64,000 nt of DNA from Plantactinospora mayteni (GTDB taxonomy: Bacteria; Actinomycetota; Actinomycetes; Mycobacteriales; Micromonosporaceae), in NCBI RefSeq assembly GCF_016862935.1, contig NZ_BONX01000044.1, forward strand, positions 1 through 64,000, given 5' to 3'. Position 1 is the first letter of the stretch; each line of letters opens with the position of its first letter. The notes beneath the pieces were generated by a model. The model did not search any database. It was not told the origin of the DNA and was given only the letters and a program-made list of their open reading frames with translations. Shown here one piece after another: positions 1 through 64,000 of the stretch. A program made the translations under genes and the position numbers.

Positions 1-137
1 GGGCAAGAGCTGCTGGGGCTGCGGGCAAGAGCTGCTGGGCTGCGGGCGAGAGCTGCTGGGCTGCGGGCTGCCCGGGGGGCAAGGCGAGCTGCGGGGGCGC
101 GGAGGTCAGGCACGGGGTACGGGGTACGGGGTGCGGG
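1..137. repeat. Short tandem repeats downstream of the ABC exporter
   Basis: Three near-identical 21-22 bp units lie at 1-22, 23-43 and 44-64, each built on GGGCAAGAGCTGCTGGGCTGC with single-base changes. They are followed by a G-rich stretch, and around 113-130 a GGGGTAC heptamer is repeated. No gene is seen here. It is the 3' flank of the minus-strand exporter gene that ends at 138. Confidence 0.75.
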
Positions 138-1952
138 TCAGGTGTGGTCGCCGTGCCAGGAGCGCCAGAGTGCGGCGTACGAGCCGTCGGCGGCGACCAG
201 CTCGGCGTGCGGGCCCAGCTCGGTGATCCGGCCGTCCTCTACCACGGCGACCCGGTCGGCGTCATGCGCGGAGTGCAGCCGGTGCGCGATCGCGATCACC
301 GTACGGCCACGCAGCACGGCGGCCAGCGAGCGTTCCAGGTGCCGGGCCGCCCGGGGGTCGAGCAGCGAGGTGGCCTCGTCGAGTACCAGGGTGTGTGGGT
401 CGGCGAGTACCAGCCGGGCGAGGGCGAGCTGCTGGGACTGGGCGGCGGAGAGCGAATGGTTGCCCGAGCCGACCTCGGTGTCCAGCCCGGCGGGGAGCTG
501 CTCGGCCCAGTCCAGCGCGTCGACGGCGGCGAGCGCGGCGCGTACCCGGTCGTCGGTCGCGTCCGGCCGGACCATGGTGAGGTTGTCGCGCAGCGTACCG
601 ATGAAGACGTGGTGTTCCTGGGTGACCAGCGCGACTTCGGTGCGGAGGTCGGCCAGCGGCAGGTCTGCGAGCGGGATGCCGCCGACGGTGACCGTGCCGT
701 GTCGTGGCCGGTGGATCCCGGCGAGCAGCCGGCCCAGGGTCGACTTGCCGGCCCCGGACGGGCCCACCATCGCCAGCCGCTCGCCCGGGGCCAGGGTGAG
801 GGTGACGCCGTGCAGCACGTCCCGCCCCTCCTGATAGGCGTACCGCACGTCCTCGGCGGCCAGCCGCTGGTCGGCCGGTCGGGCCGTCGGCTCGTCGGCC
901 GGGGCCTCGCCGGCCGGGGCATCGGCGGCCGGGGCATCGGCGGCCGGGGCATCGGCGGCCGGAGCGTCGGGGCGTCGGGCCACCCCGAGCAGCCGGGCCA
1001 GCGAGGCGCCGCCGACCTGCACCTCGTCCAGCCAGGAGAGCAGCCGGTCGATCGGGTCCATCAACTGCTGGACGTAGAGGGTGGCGGCGGTGACCTCGCC
1101 GAGCGTCACCCAGCCCTCGATGTAGAACCAGCCGCCGAAGACCAGGGTCGCGACGACCGGCAGCACGTAACCGGTCTCGGCCAGCGGGAAGAAGACGGTA
1201 CGCAGGAAGAGGGTGTAGCGCTCGGCCGCGTACGACCGGCCGATGTCGGCGTCGGTGCGGGCCCGGCGCCGGGCCTGCTGCCGGAGCGCCTCGGTGGTCC
1301 GCGACCCCTCCACCGTCTCGCTGATCCCGTCGGTGATGTCGGAATAGGCGGCGTTCTCGGCGAGATAGCCGGGCGTGGCCCGACGCAGATACCAGCGGCT
1401 GGCGAGCGCCAGGATCGGCACCGCGACCAGCGCGGGCAGGATCAGCAGCGGGTCGGTCAGCAGCACCGCGCCGACCACCGCGACCGCCGTCACGACGGCG
1501 ATCAGCGTCTCCGGCACGGCGAACCGGACCGATCGGGACAGCGCGCCGACGTCCCGACTGCTCCGGGTCAGCAGGTCACCGGTGCCGGCGCGCTCCACAG
1601 TAGAGAGTGGGATGGCCAGGATCCGGTCGACGAACTCCTCCCGCAGCTCGGCGAGTACCCGCTCACCGAGCCGGGCCGAGGCGAAGTGGGCGAACCGGAT
1701 CAGCACCGCCTGCGCCACCACGAACCCGGCGATCGCCAGTGCCACCCGGTCCACCGTCACCGTGCTGGTGCCCTCGGAGATCGCCTCGACCAGGTCACCG
1801 AGCAGCCGTGGCGCGGCCAGCCCGGTGATCGCGGCCAGCGCGTGCAGCACGAGCGCGCCGGCCAGCGCCCGGGGGTGCCGGCGGAGCAGGCTGCGCGCGT
1901 ACCGTCGCACCTGCGCCGCGTCGGCGACCGGCAGCGCGTTGCGCTCGCTCAT
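138..1952 (-). CDS. ABC exporter half-transporter, catalytic NBD subunit
   Basis: A 604-residue fused permease and ATPase of the ABCB/MsbA-like exporter class. Residues about 30-310 hold the six-helix exporter membrane domain and about 370-604 the nucleotide-binding domain. Walker A (GPSGAGKST, about 394-402), Walker B (TLVLDEATSLLD, about 518-530) and the switch histidine (AIAHRL, about 552) are intact, but the signature motif reads LSAAQ instead of LSGGQ. An alanine/proline/aspartate repeat (APAAD units, about 328-352) joins the two domains. It starts one base after the stop of the upstream exporter gene (3' end 1954), so the two are probably translationally coupled and form a heterodimer. 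The substrate cannot be read from the sequence. Confidence 0.9.
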   Translation of the reverse strand: MSERNALPVADAAQVRRYARSLLRRHPRALAGALVLHALAAITGLAAPRLLGDLVEAISEGTSTVTVDRVALAIAGFVVAQAVLIRFAHFASARLGERVLAELREEFVDRILAIPLSTVERAGTGDLLTRSSRDVGALSRSVRFAVPETLIAVVTAVAVVGAVLLTDPLLILPALVAVPILALASRWYLRRATPGYLAENAAYSDITDGISETVEGSRTTEALRQQARRRARTDADIGRSYAAERYTLFLRTVFFPLAETGYVLPVVATLVFGGWFYIEGWVTLGEVTAATLYVQQLMDPIDRLLSWLDEVQVGGASLARLLGVARRPDAPAADAPAADAPAADAPAGEAPADEPTARPADQRLAAEDVRYAYQEGRDVLHGVTLTLAPGERLAMVGPSGAGKSTLGRLLAGIHRPRHGTVTVGGIPLADLPLADLRTEVALVTQEHHVFIGTLRDNLTMVRPDATDDRVRAALAAVDALDWAEQLPAGLDTEVGSGNHSLSAAQSQQLALARLVLADPHTLVLDEATSLLDPRAARHLERSLAAVLRGRTVIAIAHRLHSAHDADRVAVVEDGRITELGPHAELVAADGSYAALWRSWHGDHT

Positions 1953-1953
1953 C

Positions 1954-3663
1954 TCAGTCCTCCTCCTCGGCGCGGGTCACCACGGCGGCGTAGCGCGGCT
2001 CGCTGTCGAGCAGCTCGCGGTGCCCGCCCTCGGCCACCGCCTTGCCGTCGGAGACGAAGACCACGTGGTCGGCCCGGTCCAGCACCAGCGGGCTGGTGGT
2101 GCAGACCAGGGTGGTCCGGCCACGCCGGGCCGGGCCGAGCCGGGCGGCGATCCGGGCCTCGGTGTGCGCGTCCACCGCACTGGTCGGCTCGACCAGGACC
2201 AGGATCTCCGGGTCTGCGACCAGGGCCCGGACCAGCCGCAACCGCTGCTGCTGGCCGCCGGAGAACTCCCGGCCCCGCTCGGCGACCCGGCCGGCGAGCC
2301 CGGCCGGCAGCGCCGCCACGATGTCGGTGGCGCTGGCCGCGTCCAGCGCCGCCGCGATGGTCGCGTCGTCGGCCCGGTCGTGCGGGTCCAGCTCCACCCG
2401 GAGCGGGCCGGAGAAGAGCCGCGCGTCGTTGTCGGCCACCAGGATCCGGCGCCGGATCGTGGCCAGCGCCAGCTTCCGCAGGGGTAAGCCGCGCAGCGTC
2501 GCCTCGCTGTCGACGTACCGGCCGAGCCGGTCCGCGATGGCGACCGCGTCCTCGGGTACGGCGGCGGCGAGCGCGGTCAGCCGGCCCGGCCGGACCGTCA
2601 CGCCCGACTCGACGTCGACCAGCTCACCGGGGCCGTCGGGCAGCTCGACGGGGTGCTCGGGATCGCTGATCTCCGGCCGCAGGTCGAGCATCGACACCAC
2701 CCGGCGGGCCGAGACGTGCCCCCGGGTGATCCGGTCGATCACCTCGGTCAGCATCCGCAGTGGACCGATCAGGAAGACGGTGTAGCCGTAGAAGGAGACG
2801 AGCTGCCCGACGCTGATCTCGCCCCGGAGCGCGAACCGGGCACCGAGCCAGGTCACCAGTACCAGGAAGATGCCGGGCATCAGGATCTGGGTCGCCTCCA
2901 GCAGCGCCTCCACCCGGGCCACCCGTACGCCGCCGTGCCGCAGCGCCTGCGACTCCGCCCGGTACCGTGCCGAGAAGACCGACTCCCCGCCCACGCCGCG
3001 CAGCACCCGCAGCCCGGCGACGATGTCGCTGGCCCGGGTGGTCAGGGTCGCCTGCTGGTCCCGGTACGCCTCCTGGCGCCGGTGCAGGGGTCGGATCAGC
3101 AGCGCGACGACCGCCATCAGCAGCGGTACGCCGAGCACCACCACCAGGCCGAGCGGCACCGAGGTGGCGAGCAGGATCGCGGTGATGGTGAGCACCGCGA
3201 AGATCGAGCCGGTACCCCGGGAGACGATGTCGAGCGCCCCGCCGATGTGGTTGATGTCGGCGGTGCCGATGCTGACCACCTCACCGGTGGCGAGTCGCCT
3301 GGGCAGGGCCGCGCCGAGCCGGTTGGCGTGGTCGACGGTGAGCTGCACCGTCCGGTACGCCCCGGCCAGATAGTTGTAGGTGGCGAACCGGTGCCGGACG
3401 ATCCCGACGATCGCCTGCACGATGCCGAGGGAGAACAGCACCAGTCCCCAGCGCAGCAGCGCGTCCGCGTCCCGGGCGATGAGGCCGGCGTCGATCGCCC
3501 TGCCCAGCGCGGCCGGCATCAGCGCCTGGCCGACGAAGGAGATCACGGCCAGCACCATCCCCCAGACGAGGGTCGGCCAGATCCGCGCGGCGAGCCAGAG
3601 CAGGAACCTGGTCGCCGAGCGGTTGTCGGCGCGGCCGGGATCGGGGGCGGGTAACGGGTGCAT
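1954..3663 (-). CDS. ABC exporter half-transporter with degenerate NBD
   Basis: A 569-residue exporter-type ABC protein, partner of the gene ending at 138. The ATG at 3663 (MHPLPAPDPG) is chosen because the membrane domain follows directly; an in-frame extension to 4131 would run into the neighbouring gene and looks non-coding. The C-terminal third keeps an intact signature motif (FSGGQQQR, about 465-473) but has no recognisable Walker A glycine loop where one is expected. Walker B is VLVEPTSAVD, with valine in place of the metal-binding aspartate, and the switch region reads CTTSPL without histidine. Asymmetric NBDs are known in heterodimeric exporters; complete loss of Walker A is at the extreme end. 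Its intact signature would complement the partner's Walker A. Confidence 0.88.
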   Translation of the reverse strand: MHPLPAPDPGRADNRSATRFLLWLAARIWPTLVWGMVLAVISFVGQALMPAALGRAIDAGLIARDADALLRWGLVLFSLGIVQAIVGIVRHRFATYNYLAGAYRTVQLTVDHANRLGAALPRRLATGEVVSIGTADINHIGGALDIVSRGTGSIFAVLTITAILLATSVPLGLVVVLGVPLLMAVVALLIRPLHRRQEAYRDQQATLTTRASDIVAGLRVLRGVGGESVFSARYRAESQALRHGGVRVARVEALLEATQILMPGIFLVLVTWLGARFALRGEISVGQLVSFYGYTVFLIGPLRMLTEVIDRITRGHVSARRVVSMLDLRPEISDPEHPVELPDGPGELVDVESGVTVRPGRLTALAAAVPEDAVAIADRLGRYVDSEATLRGLPLRKLALATIRRRILVADNDARLFSGPLRVELDPHDRADDATIAAALDAASATDIVAALPAGLAGRVAERGREFSGGQQQRLRLVRALVADPEILVLVEPTSAVDAHTEARIAARLGPARRGRTTLVCTTSPLVLDRADHVVFVSDGKAVAEGGHRELLDSEPRYAAVVTRAEEED

Positions 3664-3777
3664 CGCGGTGACGCTATGGAACCAATCGCCACGATCGCCA
3701 CAGGTTTTCCGCCCACCCCTCCGACCATGGGCAGCAACGTCGAATGGCGACTTCCGACCCCCACCGACGCAAGTTGA

Positions 3778-3825
3778 GATCTTGGCAAGTTCTGGTTCGC
3801 CTCGAACCAGAATTCGCCAAGAATC
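3778..3825. terminator. Long hairpin between Hsp70/WD40 gene and exporter operon
   Basis: An imperfect inverted repeat of about 20 bp. Left arm 3778-3799 contains CTTGGCAAGTTCTGGTTCG; right arm 3803-3825 is its near-complement with two mismatches and one bulge; the loop is 3 bases. It lies just past the stop of the minus-strand Hsp70-like gene (3834), so it may end that transcript, although no long T run follows. It is more AT-rich than its surroundings. Confidence 0.55.
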
Positions 3826-3833
3826 TTGACGAG

Positions 3834-6479
3834 CTACGACTCGGCGGTGGCGTGGGTCCGGACCGCTGCGACATCCCAGCGCCAGATGGTGTCGCCGACG
3901 CAGACGGAGAGGGTACGGCTGTCCGGGGTGAAGGAGAGCTGCACACTCGGGTTCGTCAGACTCTGGTTCGACGGCATCGCGCCGACCTGCCGACGGGCGG
4001 CGACGTCCCACAGCCGTACGGTGCCGGCGTCTGCGCTGGCCAGCGTGCCGTCCTTGGCGAAGGCCACGTCGAGTACGCCGCTGCCGTGCGTGCCGAGCAC
4101 GGCCGTCTGCTTGCGGGTGGCGACGTTCCACAGCCGTACGGTGCCGTCGATTCCGCCGGTCGCCAGGGTCCTGCCGTCCGGGCTGAACGCCACCGGGATG
4201 CCCGGGTCCGCGATCGGCACCATCCCGCTCGGCACGGTGCTGGCGCCCAACACGGCCAGCCGCTTCAGGGAACGCGCGTCCCAGAGCAGGGTCCGGCCCT
4301 TACCACCGTCGGTGGCCAGCAGCCGACCGTCCGGGCTGAACGCGACGTGCCGGATCGCGGCCGGGTCGTCGCTGCTGACCCGGCCACGCCGGCTCCAACC
4401 GGAGACGTTCCAGAACCGCACCGACTCGTCCGGACCGGCGCAGGCGATGAACTGGTCGTTCCTGGGACTGAAAGCGAGGCAGGAGGCCCACCACGCGTCG
4501 CTGAGCCGGCGTAGCCGCTTGCCGCTCGCCACGTCCCAGACCTGGACGTAGCCGAATATCCCGCCGTCGTTCGTGGCCAGCAGCCGGCCGTCCGCGCTGA
4601 ACGCCGCCGCCTCGAAGTCCTCCCGATATACCGTGCTCTGGCTGCTGGGGACCCGATAGGTCTCCTTGCCCACCGTCAACTGCTTCCCGACCGGACGCAG
4701 ATCCGGCACCGTGTACGTCCTGATCGTGTACTCACCGACGGCCGCCACCCGCGTCCCGTCCGTACTCAGTACTACGCTGTGCGCCTCGGCAGCCGCCGGC
4801 ATCTTCAGCACGATCGGCTCGGGCGGTGCGGGCGCGACCGGCGTGGTCGAGACACTCGGGGTGGCGGTCGGAGTCGGACCGTCAGAGCGATCGGCCGTCC
4901 CCCGATCCCCCGGCACGATGCTCCACACCGAATAGCCGAGCAGCGCGAGCACGGCCACGACGCCGACAGCGAAAAAGAGTTGCCGCCTTGGGACGGAGTC
5001 CTGTCCGGTGGACGGTACCGCCCTGACCTCTTCCGGCGGGGGTTCCTGCTCCAGAGCTGGCTCGGCGGCCGGCGGCACGGCGGCGACCGCGTCCAGCGGG
5101 AGTGCGTCGACGGGCTCCAACGGCAGTGCGTCGACCGGTTCCATGACGGACACGTCGGGGGGTTGCGACGGCGCCACAGGCTGCGACGGCGCCACATCGG
5201 CAGGCTCCGGCGGCGCCGGGTCGGCGGACCCGGACGGCGCCGGGTCGGCGGCCTGCGGCGGTACCGCGTTGGCGTACTCCGGAGCGGAGACTCCGGCGGA
5301 TTCCGGAGCGTCGGTGGGCGCCGGCGAGGAGGCGTGGCCAGGCTTCGGCAGTGGGTCGGACGTGGCTGCGGTGGAGACCCCGGGCGGCGGCGGGAGTTCG
5401 GTCCGCGCCGAACGCGGGGCGTGCACGCTGCCGCTGGCGACCACCAGCTCCGGCTGGTCCACCAGCACCGGCGGTACGCCGAGCCGCCGGTGCAGCAGCG
5501 TGCCGACCAGCGGCATCCGGCTCGCGCCGCCGACCAGGAACAACCCGGCCAGCTCGCCCGGTGCCCTACCGGCCGCCTCCAGCACCCGGGCCGCCACGTC
5601 GACGGTACGGTCCAGGATCGGTCCGGCGAGCCGTTCGAGCTGCTCCCGCCCGAGCAGTGCCTCGTCGTCGACGATCGGTACGTGCAGCAGGGCGGTCGGA
5701 GCCCGCGAGAGCAGTTCCTTGCCGACCCGTACGTCGTCCCAGAAGGTCCGGGACGCCCGCCGGTCCGCTGCCGTGCTCGGCTGGAGCAGTCGGGACCAGG
5801 CCGTCTCGTCCCGGGCGCGGTAGACCTCGCCGAGGCTGGCGACGAGCGCGGCGTCGATGTCCAACCCGCCGACGTCGTCCAGCCCGTCGGTTGCCAGCAC
5901 CTCGAAACCGTCGGCGTCTCGGCGTACCACGGTGGCGTCGAAGGTGCCGGCGCCCAGGTCGTACACCATGGCGGTGGAGCCGACCGGGAGCCGGCGGCCG
6001 GCGACGGTGAGGAAGTAGCTGGCCGCCGCGACCGGCTCGGTGACCAGGGCCGGTTCGGCGAAGACGGCGGTCGCGGCGGCGTGCAGGGTCTGCCGGCGTA
6101 CGGGTCCCCAGGAGGCCGGATGGGTCAGCACCGCCTGCCGGACCGGCTCTCCGGCGACCTGGTCCGCCTCGGCCGCGACCCGGCGCAGCACGGCGGCGAT
6201 CAGCTCGACCACTGGTACGGCCCGGTCGCCGAGCAGCACCGTACCGTGGTCGACGCACCGCTTCGGCGCCGGCTCGAACCGCTCCGGCTGGGTACGCGCC
6301 GAGTGCAGCGCGTCGCGGCCGGTCAGCAGGCCGCCGTCGGCGTCCGCGAAGACGGCCGACGGCAGCAGTGGCGAGCCGTCGAACAACAGCGGGCGGGGCT
6401 GCGCTCCAGGACCGGCGAGCACGGCAGCCGTGCTGGACGTGCCAAAGTCGACGCCGACCCGCACCCCGTCGACTCCCAC
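3834..6479 (-). CDS. Hsp70-like ATPase fused to WD40 beta-propeller, membrane-anchored
   Basis: An 881-residue protein. Residues 1 to about 350 are an actin/Hsp70-type ATPase domain, with phosphate-1 loop (VGVDFGTSSTAAVLAG), phosphate-2 loop (VYDLGAGTFDATVV) and adenosine loop (LFLVGGASRMPLVG). A proline/alanine-rich linker of about 145 residues follows, then one hydrophobic helix (about 499-521, LFFAVGVVAVLALLGYSVW). From about 570 to the end are WD40-type repeats with recurring LAFSPDG/LWD motifs. No Hsp70 substrate-binding domain is present. The likely topology is a cytoplasmic ATPase with an extracytoplasmic propeller, which is an inference. Actinomycetes and cyanobacteria carry comparable Hsp70/WD40 combinations, but the role is unknown. 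It appears monocistronic. Confidence 0.85.
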   Translation of the reverse strand: MGVDGVRVGVDFGTSSTAAVLAGPGAQPRPLLFDGSPLLPSAVFADADGGLLTGRDALHSARTQPERFEPAPKRCVDHGTVLLGDRAVPVVELIAAVLRRVAAEADQVAGEPVRQAVLTHPASWGPVRRQTLHAAATAVFAEPALVTEPVAAASYFLTVAGRRLPVGSTAMVYDLGAGTFDATVVRRDADGFEVLATDGLDDVGGLDIDAALVASLGEVYRARDETAWSRLLQPSTAADRRASRTFWDDVRVGKELLSRAPTALLHVPIVDDEALLGREQLERLAGPILDRTVDVAARVLEAAGRAPGELAGLFLVGGASRMPLVGTLLHRRLGVPPVLVDQPELVVASGSVHAPRSARTELPPPPGVSTAATSDPLPKPGHASSPAPTDAPESAGVSAPEYANAVPPQAADPAPSGSADPAPPEPADVAPSQPVAPSQPPDVSVMEPVDALPLEPVDALPLDAVAAVPPAAEPALEQEPPPEEVRAVPSTGQDSVPRRQLFFAVGVVAVLALLGYSVWSIVPGDRGTADRSDGPTPTATPSVSTTPVAPAPPEPIVLKMPAAAEAHSVVLSTDGTRVAAVGEYTIRTYTVPDLRPVGKQLTVGKETYRVPSSQSTVYREDFEAAAFSADGRLLATNDGGIFGYVQVWDVASGKRLRRLSDAWWASCLAFSPRNDQFIACAGPDESVRFWNVSGWSRRGRVSSDDPAAIRHVAFSPDGRLLATDGGKGRTLLWDARSLKRLAVLGASTVPSGMVPIADPGIPVAFSPDGRTLATGGIDGTVRLWNVATRKQTAVLGTHGSGVLDVAFAKDGTLASADAGTVRLWDVAARRQVGAMPSNQSLTNPSVQLSFTPDSRTLSVCVGDTIWRWDVAAVRTHATAES

Positions 6480-6620
6480 GCCATCACCTTAGGCCAGCCC
6501 CGCCAGCCAAGACCATCGTGGACGCTGGTCCTTCTCACTCGCCGATGCGGCCTCCGGCGTGTGCCGCGTTCCGCAGCCGGGCCGCCGTCTCCGCCCGCGC
6601 CCGACCACGCTGACTGATCG

Positions 6621-6896
6621 TCAGCGGTCGACCTGGGTGAAGTCCCAGACGTGTGGGGTACGGGCGAGCATCCGGGCCGGCGGGTCGGGCAGCGAGACCG
6701 GGTTGGCCCGCCACTTCGAGATCACGACCAGCCGGTTGTCGGTGGAGGAGAAGACCTCACTGGAGATGTGCAGCGGATTGTGCTCCAGTTCGGGTAGGGC
6801 GGTGTCGCAGACCCAGGTGAGCAGGTCGGCGAAGCCGGCCCGCTCCGCGCGTACCTCCCACATCCGTACGATCACGTCGGCCGTCACGCTCCCCAC
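6621..6896 (-). CDS. Small hypothetical protein, possibly ABM-like
   Basis: A 91-residue protein with a GTG start at 6896 preceded by a purine-rich AGAGGGCG. It opens with a beta-strand-like VTADVIVRMWEVRAERAG and ends with HVWDFTQVDR. Length and strand-helix pattern resemble the dimeric alpha-beta barrel (antibiotic biosynthesis monooxygenase-like) fold, but no catalytic motif is visible. It lies 22 bp downstream of tsaD on the same strand and is probably co-transcribed. A conserved hypothetical in a housekeeping operon is the safest reading. Confidence 0.6.
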   Translation of the reverse strand: MGSVTADVIVRMWEVRAERAGFADLLTWVCDTALPELEHNPLHISSEVFSSTDNRLVVISKWRANPVSLPDPPARMLARTPHVWDFTQVDR

Positions 6897-6918
6897 CGCC
6901 CTCTACGCCGCCGGAACA

Positions 6919-7965
6919 CTACACGCTGACGATCGTGAGCGGCATCGCGGAATCGGCGGGCAGGTCCAGCCGACTGGGCGCCACCCCGGCGGCCACCAGG
7001 TGCGACCCGAGCGCCGCGACCATCGCACCGTTGTCGGTGCAGAGCTTCGGCCGGGGTACCCGGACCCGGATACCCTGCTTCGCCGCCCGCTCCTCGGCCA
7101 GCGCCCGCAGCCGGGAGTTCGCCGCGACCCCACCGCCGAGTACCAGGGTATCGACACCCCGGTCCCGGCAGGCCGCGATCGCCTTGCCGGTCAGTACGTC
7201 GCAGACCGCCTCCTGGAACGAGGCGGCCACGTCCGGCACCGGTACCGGCTCGCCGGCCCGCTGCTTCGCCTCCACCCAGCGGGCGACCGCCGTCTTCAGT
7301 CCGGAGAACGAGAAGTCGAAGCGGTGCGCGGCGAGGTCCTTCGGCGCGGTCAGCCCGCGCGGGAAGGTGATCGCGTCCGGCGAACCGGCCCGGGCCTCCC
7401 GGTCGATCGGCGGGCCGCCCGGGAACGGCAGCCCGAGCAGCCGGGCCACCTTGTCGAACGCCTCTCCGGCGGCGTCGTCGATGGTGGCGCCGAGCGGGGT
7501 GACCCCGGTGGCCAGGTCGTCCACCAGCAGCAGCGAGGAGTGTCCACCGGAGACCAGCAGCGCGATCGCCGGCTCGGGCAGCGGGCCGTGTTCCAGGGTG
7601 TCCACGGCGACGTGCGCGGCCAGGTGGTTGACGCCGTACACCGGCTTTTCGGCGGCCAGCGCGTAGCCCTTGGCGGCGGCCACTCCGACCAGCAGCGCAC
7701 CGGCCAGCCCGGGGCCGGCGGTGACGGCGATCGCGTCGATGTCGGCCAGGGTCACCCCGGCGTCGTCGAGTGCCCGCCGCATGGTCGGCACGATCGCCTC
7801 CAGGTGCGCCCGGCTGGCCACCTCCGGCACCACCCCGCCGAAGCGGGCGTGCTCGTCCACACTGGACGCCAGCGCGTCGGCGAGCAGGGTGTGTCCGCGT
7901 ACGACGCCGACGCCGGTCTCGTCGCAGGACGTCTCGATCCCGAGGATCAGGGGTTCGTCAGCCAT
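6919..7965 (-). CDS. tsaD: tRNA N6-adenosine threonylcarbamoyltransferase TsaD
   Basis: 348 residues, normal family length. It transfers threonylcarbamoyl from threonylcarbamoyl-AMP to A37 of ANN-decoding tRNAs (t6A), working with TsaB and TsaE in the cytoplasm. The N-terminal [14 protein letters not shown] is diagnostic, and the metal-binding HxxxH is present as HLAAH. The ASKHA-type ATP loops [10 protein letters not shown] and [13 protein letters not shown] are also seen. The start overlaps the end of rimI by 8 bp. TsaB and TsaE are encoded nearby on the same strand, so the whole late t6A pathway lies in this cluster. Confidence 0.97.
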
Positions 7966-8419
7966 TGTTCGCCCGTTCCAGTTCGACCTGCATCACCAGC
8001 GCGTCGGTGTTGCTCGGTTGGTAGTAGCCGCGTCGCACCCCGACCGGCTCGAAGCCGTACGTCGCGTAGAGGCGCTGGGCCGGTGCGTTGTCCACCGCCA
8101 CCTCCAGCAGTACCCGGCGTACGCCCCGCCGGGTGGCCTCGGCCAGCAGCTCGACCAGCAGCATCCGGCCGATGCCGGCGCGCTGGGCGTCCCGGCGTAC
8201 CGCCACGTTCTGCACCCAGGCCTCGTCGGGTGGCGCGACGGCGAGCCCGGCATAGCCGACGAGCGCGTCGGTGGCGTCCAGCGCCGCCAGGTAGTGGTGC
8301 TGGTTCGCCAGCTCGTTCCAGAACATCGCCGCCGACCACTGCTCGGCGCCGAACAGGTCCGCCTCGATCGACAGCGCCTCCGAGATGTGCCACCAGCGGA
8401 ACGGGCCCAGCCTGGTCAT
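7958..8419 (-). CDS. rimI: Ribosomal protein bS18 alanine N-acetyltransferase
   Basis: 153 residues of the GNAT fold. The acetyl-CoA pyrophosphate loop reads [13 protein letters not shown] (R/QxxGxG type), followed by [19 protein letters not shown], typical of RimI. It is predicted to acetylate the N-terminal alanine of ribosomal protein S18. It overlaps tsaD by 8 bp and follows tsaB, the tsaB-rimI-tsaD order known in actinobacteria. The 120 bp between tsaB and rimI is almost filled by a 90 bp palindromic repeat (8453-8542), so rimI may depend on read-through across that structure. Confidence 0.92.
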
Positions 8420-8452
8420 GCCACCCGTTCCCGCACCGACACCGACCTCACC

Positions 8453-8542
8453 GAACCTTCTTCAACCTCCCCTTGCGGTCCGACGGACCGTAGGGTCGGA
8501 CGCGGTGTGTGAGCGCCGCGCGGCTCAGGTGGGAAAAGGTTC
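8453..8542 (+). repeat. 90 bp interspersed palindromic element, copy 1
   Basis: Bounded by GAACCTTCTTCAACC on the left and a partly complementary right end finishing AAAAGGTTC, with an internal hairpin around GCGGTCC/GGACCG and a GC-rich second arm. The final TTCA at 8540-8543 contributes the TGA stop codon of minus-strand tsaB (8541-8543). The same element occurs at 15221, 29526 (inverted) and 42105. Confidence 0.9.
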
Positions 8543-9242
8543 ACTGTAGGACCGGCTTCCGCCCGGCCGCCGCCACGGCGTCCGGCCGGCGCAGGTAGAG
8601 CGGCGTGAGCTGGTCACCGGGGGCGCCGGCCCGGACCCGCTCGGCCGCCAGCTCCGCCAGGGCGTACGGCGGGGGGTAGTCCAGTCCGGCTCGTAGTGGC
8701 AGTTCGAGGATGTCGGCGTACCGGCGGGCTCCCTCGCCGACCGCGACCCGGACGCCCAACTCCCGGGCCCGCTCGGCGACGGCGGCCGGGGTGTCGACCT
8801 CGGGCCCGGCCAGCCGCTCCCCGGCCAGGTCGTAGACGGCCCAGTAGATCTCCCGGCGCCGGGCGTCGGTGGCGGCCAGCACCGGCCCCGCCTCCGGAGC
8901 CGCCCCCGACCGGGGATGGGTCGCGGCGTGCCCGATGGCGTCGAGCGAGGGCACGCCGTAGGTGGGTATGCCCAGCACCTGACCCATGCTCGCCGCGGTG
9001 ACCAGGCCGACCCGCAGCCCGGTGAACGGCCCGGGCCCGACCCCGGCCACCACGGCGGCCAGGTCGGCCGGCCGGGCACCGGCCTCGGCGAGCACCTCGG
9101 ACACCTGCGGCGCGAGCAGTTCGCCGTGGGCGCGGGCGTCGACGACGCTGCGCTCGCCGCGCGGCGCCACCGCGTGGGCGGTGATCTCCGCCAGCGCGGC
9201 GGTCACCGCTGGGGTCGAGGAGTCCAGCACGAGTACGAGCAC
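8541..9242 (-). CDS. tsaB: tRNA threonylcarbamoyladenosine biosynthesis protein TsaB
   Basis: 233 residues, ASKHA-fold partner of TsaD. The start MLVLVLDSSTPAVTAALA and the conserved VVAGVGPGPFTGLRVGLVTA are characteristic of TsaB (YeaZ). It is a non-catalytic scaffold for the TsaB-TsaD-TsaE complex. The C-terminal part (about 120-233) is less conserved, as is usual. The protein ends GRKPVLQ and its stop codon lies in the edge of the 90 bp repeat, so the true ancestral C-terminus may have been slightly different. Confidence 0.92.
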   Translation of the reverse strand: MLVLVLDSSTPAVTAALAEITAHAVAPRGERSVVDARAHGELLAPQVSEVLAEAGARPADLAAVVAGVGPGPFTGLRVGLVTAASMGQVLGIPTYGVPSLDAIGHAATHPRSGAAPEAGPVLAATDARRREIYWAVYDLAGERLAGPEVDTPAAVAERARELGVRVAVGEGARRYADILELPLRAGLDYPPPYALAELAAERVRAGAPGDQLTPLYLRRPDAVAAAGRKPVLQ

Positions 9243-9348
9243 ATAGGCACCCTAACCGGGCGGTCGCCGACGCCGGGCACGACCCGGGGCGGCGTGGGCG
9301 GCCGGTCACCTCCGCCCGCCAGATCGACAACGACGGCGCCAGGTGACC

Positions 9349-9388
9349 GGGCCCGCCACCGCCGAGCTGATCCGGCGGTGGCGGGCCC
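9349..9388. terminator. Perfect 15 bp stem-loop between ung and tsaB
   Basis: Arms GGGCCCGCCACCGCC (9349-9363) and GGCGGTGGCGGGCCC (9374-9388) pair perfectly around a 10-base loop. It lies 56 bp past the ung stop and about 105 bp before tsaB, both on the minus strand. It is probably the ung terminator; no U-run is visible, as is common in high-GC actinobacteria. Nothing else was recognised between 9243 and 9443. Confidence 0.7.
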
Positions 9389-9443
9389 GGCACACGTCAA
9401 CCGACTGAGGTCGGCTCAGGTCAGCGGGCTGAGATCACCTGCG

Positions 9444-10130
9444 TCAGCGGACTGACAGGTCCCAGTCGACGGTGGGCCGACCGGCGTCGGCGAGCGCCTT
9501 GTTGCAGGCGCTGAACGGGCGGCTGCCGAGGAAACCGCGAGGGTTCATCGGACTCGGGTGACCGGCCTCCAGCACCACGTGCGACGGATTGCCGACCAGT
9601 GCGGCCTTCTTGCGCGCGTATCCGCCCCAGAGCAGGAAGACGATCCGCTCCGGGCGGGCGTCGAGGGCCTTGATGGTGGCGTCGGTGAACGCCTCCCAGC
9701 CCTTGTTGCCGTGCGAGCCCGGGGTCGCCTGCCGGACGGTCAACACCGCGTTGAGCAGCAGCACGCCCTGGCTCGCCCAACGGGTCAGGTTGCCGCCACG
9801 CGACACCGGCACCCCGAGGTCGTCGGCCAGCTCCTTGAAGACGTTGCGCAGCGACGGTGGCACCGAGACGCCGTCACGGACGCTGAAGCTGAGCCCGTGC
9901 GCCTGCCCCGCCTTGTGGTAGGGATCCTGACCGAGGATCAGCACCCGGCAGTCCTCCGGCGCGCAGAGCCGGTAGGCCGCGAAGAGGTCCTCCACCGGCG
10001 GGAAGACGGTCTGGGTCGCGTATTCCCCGGCGACGAACCCGCTCAACTCGGCGGTCTGGGCCGGGTCGAGGTGCGGGTCCAGCGCCGCCTGCCAGGCCGG
10101 CGGCAGCAGGGCCGGAAGATCCAGGGTCAT
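9444..10130 (-). CDS. ung: Uracil-DNA glycosylase, family 1
   Basis: 228 residues with the ATG at 10130 (MTLDLPALLPP), preceded by GAGGTTACCG as ribosome binding site; a longer in-frame extension to 10520 is rejected because it overlaps tsaE. It removes uracil from DNA as the first step of base excision repair. The water-activating motif GQDPYH and the DNA-intercalation loop HPSPMNPRGF are intact, and the length is normal. It sits between tsaB and tsaE, interrupting the t6A/cell-wall gene order, and is flanked on the tsaB side by a strong hairpin, so it is probably a separate transcript. Confidence 0.96.
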   Translation of the reverse strand: MTLDLPALLPPAWQAALDPHLDPAQTAELSGFVAGEYATQTVFPPVEDLFAAYRLCAPEDCRVLILGQDPYHKAGQAHGLSFSVRDGVSVPPSLRNVFKELADDLGVPVSRGGNLTRWASQGVLLLNAVLTVRQATPGSHGNKGWEAFTDATIKALDARPERIVFLLWGGYARKKAALVGNPSHVVLEAGHPSPMNPRGFLGSRPFSACNKALADAGRPTVDWDLSVR

Positions 10131-10260
10131 CGGTAACCTCTCGAGCGCCACGGTCGTTTCCCGCACTCTAGAAGTCCGGTACGACACCGGAAATTCCGGT
10201 ACGACGGCCCGTTCCCGGCGCGATGCGGCGCGCCTGTTCAGCGCGGCTCGGCGGGTTCGT

Positions 10261-10764
10261 TCAGCGCAGCACGGCGAGTCGCTCGGCCCAGTCGCCACCG
10301 AGTGGCACCAGCTCGACGCGCCGGGTGTCGTCGTCCCGCCGGTCGATGAGTACCCGCAGATGCGCGTCGACCAGGTGCTCGACCATGCCCTCGCCCCACT
10401 CGACCACGGTGACCGCCTCGTCCACCGAGGCGTCCAGGTCGAGGTCGTCGATCTCGGCCCGGGGGTCGACCGCGTCGCCCAGCCGGTACGCGTCGGCGTG
10501 CACCAGCGTGGCCCGGCCACCCCGAGCCGGATCGGGCCGGTGTACCCGGGCGATCACGAAGGTCGGCGAGGTGATCTCGCCGAGTACGCCCAGCCCGGCG
10601 GCGATCCCCTGCACCAGAGCGGTCTTGCCGGCGCCCAGCGGGCCGGTGAGCACCAGCAGGTCTCCGGTGCGGAGCAGCTCGCCGATCTGCCGCCCGAACT
10701 CGTGGGTGTCCGCCACCGTCGGCAGCTCGCGGACCAGTTCCCTACCGCGCAACGCGTCGCTCAT
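10261..10764 (-). CDS. tsaE: tRNA threonylcarbamoyladenosine biosynthesis ATPase TsaE
   Basis: 167 residues. The P-loop GPLGAGKTALVQGIA, switch-like TSPTFVI and a VVEWGEGM motif identify TsaE (YjeE), the ATPase that resets the TsaBD complex during t6A synthesis. It begins 9 bp after the stop of the alpha/beta hydrolase gene on the same strand. The 130 bp between tsaE and ung contains two copies of CCGGTACGAC (around 10177 and 10197) but no recognised site. Confidence 0.94.
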   Translation of the reverse strand: MSDALRGRELVRELPTVADTHEFGRQIGELLRTGDLLVLTGPLGAGKTALVQGIAAGLGVLGEITSPTFVIARVHRPDPARGGRATLVHADAYRLGDAVDPRAEIDDLDLDASVDEAVTVVEWGEGMVEHLVDAHLRVLIDRRDDDTRRVELVPLGGDWAERLAVLR

Positions 10765-10773
10765 CCGGACGGC

Positions 10774-11922
10774 TCAGTCCCTTCCTCGGCCGGGCAGCCG
10801 GTCGAGGAAGTCCAGCAGTGCCGTGTTGACCTCGTCGGCGTGTTCCAGCATCACCACGTGCCCGCTGTCGGGCACCTTGCGGTATTCGGCGTCCGGCAGC
10901 CAGCGGACGATCTCCTCGGAGTGGGTGACCGGGGTGATCATGTCGCGCTCACCCACGATGACCAGGGTCGGACTCTCCCGCAGTGCGGCCAGTACCGGAT
11001 AGCGGGCATGGGTGTAGATGGTGCGCAGATAGCGGGCCACCGTCTCGGTGGAGGTCCGGGAGTTCATCTTCTCCACGTAGGAGACCAGCGCCGGGCTGGG
11101 AGTGGGGGTGCCGAAGCCGTACCGGCGGGTGAGCAGCCAGGCCAGGTTGGCCGAGGCGCGCCGGGCCCGGTCGATCACGCTGCCGGTCAGCCGGGTGGCG
11201 TTGTCGACCACCGGCAGCAGCGGTGCGCCGGCCCGGGCGATGATCGCCGGCAGTCCGAACTTCGTCTCCGCCACCAGCCCGCCGGAGGTGGCCATCAGCA
11301 CGGTACCGACCACCCGCTCGGCGAACAGCTCCGGATAGCGCTCGGCGAACGCCATGATGGTCATGCCGCCCATCGAGTGCCCGACCAGCACCAGCGGCCC
11401 GGTCGGCGCCGTCCGGTCGATCACCGAGCGAAGCGTCTCGCCAAGCACCTGGAGCTGGTATTCGCCGGACTCCAGCCGGCCGGACCGGCCGTGCCCCGGC
11501 TGGTCGTAGAAGACCATCCGGTCCTCGCCCAGCTCGGTCAGGATCTTGCGCTGGAAGTGGAAGGTCCCCATGTCCAGGCAGAAACCGTGCACGAAGACCA
11601 GGGTCGGCCGCCCCGGTCCGGGCTGCGGCCCGACCAGCTCGACGTGGATGTCGGTGCCGTCGGCGGTGGAGACGGTGCAGGACTCGTCGTGGGGCAGTGC
11701 GCCGAACGGCTCGGTCGCGTACCGGTCGCCGGGTGCGATCTTGGAACGGCGTACCACCGCCCGCTCGGCAGCCACCCCGGCGGCGATGCCGGCCGCCGCG
11801 ACCCCGGCCGCCGCGCCGATGATGCCGGCCACCCGGAACAGCCCGGTCCGGGTCGGGGTACGCCGGGCGACCTGCCGCTGCACCGGTACCCGCGAGGCGA
11901 CGGCCCGCTTGGCGGGGCTCAC
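10774..11922 (-). CDS. Alpha/beta hydrolase with N-terminal membrane helix
   Basis: 382 residues, GTG start at 11922. Residues about 28-52 form a hydrophobic alanine/glycine-rich helix (likely anchor). The alpha/beta hydrolase fold follows with oxyanion motif VFVHGFCLDMG, nucleophile elbow VGHSMGGM (Ser), and acid/His regions VIVGERDMITP and PDSGHVVMLEH. The substrate is unknown. Such a hydrolase between alr and tsaE is common in actinobacteria. A perfect 60 bp tandem repeat fills the whole gap to alr, and its last copy supplies the likely ribosome binding site (GGAAGGCGAG about 5 bases before the GTG). Confidence 0.88.
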   Translation of the reverse strand: MSPAKRAVASRVPVQRQVARRTPTRTGLFRVAGIIGAAAGVAAAGIAAGVAAERAVVRRSKIAPGDRYATEPFGALPHDESCTVSTADGTDIHVELVGPQPGPGRPTLVFVHGFCLDMGTFHFQRKILTELGEDRMVFYDQPGHGRSGRLESGEYQLQVLGETLRSVIDRTAPTGPLVLVGHSMGGMTIMAFAERYPELFAERVVGTVLMATSGGLVAETKFGLPAIIARAGAPLLPVVDNATRLTGSVIDRARRASANLAWLLTRRYGFGTPTPSPALVSYVEKMNSRTSTETVARYLRTIYTHARYPVLAALRESPTLVIVGERDMITPVTHSEEIVRWLPDAEYRKVPDSGHVVMLEHADEVNTALLDFLDRLPGRGRD

Positions 11923-12041
11923 CGGAACTCGCCTTCCGTTCGCGACTGCGGGGCTCGCAAACCCGGCTCACTCCTCGCACTCCGGAACTCGCCTTCCGTT
12001 CGCGACTGCGGGGCTCGCAAACCCGGCTCACTCCTCGCACT
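11922..12041. repeat. Perfect 60 bp tandem duplication between alr and hydrolase gene
   Basis: Two identical 60 bp copies, 11922-11981 and 11982-12041, exactly span the region between the alr stop (12041-12043) and the hydrolase GTG (11920-11922). On the minus strand each unit reads open as SARSEPGLRAPQSRTEGEFR, and each contains GGAAGGCGAG, a plausible Shine-Dalgarno. Perfect identity suggests recent duplication or an actively copied unit. Confidence 0.95.
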
Positions 12042-13159
12042 CACGACCGCGCTCCGTCGTACACCCGGGGCACCCGGACCCCGCCGAACCGGGTGACGAT
12101 CTCGTAGTTGATGGTGCCGACCGCCTCGGCCCAGTCGTCGGCGGTGGGTACCCCGTCCGCCCCGTCGCCGAAGAGCGTCGCCACCTCGCCCGGGGCGACC
12201 GGGTCGTCGCCGCAGTCCAGCATGATCTGGTCCATGCAGACCCGGCCGGCGATCCGTCGCCGGGCACCGGCGAGCTGGACTGGACCGACGTTGGAGGCGT
12301 GCCGGGGCACCCCGTCGGCGTAGCCGAGCGGAACGACGGCGAGTGTCGTCTCCCGCTCGGTGTGGTAGGTGTGCCCGTAGGAGACCCCGGTGCCGGCCGG
12401 TACCCGCTTGGTCAGCGTCACCCGGGCCCGGGCGGTCATCGCCGGCCGCAGCCCGAACTGCTCCCCGGCCACCGGCGACAGCCCGTACATGGCGATGCCG
12501 GGGCGGACCAGGTCGAAGTGGGTGTCGGGCCGGGTCAGCGTGGCCGCCGAGTTTGCCAGGTGCCGGTAGCGGGGGCGCAGCCCGGCCCGCTCGGCCAGGG
12601 CCAGCCCTTCGGTGAAGACCGCGAGCTGCCGGTCGGTGGTGGCGTGCGTGGGCGCGTCGGCGTAGACCAGGTGGCTCCACAGCCCGACCACCTCGACCAG
12701 CCCGTCGGCCTGGGCCTTCGCCGCCGCGTCGAGCAGTTCGGGCCAGTCGTCCAGGGTCGCGCCGCCCCGGGACAGCCCAGTGTCGATCTTGAGGTGGGCC
12801 CGGGCCGGCCGGCCGGCCCGTTCGGCGGCGGCGACCAGCTCGGCGAGCTGGCCGAGGCTGGCGGCGGCCAGGTCGATCCCGGCGGTCACCCCGTCGTGCA
12901 GCGGCAGCCCGGGCGCCAGCAGCCAGGCCAGTACCGGCGCGGTGATCCCGCCCCGGCGCAGCGTCAACGCCTCGTCCAGGGTGCAGACGCCCAGCCAGTC
13001 CGCCCCGGCGTCGAGCGCCGCCCCGGCGACCGGGAGCATGCCGTGGCCGTATCCGTCACCCTTGACCACGGCCATCAGCTCGGCGCTCGTCCCGGACCGC
13101 AGTCGGGACACGTTGTCGCGGATCGCGTCAAGGTCGACGCGTACCTCGGCCTGCCACAT
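12041..13159 (-). CDS. alr: Alanine racemase
   Basis: 372 residues, fold-type III PLP enzyme that makes D-alanine for peptidoglycan. The PLP lysine is in the N-terminal VVKGDGYGHG, and the second catalytic residue is the tyrosine of GVSYGHTYHTE. The start MWQAEVRVDLDAIRDNVSRLR is typical of the family. It lies between nnrD and the hydrolase in a minus-strand cell wall/housekeeping run. The stop codon uses the last base of the 60 bp tandem repeat. Confidence 0.97.
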   Translation of the reverse strand: MWQAEVRVDLDAIRDNVSRLRSGTSAELMAVVKGDGYGHGMLPVAGAALDAGADWLGVCTLDEALTLRRGGITAPVLAWLLAPGLPLHDGVTAGIDLAAASLGQLAELVAAAERAGRPARAHLKIDTGLSRGGATLDDWPELLDAAAKAQADGLVEVVGLWSHLVYADAPTHATTDRQLAVFTEGLALAERAGLRPRYRHLANSAATLTRPDTHFDLVRPGIAMYGLSPVAGEQFGLRPAMTARARVTLTKRVPAGTGVSYGHTYHTERETTLAVVPLGYADGVPRHASNVGPVQLAGARRRIAGRVCMDQIMLDCGDDPVAPGEVATLFGDGADGVPTADDWAEAVGTINYEIVTRFGGVRVPRVYDGARS

Positions 13160-13245
13160 GCGTTCAGCCTACTGAAGCGTAGATCGAAATGGCCCCGGGT
13201 GCCGTGACCAGGACAGTTCCGCGCTCAACCCGGACAGTTCCGCGC

Positions 13246-14718
13246 TCAACGGGGCAGTCTGGCGATCACCGGTCGCAGCGCGGCGGCCACGTCGGCGGCG
13301 ATCACCGGCCCGCGCCGGGCCGCCTCCTGCCCGGCCAGCCCGTGCAGGTACGCCGCCGAAGCCGCCGCCCGCTCGGCCGGTACGCCGGCGGCGAGCAGCG
13401 AGCCCAGCAACCCGGCCAGCACGTCGCCGGTGCCGCCGGTGGCGAGGGCCGGGGTACCGGTCGGGTTGGCGAAGGCCCGCCCGTCCGGGGTGGCCACCAC
13501 CGTCCGGTCGCCCTTGAGCAGCACCACCGCGTTCATCCAGGTGGCCAGTCGCAGCGCCGCCCCGACCCGGTCCCCGCCGGGCGGCTCGCCGCAGAGCCGG
13601 GCGTACTCGCGGTCGTGCGGGGTGACCACGATCGGCGCGTCCCGCTCCCGCAGCCGCTCCGCCATCGAGCCGTCCACCAGCAGGGTGAGCGCGTCCGCGT
13701 CCAGCACCACCGGCACCGGTGCGGCGAGTACGCAGCGCAGCTCGGTAGCGGCCGTGGAATCGGTGCCGAGCCCCGAGCCGCAGACCCACGCCTGCACCCG
13801 GCCGGCCTCGTTGACCCGCTCGGCGGCGACCACGGACGGATAGCGGCGCAGCACCTCGGCCCGGGCACCACCGGCGTACCGGATCATGCCGGTCGGTCCG
13901 GCGACCGCGCCACCGGCCGAGAGCACCGCCGCGCCCGGGTACGTCGCCGAACCGGTGGCCAGCCCGACCACGCCCCGGCTGTACTTCTCCTCCTCGGGAC
14001 CGAGCCGGGGCCACCAGTCACGCACGTCCGACCACTCGGTGACCCGTACCGCCGGAGTGGCCCGCAGCCACGGGCCGAGCCCGATGTCGACCAGCTCGAC
14101 CTGCCCGGCCCGGGGTGCGGCCGGCCCGACCACGTGGGCGGGCTTGAGACAGCCGAAGGTGACCGTCAGGTCGGCGGTGACCGTGCCGGGCAGGCCGACC
14201 GAGCGGGGCACGTCGCCGGTGTCGACCTCGACGCCGCTCGGCACGTCCACCGCCACGACCGGCGGCCGGTCCCCGGTCCGGCCGGTCAGGCCGGGCAGCT
14301 CGGCCACCAGCCGGGCCGCCGGCTCGCGCAGCCCGCCGGAGCCGCCGATCCCGACGATCCCGTCCAGCACCAGGTCGGCCCGGTCCGGCAGCCCGTCGAC
14401 CACCCGCCCGCCCGACGCTCGGAACTCGGCCAGGCCGCCCTGGTGCACCCGCTCGGGCGCCAGCAGCACCGCACTCACCGCCGCGCCCCGGCCGGCGAGC
14501 CGGGCACCGGCATAGAGGGTGTCGCCGCCGTTGTCGCCGGAGCCGACGAGCAGCAGCACCCGGGCGCCGTAGACTCCGCCGTCCCGCTCGGCGAGCAGCC
14601 GGGCGCAGTGCCCGGCCAGCCCACCGGCGGCACGCCGCATCAGGGTGCCGGCCGGCAGGGTGGCCATCAGGGCCCGCTCGGCGGCGCGTACGTCCGCCAC
14701 CCGCCACGCGGCCCTCAT
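13246..14718 (-). CDS. nnrD: Bifunctional NAD(P)H-hydrate epimerase/ADP-dependent dehydratase
   Basis: 490 residues. The N-terminal half (about 1-210) is the YjeF_N epimerase with LLLVGSGDNGGDTLYAGARL. The C-terminal half is the carbohydrate-kinase-like dehydratase with TGGTGDVLAGLLGSLLAAG near the end. It repairs hydrated NAD(P)H. The start (MRAAWRVADVRAAE) is the ATG at 14718, inside a 34 bp repeat array; an ATG overlapping the acpS stop at 14802 is in the same frame but hits a TGA after 17 codons. Gene order acpS-nnrD-alr is typical of actinobacteria. Confidence 0.95.
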   Translation of the reverse strand: MRAAWRVADVRAAERALMATLPAGTLMRRAAGGLAGHCARLLAERDGGVYGARVLLLVGSGDNGGDTLYAGARLAGRGAAVSAVLLAPERVHQGGLAEFRASGGRVVDGLPDRADLVLDGIVGIGGSGGLREPAARLVAELPGLTGRTGDRPPVVAVDVPSGVEVDTGDVPRSVGLPGTVTADLTVTFGCLKPAHVVGPAAPRAGQVELVDIGLGPWLRATPAVRVTEWSDVRDWWPRLGPEEEKYSRGVVGLATGSATYPGAAVLSAGGAVAGPTGMIRYAGGARAEVLRRYPSVVAAERVNEAGRVQAWVCGSGLGTDSTAATELRCVLAAPVPVVLDADALTLLVDGSMAERLRERDAPIVVTPHDREYARLCGEPPGGDRVGAALRLATWMNAVVLLKGDRTVVATPDGRAFANPTGTPALATGGTGDVLAGLLGSLLAAGVPAERAAASAAYLHGLAGQEAARRGPVIAADVAAALRPVIARLPR

Positions 14719-14799
14719 CGCTGCAAGGTCCTCATCGCCGCACCGCCTTCATCGCCGCAAGGTCCTCATCGCCGCACCGCCCCCATCGCCGCACCGCCT
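14716..14799. repeat. 34 bp direct repeats between acpS and nnrD
   Basis: Units at 14716-14749 and 14750-14783 differ at only a few positions, and a partial third unit runs 14784-14799. On the minus strand each unit brings GCGATGAGG or GCGATGGGG, so several potential start codons lie in tandem before nnrD. The array exactly fills the acpS/nnrD junction. Confidence 0.8.
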
Positions 14800-15167
14800 C
14801 ATCGCTCCGCCACCACCATCGCCGAGGCGATCCCGCCGTCGTGCGACAGCGACAGGTGCCACCGTTGTACCCCGCGTTCGGTGGCGGCGGTCGCGACCGT
14901 GCCGGAGACCGTCAGCCACGGCCGCCCGTCCGGGTCGGAGACCACCTCGCAGTCGTGCCAGCGCAGCCCGGCCGGTGCGCCCAGCGCCTTGGCCACCGCC
15001 TCCTTCGCGGCGAACCGGGCGGCGAGCGACTCGGCCGAGCGCGGATTGCCCGACCCGGTGACGCGTTCCGCCTCGGTGAAGAGTCGATCGGCCAGCAGCG
15101 GGGTACGGGCGAGCGCCCGGGCGAACCGATCCACCAGTACGACGTCGATGCCGACCGCGACGATCAC
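14799..15167 (-). CDS. acpS: Holo-[acyl-carrier-protein] synthase
   Basis: 122 residues, usual length. It transfers 4'-phosphopantetheine from CoA to the serine of acyl carrier protein. The magnesium-binding [14 protein letters not shown] near the N-terminus and the [12 protein letters not shown] motif (about 48-60) are intact. It is encoded 140 bp after glmS on the same strand, a gap largely filled by copy 2 of the 90 bp palindromic element (15221-15309). Confidence 0.96.
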
Positions 15168-15220
15168 CGCCTCACCCTACCGGCGGGGCCGGTGCGCACG
15201 CTCACGGTGACCGGCTCACT

Positions 15221-15309
15221 GAACCTTCGTCAACCTCCCCTTGCGGTCCGGTGGACCGCAAGGTCGGACGCGGTGCGTGCGCGCCGCGCGATTCAGGTTG
15301 AAAAGGTTC
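15221..15309 (+). repeat. 90 bp interspersed palindromic element, copy 2
   Basis: The left end GAACCTTCGTCAACCTC and right end GAGGTT-like sequence closing with TTGAAAAGGTTC form a terminal inverted repeat. The centre has a perfect 9 bp hairpin (TTGCGGTCC/GGACCGCAA with 3-base loop, 15241-15261). The closing TTCA gives the minus-strand TGA stop of glmS (15308-15310), as copy 1 does for tsaB. Confidence 0.92.
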
Positions 15310-17209
15310 ACTCCACGGTGACCGACTTGGCCAGGTTGCGCGGCTGGTCGACGTCGTGTCCCCGGGCGGCGGCGATCTCGCAGGCGAGCACCTGCAACGG
15401 CACCGTGGTCACCAGCGGGGCCAGCAGGGTCGGGGTACGCGGCACGTAGATCAGGTGGTCGGCGTACGGGGTCACCGCCTCGTCGCCCTGCTCGGCGATC
15501 ACGATGGTGCGGGCGCCCCGGGCCCGGATCTCCTGGATGTTGGAGACGATCTTGTCGTGCAGCATCCCCCGCCCGGCCGGGGACGGCACGATGCAGACCA
15601 CCGGGGTGCCCTGGTCGATCAGCGAGATCGGCCCGTGCTTCAGCTCGCCGGCCGCGAACCCCTCGGCGTGCATGTAGGCGAGTTCCTTGAGCTTGAGCGC
15701 GCCCTCCAGGGCGACCGGGAAGCCGACGTGCCGGCCGATGAAGAGCACCGTCGGCGCCGCCTTGAGCTCCCGGGCCAGTTCCCGGACCGGCTCGATCCCG
15801 GCGAGCAGCTCGCGCAGCTTGTCCGGCATCTCCTGGAGCTGGTCCACCACCGCGGCCACCTCGTCGGCGTACTTGATTCCGCGTACCTGGGCCAGGTGCA
15901 GGCCGATCAGATAGCAGGCCACCACCTGGGTGAGGAACGCCTTGGTGGAGGCGACCGCCACCTCGGGCCCGCCGTGGGTGTAGAGCACGGCGTCGGACTC
16001 GCGCGGGATGGTGGAGCCGTTGGTGTTGCAGATCGCCAGCACCCGGGCCTTCTGCTCCTTGGCGTGCCGCAGCGCCATCAGGGTGTCCATGGTCTCGCCG
16101 GACTGGGAGATCGCCACCACCAGGGTGGACCGGTCGAGTACCGGGTCGCGGTAGCGGAACTCGCTGGCCAGCTCGACCTCGCAGGGGATCCGGGTCCAGT
16201 GCTCGATGGCGTACTTCGCCACCATCCCGGCGTGGTACGAGGTGCCGCAGGCGACGATGAAGATCTTGTCGGCGTCCCGCAGGTCCTGGTCGGAGAGGCG
16301 TACCTCGTCGAGGACGATCTCGCCGTTCTCCTTGAGCCGGCCGAGCAGGGTGTCGGCGATCGCCTGCGGCTGCTCGGCGATCTCCTTCAGCATGAAGTAG
16401 TCGTAGCCGCCCTTCTCGGCGGCCGAGGCGTCCCAGTCGATGTGGAAGTCCTTGCCGGTGGCCGGCGCACCGGTGAAGTCGGTGACCTCGATGGCCTCCC
16501 CGGTGATGAGTACCACCTGGTCCTGGCCCAGTTCGACCGCGTCCCGGGTGTGCTCGATGAACGCGGAGACGTCGCTGGCCAGGTAGTTCTCCCCGACCCC
16601 GCGCCCGACCACCAGCGGCGAGTTGCGCCGGGCCCCGACCACCGCGCCGGGGATCGCGGCGTCCACCGCGAGCAGCGTGAAGGCGCCCTCCAGCCGCTGG
16701 CAGACCTGGCGCATCGCGGTGGCCAGCAGGGTCGGCCCGTCGGGCTCGCCGGCGGCGCGCAGCCGGGAAAGCTCACCGGCGAGCAGGTGCGCGGCGCACT
16801 CGGTGTCGGTGTCGCTGGTGAACTCGACGCCCTCGGCCTCCAGCTCGGCGCGGAGCTTGGCGAAGTTCTCGATGATGCCGTTGTGGATCACGGCCACCCG
16901 GCCGTCCCGGGCCCGGTGCGGGTGGGCGTTGCGGTCGGTGGGCCCGCCGTGGGTGGCCCACCGGGTGTGCCCGATCCCGGTGGTCCCGGCGCCGATGCCG
17001 GGTACCGCGTCGTCATCGGCGGTCGACCGCTCGGCCAGCGCCTTCTCCAGGTTGGCCAGCTTGCCGGCCTTCTTCTCGGTCAGCAGGTCGCCGTCGCAGA
17101 CGACCGCCACCCCTGCCGAGTCGTAGCCGCGGTATTCCAGCCGCCGCAACCCGTCCAGCACGATGCCCAGCGCCGGCCTGGCGCCGGCGTAACCCACGAT
17201 TCCGCACAT
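15308..17209 (-). CDS. glmS: Glutamine-fructose-6-phosphate aminotransferase (isomerizing)
   Basis: 633 residues. It makes glucosamine-6-phosphate, the first committed step to UDP-GlcNAc. Cys2 is the glutaminase nucleophile (MCGIVGYAG) and RRLEYRGYDSAG follows; two SIS sugar-isomerase domains make up the second half (SQSGETMDT, ALKLKELAYMHAEGF). The C-terminus DQPRNLAKSVTVE is the conserved catalytic tail. glmM, the next enzyme, lies at 24997-26355, separated from glmS by a 7.5 kb insert of unrelated genes. The stop codon overlaps the palindromic repeat. Confidence 0.97.
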   Translation of the reverse strand: MCGIVGYAGARPALGIVLDGLRRLEYRGYDSAGVAVVCDGDLLTEKKAGKLANLEKALAERSTADDDAVPGIGAGTTGIGHTRWATHGGPTDRNAHPHRARDGRVAVIHNGIIENFAKLRAELEAEGVEFTSDTDTECAAHLLAGELSRLRAAGEPDGPTLLATAMRQVCQRLEGAFTLLAVDAAIPGAVVGARRNSPLVVGRGVGENYLASDVSAFIEHTRDAVELGQDQVVLITGEAIEVTDFTGAPATGKDFHIDWDASAAEKGGYDYFMLKEIAEQPQAIADTLLGRLKENGEIVLDEVRLSDQDLRDADKIFIVACGTSYHAGMVAKYAIEHWTRIPCEVELASEFRYRDPVLDRSTLVVAISQSGETMDTLMALRHAKEQKARVLAICNTNGSTIPRESDAVLYTHGGPEVAVASTKAFLTQVVACYLIGLHLAQVRGIKYADEVAAVVDQLQEMPDKLRELLAGIEPVRELARELKAAPTVLFIGRHVGFPVALEGALKLKELAYMHAEGFAAGELKHGPISLIDQGTPVVCIVPSPAGRGMLHDKIVSNIQEIRARGARTIVIAEQGDEAVTPYADHLIYVPRTPTLLAPLVTTVPLQVLACEIAAARGHDVDQPRNLAKSVTVE

Positions 17210-17466
17210 GGCCCGCAGCCTAACCTAAGTTCGCTCATCTGGCCTGCTCGAAAGGTGCTCATTCGATCACTACTGCTGCTCGGTATCCTGTGCCGTCGGC
17301 AGAACCGGACGAACGGTGGCTCCGCCCGCTCGCCCACCCTTCACCGGTACATCGCGACCAGCGACGACGGGGTACCGTGACTGGCGCATTCGCTGCCATC
17401 TCCTCCGACGCCTCCCTCTCCGCGTCGCCGCGCCCCTGCTGTCCGCCATATCTGGAGCCAGACCCG
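17210..17466. other. Divergent promoter region glmS / MmpS-like gene
   Basis: 257 bp between the minus-strand glmS start and the plus-strand ATG at 17467. It must hold both promoters. The first 60 bases (17218-17280) are relatively AT-rich, but no clear -35/-10 pair or operator could be assigned by eye. Confidence 0.4.
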
Positions 17467-18654
17467 ATGACCGACTCGCCGCCCCCGCACAACCCGTACG
17501 ACCCCGCCGCGGAATACGAGCCGCCGACGACGAAGTTCGGCCCGCCGCAGCAGCCCCAGCCGGAGAACCCGGCCGACGAGGACGACGCCCCGACGACGAG
17601 GTACGCCCCGCCGCAGCCGCCCCAGCCCGGGCAGCCGTCCGGCTACGGCCAGCCGGCCCAGCCGACGACGTACGGGCAGCCGCCGGCCCAACCGGGCGGA
17701 TACGGCCAGCCGCCGCAGGCCACCCCGTACGGGCAGCCGGCCTGGGGCCAGCCCCCGCAGGCAGCCGGGTACGGCCAGCCCCAACAGCCGAACCCGTACG
17801 GCCAACCCCAACAGCCCAACCCGTACGCCCAGCCACAGCAGCCCAGCCCGTACGGCCAGCCGCAGCAGCCGAACCCGTACGCCCCGCCACAGCAGCCCGG
17901 CCCGGGCCAGCCGCCGACCCCGGCCCAGGGTGCCGGCCCGGCGTACCCGCCGCAGTCCGGCCCACCAGCCACGCCTTACCCGACCAGCGGGGCGCCGAAC
18001 CCGCAGGACGCCGGTTACGGCGTCTACCCGCCGCAGTCCAGCCCGCCCGGCCCCGACCCGTACGCGGCGGCCGGCGCCGGCGGCTACCCCGGTTACGGGC
18101 AACCAGGGCAGCCGGGACAACCAGGGCAGCCGGGACAGCCTGGACAGCCGGGCTACCCGGGCGGCCCGTTCCCGCCGGCACCCCCGAAGAAGAGCAACAA
18201 GACCATGATCATCGTGATCGTGGCCGTGGTGGTGGTCGTACTGGTCGCCTGCGTCGGCATCTGCCTCGGCCCGCTGGCCATGATGGACCGGGTGCGGGAC
18301 TCGCTGGAGACCAGCATCGACACCACCTCGACCTCGGGCGCCTCCGACCAGTCGGACGGCGGCGACCCCGGCAGCAGTGGCCAGACGGTGGTCTACGAGG
18401 TGACCGGGGAGGGCAAGGTCGCACTCTCCTACATCGACGGTGCCGGCAAGCAGGTGCACTCGCCCTCGGTCGAGCTGCCGTGGAAGAAGGAGGTCAAGAT
18501 CCCCGAGGACGAGCTGAAGACGGTGGTGGCGATCCGCACCGGCGGTGGCTCCGGGGACATCTCCTGCAAGATCACGGTCGATGGCGAGTCCACCGCCTCC
18601 AAGAGCTCCAGCGGCAACTACGCGACCGTCACCTGCTCGGACTTCGGGATCTGA
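17467..18654 (+). CDS. Proline/glutamine-rich membrane protein with MmpS-like domain
   Basis: 395 residues from ATG 17467 (MTDSPPPHNPYDPAAEY); an upstream open extension is not protein-like. Residues 1 to about 235 are a low-complexity tail of GYGQPQQPNPYGQPQ-type repeats and a GQPGQPG run. One transmembrane helix follows (about 245-272, MIIVIVAVVVVVLVACVGICL). The C-terminal ~90 residues, after a Ser/Thr/Asp linker, match the MmpS pattern: VVYEVTGEGKVALSYIDG, a PWKK motif, and paired cysteines in ISCKITVDG and ATVTCSDF. Predicted exported domain anchored by the helix. MmpS proteins in mycobacteria assist MmpL transporters, but no MmpL is nearby. Function unknown. Confidence 0.82.
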   Translation: MTDSPPPHNPYDPAAEYEPPTTKFGPPQQPQPENPADEDDAPTTRYAPPQPPQPGQPSGYGQPAQPTTYGQPPAQPGGYGQPPQATPYGQPAWGQPPQAAGYGQPQQPNPYGQPQQPNPYAQPQQPSPYGQPQQPNPYAPPQQPGPGQPPTPAQGAGPAYPPQSGPPATPYPTSGAPNPQDAGYGVYPPQSSPPGPDPYAAAGAGGYPGYGQPGQPGQPGQPGQPGQPGYPGGPFPPAPPKKSNKTMIIVIVAVVVVVLVACVGICLGPLAMMDRVRDSLETSIDTTSTSGASDQSDGGDPGSSGQTVVYEVTGEGKVALSYIDGAGKQVHSPSVELPWKKEVKIPEDELKTVVAIRTGGGSGDISCKITVDGESTASKSSSGNYATVTCSDFGI

Positions 18655-18687
18655 CGAAACGGCGTAGCGCGGCTCTAGGGTGACGGG

Positions 18688-19887
18688 GTGACGACGACAA
18701 CGGACTCCGATCCCCTGGTCCGCCGGATGCGCCCGTTCGGCACCACCATCTTCGCGGAGATGTCGGCGCTGGCGGTGCGGACCGGCGCGGTCAACCTGGG
18801 TCAGGGCTTCCCGGACACGGACGGGCCGCCCGAGATGCTGGCCGCGGCGGCGGAGGCGCTGCGCGGCGGGCAGAACCAGTACCCGCCCGGCCCGGGCATC
18901 CCGGCGCTGCGTGCCGCGGTCGCCGCACATCAGCGCCGGTTCTGGGGACTGGACTACGACCCGGACGGGCAGGTGCTGGTCACCGCCGGGGCGACCGAGG
19001 CGATCGCGGCGGCGATCCTCGGGCTCTGCGAGGCCGGCGACGAGGTGGTCTGCTTCGAGCCGTACTACGACTCGTACGCCGCCTCGATCGCGCTGGCCGG
19101 CGCGGTCCGGCGGCCGGTCACGCTCCGCCCGGGCGACGGCGGCCGGTACGCCTTCGACCCGGCGGAGCTGCGCGCCGCCTTCGGGCCACGGACCCGACTG
19201 GTGTTGCTCAACTCGCCGCACAACCCGACCGGCAAGGTCTTCGACGCCGACGAGCTGGCGCTGATCGCCCGGCTGTGCCAGGAATTCGACACCCTCGCGG
19301 TGACCGACGAGGTCTACGAACACCTGGTCTTCACCGACGCCGGCAGTCCGCACATCCCGCTGGCCACCCTGCCGGGGATGTGGGAGCGCACCCTGCGGGT
19401 CTCCTCGGCGGGCAAGACGTTCTCCTGCACCGGCTGGAAGGTCGGCTGGGCCAGTGGCCCGGCCCCGCTGGTCGCGGCGACGATGCGGGTCAAGCAGTTC
19501 CTCACCTTCGTGAACGGCGCACCGTTGCAACCGGCGGTCGCGGTGGCGCTGGCCCTGCCGGACGACTACTACGACGGCTACCGGTCCGGCCTCCAGGCCC
19601 GGCGGGACCAGCTCTCCGCCGGGCTGGTCGAGGCCGGCTTCGAGGTACTGGTCCCGGAGGGGACCTACTTCGTCACCGCCGACATCACCGCGCTGGGCGG
19701 GCGGGACGGGGTGGAGTTCTGCCGCTCGCTGCCGGAGCGCTGCGGGGTGGTCGCCGTGCCGACCCAGGTCTTCTACGACCACGTCGAGGCGGGCCGGCGG
19801 CTGGTCCGGTTCGCCTTCTGCAAGCGCCCGGAGGTACTGGCCGAGGCGGTGAACCGGCTAAGCGCGCTCGGCGGCACACCCGGCTGA
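18688..19887 (+). CDS. Class I/II PLP-dependent aminotransferase (DapC-like)
   Basis: 399 residues, GTG start at 18688. It has the fold-type I hallmarks: VNLGQGFPDTDGPPEML near the N-terminus, VTAGATEAIAAAILGLCEAGDEV, NSPHNPTGKVF, and the PLP lysine in SSAGKTFSCTGWKVGWA. This set is typical of the actinobacterial proteins annotated as N-succinyldiaminopimelate aminotransferase or kynurenine/methionine aminotransferase-like, and the exact substrate cannot be decided. It follows the MmpS-like gene by 33 bp and is probably co-transcribed with it, although no functional link is evident. Confidence 0.9.
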   Translation: MTTTTDSDPLVRRMRPFGTTIFAEMSALAVRTGAVNLGQGFPDTDGPPEMLAAAAEALRGGQNQYPPGPGIPALRAAVAAHQRRFWGLDYDPDGQVLVTAGATEAIAAAILGLCEAGDEVVCFEPYYDSYAASIALAGAVRRPVTLRPGDGGRYAFDPAELRAAFGPRTRLVLLNSPHNPTGKVFDADELALIARLCQEFDTLAVTDEVYEHLVFTDAGSPHIPLATLPGMWERTLRVSSAGKTFSCTGWKVGWASGPAPLVAATMRVKQFLTFVNGAPLQPAVAVALALPDDYYDGYRSGLQARRDQLSAGLVEAGFEVLVPEGTYFVTADITALGGRDGVEFCRSLPERCGVVAVPTQVFYDHVEAGRRLVRFAFCKRPEVLAEAVNRLSALGGTPG

Positions 19888-19936
19888 GCACCCCCGCGCC
19901 GCGGCCCACCGTCGACCGGTGCATTCGTCAGCGCGG

Positions 19937-19974
19937 CCCTCTTGAATTGTCACAATGCATGGCGCAGAGTGTCC
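19937..19974. promoter_or_regulatory. PadR-type operator/promoter, copy 1 (full-length permease)
   Basis: Contains the palindrome ATTGTCACAAT (19946-19956) followed by GCATGGCGCAGAGTGTCC. Nearly the same block occurs at 23691-23726, between the PadR gene and the truncated permease copy. A duplicated palindrome in front of two related genes beside a PadR regulator is strong circumstantial evidence for its operator. Confidence 0.65.
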
Positions 19975-20000
19975 GAAACGGACGACGGGGAGGCCAGCGG

Positions 20001-22835
20001 GTGTTCCGGTTCATCTGGCGACAGCTGCGGGGTCGGGTCGGCCGATCGACGGCCCTGCTGACCGGGATGCTGGTGGCGACCACCGGCTTCGTCGTACTGA
20101 CCGGTGCCACCACCACCTCCCAGCTCCGGCTGAGCGAGCGGGTGGAGCGCGAGACCCGCGCCGCGTACGACATCCTGGTCCGCCCGAAGGGCAGCCGTAC
20201 CGGGCTGGAGGCCGAACGCGGGCTGGTCCGCCCGAACTACCTCTCCGGCCTCTTCGGCGGCATCAGCCAGGCGGAGTACGCCCAGGTGTCGGCGATCCCC
20301 GGGGTCGAGATCGCGGCGCCGGTGGCGATGGTCGGATACTCCATGTTCGGCATGCGGGCGGAGTTCGACCTCACCGCCGCGGTGGACCGGTCGGCCGCGC
20401 GACAGGTGATCCGGGTCGACCCGACGTTCCTGGCCGAACGGGGTCTGTCCCGGGCCTCGGCCGGGCCTCGACACGTCTACCTGACCAGGAACCCACTGGT
20501 CTACCCGGCGTTCGACGGGAGCAGCAGCCCGCCGGATCCGGCGCCGTACACCGACGGCAACCGGTACCCGCTGGACGCGTGCGGCGACGGACGGCCGGCG
20601 CCCCGGGAGGTCTTCCCCGGCGGGCGCACCGAGCCGGTCTGCAACGTGCTCGTCGGGTCGACCACCCCGGGCAGCACGGTGACGGACGTGGACCACACCG
20701 AGATACTCGCCGCCCGGCTGCTGCCCGACGGCCGGTTCGAGAACTCGCCGCACCACCTGGTCGGCGGCCCGGCCGATGCCCGGGGCGTGGGCGATCGACT
20801 GGTGCTGCCGGTCGACTGGCACGTCCCGTTCCTGCTCGCCGCCGTCGACCCCGCCGCCGAGGACCGGCTGCTCGGGCTGACCGGCGCCCTCGTCGAGGGT
20901 CGGCCGCTGCGCGCCGACGAGCCGGCGATCGACTTCGACCTCGGCGGCACCGCCGGCCGGGACATCCCGGTACTGGCCACCACCCGCCCGTACGTCGACG
21001 GCACGGTCACCGCCGCCTACACCCGGCTGCGGCCGGCCCGGGTCGCCGGGGTCCGACCGGCGGAACTCGCCGAGACGCTGCGGGGCAGCCCCGGCACGGC
21101 GGCCGGCACCGGCAGTGCGGACCTCACCGACACGTACCAGGCACGGATCCGGTCCGCCATCGGGGCCGAGCACCGGGCAGACACCCTGATCAGCGTGGTC
21201 CAGGCCGGCCCGACGGAGTACGCGCCGGCGCAGCCGCAGGACGACCTGCGCCCGCGTACCGGTCCGGCCGACCCGGCGGTGTATGGCCTCCCCGGAGTGT
21301 CCGGCTGGCCGGCGCCCTGGCTGGCCGGCGATCCGTCCTTCCGACCGCTGCGGCAGCAGGTGCTACAGGCCCCCGACGAGCGGCCGAGCCGGGGCTGGCG
21401 CCCGGTCGGGATGTTCGACCCGGAACGGCTGACCGCGTTCACCGGGCTCTCCGAGGTCCCGCTGGAGACCTACCAGCCGCCGGTCGCGACCGGCGCCGAC
21501 GAGCGCAGCCGAGTCGCGCTCGGCGACCGGCCGCTGCTGCCCAGCGGCAACCCCGGCGGCTACCTCTCCACCCCACCGCTGCTATTGACCAGCCTCACCG
21601 CGCTGCCGAAACTCCTGGACGGCCGGGACGCCCGGCAGTTCGCCGCCGCCCCGATCAGCGCGATCCGGATCAGGGTCGGCGGGGTCGACGGATACACCGA
21701 CGAGTCCGCCGAACGGGTCCGGCTGACCGCCGAGCAGATCCACACCCGTACCGGGCTCGACGTCGACGTCACCTTCGGCTCCTCGCCCGCCCCGCAGACC
21801 GTGGCGCTGGCGGCCGGGGCGTTCGGCCGGCCCGACCTGCGACTCGACGAGGGGTGGTCGGCGCTCGGCGTGGCCTCGGTCGTCGTCCAGGCGGTGGACC
21901 GCAAGAGCAGCGTGCTGTTCCTACTCGTCCTCGTCGTCTGCGGGCTGTTCCTCGGCAACGCCGTCTCCGCCGCGGTCCGGGACCGAAGATCCGAACTGGC
22001 CGTACTCGCCTGCCTGGGCTGGCCAGCCCGGCGGATCGGCGCGACCGTCCTCGGCGAGGTGGCCGTACTCGGCCTCGTGGCCGGGCTGCTGGCGCTCGGC
22101 CTCGCCGCCCCGGTGGCCGCCCTGCTCGACATCGACGTCGGCTGGCGGCAGGCGGCGCTCGCCGTACCGGTCGCCCTGCTGCTGGCCCTGACCGCGGGAG
22201 CGGCTCCCGCGCTGCGGGCCGCGCGCACCCGTCCCACCGCCACGGTCCGGCCGGCTGTCAGGGCGGTCCGCCGGGCCCGCCAACCACGGGGAATCCTCGG
22301 GCTCGCCCTGGTCAACCTCGCCCGGGTACCGGGCCGGACCGCGCTCGGCGCGCTCGCCCTCGGCATCGGCGTGGCCGCGCTCACCCTGCTCGCCGGGGTG
22401 AACTACGCGTTCCACGGCGCGGTGGTCGGCAACCTGCTCGGCGACACCGTCTCGCTGACTGTCCGGGCCGTCGACACCACCGCCGCGCTCGCCACCGTGC
22501 TGCTCGGCGCGGCAGCCGTCGCCGACGTGCTCTATCTCAACCTCCGGGACCGGGCCGCCGAGCTGGCCACGCTGCGGGCGATCGGCTGGACCGACGCCGC
22601 GCTGAGCCGGCTGGCCGTCTACGAGGGTGTCGGGATCGGCCTGCTCGGCGCGACCGCCGGGGCCGGGCTGGGACTGGCCGGGACCGCCCTGGTGGTCGGC
22701 GACCTCACCGCCCGGCTGGTGCTGACCGCCACGCTGACCGCCGTGGCCGGTGCACTGGTCGCCGCCCTCGCGGCGCTCGCCGCAGCGGCCCTGCTCCACC
22801 GGCTCCCCGCCGCCCACCTGCTGGCCGAGGAGTGA
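20001..22835 (+). CDS. FtsX-family ABC transporter permease (MacB/LolCE-like)
   Basis: 944 residues from GTG 20001, preceded by GGGGAGG at normal distance. An ATG at 19959 is in frame but lies inside the operator block and is less likely. There is a first transmembrane helix near residues 15-38 (ALLTGMLVATTGFVVLTG) and a large extracytoplasmic region of about 580 residues. Two FtsX blocks follow: about 630-760 (VLFLLVLVVCGLFLGNA...LAVLACLGWPARRIG) and about 790-940 (LGALALGIGVAALTLLAG...LATLRAIGWTDAALSRL). Probably pairs with the ATPase at 24144-24890. Such transporters export peptides, lipids or drugs, or act mechanically. The C-terminus LHRLPAAHLLAEE is repeated in degenerate form downstream. 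Confidence 0.9.
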   Translation: MFRFIWRQLRGRVGRSTALLTGMLVATTGFVVLTGATTTSQLRLSERVERETRAAYDILVRPKGSRTGLEAERGLVRPNYLSGLFGGISQAEYAQVSAIPGVEIAAPVAMVGYSMFGMRAEFDLTAAVDRSAARQVIRVDPTFLAERGLSRASAGPRHVYLTRNPLVYPAFDGSSSPPDPAPYTDGNRYPLDACGDGRPAPREVFPGGRTEPVCNVLVGSTTPGSTVTDVDHTEILAARLLPDGRFENSPHHLVGGPADARGVGDRLVLPVDWHVPFLLAAVDPAAEDRLLGLTGALVEGRPLRADEPAIDFDLGGTAGRDIPVLATTRPYVDGTVTAAYTRLRPARVAGVRPAELAETLRGSPGTAAGTGSADLTDTYQARIRSAIGAEHRADTLISVVQAGPTEYAPAQPQDDLRPRTGPADPAVYGLPGVSGWPAPWLAGDPSFRPLRQQVLQAPDERPSRGWRPVGMFDPERLTAFTGLSEVPLETYQPPVATGADERSRVALGDRPLLPSGNPGGYLSTPPLLLTSLTALPKLLDGRDARQFAAAPISAIRIRVGGVDGYTDESAERVRLTAEQIHTRTGLDVDVTFGSSPAPQTVALAAGAFGRPDLRLDEGWSALGVASVVVQAVDRKSSVLFLLVLVVCGLFLGNAVSAAVRDRRSELAVLACLGWPARRIGATVLGEVAVLGLVAGLLALGLAAPVAALLDIDVGWRQAALAVPVALLLALTAGAAPALRAARTRPTATVRPAVRAVRRARQPRGILGLALVNLARVPGRTALGALALGIGVAALTLLAGVNYAFHGAVVGNLLGDTVSLTVRAVDTTAALATVLLGAAAVADVLYLNLRDRAAELATLRAIGWTDAALSRLAVYEGVGIGLLGATAGAGLGLAGTALVVGDLTARLVLTATLTAVAGALVAALAALAAAALLHRLPAAHLLAEE

Positions 22836-23070
22836 CCCACGCTCACGCGCCCTCCGCCAGCCCCCGGGCCCTGCTCCACCGACTCCCCGCGTCCGCGCCG
22901 ACACCACCCGACCCCGACCTGGTGGCACGACCGCCCCACCTGCTGGCCGAGGAGTGACCGGCGCTCAGGCGCCCTCGGCCAACACCCGAGCCCTGTTCCA
23001 CCGACTCCCCGCCATCCATCTGCTGGCCGAGGAGTGACCGGCGCTCAGGCGCCCTCGGCCAACCCCTGGG
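22787..23070. repeat. Degenerate tandem copies of the permease 3' end
   Basis: The sequence coding HRLPAAHLLAEE-stop is present three times, with stop codons at 22833-22835, 22955-22957 and 23035-23037. The clearest unit is 80 bp (22958-23037), and its first half recurs at 23038-23070, where it forms the 3' end of the convergent PadR gene (GLAEGA-stop). The permease/PadR junction has therefore been duplicated in tandem. No separate gene is called in 22836-23044. Confidence 0.85.
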
Positions 23071-23659
23071 CACGGCCGTCGGACAGAGACGTGGACGACG
23101 GGTCGGTGCCGGCCAGGCGCGAGGCGGGGATGCGGACCCGGGCGCCGTCGAGCAGGGCCGTCTCGGCGTCGTCGAGGAAGGCGAGATCGGCCTCGACGTG
23201 CCGGCTCGCGGCGGAGAGTAGCAGGCCGACCACCGGATCGGTCGACTCCCGGCGCAGCGTGCCGAGGTTGCGCAGTTCGCGCAGCAGATAGCCGCGCTGG
23301 TTGGCGAGCACCGTACGCACCACCTCGGCCGAGCCGGAGCGGGCGGCGGCGGTGACCTTCAGGAAGAAGTCGTCCCGGAACCCGCCGCTGCGCGGGCTCG
23401 GCTCGGCCAGCCACCTGGCCAGTTCGGTCCGGCCGGCGGGAGTGATCTCGTAGACCACCCGGTCCGGCTTGACCGGTTGCGCCTGCCGTTCGGCCCGGAC
23501 CAGTTCGTCTCGGGCCAGGCGGTCGAGGATCTGGTAGAGGTGCCCGATGTTCAGCGGCCCCCACTGTGGACCGATGGCCGTTTCGAAGGCACCCTTCAGT
23601 TCGTAGCCGTAACTCGGGCCGTCGGCGAGCAGCGCGAGCACCGCGTGCTGGATGGCCAT
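23045..23659 (-). CDS. PadR-family transcriptional regulator
   Basis: 204 residues from ATG 23659 (MAIQHAVLALLADGPSYGYEL), with GGAAGGTGGGAC upstream; an in-frame extension to 23707 would run through the operator. The N-terminal ~100 residues are the PadR winged helix (GPLNIGHLYQILDRLARDELV, VYEITPAGRTELARWL). The rest is a helical C-terminal (Vir-type) dimerisation region. It sits between the complete permease and the remnant-ATPase pair, divergent from the latter, with a palindrome in the intergenic region. It most likely represses the ABC transporter and itself. The last residues are encoded in the tandemly repeated junction. Confidence 0.9.
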   Translation of the reverse strand: MAIQHAVLALLADGPSYGYELKGAFETAIGPQWGPLNIGHLYQILDRLARDELVRAERQAQPVKPDRVVYEITPAGRTELARWLAEPSPRSGGFRDDFFLKVTAAARSGSAEVVRTVLANQRGYLLRELRNLGTLRRESTDPVVGLLLSAASRHVEADLAFLDDAETALLDGARVRIPASRLAGTDPSSTSLSDGRAQGLAEGA

Positions 23660-23690
23660 GCCTGTCCCACCTTCCGGCCGTGTCCCCGGC

Positions 23691-23726
23691 CTCTTGCATT
23701 GTGACAATGTATAGCGCAGAGTGTCC
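23691..23726. promoter_or_regulatory. PadR-type operator/promoter, copy 2 (divergent)
   Basis: The palindrome CATTGTGACAATG (23697-23709) is followed by TATAGCGCAGAGTGTCC, sharing about 30 of 35 positions with 19939-19974. It lies between the divergent PadR gene (start 23659) and the permease remnant (start 23749), so one site could control both plus the downstream ATPase. Confidence 0.7.
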
Positions 23727-23748
23727 TGGGGGGACGAGGAGGGGGCCG

Positions 23749-24147
23749 GTGGTCGGATTCATCGGACGGCAACCGCAGGCCCGGCCCGGGCGACCGCCTG
23801 CCCTGCTGGCCGACGGCCCCGTCGCGGCCACCGGCCTCGTCGCGCCGAGCGGCACCATCGCCGTCACCACCTCCCAGTTGCACCCGAACGGTCAGGTACG
23901 CCGCGAGACCCGCGCCGCGTACGACATTTTGGTCCGTCCGAACCGGACACAGCCCGATCCCGAGACGGCGCGGGGTGTCGTCCGCCCCGACCACCTCTCC
24001 GGACTCTTCGGCGGCATCAGCATGGCTCAGTACGAGCGGGTTCGCACCCTCGGCGGCGTCGCCGACGCGGCTACGGCCGCCACGCGGGGACACTCGCTCC
24101 CCGAAAGACCGGCCCCCTTCGACCGCAGCGACAAGGAGCAGCCATGA
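23749..24147 (+). pseudogene. Truncated 5' copy of the FtsX-like permease
   Basis: 132-codon frame from GTG 23749. It aligns with the first ~120 residues of the permease at 20001: both have ETRAAYDILVRP, then VVRP or LVRP, then LSGLFGGIS, in the same order and spacing. The membrane helix is degraded to a proline/alanine-rich stretch, and similarity fades after GGISMAQYERVRTLGGV. The frame stays open and ends by overlapping the ATPase start (ATGA at 24144-24147). It is a deletion remnant, possibly kept as a translated leader that couples the ATPase to the duplicated promoter. Whether the peptide itself does anything is unknown. Confidence 0.8.
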
Positions 24148-24890
24148 CGGCCACCGGGGTCAGGGTCACCGTCACCGCGCTGACCAAGCGGTTCTCCGAC
24201 GGTGAACCTCCGATCGTCGCGGTGCACGACCTGTCGCTCGACGTCGCCGCCGGCTCGGTGCTGGCGCTGACCGGGCCGAGCGGCTCCGGCAAGTCGACCC
24301 TGCTGCATCTGGTCGGGGCGATCGAATCGGCCGACTCCGGCTCGGTCGTCGTCGGCGGGCAGGAGATCACCCGGCTCGGCCGGCGGGCCCTGGCCGGATA
24401 CCGCCGGAGCGTGGGCTTCGTGTTCCAGCGCTACCACCTGCTGCCCGCACTGACCGCGCTGGACAACGTACTGGCACCGGTGCTGCCCTACCGGGTCGGC
24501 TACGACCGGACGGCCCGGGCCCGGGAACTGCTCGACGCGGTCGGGCTCGGCGACCGGGAGCGGGCGCTGCCGGCGCAGCTCTCCGGCGGCCAGCAGCAGC
24601 GGGTCGCGGTGGCCCGGGCCCTGATGGGCGAGCCGGCGCTGCTGCTGGCGGACGAGCCGACCGGCAACCTGGACTCGGCCAGTGGCGGGGAGATCCTCGA
24701 CCTGCTGCTGCGGTTGCGCGACGAGCGGGGCGTCACCATCCTGCTGGCCACCCACGAGCAGCACATCGCCGCCCGGTGCGACCGGCTGGTCCGACTCCGG
24801 GACGGCCGGGTCACCGAGGACCTCGACCTCACCGGTGGCGACGACGGCCCGGACCAGACCCTGGCCCGGGCAAGTCAACTCCGGCTGTAG
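24144..24890 (+). CDS. ABC transporter ATP-binding protein (LolD/MacB type)
   Basis: 248 residues from ATG 24144. All motifs are canonical: Walker A GPSGSGKSTLLHLVG, Q-loop FVFQRYHLLPALTALDNV, signature LSGGQQQRVAVARALMG, Walker B LLLADEPTGNLDSASG and switch histidine LATHEQH. The LLADEPTGNLD wording and GSVVVGGQEITRLG are typical of ATPases that pair with FtsX-like permeases, so the full-length permease at 20001-22835 is the likely partner. It is translated immediately after the permease remnant with a 4 bp overlap. Confidence 0.93.
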   Translation: MTATGVRVTVTALTKRFSDGEPPIVAVHDLSLDVAAGSVLALTGPSGSGKSTLLHLVGAIESADSGSVVVGGQEITRLGRRALAGYRRSVGFVFQRYHLLPALTALDNVLAPVLPYRVGYDRTARARELLDAVGLGDRERALPAQLSGGQQQRVAVARALMGEPALLLADEPTGNLDSASGGEILDLLLRLRDERGVTILLATHEQHIAARCDRLVRLRDGRVTEDLDLTGGDDGPDQTLARASQLRL

Positions 24891-24996
24891 GACCTCCGCC
24901 CGCCCGCGCTCTCGGTCCCGTGACGCGCGGGCCGACGGCTCCGGCCCGCTCCGCCGACCCGGTCCGCAGGGGGCGGCGGGGCGGGCGCCGACGGTG

Positions 24997-26355
24997 TTAC
25001 GCCGGCACCGGGCTGGCGGCGCGTACCTCGGTGGCGATCCGCTCGGCGACCTCCTGGGCCAGCTCCAGCGTGGGCGCCTCGACCATCACCCGGACCAGCG
25101 GCTCGGTGCCGGAGGGGCGGAGCAGTACCCGGCCGGTCTCGCCCAGCTCGGCCTCGGCCCGCTGCACCGCGCCGAGTACGGCCGGCGCGCCGGCTCCGAC
25201 GGTCCGGTCCGCCACCGGCACGTTGATCAGCACCTGCGGCAGCTTGGTCACCACCGAGGCCAGCTCGGCGAGGGTACGGCCGGTGGCCGCGACCCGGGCC
25301 ATCAGGTGCAGCCCGGTGAGGACGCCGTCGCCGGTGGTCGCGTACGCGGGCAGCACCACGTGCCCGCTCTGCTCGCCGCCCAGCGCCAACCCGGAGCCGC
25401 GCAGCTCCTCCAGTACGTACCGGTCGCCGACCTTGGTCTCGAGCAGCCGGATGCCGGCGGCGGACATGGCGAGCCGCAGCCCGAGGTTGCTCATCACGGT
25501 CGCGACCAGGGTGTCCTGGGTCAGCGTCCCGGACTCTCGCATGGCCAGCGCCAGGATCGCCATGATCTGGTCGCCGTCCACCTCGCTGCCGTCGGCGGAG
25601 ATCGCCAGGCAGCGGTCGGCGTCGCCGTCGTGCGCGATGCCGAGGTGGGCACCGTGCTCCAACACTGCGGCCCGCAGGTTGTCGAGGTGCTGCGAACCGC
25701 AGTCGTCGTTGATGTTGAGCCCGTCCGGCTCGGCGTGGATGGCGATCACCTCGGCCCCGGCCTCCCGGTACGCCACCGGGGCGACCTCCGAGGCGGCACC
25801 GTTGGCGCAGTCGACCACGACCTTCAGCCCGTCGAGCCGGTGCGGGATCGTACTGACCAGGTGCTGGATGTAGTGCTCGGCACCGTCGAGCAGGTCGTGC
25901 ACCCGGCCGACGCCGGCACCGGTCGGCCGCTGCCAGCCGGCCGAGCCGTTCGCCTCGACGGCCGCCTCGATCTTCATCTCGACGTCGTCGGGCAGCTTGT
26001 GCCCGCCGGCCGCGAAGAGTTTGATCCCGTTGTCCGGCATCGGGTTGTGCGAGGCGGAGAGCATCACCCCGAAGTCGGCCTTCGCCTCGCCGACCAGGAA
26101 CGCCACCCCCGGCGTCGGCAGCACCCCGACCCGGACCACGTTGGCGCCGGCGCTGGTCAGCCCGGCCACCACCGCCGCCTCCAGCATCTCGCCGCTGGCC
26201 CGGGTGTCCCGGCCCACCACCGCGAGCGGCGGATGGCTCCGATCCTGCTCGGCGAGGGTGTGCGCGGCCGCGACCGCGACCGCGAGTGACAACTCGGGGG
26301 TGAGGTCGGCGTTCGCGCGTCCGCGTACGCCGTCAGTGCCGAACAGCCGCCCCAT
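24997..26355 (-). CDS. glmM: Phosphoglucosamine mutase
   Basis: 452 residues from ATG 26355 ([15 protein letters not shown]). It converts glucosamine-6-phosphate to glucosamine-1-phosphate. The phosphoserine loop [11 protein letters not shown], metal loop DGDADRC and C-terminal phosphate-binding [14 protein letters not shown] are all present. It follows rplM-rpsI on the same strand, the standard actinobacterial order. glmS normally lies close behind, but here is separated by the insert at 17.4-24.9 kb. A strong hairpin lies between rpsI and glmM. Confidence 0.97.
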
Positions 26356-26396
26356 GCGCGAAACCTCCGGGAAGCGCACCAGTGGAAAACAACGAA

Positions 26397-26440
26397 ACGG
26401 CCGGACACCGCCACCGCGGAAGGGGGCGGTTTCCGGCCGT
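26397..26440 (-). terminator. Terminator-like hairpin after rpsI
   Basis: A 16 bp stem with one mismatch: the left arm begins ACGGCCGGACACCGCC (26397-26412) and the right arm ends GGCGGTTTCCGGCCGT (26425-26440), with a 12-base loop. It lies 30 bp past the rpsI stop and 40 bp before glmM, and probably ends or attenuates the rplM-rpsI transcript. Confidence 0.75.
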
Positions 26441-26469
26441 ACGTCAGACGTACAAGGTGTTGTCGCTGA

Positions 26470-26922
26470 TCAGCGCTTGGAGTACTGGGGCGCCTTGCGA
26501 GCCTTCTTGAGACCGTACTTCTTGCTTTCCTTCTCCCGGGCGTCCCGGGTGAGGAAGCCGGCCTTCTTGAGCGCCGGACGGTCGTCGGGGTCGTTGGCGA
26601 TCAGCGCCCGGGCGATGGCCAGCCGCAGCCCGCCGGCCTGGCCGGTGGTGCCGCCGCCCCGCAGGTTGGCGATGATGTCGAACGCCTCGGCCTTCTCGGC
26701 GGTCACCAGCGGCTCCTTGATGAGCTGCTGGTGCACCTTGCTCGGGAAGTATGCCTCCAGGTCACGACCGTTGCAGGTGATCTTGCCGCTGCCCGGGATG
26801 ATCCGGACCCGGACGATCGCCTCCTTGCGGCGACCAACGGTCTGGATCGGGCGGTCGCCACGGGGAGCGCGGGCCACCGGGGCGGGCACCGGGGCTTCGG
26901 TGGTCGCGATGGTGTCGGTCAT
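26470..26922 (-). CDS. rpsI: 30S ribosomal protein S9
   Basis: 150 residues from ATG 26922 ([20 protein letters not shown]). The N-terminal ~30 residues are a variable alanine/proline extension usual in actinobacteria. The core starts at [19 protein letters not shown] and ends with the diagnostic basic tail [12 protein letters not shown], which reaches the ribosomal P site. It is 20 bp downstream of rplM in the universal L13-S9 operon. Confidence 0.98.
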
Positions 26923-26942
26923 GCTGTTTCCTTCGCCCGCGC

Positions 26943-27386
26943 TCACTGCGCGATCTGCTTGATCTCGAACGGCACCGGCTGCTGCGCGGCGTGCGGGTGC
27001 TCGGCACCGGCGTAGACCTTCAGCTTCTTGATCAGCTTACGGCCGAGCTTGTTGTGCGGGAGCATGCCCTTGACGGCCAGCTCGATGGCCCGGTCGGGAC
27101 GCTTGGTCAGCAGCTCGTCGTAGCCGACCTGCTTCAGACCGCCCGGGTAGCCGGAGTGCCGGTAGGCGACCTTGGTGTGCCGCTTGTTGCCGGTCAGCGC
27201 CACCTTGCCCGCGTTCACGACGACGACGAAGTCACCGGTGTCGACGTGCGGCGCGAAAGTCGGCTTGTGCTTGCCGCGCAGCAGCGTGGCAACGTGGGTT
27301 GCCAGACGGCCCAGCACGACGTCTGACGCGTCGATGACGTGCCACTGACGCTCGATCTCACCCGGCTTCGGGCTGTACGTACGCAC
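26943..27386 (-). CDS. rplM: 50S ribosomal protein L13
   Basis: 147 residues, the normal length, with a GTG start at 27386 giving [20 protein letters not shown]. Conserved features include [33 protein letters not shown] and [19 protein letters not shown]. It is the first gene of the rplM-rpsI operon. The 258 bp leader up to narK (27387-27644) holds a short 9 bp hairpin but no recognised ribosomal-protein leader motif. Confidence 0.98.
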
Positions 27387-27583
27387 AGGTCTACCTTGTC
27401 TCGTCGTCGGTCTGGGGTCGCGCACCGGTCGCCAGGCACGCACAAACGACCAAGCGCACCGGGAAAGGCACGCCCGCGGATGTCACGTGAAAACTTGGGT
27501 GTCACACAACAGCAGGCAACGATACCCGGTCGCCGGTGCCGGGGTCAAAACGGGACACCCCCCGGCGGGCTGGGGCGACGGCA

Positions 27584-27622
27584 GGACCTCCGCCTCCACT
27601 CCGAGACGATAGCCGGAGGTCC
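27584..27622. terminator. Weak hairpin downstream of narK
   Basis: Arms GGACCTCCG (27584-27592) and CGGAGGTCC (27614-27622) pair perfectly with a 21-base loop, 22 bp past the narK stop on the minus strand. A possible narK terminator; the long loop makes it uncertain. The rest of 27387-27583 shows no recognised feature beyond the expected rplM promoter. Confidence 0.4.
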
Positions 27623-27644
27623 CGCCGCGGCCCGCCCGGGGGTG

Positions 27645-29102
27645 TCACACCCCGGAGAGGCGGCGCGGCGACGGGCGGAGGTAGACCACCCAGGTCACCA
27701 CGAGGCAGAGGGCGTACCAGGCGATGAAGGCGAGGTAGGCGGCGTCGGCCGAGGAGTACGCCAGGAACGACTGCCGGAAGGCGATGTTGACCAGTACGCC
27801 CCCGAACGCGCCGACCGCCCCGGCGATCCCGATCAGGGCACCGGAGAGCCGCCACGCCCGGCGATCGGCGGCGCCCGGGTCCAGCTCGCCGGCCGACACC
27901 GCCTGGGCCGCCCTGGCCCGGAAGATCGCCGGGATCATCTTGTACGTCGATCCGTTGCCCACCCCGGAGAGCACGAAGAGCCCGATGAACCCGATCAGGT
28001 AGAGGGTCAGCGAGCGCTCCCGGGAGGCGTAATAGACCAGTCCGGCGCCGGCCGCCATGCCGGCGAAGGTCGCCAGGGTCACCCGGGCTCCGCCGTACCG
28101 GTCGGCGAGGTGGCCGCCGACCGGCCGGATCAGCGAGCCGACCAGCGGCCCGAGGAAGGTCAGGTACGCCGCGTCGAGCGGGGTGCCGAACCGGTCGCCG
28201 AACTGCACCAGCAGTACCTGCCCGAAGGCGAAGCCGAAGCCGATGAACGAGCCGAAGGTGCCGATGTAGAGCAGCGACATCACCCAGGTGTGCGGTTCCC
28301 GGGCCGCCTCGCGCAGCGCCCCGCGCTCGTTGCGGGCCCCGGTGATGTTGTCCATGTAGCGGGCCGAGGCCAGCGCGGCGAGCACGATCAGCGGGAGATA
28401 GACCGCCGGCACCAGGCGCGGGTACGCGGCACCGGCCGTGGCCAGCACCGCCAGCCCGACGAGCTGGACGGCGGCCACCCCGATGTTGCCGCCGCCGGCG
28501 TTCAGGCCCAGCGCCCAGCCCTTGAGCCGCTGCGGGTAGAAGAGGTTGATGTTCGCCATCGAGGAGGCGAAGTTCCCGCCGCCGACCCCGGCCAGGCAGG
28601 CCAGCACCATCAGGGTGCCGTACGACACCCCGGGCTCGATCAGGATCGCCATCGGCACCGCCGGCACCAGCAGCAGCAGGGCGCTGACGATCGTCCAGTT
28701 CCGCCCGCCGAACCTCGCCACCGCCAGGGTGTACGGCAGCCGCAGCACCGCACCCAGCGCGGCCGGTACGGCGGTCAGCAGGAACTTCCCGGCCGGGTCG
28801 ATCCCGTACTCCGGGCCGAGGAAGAGCACCAGCACGGACCAGAGGGTCCACACCGAGAAGCCGATGTGCTCGGAGGCGATCGAGACGATCAGGTTGCGCC
28901 GGGCGATCGGCGCTCCGGTGGTACGCCAGAAGTCCGGGTCCTCGGGGCGCCAGTCGTCGAGGTGGTGTCGGCGGGCGGCGACCGGCGCGGTGGCGGTCTC
29001 CGGTGGTGGAAGGGTGCCGAGACCGGCCGCCGCCGGGGCGGTGGCCGTGCTGTCGGTCCCGGGATCGGCCGTCGGGCCGGTAGCGGCGGCAGTACTAGTC
29101 AT
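27645..29102 (-). CDS. narK: Nitrate/nitrite MFS transporter
   Basis: 485 residues of the NarK/NNP family with about 12 hydrophobic segments. The nitrate signature is clear around GVGGGNFASSMANINLFYP and the following KGWALGLNAGGGN, and a second GNGSTYKMIPAIFR block lies in the C-terminal half. The N-terminal ~60 residues are alanine/threonine-rich and probably cytoplasmic. It is predicted to bring nitrate in for the assimilatory reductase encoded at 30894, and/or export nitrite. It is transcribed away from that operon, with the toxin-antitoxin pair and a methyltransferase in between. Confidence 0.95.
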   Translation of the reverse strand: MTSTAAATGPTADPGTDSTATAPAAAGLGTLPPPETATAPVAARRHHLDDWRPEDPDFWRTTGAPIARRNLIVSIASEHIGFSVWTLWSVLVLFLGPEYGIDPAGKFLLTAVPAALGAVLRLPYTLAVARFGGRNWTIVSALLLLVPAVPMAILIEPGVSYGTLMVLACLAGVGGGNFASSMANINLFYPQRLKGWALGLNAGGGNIGVAAVQLVGLAVLATAGAAYPRLVPAVYLPLIVLAALASARYMDNITGARNERGALREAAREPHTWVMSLLYIGTFGSFIGFGFAFGQVLLVQFGDRFGTPLDAAYLTFLGPLVGSLIRPVGGHLADRYGGARVTLATFAGMAAGAGLVYYASRERSLTLYLIGFIGLFVLSGVGNGSTYKMIPAIFRARAAQAVSAGELDPGAADRRAWRLSGALIGIAGAVGAFGGVLVNIAFRQSFLAYSSADAAYLAFIAWYALCLVVTWVVYLRPSPRRLSGV

Positions 29103-29229
29103 GCCGCCCGAAAGTAGGAGCGCGGGGTTTCCCGGCGGTTCGCGCTCCGAGTCGGGCCGGCAACGGTCGGCGCACGGCGGGCCCCGGCGGATGGTGAGAT
29201 GTGCGTGTCGCCGCCCCGCGGTCGGGCGC

Positions 29230-29523
29230 TCAGATGCCCTGGAGGATACGCAGCGCCCGGCTGACCCGGAACATGGTGTCGGCGTCCGCGGCTCCGACGC
29301 ACTCGGTGAACCACTTCTTCATCGGCGACGAGAGCCGGTCGGGCATCACCACGTATTCGCCCATGGTCACGGCGAGCGGGGAGTCCCGGAGCAGTTCGGA
29401 GTCGACCACCTCGGCGACGATCACGATCGGCACGTCGGTGGAGTTGTAGACGTCGGAGCTGATCACCAGGCCGAGCCGGGACCGGGCCCCGTCGATCCGC
29501 CAGATCTCGCCCCTACGTAGCAC
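29230..29523 (-). CDS. MazF/PemK-family endoribonuclease toxin
   Basis: 97 residues opening with MLRRGEIWRIDGARSRLG, followed by LVISSDVYNSTDVPIVIVAEV, the beta-barrel core of MazF/PemK toxins (RGEIW and the S-D pair are conserved). The usual length is about 110. It probably cleaves RNA and is neutralised by the product of the gene just upstream (29556-29861). The toxin start lies 2 bp beyond the edge of an inverted 90 bp repeat element (29526-29615) that separates it from the antitoxin, so expression could be affected by that structure. Confidence 0.8.
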   Translation of the reverse strand: MLRRGEIWRIDGARSRLGLVISSDVYNSTDVPIVIVAEVVDSELLRDSPLAVTMGEYVVMPDRLSSPMKKWFTECVGAADADTMFRVSRALRILQGI

Positions 29524-29525
29524 TG

Positions 29526-29615
29526 GAACCTTCTTCGACCCGAATCGCGCAGTTCTCAGGCACCGCGTCCGACCTCGCGGTCCGCCGGACCGCGAGGGGA
29601 GGTGGTGGAAGGGGC
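29526..29615 (-). repeat. 90 bp interspersed palindromic element, copy 3 (inverted)
   Basis: Read on the minus strand it shows the same order as copies 1, 2 and 4: CCTCGCGGTCC/GGACCGCGAGG hairpin core, then GTCGGACGCGGT, ending near GAAGGTTCC. The terminal repeat is more degraded than in the other copies. It encodes the last ~19 residues and stop codon of the antitoxin and ends 2 bp before the toxin start. Confidence 0.82.
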
Positions 29616-29861
29616 ACTCGCACGCCTGCCGAGAGCCGCGTCGACCAGCGCGGCCTCCTGGGCGTCGGCGATGGCGGCGGCCTCGATGTCCAGGCGGGCC
29701 CGGCCGACCGCCGCGGCGTGCGCGGCGAAGACCTCACGGAGCGCCTTCTCCCGGGCGGCCTGGTCGATCCAGGCGGAAAGCGACATGCCGTCCCGTTTCG
29801 CGAAGGCCCGCGCCTCTTCGATCGTCTCGTCCGAAAACGAGAGAGTCACCTTGGCGGTCAT
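29556..29861 (-). CDS. Ribbon-helix-helix antitoxin with repeat-derived C-terminus
   Basis: 101 residues from ATG 29861 (MTAKVTLSFSDETIEEARAFA); an in-frame upstream ATG at 29909 is possible but lacks similarity support. The N-terminus has the strand-helix-helix pattern of CopG/MetJ-type DNA-binding antitoxins. A helical alanine-rich region follows (AREKALREVFAAHAAAVG), the likely toxin-binding part. From about residue 83 the frame enters the 90 bp palindromic repeat (APSTTSPRGPADREVGRGA), so the end of the protein is not ancestral. It lies immediately upstream of the MazF-like toxin, the usual order. Confidence 0.75.
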   Translation of the reverse strand: MTAKVTLSFSDETIEEARAFAKRDGMSLSAWIDQAAREKALREVFAAHAAAVGRARLDIEAAAIADAQEAALVDAALGRRASAPSTTSPRGPADREVGRGA

Positions 29862-29928
29862 GCCGCCCAGCCTACCGATGGTGTGACCGGCCGTCATCCC
29901 AGTCGTCATCCCAGCCCGCCGTCACCCG

Positions 29929-30630
29929 TCACTGGAGTTCGCGCCGGCCGCCGAAGACGGCGAACCGCCACGACTTGTAGAAACAGTCGACGCCGACGAA
30001 ACCGGCCTCGACCAGCCAGCGGCACTGGTCCGGCACCGGCGCCGGGCGGTCGTGCACCATCCGCTCCCGGGCTCCGGCGATCTCCGCCTCGGTGGCGCCG
30101 AGCGCGATGACCTGGGCCAGCCACACCTCGTCGTACCGGGAGTCCAGGTCGGGGGTGCCGCCGGCCACCTGCTCGGCGTTCACGAAGACCCCGCCGGGGA
30201 CCAGCACCTGCCGGACCCGACGGTAGAGGTCACGCTTGTCGGCGTCCGGCAGGTGGTGGATGGCCAGCGCGGAGACGACGGCGTCGTACGGGCCGCCGGG
30301 CAGCGGCGCGGTCAGGTCGGCGATCACCGTCTCGTGCGGTACCCCGCGCCGGGTCAGGTGTCCCCCGGCGACCGCGAGCATCGCCGGGGCGGCGTCGAGC
30401 AGCGTGCTCCGCACCCCCGGTACGGCGGCGCTGAGCAGGATCGAGAGCAGCCCGGTCCCGGCGCCGAGGTCGAGTACGGCCGGTACCCGCCCGGAGGCCA
30501 GTGCCCGGCGCAGCGGCGGAGCGGCCACCTCGACCGCCGTGCCGTAGAAGTCGTCGAAGCACGGCACGAGCCGGCGACGGGACTCGTCGTACGACCCGGC
30601 CACCGCGTCGAAAAGCGACACCACGGCCAT
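29929..30630 (-). CDS. Class I SAM-dependent methyltransferase
   Basis: 233 residues. The SAM-binding glycine motif VLDLGAGTGLLSILL is at about 51-65, then LLDAAPAMLAVA (acidic motif II) and DAVVSALAIHHLPD (motif IV). The closest recognisable group is methyltransferase family 12/25-like (small-molecule or tRNA-type); the substrate is unknown. It has an excellent ribosome binding site, AGGAGGCACTTCG before ATG 30630, and a palindrome 17 bp upstream of the start that may be an operator. It is divergent from the nitrate reductase operon. Confidence 0.85.
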   Translation of the reverse strand: MAVVSLFDAVAGSYDESRRRLVPCFDDFYGTAVEVAAPPLRRALASGRVPAVLDLGAGTGLLSILLSAAVPGVRSTLLDAAPAMLAVAGGHLTRRGVPHETVIADLTAPLPGGPYDAVVSALAIHHLPDADKRDLYRRVRQVLVPGGVFVNAEQVAGGTPDLDSRYDEVWLAQVIALGATEAEIAGARERMVHDRPAPVPDQCRWLVEAGFVGVDCFYKSWRFAVFGGRRELQ

Positions 30631-30646
30631 CGAAGTGCCTCCTAAG

Positions 30647-30667
30647 ATGTGGAACGACCTTCCACAT
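30647..30667. promoter_or_regulatory. Palindromic operator candidate upstream of methyltransferase
   Basis: A perfect 8 bp inverted repeat ATGTGGAA - 5 bp - TTCCACAT. It lies between the ribosome binding site of the methyltransferase gene and the nasA promoter region. Dyad geometry suits an HTH repressor. It is not identical to the PadR-type ATTGT/ACAAT palindromes in this window. Confidence 0.55.
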
Positions 30668-30833
30668 CATAGATCCACCGCTCGGAGCAGTACCGTCACG
30701 AACTCCCCCGAACCGCTCCCGCCGGGGCCGCCGGTCGCAGGGAACTTTCGGGCCTTGGTCCAGGATTGTAGGTAATCTCTGGCCGCCGGCAAGGCCGGGC
30801 CGACCCGCTGAGCGAGGTCCGTGTGAGCGGCTC

Positions 30834-30849
30834 TTGACAGGCCCGAAAC
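30834..30849 (+). promoter_or_regulatory. Candidate GlnR box upstream of nitrate reductase
   Basis: TTGAC-AGGCCC-GAAAC matches the half-box form gTnAC-n6-GaAAC known for the actinobacterial nitrogen regulator GlnR, with one mismatch at the first base. It lies 44 bp before the nasA ATG. TTGACA here could instead be a -35 element, and the second half of a full GlnR box is not convincing. Confidence 0.35.
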
Positions 30850-30893
30850 AAGAGGGACCCGGCCGTGAAACCGGGCGCCGGCACGCTTCGGAC

Positions 30894-33053
30894 ATGACAG
30901 ACGGTGCACGCACTGCGACGCATTCGGAGGATGTGTCCCAGGACGTCGTCACGCACTGCCCATACTGCGCCCTACAGTGCGGGATGACGCTGCGCCGCAC
31001 CGCCGAGCGGGTGGAGGTGCTGCCCCGGCAGTTCCCCACCAACCGCGGCGGGCTCTGCCAGAAGGGCTGGACCGCCGCCGAACTGCTCGACCACCCCGAC
31101 CGGCTGACCACCCCGCTGCTCCGGGACCGCCCCGGCGGGCAACTGCGCCCGGCGAGCTGGCCGGAGGCGCTGGACCGGGTGGTGGCCGGCATCCGCCGCA
31201 TCCAGTCGGCGTACGGCCGGGACGCGGTGGCCGTCTTCGGCGGCGGCGGGCTGACCAACGAGAAGGCGTACGCCCTCGGCAAGTTCGCCCGGGTCGCGCT
31301 CGGCACCCGGAACATCGACTACAACGGACGGTTCTGCATGTCCTCGGCCGCCGCCGCCGGGATGCGCGCCTTCGGGGTCGACCGGGGACTGCCGTTTCCA
31401 CTGGCCGACCTCAGCACCGCCGACACCCTGCTGCTGGTCGGCGCGAACGTCGCCGAGACGATGCCGCCGCTGGTCCGCTACCTGGTCGAGCAGCGACAGC
31501 GCGGCGGCACCCTGATCGTGATCGACCCCCGGGTCACCGCGACCGCCCGGCAGGCCACCCTGCACCTGCAACCGACCCCCGGCACCGACCTCGCGGTGGC
31601 GAACGCGCTGCTGCACATCGCGCTGGCCGAGGGACTGGTCGACAAGGACTACGTGGCCGCCCGGACCACCGGGTTCGACCAGGTACGCCGGGTCACCGCC
31701 GGCTACTGGCCGGCTCGGGCGGAGCGGCTCTCCGGGGTACCGGTGGCCGACCTGGAGGCGGCGGCCCGGGCGCTCGGCACCGCCGAACGGGCGATCATCC
31801 TCACCGCCCGCGGCGCCGAACAGCACGCCAAGGGCGTGGACACGGTGACCGCCTTCGTCAACCTGGCCCTCGCGCTCGGCCTGCCCGGCCGGCCCGGCTC
31901 CGGGTACGGCTGCCTCACCGGGCAGGGCAACGGCCAGGGTGGGCGCGAGCACGGGCAGAAGGCCGACCAGCTCCCCGGCTACCGCCGGATCGACGACCCG
32001 GCCGCCCGGGCACACGTCGCCGGGGTCTGGGGGGTGGACCCGGACGCGCTGCCCGGGCCGGGAGTGTCGGCGTACGAGCTGCTCAGTGCGCTGGGCACCG
32101 ACGGTGGTCCGAAGGGGCTGCTGGTGTTCGGCTCCAACCCGGTCGTCTCGGCGCCCCGGGCGGGCCGGATCGAGGGCCGGCTGCGCGACCTCGACCTGCT
32201 GGTGGTGGCCGACTTCGTCCGCTCGGAGACGGCCGAGATCGCCGACGTGGTGCTGCCGACCGCCCAGTGGGCCGAGGAGGACGGCACGATGACCAATCTG
32301 GAGGGTCGGGTGTTGCGCCGCCGCGCGCTCGGCCCGCCACCGCCCGGCGTACGCACAGATCTGGCGCTGCTGGCCGACCTCGCCGACCGGCTCGACCACG
32401 TCGACGGGTCGGCCGGACAGGGCCGGTCCCGCTTTCCGGCCGCTCCCGAGCAGGTCTTCGCGGAGTTGCGCCGCGCCTCGGCCGGCGGTGCCGCCGACTA
32501 CGCGGGGATCACCTGGGAGCGGATCGACGCCGAGGACGGCGTCTTCTGGCCCTGTCCGGACGAGGACGGGCCGGGCATGCCGCGACTCTTCGCCGACGGG
32601 TTCCCGACCCCGGACGGGCGGGCCCGGTTCGTGCCGGTCGAGCACCGCCCGGTCGCCGAGGAGGTCTGCCCGGACTATCCGGTCTACCTCACCACCGGCC
32701 GGGTGCTGACGCAGTACCAGTCCGGCGCGCAGACCCGGCGGGTCGAGGCACTGCGCCGGGTCGCCCCGAACGCCTTCCTGGAACTCCATCCCGACCTGGC
32801 GGCCCGGCTCGGGGTGGCCGACGGCGACGAGGTGCGGGTGACCAGCCGCCGGGGCGAGATGCGGGCGCCGGCCCGGCTGACCCCGACCATCCGGCCGGAC
32901 ACCGTCTTCGCGCCGTTCCACTGGGCCGGCGCGGCCCGGATCAACTCGGTGACCAGCGACGCCCTCGATCCGGTCTCCAGGATGCCCGAGTTCAAGGTCT
33001 GCGCGGTCCGGGTCGAGAAGGCAGTAGCGAGCGCTGGCGAGGGGACGGCATGA
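30894..33053 (+). CDS. nasA: Assimilatory nitrate reductase catalytic subunit
   Basis: 719 residues from ATG 30894. A molybdopterin oxidoreductase that reduces nitrate to nitrite. The [4Fe-4S] cysteines are Cys22, Cys25, Cys29 and Cys55 (HCPYCALQCGM, GGLCQKGW). The bis-MGD domains follow: NGRFCMSSAAAAGMRAFG, LLLVGANVAETMPP, QGNGQGGREHGQKADQLPGY; the molydopterin dinucleotide-binding C-terminal domain is at about 600-719. No [2Fe-2S] tail is fused, in line with a separate carrier encoded next. Its stop overlaps the next start (ATGA at 33050-33053), so it leads a tightly coupled operon. A GTG at 30933 is an alternative start with poor spacing. Confidence 0.95.
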   Translation: MTDGARTATHSEDVSQDVVTHCPYCALQCGMTLRRTAERVEVLPRQFPTNRGGLCQKGWTAAELLDHPDRLTTPLLRDRPGGQLRPASWPEALDRVVAGIRRIQSAYGRDAVAVFGGGGLTNEKAYALGKFARVALGTRNIDYNGRFCMSSAAAAGMRAFGVDRGLPFPLADLSTADTLLLVGANVAETMPPLVRYLVEQRQRGGTLIVIDPRVTATARQATLHLQPTPGTDLAVANALLHIALAEGLVDKDYVAARTTGFDQVRRVTAGYWPARAERLSGVPVADLEAAARALGTAERAIILTARGAEQHAKGVDTVTAFVNLALALGLPGRPGSGYGCLTGQGNGQGGREHGQKADQLPGYRRIDDPAARAHVAGVWGVDPDALPGPGVSAYELLSALGTDGGPKGLLVFGSNPVVSAPRAGRIEGRLRDLDLLVVADFVRSETAEIADVVLPTAQWAEEDGTMTNLEGRVLRRRALGPPPPGVRTDLALLADLADRLDHVDGSAGQGRSRFPAAPEQVFAELRRASAGGAADYAGITWERIDAEDGVFWPCPDEDGPGMPRLFADGFPTPDGRARFVPVEHRPVAEEVCPDYPVYLTTGRVLTQYQSGAQTRRVEALRRVAPNAFLELHPDLAARLGVADGDEVRVTSRRGEMRAPARLTPTIRPDTVFAPFHWAGAARINSVTSDALDPVSRMPEFKVCAVRVEKAVASAGEGTA

Positions 33054-34537
33054 GCACAGAGGAGATGGTGGACGGGTCACGGAACCGGATCGTGATCGTC
33101 GGTCACGGCATGGCCGGGGCCCGGTTGGCGGCCGAACTCTCGGCCCGGCTCGGCGACGCGAAGATCACGGTACTCGGGGCCGAGCTGCATCGGGCGTACA
33201 ACCGGATCATGCTGTCGAGCCTGCTGGCCGGCAAGGTCGACGAGTCCGGTGTGGAGCTGGCCGAGGCGGCCGGGCACGGCATCGACGTACGCCCCGGGGT
33301 GCAGGCCACCGCCGTCGACCCGGCGCGCCGCACGGTGACGACCGGCCGGGGCGACCTGATCGGGTACGACCACCTGGTGCTGGCCACCGGCGGGCGTGCC
33401 CTCGTACCGCCGCTGGCCGGGCTGGACCGGGAGAGGCTACCGGACCGGGTGGCCGTGTTCCGTACCCTCGACGACTGCCGGCGCATCCTGACCGCCGCCG
33501 CCGGGGCACGCCGGGCCCTGGTGCTCGGTGGCGGGCTGCTCGGCCTGGAGGCGGCCCGGGGGCTGGCCGCCCGAGGGCTCGACGTGCACGTGGTACACCC
33601 GGTCGGGCACCTGATGGAACGGCAGCTCGATCCGGCGGCCGGCGCGGTGCTGGCGCGTACCCTGGCCGGGCTCGGCGTCACCACCCACCTGGACGTGGCC
33701 GCCAGCGCCGTCGACGCCCGGCCCGACGGCCTCACCCTGACCCTCTCCGACGGCCGCGAACTCGACGCCGACCTGCTGGTGCTCTCCTGCGGGGTACGCC
33801 CCGACGTGGAACTGGCCCGCGCCGCCGGGCTCACCGTCGACCGGGGCGTGGTGGTGGACGACCGGCTGCGCAGCAGCGACCCGCACATCTCGGCGATCGG
33901 CGACTGCGCCCAGCACGCGGGCGTGGTCACCGGCCTGGTCGCCCCGGCCTGGGAGCAGGCCCGGGTGCTGGCCCAGGTGCTGGCCGGGCAGGACCCCCGG
34001 GCGCGCTACCGGCCGCAGCCGGCGGTCACCCGGCTCAAGGCCGCCGGCATCGACCTCGCCGCGATGGGCGACGCCGCCGCCGGCCCCGCGCCGGACGTCG
34101 AGGAACTCAGCTTCTCCGACCCGGTCCGGGGCACCTACGCCCGGCTGCGGATCGTCGGCGAACGGCTCACCGGGGCGATCATGCTCGGCGACAACCCGGC
34201 GGTCGGCACGGTGATCCAGCTCTTCGACCGGGGTACGCCGGTGCCGATCGACCGCCGCACCCTGCTGCTCGGCCGCAGCCGCGACACCGCGAGCGCGGCA
34301 CCGGTCGAGTCACCGGCACTGATGCCGGACGCGGCGACGGTCTGCCAGTGCAACACGGTGCGCAAGGGCGCGCTGGTGCGCTGCTGGCGGGCCGGGGCGA
34401 GGTCCATGGACGACGTCGTCGCCGCGACCCGGGCCACCACCGGCTGCGGCAGTTGCCGGGACGCCGTCGAGGGGATCCTCGGCTGGCTCTCCTCGATCGA
34501 CACTCCCGACCCGGTGGAAGCAGAGGTGGCAGCGTGA
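33050..34537 (+). CDS. FAD/NAD(P) oxidoreductase with BFD-like [2Fe-2S] domain
   Basis: 495 residues. The FAD motif is IVIVGHGMAGARLA near residue 12 and the NAD(P) motif is LVLGGGLLGLEAARGL near 160. The BFD-type cluster domain (about 428-475) has CQC (about 431 and 433) and CGSC (about 465-468). This is the organisation of the NasB-type electron-transfer partner of assimilatory nitrate reductase, resembling the N-terminal half of NirB. It presumably passes electrons from NAD(P)H to NasA. Coupled by 4 bp overlaps to nasA upstream and nirB downstream. Confidence 0.88.
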   Translation: MSTEEMVDGSRNRIVIVGHGMAGARLAAELSARLGDAKITVLGAELHRAYNRIMLSSLLAGKVDESGVELAEAAGHGIDVRPGVQATAVDPARRTVTTGRGDLIGYDHLVLATGGRALVPPLAGLDRERLPDRVAVFRTLDDCRRILTAAAGARRALVLGGGLLGLEAARGLAARGLDVHVVHPVGHLMERQLDPAAGAVLARTLAGLGVTTHLDVAASAVDARPDGLTLTLSDGRELDADLLVLSCGVRPDVELARAAGLTVDRGVVVDDRLRSSDPHISAIGDCAQHAGVVTGLVAPAWEQARVLAQVLAGQDPRARYRPQPAVTRLKAAGIDLAAMGDAAAGPAPDVEELSFSDPVRGTYARLRIVGERLTGAIMLGDNPAVGTVIQLFDRGTPVPIDRRTLLLGRSRDTASAAPVESPALMPDAATVCQCNTVRKGALVRCWRAGARSMDDVVAATRATTGCGSCRDAVEGILGWLSSIDTPDPVEAEVAA

Positions 34538-37110
34538 CCGGATATGCCGAGCGGCAGCGACTCGTGGTGGTCGGCAACGGCATGGTGGGGCAGCGCTTCG
34601 TCGAGGCGCTGCGCTCCCGGGACACCGAGGGCCGCTGGCAGGTCACCGTGCTCGCCGAGGAGGGGCGGCCGGCGTACGACCGGGTGCGGCTCTCGGCGTT
34701 CTTCGACGGAGTGGACGCGGACGAGCTGAGCCTGCACCGGCCGGACGACGGGGTGGAGCTGCGGCTGGGCGAGCCGGTGCTGGAGATCGACCGGACCGGT
34801 CGACGGGTGGTCACCGGGGACGGGGAATACTCCTACGACGCGCTGGTGCTGGCGACCGGGTCGTACCCGTTCGTGCCGCCGATCGACGGCGCGTACGTGG
34901 CAGAGGGCCCGGATGCGCTCGGACCCACCCCGGCGCTGCGCTCCGGAGTCTTCGTCTACCGCACCCTGGACGACCTGACCGCGATCCGCGACTTCGCCAA
35001 GGGCCGGCGCAGCGGCGCGGTGATCGGCGGCGGGCTGCTCGGCCTGGAGGCGGCGAACGCGCTGCGACTGCTCGGCCTGACCACCTCGGTGGTGGAGTTC
35101 GCCCCCCGGCTGATGCCGGTGCAGGTCGACGAGGCCGGCGGCGCGATGCTGCGCCGGTACGTCGAGGAGCTGGGTGTGGTGCCGCACCTCGGGGTGGCCA
35201 CCACCGCGATCCGGTCCCGCCCGGACGGCGAGCTGGCCGGGCTGACCCTCTCGGACGGCGGTTGGCTCCCCACCGACCTGGTGGTGGTGGCCGCCGGCAT
35301 CCGGCCCCGGGACGAGCTGGCCCGGGCCGCCGGCCTGGAGCTGGGCGAGCGCGGTGGGGTCCGGGTCGACGAGAGCTGCCGCAGCGCCGACGAGCGGATC
35401 TGGGCGATCGGCGAGTGCGCCGCCGTCGACGGCACCTGTTACGGCCTGGTCGCCCCCGGCTACGCGATGGCGGAGGTGGTGGCCGACCGGCTGGTCGGCG
35501 GTACGGCGACCTTCCCGGGCGCGGACCTGTCGACCAAGCTGAAGCTGCTCGGGGTGGACGTCGCCTCGTTCGGTGACGCACACGGCCGGACCCCGGGCTG
35601 TCTCGACGTGACCTTCACCGACCCGGCCACCCGGGTCTACGCCAAGCTGGTCCTCTCGGACGACGCGAAGACCCTGCTCGGCGGGGTACTGGTCGGCGAC
35701 GTGACGGCGTACCCGACGTTGCGGGCCAGCGTCGGCGGCGCGCTGCCCGGCCCGCCGCTGGCCCTGCTCGCCCCGGCCGGCGACGGTACCGGGACCGGGG
35801 CCGGGATCGCCGCGCTGCCCGGCTCGGCCCAGGTCTGCTCCTGCAACGGGGTGACCAAGGACCAGCTCGTCGGCGCCATCGTCGAGGGCTGCACCGACGT
35901 ACCGGGGCTGAAGGCGTGCACCCGGGCCGGTACGAGCTGCGGGTCCTGCGTACCGATGCTGAAGCAGTTGCTGGCGGTCTCCGGGGTGAGCCTGAGCAAG
36001 GCACTCTGCGAGCACTTCGACCACAGCCGGCAGGAGCTTTTCGAGATCGTCCGGGTACGCGGGATCCGCACCTTCTCCCGACTCGTCGCCGAGCACGGCC
36101 GGGGCCGGGGCTGCGACATCTGCAAGCCGGCGGTCGCCTCGATCCTCGCCTCGCTCGGCAACGGCTACGTACTCGACGGCGAGCAGGCGTCGTTGCAGGA
36201 CACCAACGACCACTTCCTGGCCAACATCCAGCGGGACGGGACGTACTCGGTGGTGCCGCGGATCCCGGGTGGCGAAATCACCCCGGAGAAGCTGATCGTG
36301 ATCGGCGAGGTGGCCCGGGACTTCCAGCTCTACACGAAGATCACCGGTGGGCAGCGGATCGACCTCTTCGGTGCCCGGGTGGAGCAGTTGCCGCAGATCT
36401 GGCGCCGGCTGGTCGACGCCGGGTTCGAGTCCGGGCACGCGTACGGCAAGGCGCTGCGTACGGTCAAGTCCTGCGTCGGCTCCACCTGGTGCCGGTACGG
36501 GGTGCAGGACTCGGTCGGGCTGGCGATCGCCCTGGAGCTGCGCTACCGGGGACTGCGTGCCCCACACAAGCTCAAGTCCGCCGTCTCCGGCTGTGCCCGG
36601 GAGTGTGCCGAGGCCCGCAGCAAGGACTTCGGGATCATCGCCACCGAGGGCGGCTGGAACCTCTACCTCGGTGGCAACGGTGGGTTCCGCCCCCGGCACG
36701 CCGAACTCTTCGGCCAGGACCTATCGACCGAGGAGCTGGTCCGGTATGTCGACCGGTTCCTGATGTTCTACATCCGCACCGCCGACCGGCTACAGCGGAC
36801 GGCCGCCTGGATCGAGGCGCTGGAGGGCGGCCTGGAGCACCTGCGGGCGGTCATCGTCGACGACTCGCTCGGGCTCTGCGCCGAACTCGACGCCGCGATG
36901 GCCCGGCACGTCGGGGCGTACTCCGACGAGTGGCGCGACACGCTGGCGGACCCGGAGCGGTTGCGCCGGTTCACCTCCTTCGTCAACGCGCCGGACGTAC
37001 CGGACCCGTCGATCACGTTCGAGGTGGAACGGGGACAGCCCGTTCCGGCCCTGGGAGACCGCCGACCGGTGACGCTCGGCCTCCCGACGACCATGGGGGT
37101 ACCAAGTTGA
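34534..37110 (+). CDS. nirB: Nitrite reductase [NAD(P)H] large subunit
   Basis: 858 residues from GTG 34534. In order: FAD domain (VVVGNGMVGQRF), NAD(P) domain (VIGGGLLGLEAANAL), BFD-like [2Fe-2S] domain (QVCSCNGVTKDQL at about 433, CGSC about 40 residues later), and a sulfite/nitrite reductase half. The [4Fe-4S]-siroheme cysteines are in SCVGSTWCRYG (about 646) and SGCARECAEA (about 686). It reduces nitrite to ammonium with six electrons. It starts inside the stop of the upstream gene (GTGA) and itself runs into nirD (TTGA). Confidence 0.97.
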   Translation: MTGYAERQRLVVVGNGMVGQRFVEALRSRDTEGRWQVTVLAEEGRPAYDRVRLSAFFDGVDADELSLHRPDDGVELRLGEPVLEIDRTGRRVVTGDGEYSYDALVLATGSYPFVPPIDGAYVAEGPDALGPTPALRSGVFVYRTLDDLTAIRDFAKGRRSGAVIGGGLLGLEAANALRLLGLTTSVVEFAPRLMPVQVDEAGGAMLRRYVEELGVVPHLGVATTAIRSRPDGELAGLTLSDGGWLPTDLVVVAAGIRPRDELARAAGLELGERGGVRVDESCRSADERIWAIGECAAVDGTCYGLVAPGYAMAEVVADRLVGGTATFPGADLSTKLKLLGVDVASFGDAHGRTPGCLDVTFTDPATRVYAKLVLSDDAKTLLGGVLVGDVTAYPTLRASVGGALPGPPLALLAPAGDGTGTGAGIAALPGSAQVCSCNGVTKDQLVGAIVEGCTDVPGLKACTRAGTSCGSCVPMLKQLLAVSGVSLSKALCEHFDHSRQELFEIVRVRGIRTFSRLVAEHGRGRGCDICKPAVASILASLGNGYVLDGEQASLQDTNDHFLANIQRDGTYSVVPRIPGGEITPEKLIVIGEVARDFQLYTKITGGQRIDLFGARVEQLPQIWRRLVDAGFESGHAYGKALRTVKSCVGSTWCRYGVQDSVGLAIALELRYRGLRAPHKLKSAVSGCARECAEARSKDFGIIATEGGWNLYLGGNGGFRPRHAELFGQDLSTEELVRYVDRFLMFYIRTADRLQRTAAWIEALEGGLEHLRAVIVDDSLGLCAELDAAMARHVGAYSDEWRDTLADPERLRRFTSFVNAPDVPDPSITFEVERGQPVPALGDRRPVTLGLPTTMGVPS

Positions 37111-37553
37111 CTCTGGACGCCACGATCAACGAGGGATTCGCAGACGTCGCCGAGCCGAGTCGCGCCGAGCCGGGCGGGGCCGAGCCGGATGGCGGCGAGC
37201 CGGGTGGCGACGACGCGCGCTGGACGGCCGTCTGCCCGTACCCCCGACTGGAGCCGGAGCGCGGAGTGGCCGCGCTGGTCGACGGCGCGCAGGTGGCGGT
37301 CTTCCGCACCCACGACGGCCGGCTCTTCGCGATCGGCCAGCGGGACCCGATCGCCGGCGCGTACGTGATGGCCCGGGGCATCGTCGGCAGTCGCGGCGAG
37401 ATCCCGACGGTCGCCTCCCCGCTGCACAAACAGGTCTACGACCTGCGCACCGGGGACTGCCTCGACGTGCCCGGCGTGACGGTGCCGACCTACCGGGTGC
37501 GGTGCCGGGACGGGCTGGTCGAGGTGGCGACCCCGCCCACCGGAGGCTCCTGA
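37107..37553 (+). CDS. nirD: Nitrite reductase [NAD(P)H] small subunit
   Basis: 148 residues with a TTG start at 37107 that overlaps the nirB stop (TTGA). The first ~35 residues are a variable Ala/Pro/Gly stretch with SRAEPGGAEPDGGEPGG repeats. The Rieske-like fold follows (WTAVCPYPRLEPERGVAALV, VAVFRTHDGRLFAIG, VASPLHKQVYDLRTGDCLD). As is usual for NirD, the two Cys-x-His cluster-binding pairs of true Rieske proteins are absent. It forms the holoenzyme with NirB. Confidence 0.94.
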   Translation: MTLDATINEGFADVAEPSRAEPGGAEPDGGEPGGDDARWTAVCPYPRLEPERGVAALVDGAQVAVFRTHDGRLFAIGQRDPIAGAYVMARGIVGSRGEIPTVASPLHKQVYDLRTGDCLDVPGVTVPTYRVRCRDGLVEVATPPTGGS

Positions 37554-38641
37554 TGTCCGGCGAGCTGTCCGGCTTCACGGTCGGGGTCACCGCCGACCGG
37601 CGCCGCGACGAACTCACCGCCATGCTGGAGCGGCGCGGCGCCCGGGTGGTGCTCGCCCCGGCGCTGCGGATCGTGCCGCTGGCCGACGACACCGAACTGC
37701 GGGCGGCGACCCGGGCCTGCCTGGACAACCCGCCCGACGTACTGATGGCGAACACCGGGATCGGGATGCGCGGCTGGCTGGAGGCGGCCGAGGGCTGGGG
37801 GCTGGCCGAACCGCTGCGCTCGGTACTCTCCCGGGCCTACATCGTCAGCCGGGGGCCGAAGGCCCGGGGCGCGATCCGGGCCGCCGGCCTGCACGACGAG
37901 TGGTCGCCCGCCTCGGAGAGCTGCGACGAGGTGATCGACCACCTCCGGCAGCGCGGCGTACGCGGCCAGTTGATCGCGATGCAGTTGCACGGCGAGCGGC
38001 AGCCGGAGTGCACGGCCGCGCTGGAGGCGGCCGGGGCGAGCGTGCTCGAGGTACCGGTCTACCGCTGGGCGGCGCCGACCGACCCGGCCCCGCTGCACCG
38101 GCTGGTCGACCTGATCGCCGGCCGGCTGGTGGACGCGGTCACCTTCACCTCAGCACCGGCGGTCGGCGCACTGCTCAGGGCGGCCGGCCCTAGCACCGAG
38201 GCGGTACTCGACGCGATGCGCTCGGACGTACTGGCCGCCTGTGTCGGGCCGGTCACCGCCGCTCCGCTGCGCCGGCACGGCGTACCGGTGGTGGCGCCGA
38301 ACCGGGCCCGGCTCGGTGCGCTGGTCCGGACCATCGTCGACGAGCTGCCACAGCGGGCGATCAGCGTCAAGGTCGCCGGTCACCTGCTGACCCTGCGCGG
38401 GCACGCGGCCATCCTGGACGGTGAGCTGCGCCCGCTGGCACCGGCCCCGATGGCGGTACTCCGGGCCCTGGCGAGTACGCCCGGCCGGGTGATGTCCCGG
38501 GCGGCCCTGCTGCGCACCCTGCCGAGGGGCGCCGACGAGCACGCCGTCGAGATGGCGGTGGCCCGGCTGCGGGCCGGACTGCGCACCCCGGGGGTGGTGC
38601 AGACCGTGGTCAAACGCGGTTACCGACTGCCGGTCGACTGA
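37553..38641 (+). CDS. nnaR: HemD-like/winged-helix regulator of nitrate-nitrite assimilation (NnaR-type)
   Basis: 362 residues from ATG 37553, one base overlapping the nirD stop (TGATG) with GGAGGCTCC as ribosome binding site. Residues 1 to about 260 are uroporphyrinogen-III synthase-like (FTVGVTADRRRDELTAMLERRG, VTFTSAPAVGALLRAA). Residues about 275-362 are an OmpR/PhoB-type winged helix (LAPAPMAVLRALASTPGRV, VQTVVKRGYRLPVD). The same fusion is known in Streptomyces and mycobacteria as NnaR, a co-activator with GlnR for nitrite assimilation genes. Its position at the end of nasA-nirBD supports that role. Whether it also senses or makes a tetrapyrrole for siroheme is open. Confidence 0.87.
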   Translation: MSGELSGFTVGVTADRRRDELTAMLERRGARVVLAPALRIVPLADDTELRAATRACLDNPPDVLMANTGIGMRGWLEAAEGWGLAEPLRSVLSRAYIVSRGPKARGAIRAAGLHDEWSPASESCDEVIDHLRQRGVRGQLIAMQLHGERQPECTAALEAAGASVLEVPVYRWAAPTDPAPLHRLVDLIAGRLVDAVTFTSAPAVGALLRAAGPSTEAVLDAMRSDVLAACVGPVTAAPLRRHGVPVVAPNRARLGALVRTIVDELPQRAISVKVAGHLLTLRGHAAILDGELRPLAPAPMAVLRALASTPGRVMSRAALLRTLPRGADEHAVEMAVARLRAGLRTPGVVQTVVKRGYRLPVD

Positions 38642-39257
38642 ACCCCGTCGATCCGGTCCTCGTCGACCCGGTCCTCGTCGACCCGGTCCGCCTCGACCCG
38701 GTCCGCCTCGATCCGGTCCGCCTCGACCCGGCCTCGTCTGGGCAGCGCGAGGGAACGGGCCGGCTCGCTTCGGCGGGTTCCGGCGTCGACGGGGAGAGCG
38801 GCCGGGTCGCGTGGCGGTGGCGCGGCGCTCCGCACCTGGTCCACGACGGAGCGCGAGGGAAGGTGGACCAGGTTCATCGACCGGACGGACGGCGGCTCAC
38901 GCTTGGGTATCGGCTCGGTTTGATCCCTTGACGGGCGGACAGGCGGTTGGCAGGGTAAGGCCGCAACGTCCGGGAAGCGCCCGTAAACTGCCCTCCGGGA
39001 CTGTGCACAGGGGACAGGTGGAGGCGCCTCGTTTCCCTGGTAGAAACCATTTCGGGTCGCGTCACACCCTGCTCGCGAACGCGTCAGGAGGACTGCCGGA
39101 GACATCGGGCAAGGCATTACGATCATGCGGGCACCGGCCACAGCGAGTCCCCGGCAATCATCTGCACCCCCGGCACCGTCAGCGGGACGCGGCTGACCCC
39201 GAACCGGGCAGACCGATTCACATCCTCAATGGATTCTCCTCAAAAGGATAGGTAGGA
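38642..39257. other. 616 bp intergenic region with 15 bp tandem repeats
   Basis: From about 38648 to 38738 a 15 bp unit based on GTCGACCCGGTCCTC / CTCGACCCGGTCCGC is repeated six times, directly after the nnaR stop. The remainder to 39257 holds no convincing gene: a minus-strand open frame of 173 codons across it has the repetitive EADRV composition of the array and no family features. The last 20 bp contain AGGATAGGTAGGA, the ribosome binding site of the next gene. Confidence 0.7.
38928..38956 (+). promoter_or_regulatory. Possible promoter upstream of NitT/TauT-type lipoprotein gene
   Basis: TTGACG, 17 bp spacer, CAGGGT. It fits a housekeeping-type promoter but lies about 300 bp before the start codon, so it would imply a long leader. 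Confidence 0.28.
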
Positions 39258-40277
39258 ATGACGAGGCGTATACGCGTGCTGGCCGCCGCGGCGTTGGCCA
39301 CGGCCATGCTGGTCACGGCCGGCTGCTCGGGTTCGGACGACTCCGACGGGGGTGACGTCGGCAGCAAGGCTCCGGACAAGGTGACGTACCTCACCGGGTT
39401 CGGCACCGGTGGCCACGACGCATTCGCATGGGTCGCGAAGGACAAGGGATTCTTCAAGGAGGCCGGGCTCGACGTCACCGTCCAGCAGGGCGCCCCGGCC
39501 ACCAACAACCAGGGCCTGCTCTCCGGCAAGGCGCAGTTCACCTACAGCGACGTGACCCAGCTGATGATCCAGACCGGCAAGGCTCAGGTCACCGAGATGC
39601 GAGTGATCGCCGCGGTGCACCAGAGCACCCTGGTCGCGATCTTCGCGCCGCCCGGCTCCGGCGTCACGAAGCCGAAGGACCTGGAGGGCAAGCGGGTCGG
39701 TGTCGCCCAGGGCTCGATCACCAAGACCCTGCTCCCGGCGTACGGCAAGCTGGCCGGCTTCGACGCCAGCAAGCTCCAGTTCGTCGAGACCACCCCGCAG
39801 ACCCTGGTCGGCCTGCTGGTCGGCAAGAAGGTCGACGTACTCAGCACCTTCGTCATCACCCGGAACACCGTGGAGACGGTGACCAAGCAGACGATGACGG
39901 TCATGCCGCTCACCGACTACCTGCGTGACCTGCTCGGCACCGGCCTCACCACCACCGCCAAGTACGCCCAGGAGAACCCGGACATCGTCAAGCGGTTCAA
40001 GCACGCGGCGATGAAGGGCCTGAAGTACACGGTGGAGAACCCCGAAGAGGCCGCGAAGATCATGAAGGCCAACAACCCGAACGTGAACGAGCTGGGCGCC
40101 GCGGCGGAGATCAAGCTGATGACGCCGTACGTCACCTCGGCGCCGGGCAACACGATCGGTGCGCTCGACGAGCAGCGTGCCGCCCGGGCCATCGCCATCC
40201 TCCAGGGCGCCGAGCTGATCCCGGCCGGCCTCACCCCCGACAAGGTCATCGACTTCTCCATCGCGCCCAAGGCCTGA
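39258..40277 (+). CDS. ABC transporter substrate-binding lipoprotein, NMT1/TauA type
   Basis: 339 residues. A lipoprotein signal peptide ends at Cys23 (MLVTAGC lipobox). The mature part has the NitT/TauT/ThiY-type periplasmic fold: VTYLTGFGTGGHDAFAWVAKDKGFF, LDVTVQQGAPATNNQGLL, DLEGKRVGVAQGSI. The family binds nitrate, sulfonates or thiamine precursors such as HMP; the ligand is not evident. No TPP riboswitch motif precedes it, which argues against thiamine control, and the nitrate operon ends 0.6 kb upstream. A strong terminator-like hairpin follows its stop, before the cognate permease. Confidence 0.92.
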   Translation: MTRRIRVLAAAALATAMLVTAGCSGSDDSDGGDVGSKAPDKVTYLTGFGTGGHDAFAWVAKDKGFFKEAGLDVTVQQGAPATNNQGLLSGKAQFTYSDVTQLMIQTGKAQVTEMRVIAAVHQSTLVAIFAPPGSGVTKPKDLEGKRVGVAQGSITKTLLPAYGKLAGFDASKLQFVETTPQTLVGLLVGKKVDVLSTFVITRNTVETVTKQTMTVMPLTDYLRDLLGTGLTTTAKYAQENPDIVKRFKHAAMKGLKYTVENPEEAAKIMKANNPNVNELGAAAEIKLMTPYVTSAPGNTIGALDEQRAARAIAILQGAELIPAGLTPDKVIDFSIAPKA

Positions 40278-40296
40278 CCGGCCGGCGTGACACCTC

Positions 40297-40330
40297 GGGG
40301 ACGGCGAGTGGGCAGCCACTCGCCGTCCCC
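40297..40330 (+). terminator. Perfect intrinsic hairpin between lipoprotein and permease
   Basis: Arms GGGGACGGCGAGTGG (40297-40311) and CCACTCGCCGTCCCC (40316-40330) pair over 15 bp with a GCAG tetraloop and are followed by TTTG. It lies 19 bp past the lipoprotein gene. It probably raises the binding protein:permease ratio by partial termination. Confidence 0.82.
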
Positions 40331-40460
40331 TTTGCGACGCAGAGGAGAGACACGTTGCGCGTCTGGACCCTTCCGGGCAGCGATGCCCGCGACTCGCACG
40401 ACCTGCCGTACCGGCCGACGCGCCCGGCCGACGACCGCCGACACCGTACCGGCGGACCCG

Positions 40461-41237
40461 ATGACCGTTAGACGGGAGCTGTCCCCCGGCACCCGGGCCG
40501 CGCTGCCGATCGTCGGCACCGTCGTCGCGATCGGCCTCTGGTGGCTGGTGACCATCGTCTTCGAGGTCGAGACCCTCTTCCTGCCGTCCCCGCCGGAGGT
40601 CGTCGACGCCTTCGACCGGGAACCCGCCTACCTCTTCGAGGCGGCCTGGGCGACGCTCTGGGGGACGCTCGCCGGGTTCGGTATCGCGGCGGCCGGCGGG
40701 ATGGTCGCGGCCCTGCTGCTGACCGGCTCACGCCTGGTCGAGCAGGCCACCCTGCCGATGATCGTCGCGTTCAACGCGGTGCCGAAGGTCTCCCTCGTCC
40801 CGCTGCTGATCCTCTGGATCGGGTACGACTCGCGGACCAAAATCTCCCTGGTCGTCCTGATCGCCTTCTTCCCGATCATGGTGTCCACCATGGCGGGCCT
40901 GACCTCGACCCCGGCCGACCTCTACGAACTGACCCGGTCGCTCTCCGCGTCCCGGCTGAAGACCTATCTCAAGGTACGGCTGCCGTGGGCGCTGCCCCAG
41001 GTCTTCGTGGGGCTGAAGCTCGGCATCACGCTCTCCCTGATCGGCGCCGTGGTGGCCGAGTTGCAGACCCTGAACGGAGGGCTGGGGGCGATCATCTACA
41101 GCACACAGCAGTCGTTCGACACCCCGCTGGCGTTCGCCGCGATCACCCTGACCGGGGTACTCGGCATCGCCCTCTTCTACGCCGTGGTCGTGGCGGAACG
41201 GCTCGCCGTGCCGTGGGCCCGGAAGATCTCCGCCTGA
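40461..41237 (+). CDS. ABC transporter permease, SsuC/TauC type
   Basis: 258 residues from ATG 40461 (MTVRRELSPGTRAALPIVGT); the upstream in-frame extension is arginine-rich and non-family-like. Six hydrophobic helices; the EAA-type cytoplasmic loop is around LTRSLSASRLKTYLKVRLPWALP, followed by FVGLKLGITLSLIGAVVAEL. It belongs to the NitT/TauT permease family and pairs with the binding protein at 39258. No ATPase is adjacent; the best candidate is the SsuB-like ATPase at 48563-49372, 7 kb away. Confidence 0.92.
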   Translation: MTVRRELSPGTRAALPIVGTVVAIGLWWLVTIVFEVETLFLPSPPEVVDAFDREPAYLFEAAWATLWGTLAGFGIAAAGGMVAALLLTGSRLVEQATLPMIVAFNAVPKVSLVPLLILWIGYDSRTKISLVVLIAFFPIMVSTMAGLTSTPADLYELTRSLSASRLKTYLKVRLPWALPQVFVGLKLGITLSLIGAVVAELQTLNGGLGAIIYSTQQSFDTPLAFAAITLTGVLGIALFYAVVVAERLAVPWARKISA

Positions 41238-41270
41238 GCCACCACCACCCCGCACCTCGCCCGACCGATC

Positions 41271-41312
41271 GGGCGGATCACCGTCCCGGCCGTGGCCGAC
41301 GGTGATCCGCCC
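41271..41312. terminator. Bidirectional terminator between convergent genes
   Basis: Perfect 15 bp arms GGGCGGATCACCGTC (41271-41285) and GACGGTGATCCGCCC (41298-41312) with a 12-base loop. It lies between the permease stop (41237, plus) and the SDR stop (41319, minus), the classic place for a shared terminator. Confidence 0.82.
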
Positions 41313-41318
41313 ACCGGG

Positions 41319-42038
41319 TCAGGCCAGCCCGGCACCGCCGTTGAGGTCGAGGTTGACCGCGTTGACGGCCGGGTTCTCCAGCAGGAAAACGGCGGCGTCG
41401 GTGACGTCCGCCATGGTGGTCAGCCGGCCCGTCGGGGTACGCGCCGTGTAGGTCTCGTGCACCTCGGCCGGCTGCTTGGCCCAGAACGGGCTGTCGGCGA
41501 CGATGCCCGGGTGCAGGGCGTTGACCCGGACCGGCCGCAGCTCGGCGGCGAGCACGTTCACCAGGCCGACCACCCCGGCGTTCACCGTGGAGACCGTCGC
41601 CGAACCGGGGAAGGGCCGGTCCTTCGAGCCGCCGCCGAAGAGCAGCACGGAACCGTTCGGCGAGAGCCTGGACTGGAGGGTGTGCGCCACCTCGGTGTAC
41701 CCGACCAGCTTGACGGTGACCAGGCTGACCGCGCGGTCGATCTGGTAGTCCGAGACCTTGTTGACGTCGCGGACGAAGGCGGAGAGGACAAGGTGCCTGA
41801 TCTCGCCGATCCCGGCGAGCGCGGCGGCGATGGACTCGGGCTTGGCGAGGTCGACGGCAACCCCCGTCGTCCGGCCACCGATCTCGGCGGCGACCGCTGC
41901 GGTCCGGGCCGCGTCGCGCCCGGTGATGACGACCGCGAGCCCCCGCTTCGCGTAGTGCTCGGCCACGTCCCGGCCGAGGCCGGAGGTACCCCCGATGACG
42001 GCTACGCAGCCGCCATCGGGGCCATCGTGCTGTGGCAT
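41319..42038 (-). CDS. SDR-family protein lacking the catalytic Tyr/Lys
   Basis: 239 residues from ATG 42038 (MPQHDGPDGGCVAVIGGTSG). The Rossmann cofactor motif is clear (VIGGTSGLGRDVAEHYAKRG), followed by VITGRDAARTAAVA and VDLAKPESIAAALAG. At the catalytic position, where SDR enzymes have YxxxK, the aligned segment reads VSTVN (ATVSTVNAGVVGLVNVL), so tyrosine and lysine are both replaced. It may be a non-enzymatic nucleotide sensor or use another mechanism. It is 69 bp downstream of copy 4 of the palindromic element and the conservon operon on the same strand. Confidence 0.85.
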   Translation of the reverse strand: MPQHDGPDGGCVAVIGGTSGLGRDVAEHYAKRGLAVVITGRDAARTAAVAAEIGGRTTGVAVDLAKPESIAAALAGIGEIRHLVLSAFVRDVNKVSDYQIDRAVSLVTVKLVGYTEVAHTLQSRLSPNGSVLLFGGGSKDRPFPGSATVSTVNAGVVGLVNVLAAELRPVRVNALHPGIVADSPFWAKQPAEVHETYTARTPTGRLTTMADVTDAAVFLLENPAVNAVNLDLNGGAGLA

Positions 42039-42104
42039 ATCTGTCCCTCTCGTTGTGCAGGATTGAACCGCGGAGCCTCCCCGGGCCCGGCAAGCCTGCT
42101 CAAC

Positions 42105-42195
42105 GAACCCTTTTTCAACCTCACCTTGCGGTTCGTCCGACCGCAAGGTCGGACGCGGTGTGTGAACGCCGCGCGGTTCAGGTTGAAAAAGGTTC
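42105..42195 (+). repeat. 90 bp interspersed palindromic element, copy 4
   Basis: The best preserved ends: GAACCCTTTTTCAACCT on the left and AGGTTGAAAAAGGTTC on the right, complementary except for one extra base. The centre again contains TTGCGG...CCGCAA and the GTCGGACGCGGTGTGTG block shared by all copies. It lies 11 bp past the stop of the conservon GTPase gene (42207). Confidence 0.93.
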
Positions 42196-42206
42196 AACCG
42201 TGAGGG

Positions 42207-42860
42207 TCAGCCGACCGGGGTGGGCTGGCCCCGACCGTGCTCCGCGCGCAGCGTCTCCATCGCGTGCTGTACCACGTTCACCAGCACGTGCTTGACCGAC
42301 TCGCGGTGTCGGGCGTCGCACATCACCAGCGGTACGTGCGGGGCGATCGCGAGCGCCTCGCGTACCTCCTCCGGCTCGTACTGCGGTGCGCCGTCGAAGC
42401 GGTTCAACGCCACGACGTACGGCAGGTGTCGGTTCTCGAAGTAGTCCAGCGGGGCGAACGCGTCGGTGATCCGCCGGGTGTCGACCAGCACCGCCGCGCC
42501 GACCGCACCACGGATGATCTCGTCCCACATGAACCAGAACCGGGTCTGTCCGGGCGTGCCGAACAGATAGAGGATCAGGTCCTGGGCCATCGTGATCCGG
42601 CCGAAGTCCATGGCGACCGTGGTGGTCTCCTTGCCCGGGACCTTGGACGGATCGTCGATCCCGACCCCGGCCGCGGTCATCACCGCCTCGGTGGTCAGCG
42701 GGGTGATCTCCGAGACCGCACCCACGAGCGTCGTCTTGCCGACCCCGAACCCGCCGGCAATAACGATCTTCGCGGAGGTGATCCCACCACCACCACCGCC
42801 GCCTCCACCACCACCGCCGCCGCGACGCGGCCTAGCCGGGTCATAGCCTGCGAAGTCCAC
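42207..42860 (-). CDS. cvnD: Conservon small GTPase (CvnD/MglA-like)
   Basis: 217 residues. After a 13-residue glycine run (about 14-26) comes a Ras-like GTPase domain: P-loop IAGGFGVGKTTLVGAVSE, a threonine-rich switch region, switch II LYLFGTPGQTRFWFMWDE and guanine-specificity LNRFDG in place of NKxD. This is the standard form in actinobacterial conservons. It acts at the membrane with the roadblock and DUF742 proteins downstream of the CvnA kinase. Its start overlaps the cvnC end by 20 bp. The glycine run is encoded by imprecise GGT/GGC repeats and may vary in length between strains. Confidence 0.93.
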   Translation of the reverse strand: MDFAGYDPARPRRGGGGGGGGGGGGGITSAKIVIAGGFGVGKTTLVGAVSEITPLTTEAVMTAAGVGIDDPSKVPGKETTTVAMDFGRITMAQDLILYLFGTPGQTRFWFMWDEIIRGAVGAAVLVDTRRITDAFAPLDYFENRHLPYVVALNRFDGAPQYEPEEVREALAIAPHVPLVMCDARHRESVKHVLVNVVQHAMETLRAEHGRGQPTPVG

Positions 42861-43206
42861 TTAGCACCCTCTCAAGCAGTTCCATCCGCTCCTCGTACGC
42901 CTCCGGTGGAGCGGCATTGTGCAGCGTCAGCAGGCTGTCCGCCACCATGTCGGCGACCAGCACCCGGGCGACACCCAACGGCAGCCGGGTGTACGCGGCG
43001 ATCTCCGCCAGTGACTGCGCCCGGCCCTCGCAGATCGTGGCGATGCGGTGCTTGTCATGGCCGGCGAACCGGGACTCCACGACCGCGGCCGGGCTCGCCA
43101 CGAGTACCGCCTCGAGCGCGATCTCCAGACGAGCCTCGGTACGACCGCGGGTGACCGCGTACGGTCGGACGAGCGCGCCACGCGGGTCATCGCGTCGTCC
43201 CTCCAT
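42841..43206 (-). CDS. cvnC: Conservon DUF742 protein (CvnC)
   Basis: 121 residues, DUF742 family: VRPYAVTRGRTEARLEIALEAVLV near the start, a winged-helix-like AEIAAYTRLPLGVARVLVADMV, and a leucine-rich end. It is the third partner of the conservon; its family is proposed to bind DNA or the GTPase. It overlaps cvnD by 20 bp and starts 62 bp after cvnB. Confidence 0.93.
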   Translation of the reverse strand: MEGRRDDPRGALVRPYAVTRGRTEARLEIALEAVLVASPAAVVESRFAGHDKHRIATICEGRAQSLAEIAAYTRLPLGVARVLVADMVADSLLTLHNAAPPEAYEERMELLERVLSGLRRL

Positions 43207-43268
43207 ACCGTGGTCACCTCCTCAGGGTCGAGTCGCGGTTTCACCGTTGTCATCCTTGGTCTGCCGGG

Positions 43269-43679
43269 TTACGGCCGCGAGACGGCCTCGCGCGGCAATG
43301 GCACCAGTGCCGCACCGACCCGTTCCACCAGCAGCGCCATCTCGTAGCCGACCTGGCCCACGTCACAGCTCCGGGCGGCCAGCACGGCCATCGAGGAACC
43401 GTCGCTGATCGACATCAGGAACAGGTAGCCACTGTCCATCTCGATCACCGTCTGGAGCACCCCGCCGGCGCTGAACATCCGGGAGGCGCCGTCGGTCAGG
43501 CTGACCACGCCGGACGTGATCGCCGCGAGCTGGTCGGCCCGGTCCGCCGGCAGGTCCCGCGAGGAGGCGAGGAGCAGGCCGTCCGCCGAGACCGCGACGA
43601 CGTGTGCGATGCCGGCGACGCTGTCGGCGAAGTTACTGAGCAGCCACCCCATGTCCTGCATCGCTGCTGGCCTGTTCAT
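43269..43679 (-). CDS. cvnB: Conservon roadblock/LC7 protein (CvnB)
   Basis: 136 residues from ATG 43679 (MNRPAAMQDMGWLLSNFADS). Roadblock/LC7 fold: VAGIAHVVAVSADGLLLASSRDL, GGVLQTVIEMDSGYLFLMSIS. It is expected to act as a partner or regulator of the CvnD GTPase, like MglB with MglA. It overlaps the cvnA stop by 4 bp (ATGA). Confidence 0.94.
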   Translation of the reverse strand: MNRPAAMQDMGWLLSNFADSVAGIAHVVAVSADGLLLASSRDLPADRADQLAAITSGVVSLTDGASRMFSAGGVLQTVIEMDSGYLFLMSISDGSSMAVLAARSCDVGQVGYEMALLVERVGAALVPLPREAVSRP

Positions 43680-46600
43680 CCGCTCGTCTCCTTGGTTGAG
43701 ATCATGCCGTTCTGCTCGGAACCGGCCGTCCGACCGCGCTGTACGCCGCGGTGGTAGGCCGACAACAGCCCGCGCACCTCGTCCGGGGTACGCCTGGTCC
43801 GCTCGCGCGCGCTCTTGGGCTCGACGCCACCGGGCACCAGTTGCGCCTGGGGCACCCGCTTGGGCAGGCCGGACCGGGTCGTACCGGCGTTGGCCGGCTC
43901 CGCCGCCTGGCTGGCCCGGGCCCAGCCCTCGTCGGCCGCCGTCCGCCAGGACCCCTCGGTCCCGGCCTGCGCCGGGGTGGCGGCGGCCGGCGCGGGCGCG
44001 GCAGCCGGTGGCGGTGCGGCGGCGGGTACCGGTGCTGGTGCTGGTGTCGGTGGTGCGTAGGGGGCCGGCGGCGGTGCGGAACGTCCCGGACTGCGGGCGG
44101 TCAGCGGGGTCCGGCCCGGGGTCGCCGCGTTCGGCGACGGCGGAGCGCTCGGTGCCGGCGGCGATTGGTAGCCGCCCGGCGGCACGGTGAAGATCGCGGT
44201 CGAGTCCGATCCGTGGGAACGGAACCAGACCGCCTCCATCTCGCGGAAGATCGGCGCTTCGCCGGTGTCCTCCACCCGGGGCGCGACCGCGGATGCGGCG
44301 CTGACCGGAGCGCCCGCGACCGGGCCGGAGGGCAGGCCGGACGGTGCCGCCACCGCGGGCGTCATCGCGTGCGTGGCGGCCGGGCCGGAACCCGCCGCTC
44401 CGCGCTGCGGCAGCGACGACGCGACCGTCGGGTACTGCACGGTCGGCGAGGTGACGCCACCCGAACCGGCCAGCCCCGGGTGGGCGGGCGGAGCCGTCGG
44501 CGCCGGACTCTGGTACGTCGGCGTCATGCCCTGCTGGTAGGTCGGCGTCGGTGTGACCGGCAACTGGCTCGCCGTCAGGTGGCTGTTGACCGGGCCACCG
44601 GTGCTGGCCGGCATCCCCCCGGCCGGGTCGCCGGCGGTCTGCCACTGGTTGCCCGCCGCACTGCGCCACTGCTCGGTCAGGGAGCCGCCGTTACGCGACG
44701 CGCCGACCGGAGAGAGCGTCTCCTGCCAGGCCGCACCGGACGGCGGCCGGCTGGTGGCCGGCCCCTGCTCGACCGCGAGCGGCTGCCGCTGCCGGCCGAG
44801 GATCTGGTCACGACCACGCGGGGTGGGCAGCACCACCGTGCTGGCCGGCAGGGTGACCTGGGCGACCGTGCCGCCCTCCACGTTGCGGCGCAGGTCGACC
44901 CGGATCTCGTGCCGGTGCGCCAGCCGACCGACGACCGCGAGACCCATCAGCCGGAAGGCCGCCACGTCGACGGCCGGCGGAGCGGCCAGCCGGCGGTTCA
45001 GGGCGTCCATCTGCTCTTCGCTGAGCCCGAGGCCCCGGTCCTCCACCTGGATCAACACGTAGTCGCGGATCCGGCGGGCGTCGGCGACAACCGTGGTGTG
45101 CGGCGGCGAGAAGCGGGTCGCGTTGTCGAGCAGCTCGGCGACCAGCCGGACGACGTCGTTGACCGCGTGCGCGGCGACCGAGATGTCCGGGTCGACGGTG
45201 CCGAACTCGATCCGGTTGTAGAGCTCCACCTCGGACTGCGCGGCCCGCAGCGCGTCGATCAGCAGCGCGTCTTCCCGGCGGGGCGCCGTCGAGTCGGCGC
45301 CGGCCAGCACGAGCAGGTTCTCGTCGTTGCGGCGCATTCGGGTGGCCAGGTGGTCGAGCTCGAAGAGCTGGGCCAGCCGCTTCGGGTCCTCCTCACCCCG
45401 CTCGATCGCGTCGAGTTCACCGATCATCCGGTCGACCAGGGTCTGGCTTCGGCGGGCCAGGCTGAGGAACATCGCCGAGACGCTGGTACGCAGGGCGGCC
45501 TGCTCGGCCGCGACCCGGACCGCCTCCTTGTGTACGACGTTGAACGCCAGGGCGACCTGGCCCACCTCGTCCTTGTTGTTGAGCCGGATCGGGTCCCGGA
45601 CCTGCCGGACGATCTCGTCCACGCCGCCGTCGCCGATGGTGCCGACGTCCCGCAGCCGGCGAACCGCCTCCGGCAGATCGTGGTTGGCCACCGAGAGCGC
45701 GCCCTCACGGAGCCGGCGCAGCGACTGGTTCAGCGACCGGGCCAGTACGACGGCGAGGGCGAGCGCGACGATCAGCGTGATCAGCACGATCACCGACTCG
45801 ACGATCGCCTGCTGGACGACCTCGGACCGGGCCGCCTCGGCCTGGTCCAGCAGGTCGGATTCGAGCAGGGTCTCCGCCCAGCGCATCAGGTCGTGGATCG
45901 AGCCGATCGCGATCGCCGCCGAACTCGCGCTGACCGGTGCCCGCTGCCCGACCGACCGGCCCAGGTCCCGGGCTACCTTGTCGGCCAGGATCACCGCGTC
46001 GCCGGTGACGGCGCCGTCGAGCACCGCCTGCTGCTGCACGTTGGCGGAGGCCCCGAAGGCCAGCAGCGCCTCCTGCTGGCTGGTCTGGGTGGCGATGAAG
46101 GCCGAGAACTGCTCCTGGCCGAACACCGAACCGCCGGCGAGGCCGCTGTAGACCACCGCCTCCTGGTTCGCCACGGCCTCCTTGGCCTGGGCGAGAGCGG
46201 AGAGGGTACGCAGGCTGTCACCGACCGCGCTCTCACCCGAGATCTGCCCGAGCACCTCGCCGTACGCCACGAGTTCGACGATGATCATCTCGTACCGCAG
46301 GGTGGCCTCGGCGGGCGGCATATCCCGGCGCTCCAGTACCTCCTGCCGGGTGCTGTTGAGCGCGGCCAGCCGGTCGTCGATGACCCGGAGCCGGTTCTCT
46401 ACCGAGGCGGGGACGCCACCCACCTGCGCGCGCCGGTCGTTGTACGCGGCGATCCGGGAATCGGTGCGCTGCACGTACGCGTCGTACGTCTCGGTCGTCG
46501 TCTCCGGCGACTTGGCGAGCAGCCGGGCGGCGGCGATCCGCTCCTTGTGCACGTCCTGGGTGAGCGCTGAGACGTCGGCGGAGAGTTCGGTCAGCGACCG

Positions 46601-46801
46601 GAGCACGCCGGCCTGGTAGGCGCCCTGCCCGATGTCGACCAGTCGGATCGTGGCGAGCGCCAGAACCGCCGCGACGGGGACGACGAGCAGCAGCGCGAGC
46701 TTCGACCGGATTCGGGTGTCCCGTAGCCGGGGAAGCCAGCGGCGCGGTGCAGCGCCCCCCCGCATACCTTTTGCGGGCAGGGTCGTAGGTCCGGTGCTCA
46801 C
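43676..46801 (-). CDS. cvnA: Conservon sensor histidine kinase with NIT domain (CvnA)
   Basis: 1041 residues. Helix 1 is at about 35-55, the extracytoplasmic nitrate/nitrite-sensing (NIT) domain at about 60-320 and helix 2 at about 334-355 (VIVLITLIVALALAVVLA). A HAMP-like segment follows to about 430, then a dimerisation helix with LDHLATRMRRNDENLLVLAG and a HATPase domain (ELLDNATRFSPP near 560, EDRGLGLSEE). The last ~380 residues are a proline/alanine/glycine-rich tail with no domain. First gene of the cvnABCD operon. The NIT domain is common in conservon kinases and does not prove nitrate sensing, although a nitrate assimilation operon lies only 8 kb away. Confidence 0.93.
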   Translation of the reverse strand: MSTGPTTLPAKGMRGGAAPRRWLPRLRDTRIRSKLALLLVVPVAAVLALATIRLVDIGQGAYQAGVLRSLTELSADVSALTQDVHKERIAAARLLAKSPETTTETYDAYVQRTDSRIAAYNDRRAQVGGVPASVENRLRVIDDRLAALNSTRQEVLERRDMPPAEATLRYEMIIVELVAYGEVLGQISGESAVGDSLRTLSALAQAKEAVANQEAVVYSGLAGGSVFGQEQFSAFIATQTSQQEALLAFGASANVQQQAVLDGAVTGDAVILADKVARDLGRSVGQRAPVSASSAAIAIGSIHDLMRWAETLLESDLLDQAEAARSEVVQQAIVESVIVLITLIVALALAVVLARSLNQSLRRLREGALSVANHDLPEAVRRLRDVGTIGDGGVDEIVRQVRDPIRLNNKDEVGQVALAFNVVHKEAVRVAAEQAALRTSVSAMFLSLARRSQTLVDRMIGELDAIERGEEDPKRLAQLFELDHLATRMRRNDENLLVLAGADSTAPRREDALLIDALRAAQSEVELYNRIEFGTVDPDISVAAHAVNDVVRLVAELLDNATRFSPPHTTVVADARRIRDYVLIQVEDRGLGLSEEQMDALNRRLAAPPAVDVAAFRLMGLAVVGRLAHRHEIRVDLRRNVEGGTVAQVTLPASTVVLPTPRGRDQILGRQRQPLAVEQGPATSRPPSGAAWQETLSPVGASRNGGSLTEQWRSAAGNQWQTAGDPAGGMPASTGGPVNSHLTASQLPVTPTPTYQQGMTPTYQSPAPTAPPAHPGLAGSGGVTSPTVQYPTVASSLPQRGAAGSGPAATHAMTPAVAAPSGLPSGPVAGAPVSAASAVAPRVEDTGEAPIFREMEAVWFRSHGSDSTAIFTVPPGGYQSPPAPSAPPSPNAATPGRTPLTARSPGRSAPPPAPYAPPTPAPAPVPAAAPPPAAAPAPAAATPAQAGTEGSWRTAADEGWARASQAAEPANAGTTRSGLPKRVPQAQLVPGGVEPKSARERTRRTPDEVRGLLSAYHRGVQRGRTAGSEQNGMISTKETSG

Positions 46802-47256
46802 GACATCGCCTCCGTCGTTTCATTACGTGACCCGTCGACCGATGCCTGCTGCAGCGGATCGAGCCGCACGCGGCACGGCCGCGATTTCATCAGAAGAAGG
46901 CCGCTTTGGGAAGCGACGGGAGGGCAGCAAAGGTCCATCATGGGACGTCGACTACCCTCGAAGCCGGAGGATCGATGAATCGGCAAGTCTCTGATCAGCA
47001 CGTATATCTCTAGAGTGGTCGTCCGTATCTGGAAAGTTATCCTGCACCCGTACCCCCTCTTATCACTATGTGAGACCCGTCATCCCGAAACCAGCCTGGT
47101 ATCGAGCGCTTGACCCAGGCGGCCGGCATTGGCAAGGTTTTGCGGGTTTGAAGGCTTCGCGTGAACCGTACGGCAGATCGTTGCCCATCCATTGTGGACG
47201 ACAAGCTCGGCGGCCGGGCAAGCCCCCCGCCCGCGCCGGATACCTGGAGGACTGAG
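46802..47256. other. Divergent regulatory region cvnA / LivJ-like lipoprotein
   Basis: 455 bp with no gene. The stretch 46975-47090 is unusually AT-rich for this replicon and probably contains the cvnA promoter. On the plus strand a promoter-like TTGACC - 17 bp - CAAGGT is seen at 47110-47138. Confidence 0.5.
47110..47138 (+). promoter_or_regulatory. Promoter candidate for LivJ-like lipoprotein gene
   Basis: TTGACC (47110-47115), 17 bp spacer, CAAGGT (47133-47138). It fits the actinobacterial TTGACN/TAnnnT pattern except at the first base of the -10. It lies about 119 bp before the TTG start. Confidence 0.38.
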
Positions 47257-48453
47257 TTGAGGCCCATCCGCTCCGCGATACCCGCGCTGCTCGCGTCGGC
47301 CATCCTGGCAACCTCGCTGACCGGCTGCCAGTTCGGCGCGCCGGAGGAGGCGTCCGGAGAGATCGTGATCGGCGCCGACCTGGAACTGTCCGGCGCGGCC
47401 CCACAGGTGGGCAAGGCCTACCAGCGGGCCCTGGAACTCAAGGTCGAGCAACTGAACGAGTCCGGTGCGCTGGGCGGTCGCCGAGTCCGCCTGGAGGTCC
47501 GGGACAACAAGTTCGATGCCAGCATCTCGGCGACCAATATCGGCGATTTCACCTCCGATCCGGCGATCAGCGGCATCATCATGGGCAGCTGCAACGAGTG
47601 CGCCATCGGTGCGGCGAAGACGGTGAAGAGCAAGCAGGTTCCGACGATCGCGCTCGCTCCGGCCACTGACGTGGCCGCCCCGGGGCCGGACCGGGAGTAC
47701 ATGTTCAAACTCGGCCCGAACGCCCGCGACAATGTCGCCGCCATCGCCGCCGAACTCCGGGCCCGCAAGGTCAAGACGGTGGCAGTGCTGCACACCGCCG
47801 ACAAGTACGGCGAGGAGGGCGCGGCGACGCTGACGAACGAACTCGTCGGCGTCGAGGAGGACCCGACCGACATCCCGATCCTGGCGAAGCGGTCGGTGAA
47901 GGTGACCGACACCGACGTCAGCCAGGCGGTGGGCGCGCTGGTGGCGGAGGAGCCCGAGGCGATCATCGTGTGGACCCCGGCCGACCAGGCCAACCTGGCG
48001 ATCGGGAGCCTGGGCAAGGAGCGTTACCGGGGACACGTCTTCTTCGACGCGGTGGCCGCCGGCGACCTCTTCATCGGCAACAGCGGCACCGCGGCGGAGG
48101 ACACCACGATGGTCTTCACCCAGACCATGGTGATCGACGACGTGATCGCGACCACCCCGGCCAAGGCGGCGAGCAAGCAGTGGTTCCGGGACTACACCGC
48201 CCGGTTCGGCGGCTACTACGGATACTCCTCGTTCGCCGCCGACGCGGTACAACTCATCGTGGACGCGGCGGTGCGGGCCGGCGGCGACGGCGAGGCGCCG
48301 GACCGCCCACGGATCCGCAGCCTGCTGGAGACCGCGGAGACCGACGGCCTCTCCGGCCCGATCCGGATGACGCCGGAGAACCACTCGGGGCTGATGCCCC
48401 AGGCACTGAGCCTGCTGGTCGCCCGTGGCGGCCGGTGGCGGCTGGCCGGCTGA
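47257..48453 (+). CDS. Substrate-binding lipoprotein, branched-chain amino acid (LivJ) type
   Basis: 398 residues from TTG 47257 preceded by GGAGG at 6 bp; a GTG at 47161 is in frame but gives no signal peptide at its N-terminus. The lipoprotein signal ends at Cys24 (LTGC). The mature part is a type I periplasmic-binding fold: IVIGADLELSGAAPQVGKAY, LNESGALGGRRVRLEVRDNK, VKTVAVLHTADKYGEEGA. No LivHM permeases are nearby; instead an SsuB-like ATPase follows after 109 bp. Binding proteins of this type are often found beside conservons and may serve as sensors. The ligand is unknown. Confidence 0.87.
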   Translation: MRPIRSAIPALLASAILATSLTGCQFGAPEEASGEIVIGADLELSGAAPQVGKAYQRALELKVEQLNESGALGGRRVRLEVRDNKFDASISATNIGDFTSDPAISGIIMGSCNECAIGAAKTVKSKQVPTIALAPATDVAAPGPDREYMFKLGPNARDNVAAIAAELRARKVKTVAVLHTADKYGEEGAATLTNELVGVEEDPTDIPILAKRSVKVTDTDVSQAVGALVAEEPEAIIVWTPADQANLAIGSLGKERYRGHVFFDAVAAGDLFIGNSGTAAEDTTMVFTQTMVIDDVIATTPAKAASKQWFRDYTARFGGYYGYSSFAADAVQLIVDAAVRAGGDGEAPDRPRIRSLLETAETDGLSGPIRMTPENHSGLMPQALSLLVARGGRWRLAG

Positions 48454-48562
48454 GCCGGCGATCGACGTCGCGGCCCGGCGGTGCGGAACGAGCCCTCGCC
48501 GCCGGGAGGCGTCCGGGATAGCCTGTCGACACTGTCGACCTGTCGAATGGGGTGGCCTAGCG
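48454..48562. other. Short spacer with TGTCGA repeats
   Basis: Just before the ATPase start, TGTCGA occurs three times (CCTGTCGACACTGTCGACC region, 48522-48546), forming overlapping GTCGAC palindromes. It may be a regulator site; no match to a known box is claimed. Confidence 0.35.
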
Positions 48563-49372
48563 ATGATCCGACTCTCCGGAGTATCCCGGACCTTCGGCGG
48601 TCGGTCCGGTTCCGTTGAGGCGCTGCGGGGCATCGACCTCGACGTCGCCGACGGCGAGTTCCTCGCCGTGGTGGGCCGCTCCGGCTGCGGAAAGTCCACC
48701 CTGCTGCGCCTGGTGGCCGGCCTGCTGCCGGTGACCGGGGGCGAGGTCCGGGTGGCGGACGAGGTCGTCACCCGGCCACGGCGGGACATCGCCATGGTCT
48801 TCCAACGCCCGGCGCTGCTGCCCTGGCGGTCGGTGCTCGACAACGTGCTGCTGCCGACCGAGATCTTCGGCTGGAGCAAGGCCGCGCACCGCGACCGGGC
48901 CCGCGACCTGCTGTCGATGGTCGGGCTCAGCGAGTTCGAGAAGCGGCTTCCGCACGAGCTGTCCGGCGGCATGCAGCAGCGGGTGTCGCTCTGCCGGGCC
49001 CTGATCCAGCAGCCGAAGGTACTGCTGATGGACGAGCCGTTCTCCGCGCTGGACGCGCTGACCCGGGAGGAGTTGTCGGTCGAACTCCAACGGATCCACA
49101 TGGAGCACTCGGCGACGATCCTCTTCGTCACCCACTCGATCGACGAGGCGGTGCTGCTCGCCGACCGGGTTGTCGTACTCAGCCCTCGACCCGGTCGGAT
49201 CCGCAAGGTCCTCGACATCGACATCCCGCGTCCCCGCTCCCTGGGCCGCAACGCGCACTTCGAGGACGTCGCCCGGGCCAGCGCGGAGCTGCACGAACTC
49301 CTGCTCGACCACCCCGAGGGCGGCCCCGGCCTGGCGCTGAGCGGCAGTGGTCAGGTCGACCAACAGCACTGA
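48563..49372 (+). CDS. ABC transporter ATP-binding protein, SsuB/TauB type
   Basis: 269 residues. Canonical motifs: Walker A VGRSGCGKSTLLRLVAG, Q-loop VFQRPALLPWRSVLDNV, signature LSGGMQQRVSLCRAL, Walker B VLLMDEPFSALDALTRE and switch histidine FVTHSIDEAVLL. The wording (LPWRSVLDNV, THSIDEAVLLADRVVVL) is that of the NitT/TauT/SsuB family, so its natural partners are the binding protein at 39258 and permease at 40461 rather than the LivJ-type protein next to it. The system appears split by the conservon and SDR genes. Confidence 0.92.
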   Translation: MIRLSGVSRTFGGRSGSVEALRGIDLDVADGEFLAVVGRSGCGKSTLLRLVAGLLPVTGGEVRVADEVVTRPRRDIAMVFQRPALLPWRSVLDNVLLPTEIFGWSKAAHRDRARDLLSMVGLSEFEKRLPHELSGGMQQRVSLCRALIQQPKVLLMDEPFSALDALTREELSVELQRIHMEHSATILFVTHSIDEAVLLADRVVVLSPRPGRIRKVLDIDIPRPRSLGRNAHFEDVARASAELHELLLDHPEGGPGLALSGSGQVDQQH

Positions 49373-49404
49373 CCCGACGGTCAGTAATTTTCAGTAGTCA
49401 GTCG

Positions 49405-49443
49405 GCCACCCTGGCCGGTGTCGGACCTCCGGCCCAGGGTGGC
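49405..49443 (+). terminator. Terminator-like hairpin after SsuB-type ATPase
   Basis: Arms GCCACCCTGG (49405-49414) and CCAGGGTGGC (49434-49443), with an inner CCGG/CCGG pairing. It is 33 bp past the ATPase stop and ends about 33 bp before the next start. Confidence 0.65.
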
Positions 49444-49475
49444 GGGCACGGTCAGGGGTGCGTAACGTGCCCGGC

Positions 49476-52157
49476 ATGGCCTACCGGACCTGGGGCAGAG
49501 TGCTGCTCGCCGCACTCCTCGTCGGGATCGTCAGCGGCGCCGGCCAGCTGGGGATCGCGTACGGGCTCGGCCTCGTCCGCTTCGACCGCAGCTTCGACGC
49601 CGCCACGGCGAACCAGTGGCCCGCCCAGCTCGTCTGGGTCGGCTGGTTCGCCATGCTGGCGGCCGTACTCGGCGCGATGGTGGCCGACCGGCTCGTTCGC
49701 AGGTACACCCTGCCCACCACGCTCGGCAACCGGGCCGCCATCTCGGCGTTGGCCGCCCTCGGCGCACTCGCGGTCGCCCCGCTCTCCATGCAGCCTGCCC
49801 GGGCGGCCCAGGTCGCCTCGGCCGACCCGGTGGCCCTGACCGGGGTGGCGGCGGCGGTCGGTGCCGGGGTCGGGTTCGTCGCCGCCCTGGCCGCGCTCAG
49901 CCATCGTCCGGTGCTCTGGAACATCGGCGCGGTGACCGGCGTGGTCTGGTTCCTCGCCGTACTGTCCGTGCTGCCCTCGCTCGGCCCCGCCGACCCGATG
50001 CCGGCGGTCCGGCTCGGCGGTGTCGACCCGAGCTGGCTGGGTGCCGGCGCCAGCCAGCGGCTTGCGGTCGTCACCATGCCGGCGCTGGCCCTGGTCGCGG
50101 GCGCACTCGCCGGTGCCCTGGCCCGGCGGCGCGAGCTGCCGTCGCCGGTGGTCGCCAGTTGTGGCGTGGCAGGCCCGGCGATGCTCGCCCTGGCGTACGT
50201 GGTCGCCGGCCGGGGCGACTCGACCGACGCCCACCAGGCGGCGCCGTACTGGGCAGCGCTGATCGCCGTCGGCGCGGGTGCACTGGGTTCGGTGCTGGCG
50301 GCCTGGGCCCGCTGGCCGCTGACCGCCCCGGCGGAGACCGCCCCGGCCGACTCGACCGCCGAATCCGCCCCCTCGTCCGTCAGCACGACACCCGGCGGCA
50401 CCGCCGCGACGACGGCCGGCGTGACCGTCGGCGCAGTGCCCGGCAGCACCGCCGGCATGGTGCCGGTCGGCGGCGGCACCGCCGCGACGACGGCCGGCAG
50501 CGATGCCAGCGACGCGCCGACCGCGGTCATCCCGCCGGTGAGCGCGCCGAGCGGCGGCGCCACGACCGACTCGACCTGGCCCGGCAGCATCTCCACCGGC
50601 AACGCCACGACCGGCGCCACCACGATCGGCAACGCCACCGTTGGCAGCACCGCCACGGGCAGCATCTCCACCGGCAGCATCTCCACCGGCAGAGCGGCAC
50701 TGGGCGGCGCCACGACCGGCGGCGCCTCGGCCGACTCGACCTGGCGGTTGGACATCCCCGGCGGCGCACCTCCGGCGGGCGGTACCGGCACCGGTGGTGA
50801 CCGGGTTGCCGGGACGACGGCGGCCGGCACCTGGACGCCCGGTCCGGCGGCCGGTGGGCAGCCGGGCAACGAATCGACGGAACCGCCCCGGGCACCGGCG
50901 CCGGATACCGGGAACTGGTCGTTCGACCTCACCGGAGGCATCCCGACGCCGCGCGTCTCGACGGAGTACTCCGCGCCCACCGAGCGGTTCGGTTCACCGA
51001 CCCCGACCACGCCCGAGAGCGGTCAGCGAAGCAGCACGGAACCGGTCAGCCCGGCCAGCGACGGGCCGACCACCGGTTCGGGGGATGCCGGATCGCCGGC
51101 CGGTTGGGCGGGTGCCCGTCGGCTGCGTACCGAGGACTTCTGGCCGACCACGACACCGACGGAAACACCGGCAGGATCGGCGGCGACCACGCCGGCAGCA
51201 CCGGAGCAGCCGGCCGCAGCGACACCACCAGCGGTTCCGATGCCACCAGCGGTCCCGGCGCCGCCAGCAGTTTCGACGCCGCCAGGGGTCCCGGCACCAC
51301 CAGGGGTCGCGGCGCCGCCAGCGGTTCGGACGCCGCCAGTGGCAATGCCCACGGCGCCGCCTGCGACGGCGACCCGGACCGACGATGCCTGGGACGCCTT
51401 CGCGCCGGTCAGCCGTCCTCGACTCGACCCTCGTGAACCGTCGACCGATCCGGCCCAGCGGCCGACCGGGGGCAGCGGGGCCGGCACCACCAGCACCGGC
51501 ACGAGCAGCCCCGGCACGAGCAGCCCCGGCAGTCCTGGCAGTTCCGGGAGTTCTGGCAGTTCCGGCCCCGGGTCGGACGACGCAGGGCGGGCCGGGGACA
51601 AGCGGTCGTACCCGAGTGGGAACTCGGCGGAATGGGGCCGGAGCCGTACGGAGCCGAGCGGAGCGGACCCGACCCGGACCGAGCGGATTCCGCCCGTCCC
51701 GGTGGTCTCCGGGGACTCCCCGGTCCAGGCGACATCGGACCGCGGCACGCCCCCGGCTGAAACCGACCCGGCAAGTACCGCCGAGGTCAGGTCCGAGTCC
51801 GGGACCGGAGACCCGGAGCCGCCGACCGGGCGGATCCGTCGCGGCCTGTTCCGGCGCAACCGGGGCAGCACCGACCCCGAGCAGACCGGCACCATCGAGA
51901 CCGGCAAGAGCCAGTCGAAGCAGGAGAACGGCCAGTCGAAGCAGGAGAAGGGTGAGCCGAAGCAGGACAAGGGCGAGGCGAAGCAGCGGGAGGCGAAGGG
52001 CCGCACCCGTACGGAGGAACCGGTGCCGGCCCGCGACGAGGAGTACGTCGACTGGGTGAGCGGGCTCAGCGAACCCGACCCGGCCGCCGACGACCTCGGC
52101 CCGGACCGCAGCCTACGACGCTCACTCCGCTCAACCGGCCGCCACCACGCCGACTGA
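49476..52157 (+). CDS. Polytopic membrane protein with long low-complexity tail
   Basis: 893 residues from ATG 49476 (MAYRTWGRVLLAALLVGIVS); an in-frame GTG at 49458 is also possible. Residues 1 to about 280 contain about seven hydrophobic helices (LVWVGWFAMLAAVLGAMVA, ALIAVGAGALGSVLAAW). The remaining ~600 residues have no recognisable domain. First come Ser/Thr/Gly repeats (TGSISTGSISTGRAA), then proline repeats (PPAVPAPPAV), then a charged end with SKQENGQSKQEKGEPKQ and a final EEYVDWVSGLSEPDPAADD motif. No family is recognised. A cell-envelope role is plausible from the topology only. Confidence 0.72.
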   Translation: MAYRTWGRVLLAALLVGIVSGAGQLGIAYGLGLVRFDRSFDAATANQWPAQLVWVGWFAMLAAVLGAMVADRLVRRYTLPTTLGNRAAISALAALGALAVAPLSMQPARAAQVASADPVALTGVAAAVGAGVGFVAALAALSHRPVLWNIGAVTGVVWFLAVLSVLPSLGPADPMPAVRLGGVDPSWLGAGASQRLAVVTMPALALVAGALAGALARRRELPSPVVASCGVAGPAMLALAYVVAGRGDSTDAHQAAPYWAALIAVGAGALGSVLAAWARWPLTAPAETAPADSTAESAPSSVSTTPGGTAATTAGVTVGAVPGSTAGMVPVGGGTAATTAGSDASDAPTAVIPPVSAPSGGATTDSTWPGSISTGNATTGATTIGNATVGSTATGSISTGSISTGRAALGGATTGGASADSTWRLDIPGGAPPAGGTGTGGDRVAGTTAAGTWTPGPAAGGQPGNESTEPPRAPAPDTGNWSFDLTGGIPTPRVSTEYSAPTERFGSPTPTTPESGQRSSTEPVSPASDGPTTGSGDAGSPAGWAGARRLRTEDFWPTTTPTETPAGSAATTPAAPEQPAAATPPAVPMPPAVPAPPAVSTPPGVPAPPGVAAPPAVRTPPVAMPTAPPATATRTDDAWDAFAPVSRPRLDPREPSTDPAQRPTGGSGAGTTSTGTSSPGTSSPGSPGSSGSSGSSGPGSDDAGRAGDKRSYPSGNSAEWGRSRTEPSGADPTRTERIPPVPVVSGDSPVQATSDRGTPPAETDPASTAEVRSESGTGDPEPPTGRIRRGLFRRNRGSTDPEQTGTIETGKSQSKQENGQSKQEKGEPKQDKGEAKQREAKGRTRTEEPVPARDEEYVDWVSGLSEPDPAADDLGPDRSLRRSLRSTGRHHAD

Positions 52158-52347
52158 CCACCCGCACCCGTCAACTGACCACCCGCACCCGCAGACTGAC
52201 CACTATCACCCGTCAACAGGGCACCAGCACCCGTCAACAGGGCACGGCCCTCGCTCGACCTGGACGCCAGATGCGCTACCGCGATCGGGTAACGCCTCCG
52301 GTGTCCAGGTCACGCGTCTCCGGCACTCAGGGCGCTGGCGGGGCTGG
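52158..52347. repeat. Short degenerate repeats in the convergent intergenic region
   Basis: From about 52157 to 52245, CACCCGTCAACTGACCA-like and CACCCGTCAACAGGGCA-like units of 17-22 bp recur five times between the membrane protein gene and the thiC end. A hairpin follows at 52258-52310. No gene is seen. Confidence 0.65.
52258..52310. terminator. Hairpin downstream of thiC
   Basis: ACCTGGACGCC (52258-52268) pairs with GGTGTCCAGGT (52300-52310), ten of eleven positions, loop about 31 bases. It is 38 bp past the thiC stop on the minus strand and is a probable end of the thiamine operon. Confidence 0.5.
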
Positions 52348-57900
<5,553 letters not shown>

Positions 57901-57907
<7 letters not shown>

Positions 57908-58626
57908 CCGTCCGCCCCCGCACCCCGGCCCGACAGTGGGGAACCCCGCCGGGGGTCCCACCCCGGCGATGTTCCCCACTTCGGCTGGGGTGGGGGCGGG
58001 TTGGCGGTGAGCGCGGTCAGTAGGGCGGCGGTGGCCTGGGCCGGGTCGGCGGCGCCGGAGACGGCACCGACCACCGCCACCCCGTACGCCCCGGCGGCCA
58101 GCAGCGCGGGTACCCGTTCCGGGGTGATCCCGCCGATCGCGATCACCGGTACCGGCACCGCCGAGGCGACCCGGCGGATCCCCTCCGGGCCGATCGGCGC
58201 GGGCAGTCCGTCCTTGGTGGAGGTGGCGTGGCAGGGGCCGACGCCGAGGTAGCTGGCCCCGGCCTCGACCGCCGCCGTACCGGTCCGCGGGTCCCGGGCG
58301 GTCGCGCCGAGTACGGCGGCCGGGCCGAGTACCCGGCGGGCGGCGTCGACCGGCAGGTCCCGGGCCCCGACGTGCCCGCCCGCCGCCCCGATCGCCAGTG
58401 CCAGGTGCAGCCGGTCGTTGACCAGGCAGGACGCCCCGACGGCGGCACACCGGCGGGCGACCTCGACGGCCAGCTCGTACGCCGTCCGGTCGTCGGTGTC
58501 GTCCTCGACCCGGACCTGCACGACGAGTTCGGGGCCGGCGACCGAGAGGGCCGCGTCGACCACGGCGAGCGGGTCCCGCCCCGGCCGGGTGTCGGTGATG
58601 AGGTGAAGTCGTCCGATATGTAGCAC
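57901..58626 (-). CDS. thiE: Thiamine phosphate synthase
   Basis: 241 residues from GTG 58626 (MLHIGRLHLITDTRPGRDPL), with GGGAGGAG 8-10 bp upstream at the 3' edge of the TPP aptamer; a longer frame would start inside the riboswitch. It joins HMP-PP and thiazole-P. Blocks: VQVRVEDDTDDRTAYELA, CLVNDRLHLALAIGA, HVGARDLP, YLGVGPCHATSTK, VIAIGGITPERVPALLAAGA. The last ~30 residues (PPPPQPKWGTSPGW onward) are extra and encoded by a strong hairpin at 57935-57980. First gene of the thi operon; overlaps thiO by 7 bp. Confidence 0.93.
57935..57980. repeat. Large inverted repeat inside the 3' end of thiE
   Basis: AGTGGGGAAC (57935-57944) pairs with GTTCCCCACT (57971-57980), and within it CGCCGGGG pairs with CCCCGGCG. 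It falls in the non-conserved C-terminal extension of ThiE, 28 bp before the thiO start, so it could attenuate or protect the operon transcript, or be an inserted palindrome. Confidence 0.7.
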
Positions 58627-58635
58627 GGCAACACT

Positions 58636-58728
58636 CCTCCCTGCGCCGGCATTACCCGGATCAGGTTCGACGGTCGGGGGCTCGACAGCCCCCCTCTCAG
58701 CCCGGTCCACCGGGCTCCCGTGGGTTAC
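58636..58728 (-). ncRNA. TPP riboswitch (THI element)
   Basis: Read on the minus strand, the conserved core is clear: GGGAGCCCGG, then GGGCTGAGAGGG, a hairpin, then GAACCTGATCCGGGTAATG and CCGGCGCAGGGAGGAG. CTGAGA and the GAACCTGATC...GGTAATGCC segment are diagnostic of thiamine pyrophosphate aptamers. The 3' end merges with the Shine-Dalgarno of thiE (GGGAGGAG, start 58626), so TPP binding probably blocks translation initiation of the whole overlapping operon. Confidence 0.95.
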
Positions 58729-59117
58729 TTGAGGGCGAGCGTACGCGGCCGGTCACGGATCCGTAAAGGGCCACGACAAATCGCACAGCGTCAGCGTTCG
58801 ACCACGTAACGCCGACCCGGGCCGGGCAACTCTCCGAACGCGACGGCGTTTCGCATCTCTGCCCGAGGCGGGACCGGCGGCCGGCGGATATGTCTGTCCT
58901 ATCCGGATGATTCCACCTCGTTACGCAACCGTTACCTGAATTAACCTCACCGCCGTATTCCGAGCGGCCAGCAGCCGGCCCTAATTTGTTCAACGACAAG
59001 GCAAAATTCGACAGCCGGTGCTTCGGCGAGCTCCGGCCATACCCCCACACCCCGTGACGGTCTTCGGCGTACCGACCCGGGATCCCTGCTGTCCTCACCG
59101 GACCAAGGAGATCCTCC
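58729..59117. other. Divergent promoter region thiE operon / secreted ThuA protein
   Basis: About 390 bp with no gene. It must contain the thi operon promoter (upstream of the aptamer) and that of the plus-strand gene at 59118. The part 58895-59010 is AT-richer; no operator was identified. AAGGAG at 59105-59110 is the ribosome binding site of the next gene. Confidence 0.5.
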
Positions 59118-62100
59118 GTGTCCAGTCCCGGCCGCTCCGGCGGCACATCGCATCCCCCGCACCCCCACCGCAGACTCACCCGCAGCCTGGTCGGCGCGGC
59201 GGCGGCCGTACTCCTCGGCACGACCGTACTGGCCGCCACCCCCGCCTCGGCCGCCCCGCCCGCCCCGGCGGCGCTGCCGGCGCGGGCACCGGTCCAGGCC
59301 CAGGCCGAGCCCTTCAGCGTGCTGGTCTTCTCCAAGACGGCCGGCTTCCGGCACGACTCCATCCCGGCCGGCATCGCCGCCATCCAGCAGCTCGGCGCGG
59401 AGAACGGGTTCACCGTCGACGCCACCGAGGACTCGACGGCGTTCACCGACGCCAACCTCGGCAAGTACCAGGCGGTGATCTGGCTCTCCACCACCGGTGA
59501 CGTACTGAACGCGGAGCAGCAGGCCGCGTTCGAGCGCTACGTCCAGGCCGGCGGCGGGTACGTCGGCGTGCACGCCGCCTCGGACACCGAGTACGACTGG
59601 CCCTGGTACGGCGAGCTGGTCGGCGCGTACTTCGCCTCGCACCCGGCCAACCAGCAGGCCACCGTCAAGGTCGAGGACCCCGCGCACGAGTCCACGGACG
59701 ACCTGCCGGCGAAGTGGTCCCGGTACGACGAGTGGTACAACTTCCGCGACAACCCGCGCGGCGACGTACACGTGCTCGCCTCGCTGGACGAGACCAGCTA
59801 CTCCCCCGGCGCCGGGGCGATGGGCCACGACCACCCGTTCGCCTGGTGCCAGGACTACGACGGCGGCCGGGCCTGGTACACGGCCGGCGGCCACACCCAG
59901 CAGTCGTACGCCGAGCCGGAGTTCCTGGCCCACCTGCTCGGTGGCATCCAGACCGCGGCCGGTGCGGTGGAGGCCGACTGCTCCGCCTCGCTGACCAGCA
60001 GCTTCGAGAAGATCACCCTGGACAGCAACACCAACAACCCGATGGAGCTGGACGTCGCCGCCGACGGGCGGGTCTTCTACGTCGAGCGGGACGGCCGGGT
60101 CCAGATCATCAAGCCGGACACCGGCACCACGGTCACCGCCGCCGACCTCGACGTCTTCACCGGCAACGAGGACGGGCTGATCGGCATCCGGCTCGACCCG
60201 GACTTCGCCACCAACAAGTGGGTGTACCTCTACTACGCCCCGACCGGCGGCGGCCCACGCAACTACCTCTCCCGGTTCACGGTCGTCGGTGACACCCTCG
60301 ACCTGGCCAGCGAAAAGATCGTGCTCCAGGTGACGACGCAGCGGAACACCTGCTGCCACGCGGGCGGCAGCATGACCTTCGACAGCGCCGGCAACCTCTA
60401 TCTGGCCACCGGTGACAACACCAACCCGTTCGAGTCGAACTCGTTCACCCCGATCGACGAGCGGCCGGGCCGGCAGGACTTCGACGCGCAGCGCAGCTCC
60501 GGCAACACCAACGACCTGCGCGGCAAGGTGCTCCGGATCCACCCGGAGGACGACGGGACGTACACGATCCCGCAGGGCAACCTCTTCGCGCCGGGTACCG
60601 AGAAGACCCGGCCGGAGATCTATGGGATGGGCTTCCGGAACCCGTTCCGGATCGGTGTCGACCCGAAGACCGACACCCTCTACGTGGCCGACTACGGCCC
60701 GGACGCCGGAGCGGCGAACCCGGACCGGGGCCCGGAGGGGACCGTCGAGTGGAACGCGATCGGGCAGGCCGGCAACTTCGGCTGGCCGTACTGCCACGGG
60801 GCGAACTACGCCTACAACGACTACCAGTTCCCGTCCGGGCCGAGCGGGGCGAAGTTCGACTGTGCCGCTCCGGTGAACAACTCGCCGAACAACACCGGGC
60901 TGACCAACCTGCCCCCGGCGATCCCGGCCACCGTCGACTACGACTACAGCGGCAACCCGCTCTTCCCGGAGATCGGCGGCGGCGGTGCCCCGATGGGGGG
61001 CCCGGCCTACCGGTACGACCCGGAGAACCCGTCCGAGCGCAAGTGGCCGGCGTACTACGACGGCAAGGCGATGTTCGGCGAGTGGAACCAGAACAAGATG
61101 TACGCCTTCCAGGTCACCGACGACGGCAGGTCGCTGGTCGACATCAACCAGTTGCTCACCGGGATGACCTTCATCCGGCCGATGGACTTCGAGTTCGGCC
61201 CGGACGGCGCGCTGTACCTGATCGAGTGGGGCAGCGGCTTCGGCGGCAACAACGACAACTCCGGGGTGTACCGGATCGAGTACATCGCCGGTGACCGGGC
61301 GCCGATCGCGGTCGCCACCGCCGACCCCACCTCCGGGCCCGCCCCGCTGACCGTGGCCTTCTCCAGCGAGGGTTCCCGGGATCCGGACGGCGGCCCGATC
61401 ACCTACGCCTGGACCTTCGGCGACGGCGGCACCTCGACCGAGCCGAACCCGACGCACACCTACCCGGCGGCCGGCAACTACACCGCCCAGCTCACCGTCA
61501 CCAACGACACCGGCCGGACGGCGGTGGCGAACGTACCGGTGACGGTCGGCAACACCGCCCCGACGGTGACCATCGAGTTCCCGCCGGACGGTGGTTTCTT
61601 CGACTGGGGCGACCAGGTGAAGTACACGGTCAAGGTGACCGACCCGGAGGACGGGGAGATCGACTGTGACCGGGTGACCCTCCAGTATTTCCTGGGTCAC
61701 GACGAGCACGCCCACCCGCTGGACGACCAGACCGGCTGCACCGGCACGGTGCAGACCTCGCTCGCCTCCGGGCACGGCGCCGACGCCGACGTCTTCGCGG
61801 TCTTCGAGGCCAGCTACACCGACGGCGGCGGGGTCGGCGGCTCCAACCCGCTGACCGGGCGGGCGATCGAGCAGCTCCAGCCAAAGCGCAAGCAGGCGGA
61901 ATACTACTCGGCGACCGGTCGGGCGCCGGACGGCGTCGGCGGCGGTGACCCGGGCGTGCAGACCCAGGCCACCACGGACGTCGAGGGCGGCTTCGAGAAC
62001 ATCGGCTGGATCGAGGACGGCGACTACTGGACCTTCGACCCGACCAACCTGACCGGCATCACCGGGTTCCGGTTCCGGGCCTCCTCGGCCGGCGGCGGCG

Positions 62101-64000
62101 CCCGGATCGAGGTACGGTCCGGCGCGGTCGACGGCCCGGTACTGGCCACCGCCACGGTGCCGGACACCGGCGGCTGGCAGACCTTCACCAACGCCACGGC
62201 AGAGCTGGCGACCCCGAGCACGGTAACTGGTCCCCTGTTCTTCGTGGCGCGCAACCCGGTCGGGGCCACCGGCACGGGTGCGATCCTCAACGTCAACTGG
62301 GTCGACTTCCTCGGTCGCGGCGTCACCGACAACGCGCCGCCGACGGTGACCGCCACCGCCACCCCGACCACCGGTACCGCGCCGGTCGCGGTGAGCTTCG
62401 ACGGCACCGCCACCGACGCCGAGGGCGACGACCCGCTCACGTACGCCTGGGACTTCGGGGACGGGGGCACGGCGAACACCCTGGACGCCACGCACACGTA
62501 CACCGGCCCGGGGACGTTCACCGCGACCCTGACCGTGACGGACGCGCGGGGCGCCGCCGCGTACGCCACGGTGACGGTGAAGGTGCAGGCGCCGAACACC
62601 TCCTGCTTCGGTGCCCGCTCGGACGACTTCACCGGCAGCGAGCTGGACAAGGCCCGCTGGTCGACGGTGGTCCGGGAGAACCAGCTCTACGGTGTACGGG
62701 GCGGCTCGCTCGTCCTGCCCACCTCGGTCGGCGACCTGTACGGCACCCGCAACGACGCCACCAACGTCGTACTGCAACCGGCGCCGAGCGGAAGCTGGCA
62801 GGCCACCACCAAGGTGAGCCTGGCGGCGGTCGCCGACTACCAGCAGGCCGGCCTGATCGTGTACGGCGACGACGACAACTACGCCAAACTGGACCTGCTG
62901 TACGGCGGCAACCAGCGGGTCGAGTTCATCCGGGAAACCGCCGGCACCCCGCGCAACGAGGGTGGCGACTCGGCGGCGGCACCGGCCGGTGACTCGATCT
63001 ACCTGCGGCTGACCAGCGACGGAGTGAACCTGACGGCGGCCTTCTCGGCCGACGGGCAGACCTTCACCCCGGTCGGCCGGTCGGCGGCGCTGGCCGGCAT
63101 CACCAACCCGAAGGTGGGGCTGTTCGCGCTGAACGGCGGCACCACCGCACCGGTGGTGGACGCCAGCTTCGACTGGTTCCAGATCACGCCGGACGAGCCG
63201 GCCGGCGAGGTGACCCCGAGCGACGAGTTCACCGGGACCAGCCTGGACAAGTGCCGGTGGGACGGGATCGTCCGGGAGGACCCGACGGCGTACAGGGTCG
63301 CCGACGGCGCGCTGCACGTCGACGTGCCGAACGGTGACATCTACACCGGCAACAACACCGGGCCGACGAACTTCATACTCCAGACCGCTCCCGAGGGCGA
63401 CTGGACGATCGAGACGAAGGTCGACGCCAGCAGGCTGAACGAGCAGTACCAGCAGGCCGGCCTGATCGTCTACGGCGACGACGACAACTACCTGAAGTTC
63501 GACTTCATCGCCGACAACCAGGTGGGCCAGCCGGTGGCGCGGCGGATCGAGTTCCGCAGCGAGATCGGCGCGGCCGTGCAGGACCCGCAGCCGCAGATCA
63601 CCAACCTCACCGAGTCGGTGTGGCACCTGCGACTGGCGAAGTCGGGTAACGCCTACACGGCTGCGTACTCGGCGGACGGGACGACCTGGACGGAGTTCCC
63701 GCCGCTGACCAACGCCGCGGTGGGTGCCACGCCGCGGATCGGTCTGTTCAGCCTCGGTGCGGCGCAGACCGCGTCGAAGACCGTCTCGTTCGACTACTTC
63801 CGGCTCAGCACGGAAGCTGTCGACGAGGCGGCCCCGGTGACCACCGCCACCGTGTCGGGGACCCCGACCGGCGGCTGGCACACCGGCCCGGTGACGGTGA
63901 CCCTGGCCGCCACCGACAACGCCGGGGGCAGCGGGGTGGCCCGCACCGAATACCAACTCGACACCGCGACGACCTGGACGGCCTACTCTGAGCCGGTGCT
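59118..64000 (+). CDS. Giant secreted ThuA / sorbosone-dehydrogenase-like / PKD / CBM protein, 3' incomplete
   Basis: Open from GTG 59118 (AAGGAG 7 bp upstream) to the window edge, over 1627 residues. A signal peptide is at about 20-48 ([21 protein letters not shown]). Then: ThuA-like domain (65-275, [16 protein letters not shown]), glucose/sorbosone dehydrogenase-like six-bladed propeller (294-717, [38 protein letters not shown]), PKD domain (727-810), CBM6-like region (925-1066, [15 protein letters not shown]), second PKD (1073-1156), two DUF1349 jelly-roll domains (1169-1356, 1367-1563, each with [13 protein letters not shown]), and the start of an OmpL47-like repeat. Probably an extracellular oxidoreductase acting on polymeric or cell-surface sugars. 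Its substrate is unknown. Confidence 0.93.

Follow-up and report, generated by a model that had tools for sequence, protein, structure and literature searches.

A new family of miniature inverted-repeat transposable elements in Plantactinospora mayteni whose insertion junctions can form gene stop codons

Four interspersed repeats in a stretch of Plantactinospora mayteni DNA belong to a new family of miniature inverted-repeat transposable elements (MITEs), a kind of element already known, with at least 148 copies genome-wide. In this genome, 36 gene stops are formed exactly by a junction between target and element, the T of the target ANT being followed by the GA of the element. The best explanation, which we hold with high confidence, is that the MITE was moved in trans by a transposase, most likely an IS5-type one, and that it inserted at ANT, stop codons being rebuilt. 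The window, i.e. the whole stretch analysed, covers 64,000 nucleotides (contig NZ_BONX01000044.1, positions 1 to 64,000) and contains the following features.

8453..8542, plus strand: MITE copy 1, subfamily A, flanked by ACC and ACT; supplies the TGA stop of minus-strand tsaB
8450..8452, no strand: left target duplication of copy 1, ACC, a single base off ACT
8543..8545, no strand: right target duplication of copy 1, ACT; its A is, on the minus strand, the T of the tsaB TGA stop
8541..9242, minus strand: tsaB-type gene (TsaD-domain protein), ending at MITE copy 1
15221..15309, plus strand: MITE copy 2, subfamily A, flanked by ACT at 15218-15220 and 15310-15312; supplies the TGA stop of minus-strand glmS
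15308..17209, minus strand: glmS (SIS and glutamine amidotransferase domains), ending at MITE copy 2
29526..29615, minus strand: MITE copy 3, a decayed copy flanked by AGT at 29616-29618 and 29522-29524, with an extra C at 29525
29556..29897, minus strand: antitoxin-position ORF with a weak DUF6364 match; its last ~19 residues and stop codon come from MITE copy 3
42105..42195, plus strand: MITE copy 4, AAC on both sides (42102-42104 and 42196-42198)
42207..42725, minus strand: ATP_bind_1 gene (cvnD-like), whose stop adjoins MITE copy 4

The original prediction had located the four copies, the third inverted, exactly where we find them. As it described, they share inverted ends, a TTGCGGTCC/GGACCGCAA internal hairpin and a GTCGGACGCGGT block, with substitutions in single copies. 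It had also placed each at the 3' end of a minus-strand gene, a placement that applies, with some qualification, to each of them. Copies 1 and 2 lie inside the stop codon itself and copy 4 ends 11 bp past the stop of the ATP-binding cvnD-like gene, while copy 3 sits between the antitoxin-position gene and a PemK-like toxin gene, the antitoxin-position frame entering the element and stopping inside it. Genome-wide, the family is not a '3'-end element', since 31 of 147 copies have a gene start on either side.

The copy number comes from a covariance model built from 30 copies, which 148 of 150 scored candidates match at E <= 0.001, so that 148 is a lower bound. The element is gene-free and about 90 bp long (90 bp in 89 of 147 copies, 89-91 bp in 123), too short to hold a transposase, and is spread over well over a hundred genomic places. 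Its terminal inverted repeat is GAACCTTTTTCAACCT, with ends of 16-17 bp, and it begins with GA at both ends. With up to two mismatches allowed, the genome has 201 occurrences of the end TGAACCTTTTTCAACC and one of the reversed control. Two subfamilies, A (94 copies) and B (45 copies), leave 8 of the 147 copies in neither. The target duplication is 3 bp long and reads ANT: identical triplets flank 75 of 147 copies, compared with a mean of 20 and a maximum of 33 in 1000 shuffles, and of the 73 copies flanked by ANT on either side, 68 have the same middle base in both triplets. In 27 of 147 copies the flanking triplets disagree at two positions or at all three. Short, non-coding and uniform in length, bordered by terminal inverted repeats and a target duplication, and interspersed at high copy number, the repeat has the properties of a MITE. 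Sequence search found no match to it in plasmids or phages. Viral contigs were considered as carriers, and the 16-mer was present in 23 stretches of them; in the DNA around these the second end was absent (two mismatches allowed over 14 bases), and the matches were taken as chance. At the Rfam gathering score the window has a single match, a TPP riboswitch located elsewhere than the MITE copies.

Relatives preserve sites without the element. Insertion polymorphism was compared between species: the glmS site is empty in six of six congeners, one of which (L213) reads letter for letter around a single ACT, and neither of the two named Plantactinospora records (L246 and L247) has an insertion at the tsaB site. 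Older insertions are shared, 5 host sites matching on both flanks among 23 relatives' loci. With the same host-built model, the six congeners carry 26, 13, 10, 6, 0 and 0 copies, and the family would have amplified mainly in the host genome. The repeat is therefore neither restricted to the four copies in the window nor fixed at the same loci in all relatives. Together with the ends, duplication and copy number, and with similar-ended insertion sequences elsewhere, the empty sites bear out the non-autonomous MITE among the readings first offered.

These insertion sequences, found in congeners and in another genus, belong to the IS5 family, and have similar ends and mostly ANT flanks. L332 (916 bp, flanks ATT/ATT), L338 (917 bp, AGT/ACT) and L367 (917 bp, GAT/GAT) carry GAGCCTTTTYCAWCCT-like ends, and L326 is flanked by CTT/CTT or AAG/CTT. 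The flanks of L326, L367 and L338 depart from an ANT pair. Their ends resemble the MITE end at 11-15 of 16 positions (1-5 differ, none being identical), the left end of L328 matching at 15 of 16. The candidate partner transposase matches PF13613 and PF13359 above the Pfam cut-off (HTH_Tnp_4 and DDE_Tnp_4), and scores 123 bits against the NCBIfam model NF033581 (IS5 family), under its cut-off of 140. An ANT target is known from the ISL2 group of the IS5 family. We consider these IS5-family insertion sequences the likely movers of the MITE.

Within the host, the search for an autonomous element covered the element ends and two transposase families. Among 24 DDE transposase loci (5 and 19, some overlapping), none had matching ends at up to 4 mismatches; the sole locus with a MITE-like end (L237) carries a MITE copy. 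IS-derived end patterns gave, at L223, a pair of poor ends 955 bp from each other, each with 4 mismatches and with flanks ACG/GGC. Host relatives of the candidate transposase are distant, at 35-37% identity. A search for the ends followed by non-MITE bases gave 5 matches in the host, all inside known MITE copies; a second end search gave 21 there, and any two that faced inward were at least 4 kb apart. The lone ends L184 and L203, from other genera, were rejected as parts of an autonomous element, no transposase being recognised by eye among their listed ORFs. The family offers a testable orphan-MITE case, with many copies in the host and a likely transposase found only in relatives.

In the model we favour, the mover is a transposase supplied in trans, an IS5-family enzyme (HTH_Tnp_4 plus DDE_Tnp_4) being the likeliest candidate; it would recognise the 16-bp ends and insert the 90-bp element at ANT, duplicating the triplet, with a preference for C-ANT-G and for ANT followed by GA. 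Of this scheme, the ends, the duplication, the copy number, the empty sites and the junctions at stop codons are observed, while the enzyme's identity and its action in trans are inferred. Both ends of the element open with GA and the target closes with T, so that TGA would arise at each junction of a fresh insertion. Where the target is a gene stop (ANT|GA), the stop would be rebuilt, the protein unchanged and the insertion silent at the protein level. Indeed, 25 of the 36 junction stops restore a stop already present in the empty site, so that in about one copy in six the stop is rebuilt exactly and the protein is unchanged. Elements of another genus that share these ends but not the interior have stop-codon junctions as well. 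This stop-restoring insertion is the interesting part of the family, a clean natural case of how harm to the host can be avoided through the fit of terminal bases to the target. The finding accounts for over a hundred interspersed repeats, possibly unmarked by annotation, that form the 3' ends of glmS, tsaB and other genes.

Part of the preference for stop codons would stem from the target motif itself, and restored stops are commoner than the ANTGA motif alone explains. Within the MITE reading, this excess might reflect survival and not targeting, insertions taking place at all ANT sites and those in intergenic or stop positions being kept; we put this a little short of an even chance. Insertions inside genes are indeed depleted (in-gene to intergenic 5:26, against 234:191 for ANTGA sites), and of the 147 copies no more than 4 are placed well within a called gene. 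Yet survival alone should not prefer stops over other intergenic ANTGA sites, unless these are costly too, and given ANTGA the ratio of stop to intergenic is 22:26 for insertions against 42:191 for sites (odds ratio 3.8, p 1e-4). Nor do stop junctions change with age, being equally frequent in fresh (14 of 53) and decayed copies (22 of 94).

A broader proposal, possible but rather doubtful, is that of a transposon adapted to gene boundaries, whose terminal GA and ANT(GA) preference would home to stops and rebuild them. Its outward end AAAAAGGTTCA-NTG could adjoin start codons as a substitute ribosome-binding region, and insertions between operon genes would be translationally silent; ends, size and duplication would be kept across genera of the bacterial family and the interior replaced.

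That the repeats are dispersed structured terminators, as raised in the original prediction, or mRNA-stabilising hairpins, in either case kept by selection at gene 3' ends, appears improbable. The fold itself is strong, three family copies outside the window four (L012, L002 and L023) having z scores of -5.8 to -7.1 against dinucleotide shuffles. A gene 3' end adjoins all four window copies, and one terminator-like match reaches the T5 of copy 4; the junction-formed stops also fit. Scans of regions of the window for intrinsic terminators, a GC hairpin with a U-run behind it, nevertheless stayed at chance (1 found against 0.8 expected, and 2 against 2.2), and neither the copies between two gene starts nor the equal frequency of stop junctions in fresh and decayed copies suits such a role. 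As for compensatory changes, subfamily A, with 90.1% pairing and 34 double-change cells, lies just above the maxima of 300 shuffles (90.0% and 33), but related sequences can beat shuffles without structure, and sliding the partners by 1-3 columns gives 23-37 double changes. In subfamily B neither measure exceeds the shuffle maximum, its 14 double changes equalling a maximum of 14, with 9-19 for slid partners. With covariation weak at most within the subfamilies, a structured RNA kept by selection is unlikely, and there is little support for upkeep of the fold; the internal hairpins would most simply have been inherited from founder copies, not kept up after insertion.

A REP/REPIN-type element moved by a RAYT (Y1) transposase is very improbable: palindromic structure, mostly extragenic position and over 100 copies are alike, as far as the REP descriptions consulted go, but the 16-bp terminal inverted repeats and 3-bp target duplication seen here speak against the REP-like reading. 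Such repeats with a 3-bp duplication are unexpected from Y1 single-strand transposition, and REPs and REPINs are not known to have a terminal-repeat target duplication.

No description of this family was found among the titles and beginnings of abstracts listed, subscription journals being mostly outside the search, and no paper joining miniature inverted-repeat transposable elements with Micromonospora. The closest likeness is to the IS5-family insertion sequences of Micromonosporaceae (L332, L338, L367 and L328), with ends like GA[AG]CCTTTT[TC]CA[AT]CCT, mostly ANT flanks and a DDE_Tnp_4 transposase; these are coding and about 910-920 bp long, and the likeness concerns the ends. BrickBuilt and other IS5-derived MITEs (Porphyromonas, Neisseria ATR) likewise have ends matching IS5-family elements and beginning with GA, but in the text consulted they differ by GAGACCTTTGCA-type ends, other hosts and a minisatellite interior (PMC4596501); the term 'stop codon' is absent from that paper. 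Compared by description and not by sequence, Chunjie, a MITE of Geobacter, is also high in copy number but longer, at 178-235 bp (PMC10969869). The original paper on it reports, in its title, an operon insertion that leaves operon structure undisturbed. QMITE2 of Coxiella is ~190 bp at full length with 23-29 bp ends and 7-9 bp direct repeats, unlike the present family, but a copy at a gene 3' end provides the C-terminus, which loosely resembles the situation at copy 3 (PMC5896051, PMC10969869).

The dispersed repeats of the window belong, with high confidence, to a new MITE family. Re-reading of the sequence bore out the coordinates of the original prediction for all four copies:

8453-8542, copy 1, at the tsaB stop
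15221-15309, copy 2, at the glmS stop
29526-29615, minus orientation, copy 3, between an antitoxin-position gene and a PemK-like toxin gene
42105-42195, copy 4

At base level, each copy is 89-91 bp long with the consensus GAACCTTTTTCAACCT...AGGTTGAAAAAGGTTC, and one strong hairpin and a second, weaker one lie between the ends. Three further family copies fold as a three-way junction (four RNA folds and one DNA fold; z -5.8 to -7.1). In the host assembly of 9.84 Mb and 123 contigs, BLAST with copy 2 as query detected at least 40 near-full-length copies. The genome contains 201 matches to the 16-base end at up to 2 mismatches, versus one for the reversed control, and a covariance model made from 30 copies gave at least 148 matches at E <= 0.001 from 150 candidates scored, a loose first pass having returned 16,430. 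Leaving out C34:83424, 147 copies with flanks were retained and fall by their interior into subfamilies A (94) and B (45), with 8 in neither. Some copies are neighbours: L126 (G000:C23:485620-485819) holds two in opposite orientation spaced by 14 bp, and those at C4:288602 and C4:288713 have 19 bp between them. In L160 (G000:C56:10640-10735) and L132 (G000:C63:59096), the left part runs into its own reverse complement as a near-perfect hairpin, which points to repair or copying by way of a fold-back.

With element bounds set at GAACC...GGTTC, flanking triplets are identical in 75 of the 147 copies and differ at one base in 45 and at two or three in 27, while shuffled flank partners gave a mean of 20.2 identical pairs and at most 33 (1000 trials). 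ANT is present on both sides of 73 copies, 68 of which have the same middle base. The target is C-ANT-G: outside called genes, both C and G accompany 31/71 occupied ANT sites versus 167/1408 unoccupied ones, and GA after or TC before ANT is found at 22/71 versus 184/1408. The glmS site lacks the element in all six congeners examined, reading GGCTCACTCCACGG in L213 and GGCTCACT-element-ACTCCACGG in the host. Similarly, no element occupies the tsaB site in the nearest named records, L246 (Plantactinospora endophytica) and L247 (P. alkalitolerans), or in four further records read, out of 80 retrieved. Of 23 copy-bearing loci from congeners and one other genus, 5 match a host insertion site at either flank, implying more than one wave of insertion. 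The host-built model counts 26, 13, 10, 6, 0 and 0 copies in the congeners, and a DNA search of 101 genomes (host, congeners, family) matched six: the host itself, four congeners and a single genome from another genus.

The exact GAACCTTTTTCAAC, sought together with bases mostly excluding the host interior, was found in 24/300 family genomes and 5/44 genera, host counted. The opposite end (up to 3 mismatches), delimiting an element of about 73-91 bp, was located at 24 of 30 loci read, one being the host's. The MITEs from other genera (L182-L211) have ends, duplication and size in common with those of the host; in a by-eye comparison, interiors in genus g30 are unlike the host's, and that of L202 (genus g32) is similar to it. 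When ten elements were folded, one from the host, the two ends paired in all (z -2.8 to -6.4). Thus, ends, size and duplication were kept though interiors differ.

The original prediction left room for a dispersed structured terminator, a reading that we consider very improbable. Terminator scans of window regions gave matches at chance level, and no Rfam family matches any window copy. Subfamily A pairing reaches 90.1% (shuffles: mean 89.4%, maximum 90.0%) with 34 double-change cells (shuffle maximum 33, slid partners 23-37), and subfamily B 91.4% versus a maximum of 91.5% with 14 such cells versus 14 (slid 9-19). These figures are at most a weak sign of fold upkeep, related sequences being able to yield them without structure. 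The fold reads as part of the transposon rather than as a host RNA.

The unusual part of this MITE family is insertion that restores a stop codon. Genes were called with a purpose-made small gene finder trained on window ORFs, whose stops are reliable and starts less so. Copies lie between same-strand (82), converging (29) or diverging (31) genes, or inside genes (4), and one copy has a gene on a single side. The T of the ANT duplication and the GA that begins the element make an exact TGA at 36 gene ends, one per copy. In 25 of these, the protein is unchanged because a stop was present in the empty site already (22 TGA, 3 TAG); in the other 11 there was none. Stop to intergenic sites number 25:74 at occupied versus 58:1381 at unoccupied ANT sites, the latter taken from the window and DNA around copies. 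Treating sites as independent, the ratio given ANTGA is 22:26 versus 42:191 (odds ratio 3.8, p 1e-4) and, given CANTGA, 9:21 versus 5:60 (p 0.01). Among the host copies, stop junctions concern 14/53 fresh and 22/94 decayed ones; this absence of difference speaks for targeting or early loss rather than slow selection. In other genomes, 52 loci were tried, 15 having no findable element, and 10 of the 37 elements form a gene stop, 6 with a prior stop (L073 from a congener; L186, L188, L194, L210 and L211 from genus g30), these being raw counts; L193 and L195 are apparently one site in two genomes.

At the start side, 14 copies lie one base upstream of a called start codon, and for copy 3 the distance is two bases; the outward end there reads about AAAAAGGTTCANTG, a putative ribosome-binding region. 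In the stretch 29526-29897, copy 3 also adds about 19 residues to the antitoxin-position frame, and the GTG called as the toxin start (29523) falls within the duplicated AGT of this copy.

Concerning mobilization, we infer that the partner is an IS5-family insertion sequence. DDE_Tnp_4 was searched for in six genomes; five contained matches, 17 in all, some within one element. Among them are insertion sequences whose ends resemble MITE ends.

Insertion sequences with MITE-like ends
L332, 916 bp, ends GAGCCTTTTTCATCCT and GAGCCTTTTCCAACCT, flanks ATT/ATT
L338, 917 bp, flanks AGT/ACT
L327, 1622 bp, flanks ACT/ACT
L326, either 912 bp, flanks AAG/CTT, or 2025 bp, flanks CTT/CTT
L328, left end GAACCTTTTCCAACCT, 15/16 to the MITE, ATT before; right end with 5 mismatches
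L367, 917 bp, flanks GAT/GAT, from a protein search

Some searches included two end patterns derived from the insertion sequences themselves; against the MITE end alone, their ends show 1-5 mismatches of 16. As a control, 24 host transposase loci (some overlapping) displayed no end within 4 mismatches of the MITE end, save a MITE copy in L237. With the derived patterns, host locus L223 has two ends of 4 mismatches each, 955 bp apart, flanked by ACG/GGC. The partner transposases belong to the IS5 family by PF13613, PF13359 and NF033581, the last scoring below cut-off. All six congeners contain a relative, several of them broken; along at least a portion of the query, identity is 71-100%. The three host matches are 35-37% identical, so the host MITEs look orphaned, though an insertion sequence could hide in contig gaps. 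The longer form of L326 (348-2373, genome G001) is a candidate IS5-type transposon in which a 337-aa passenger ORF adjoins the transposase.

Elsewhere in the window, a tandem 17-bp repeat of the CGCCGCAAGGTCCTCAT kind occupies 14702-14799, with one called gene on either side, and a TPP riboswitch at 58621-58731 (minus strand) scores 68 bits, exceeding the Rfam gathering score.
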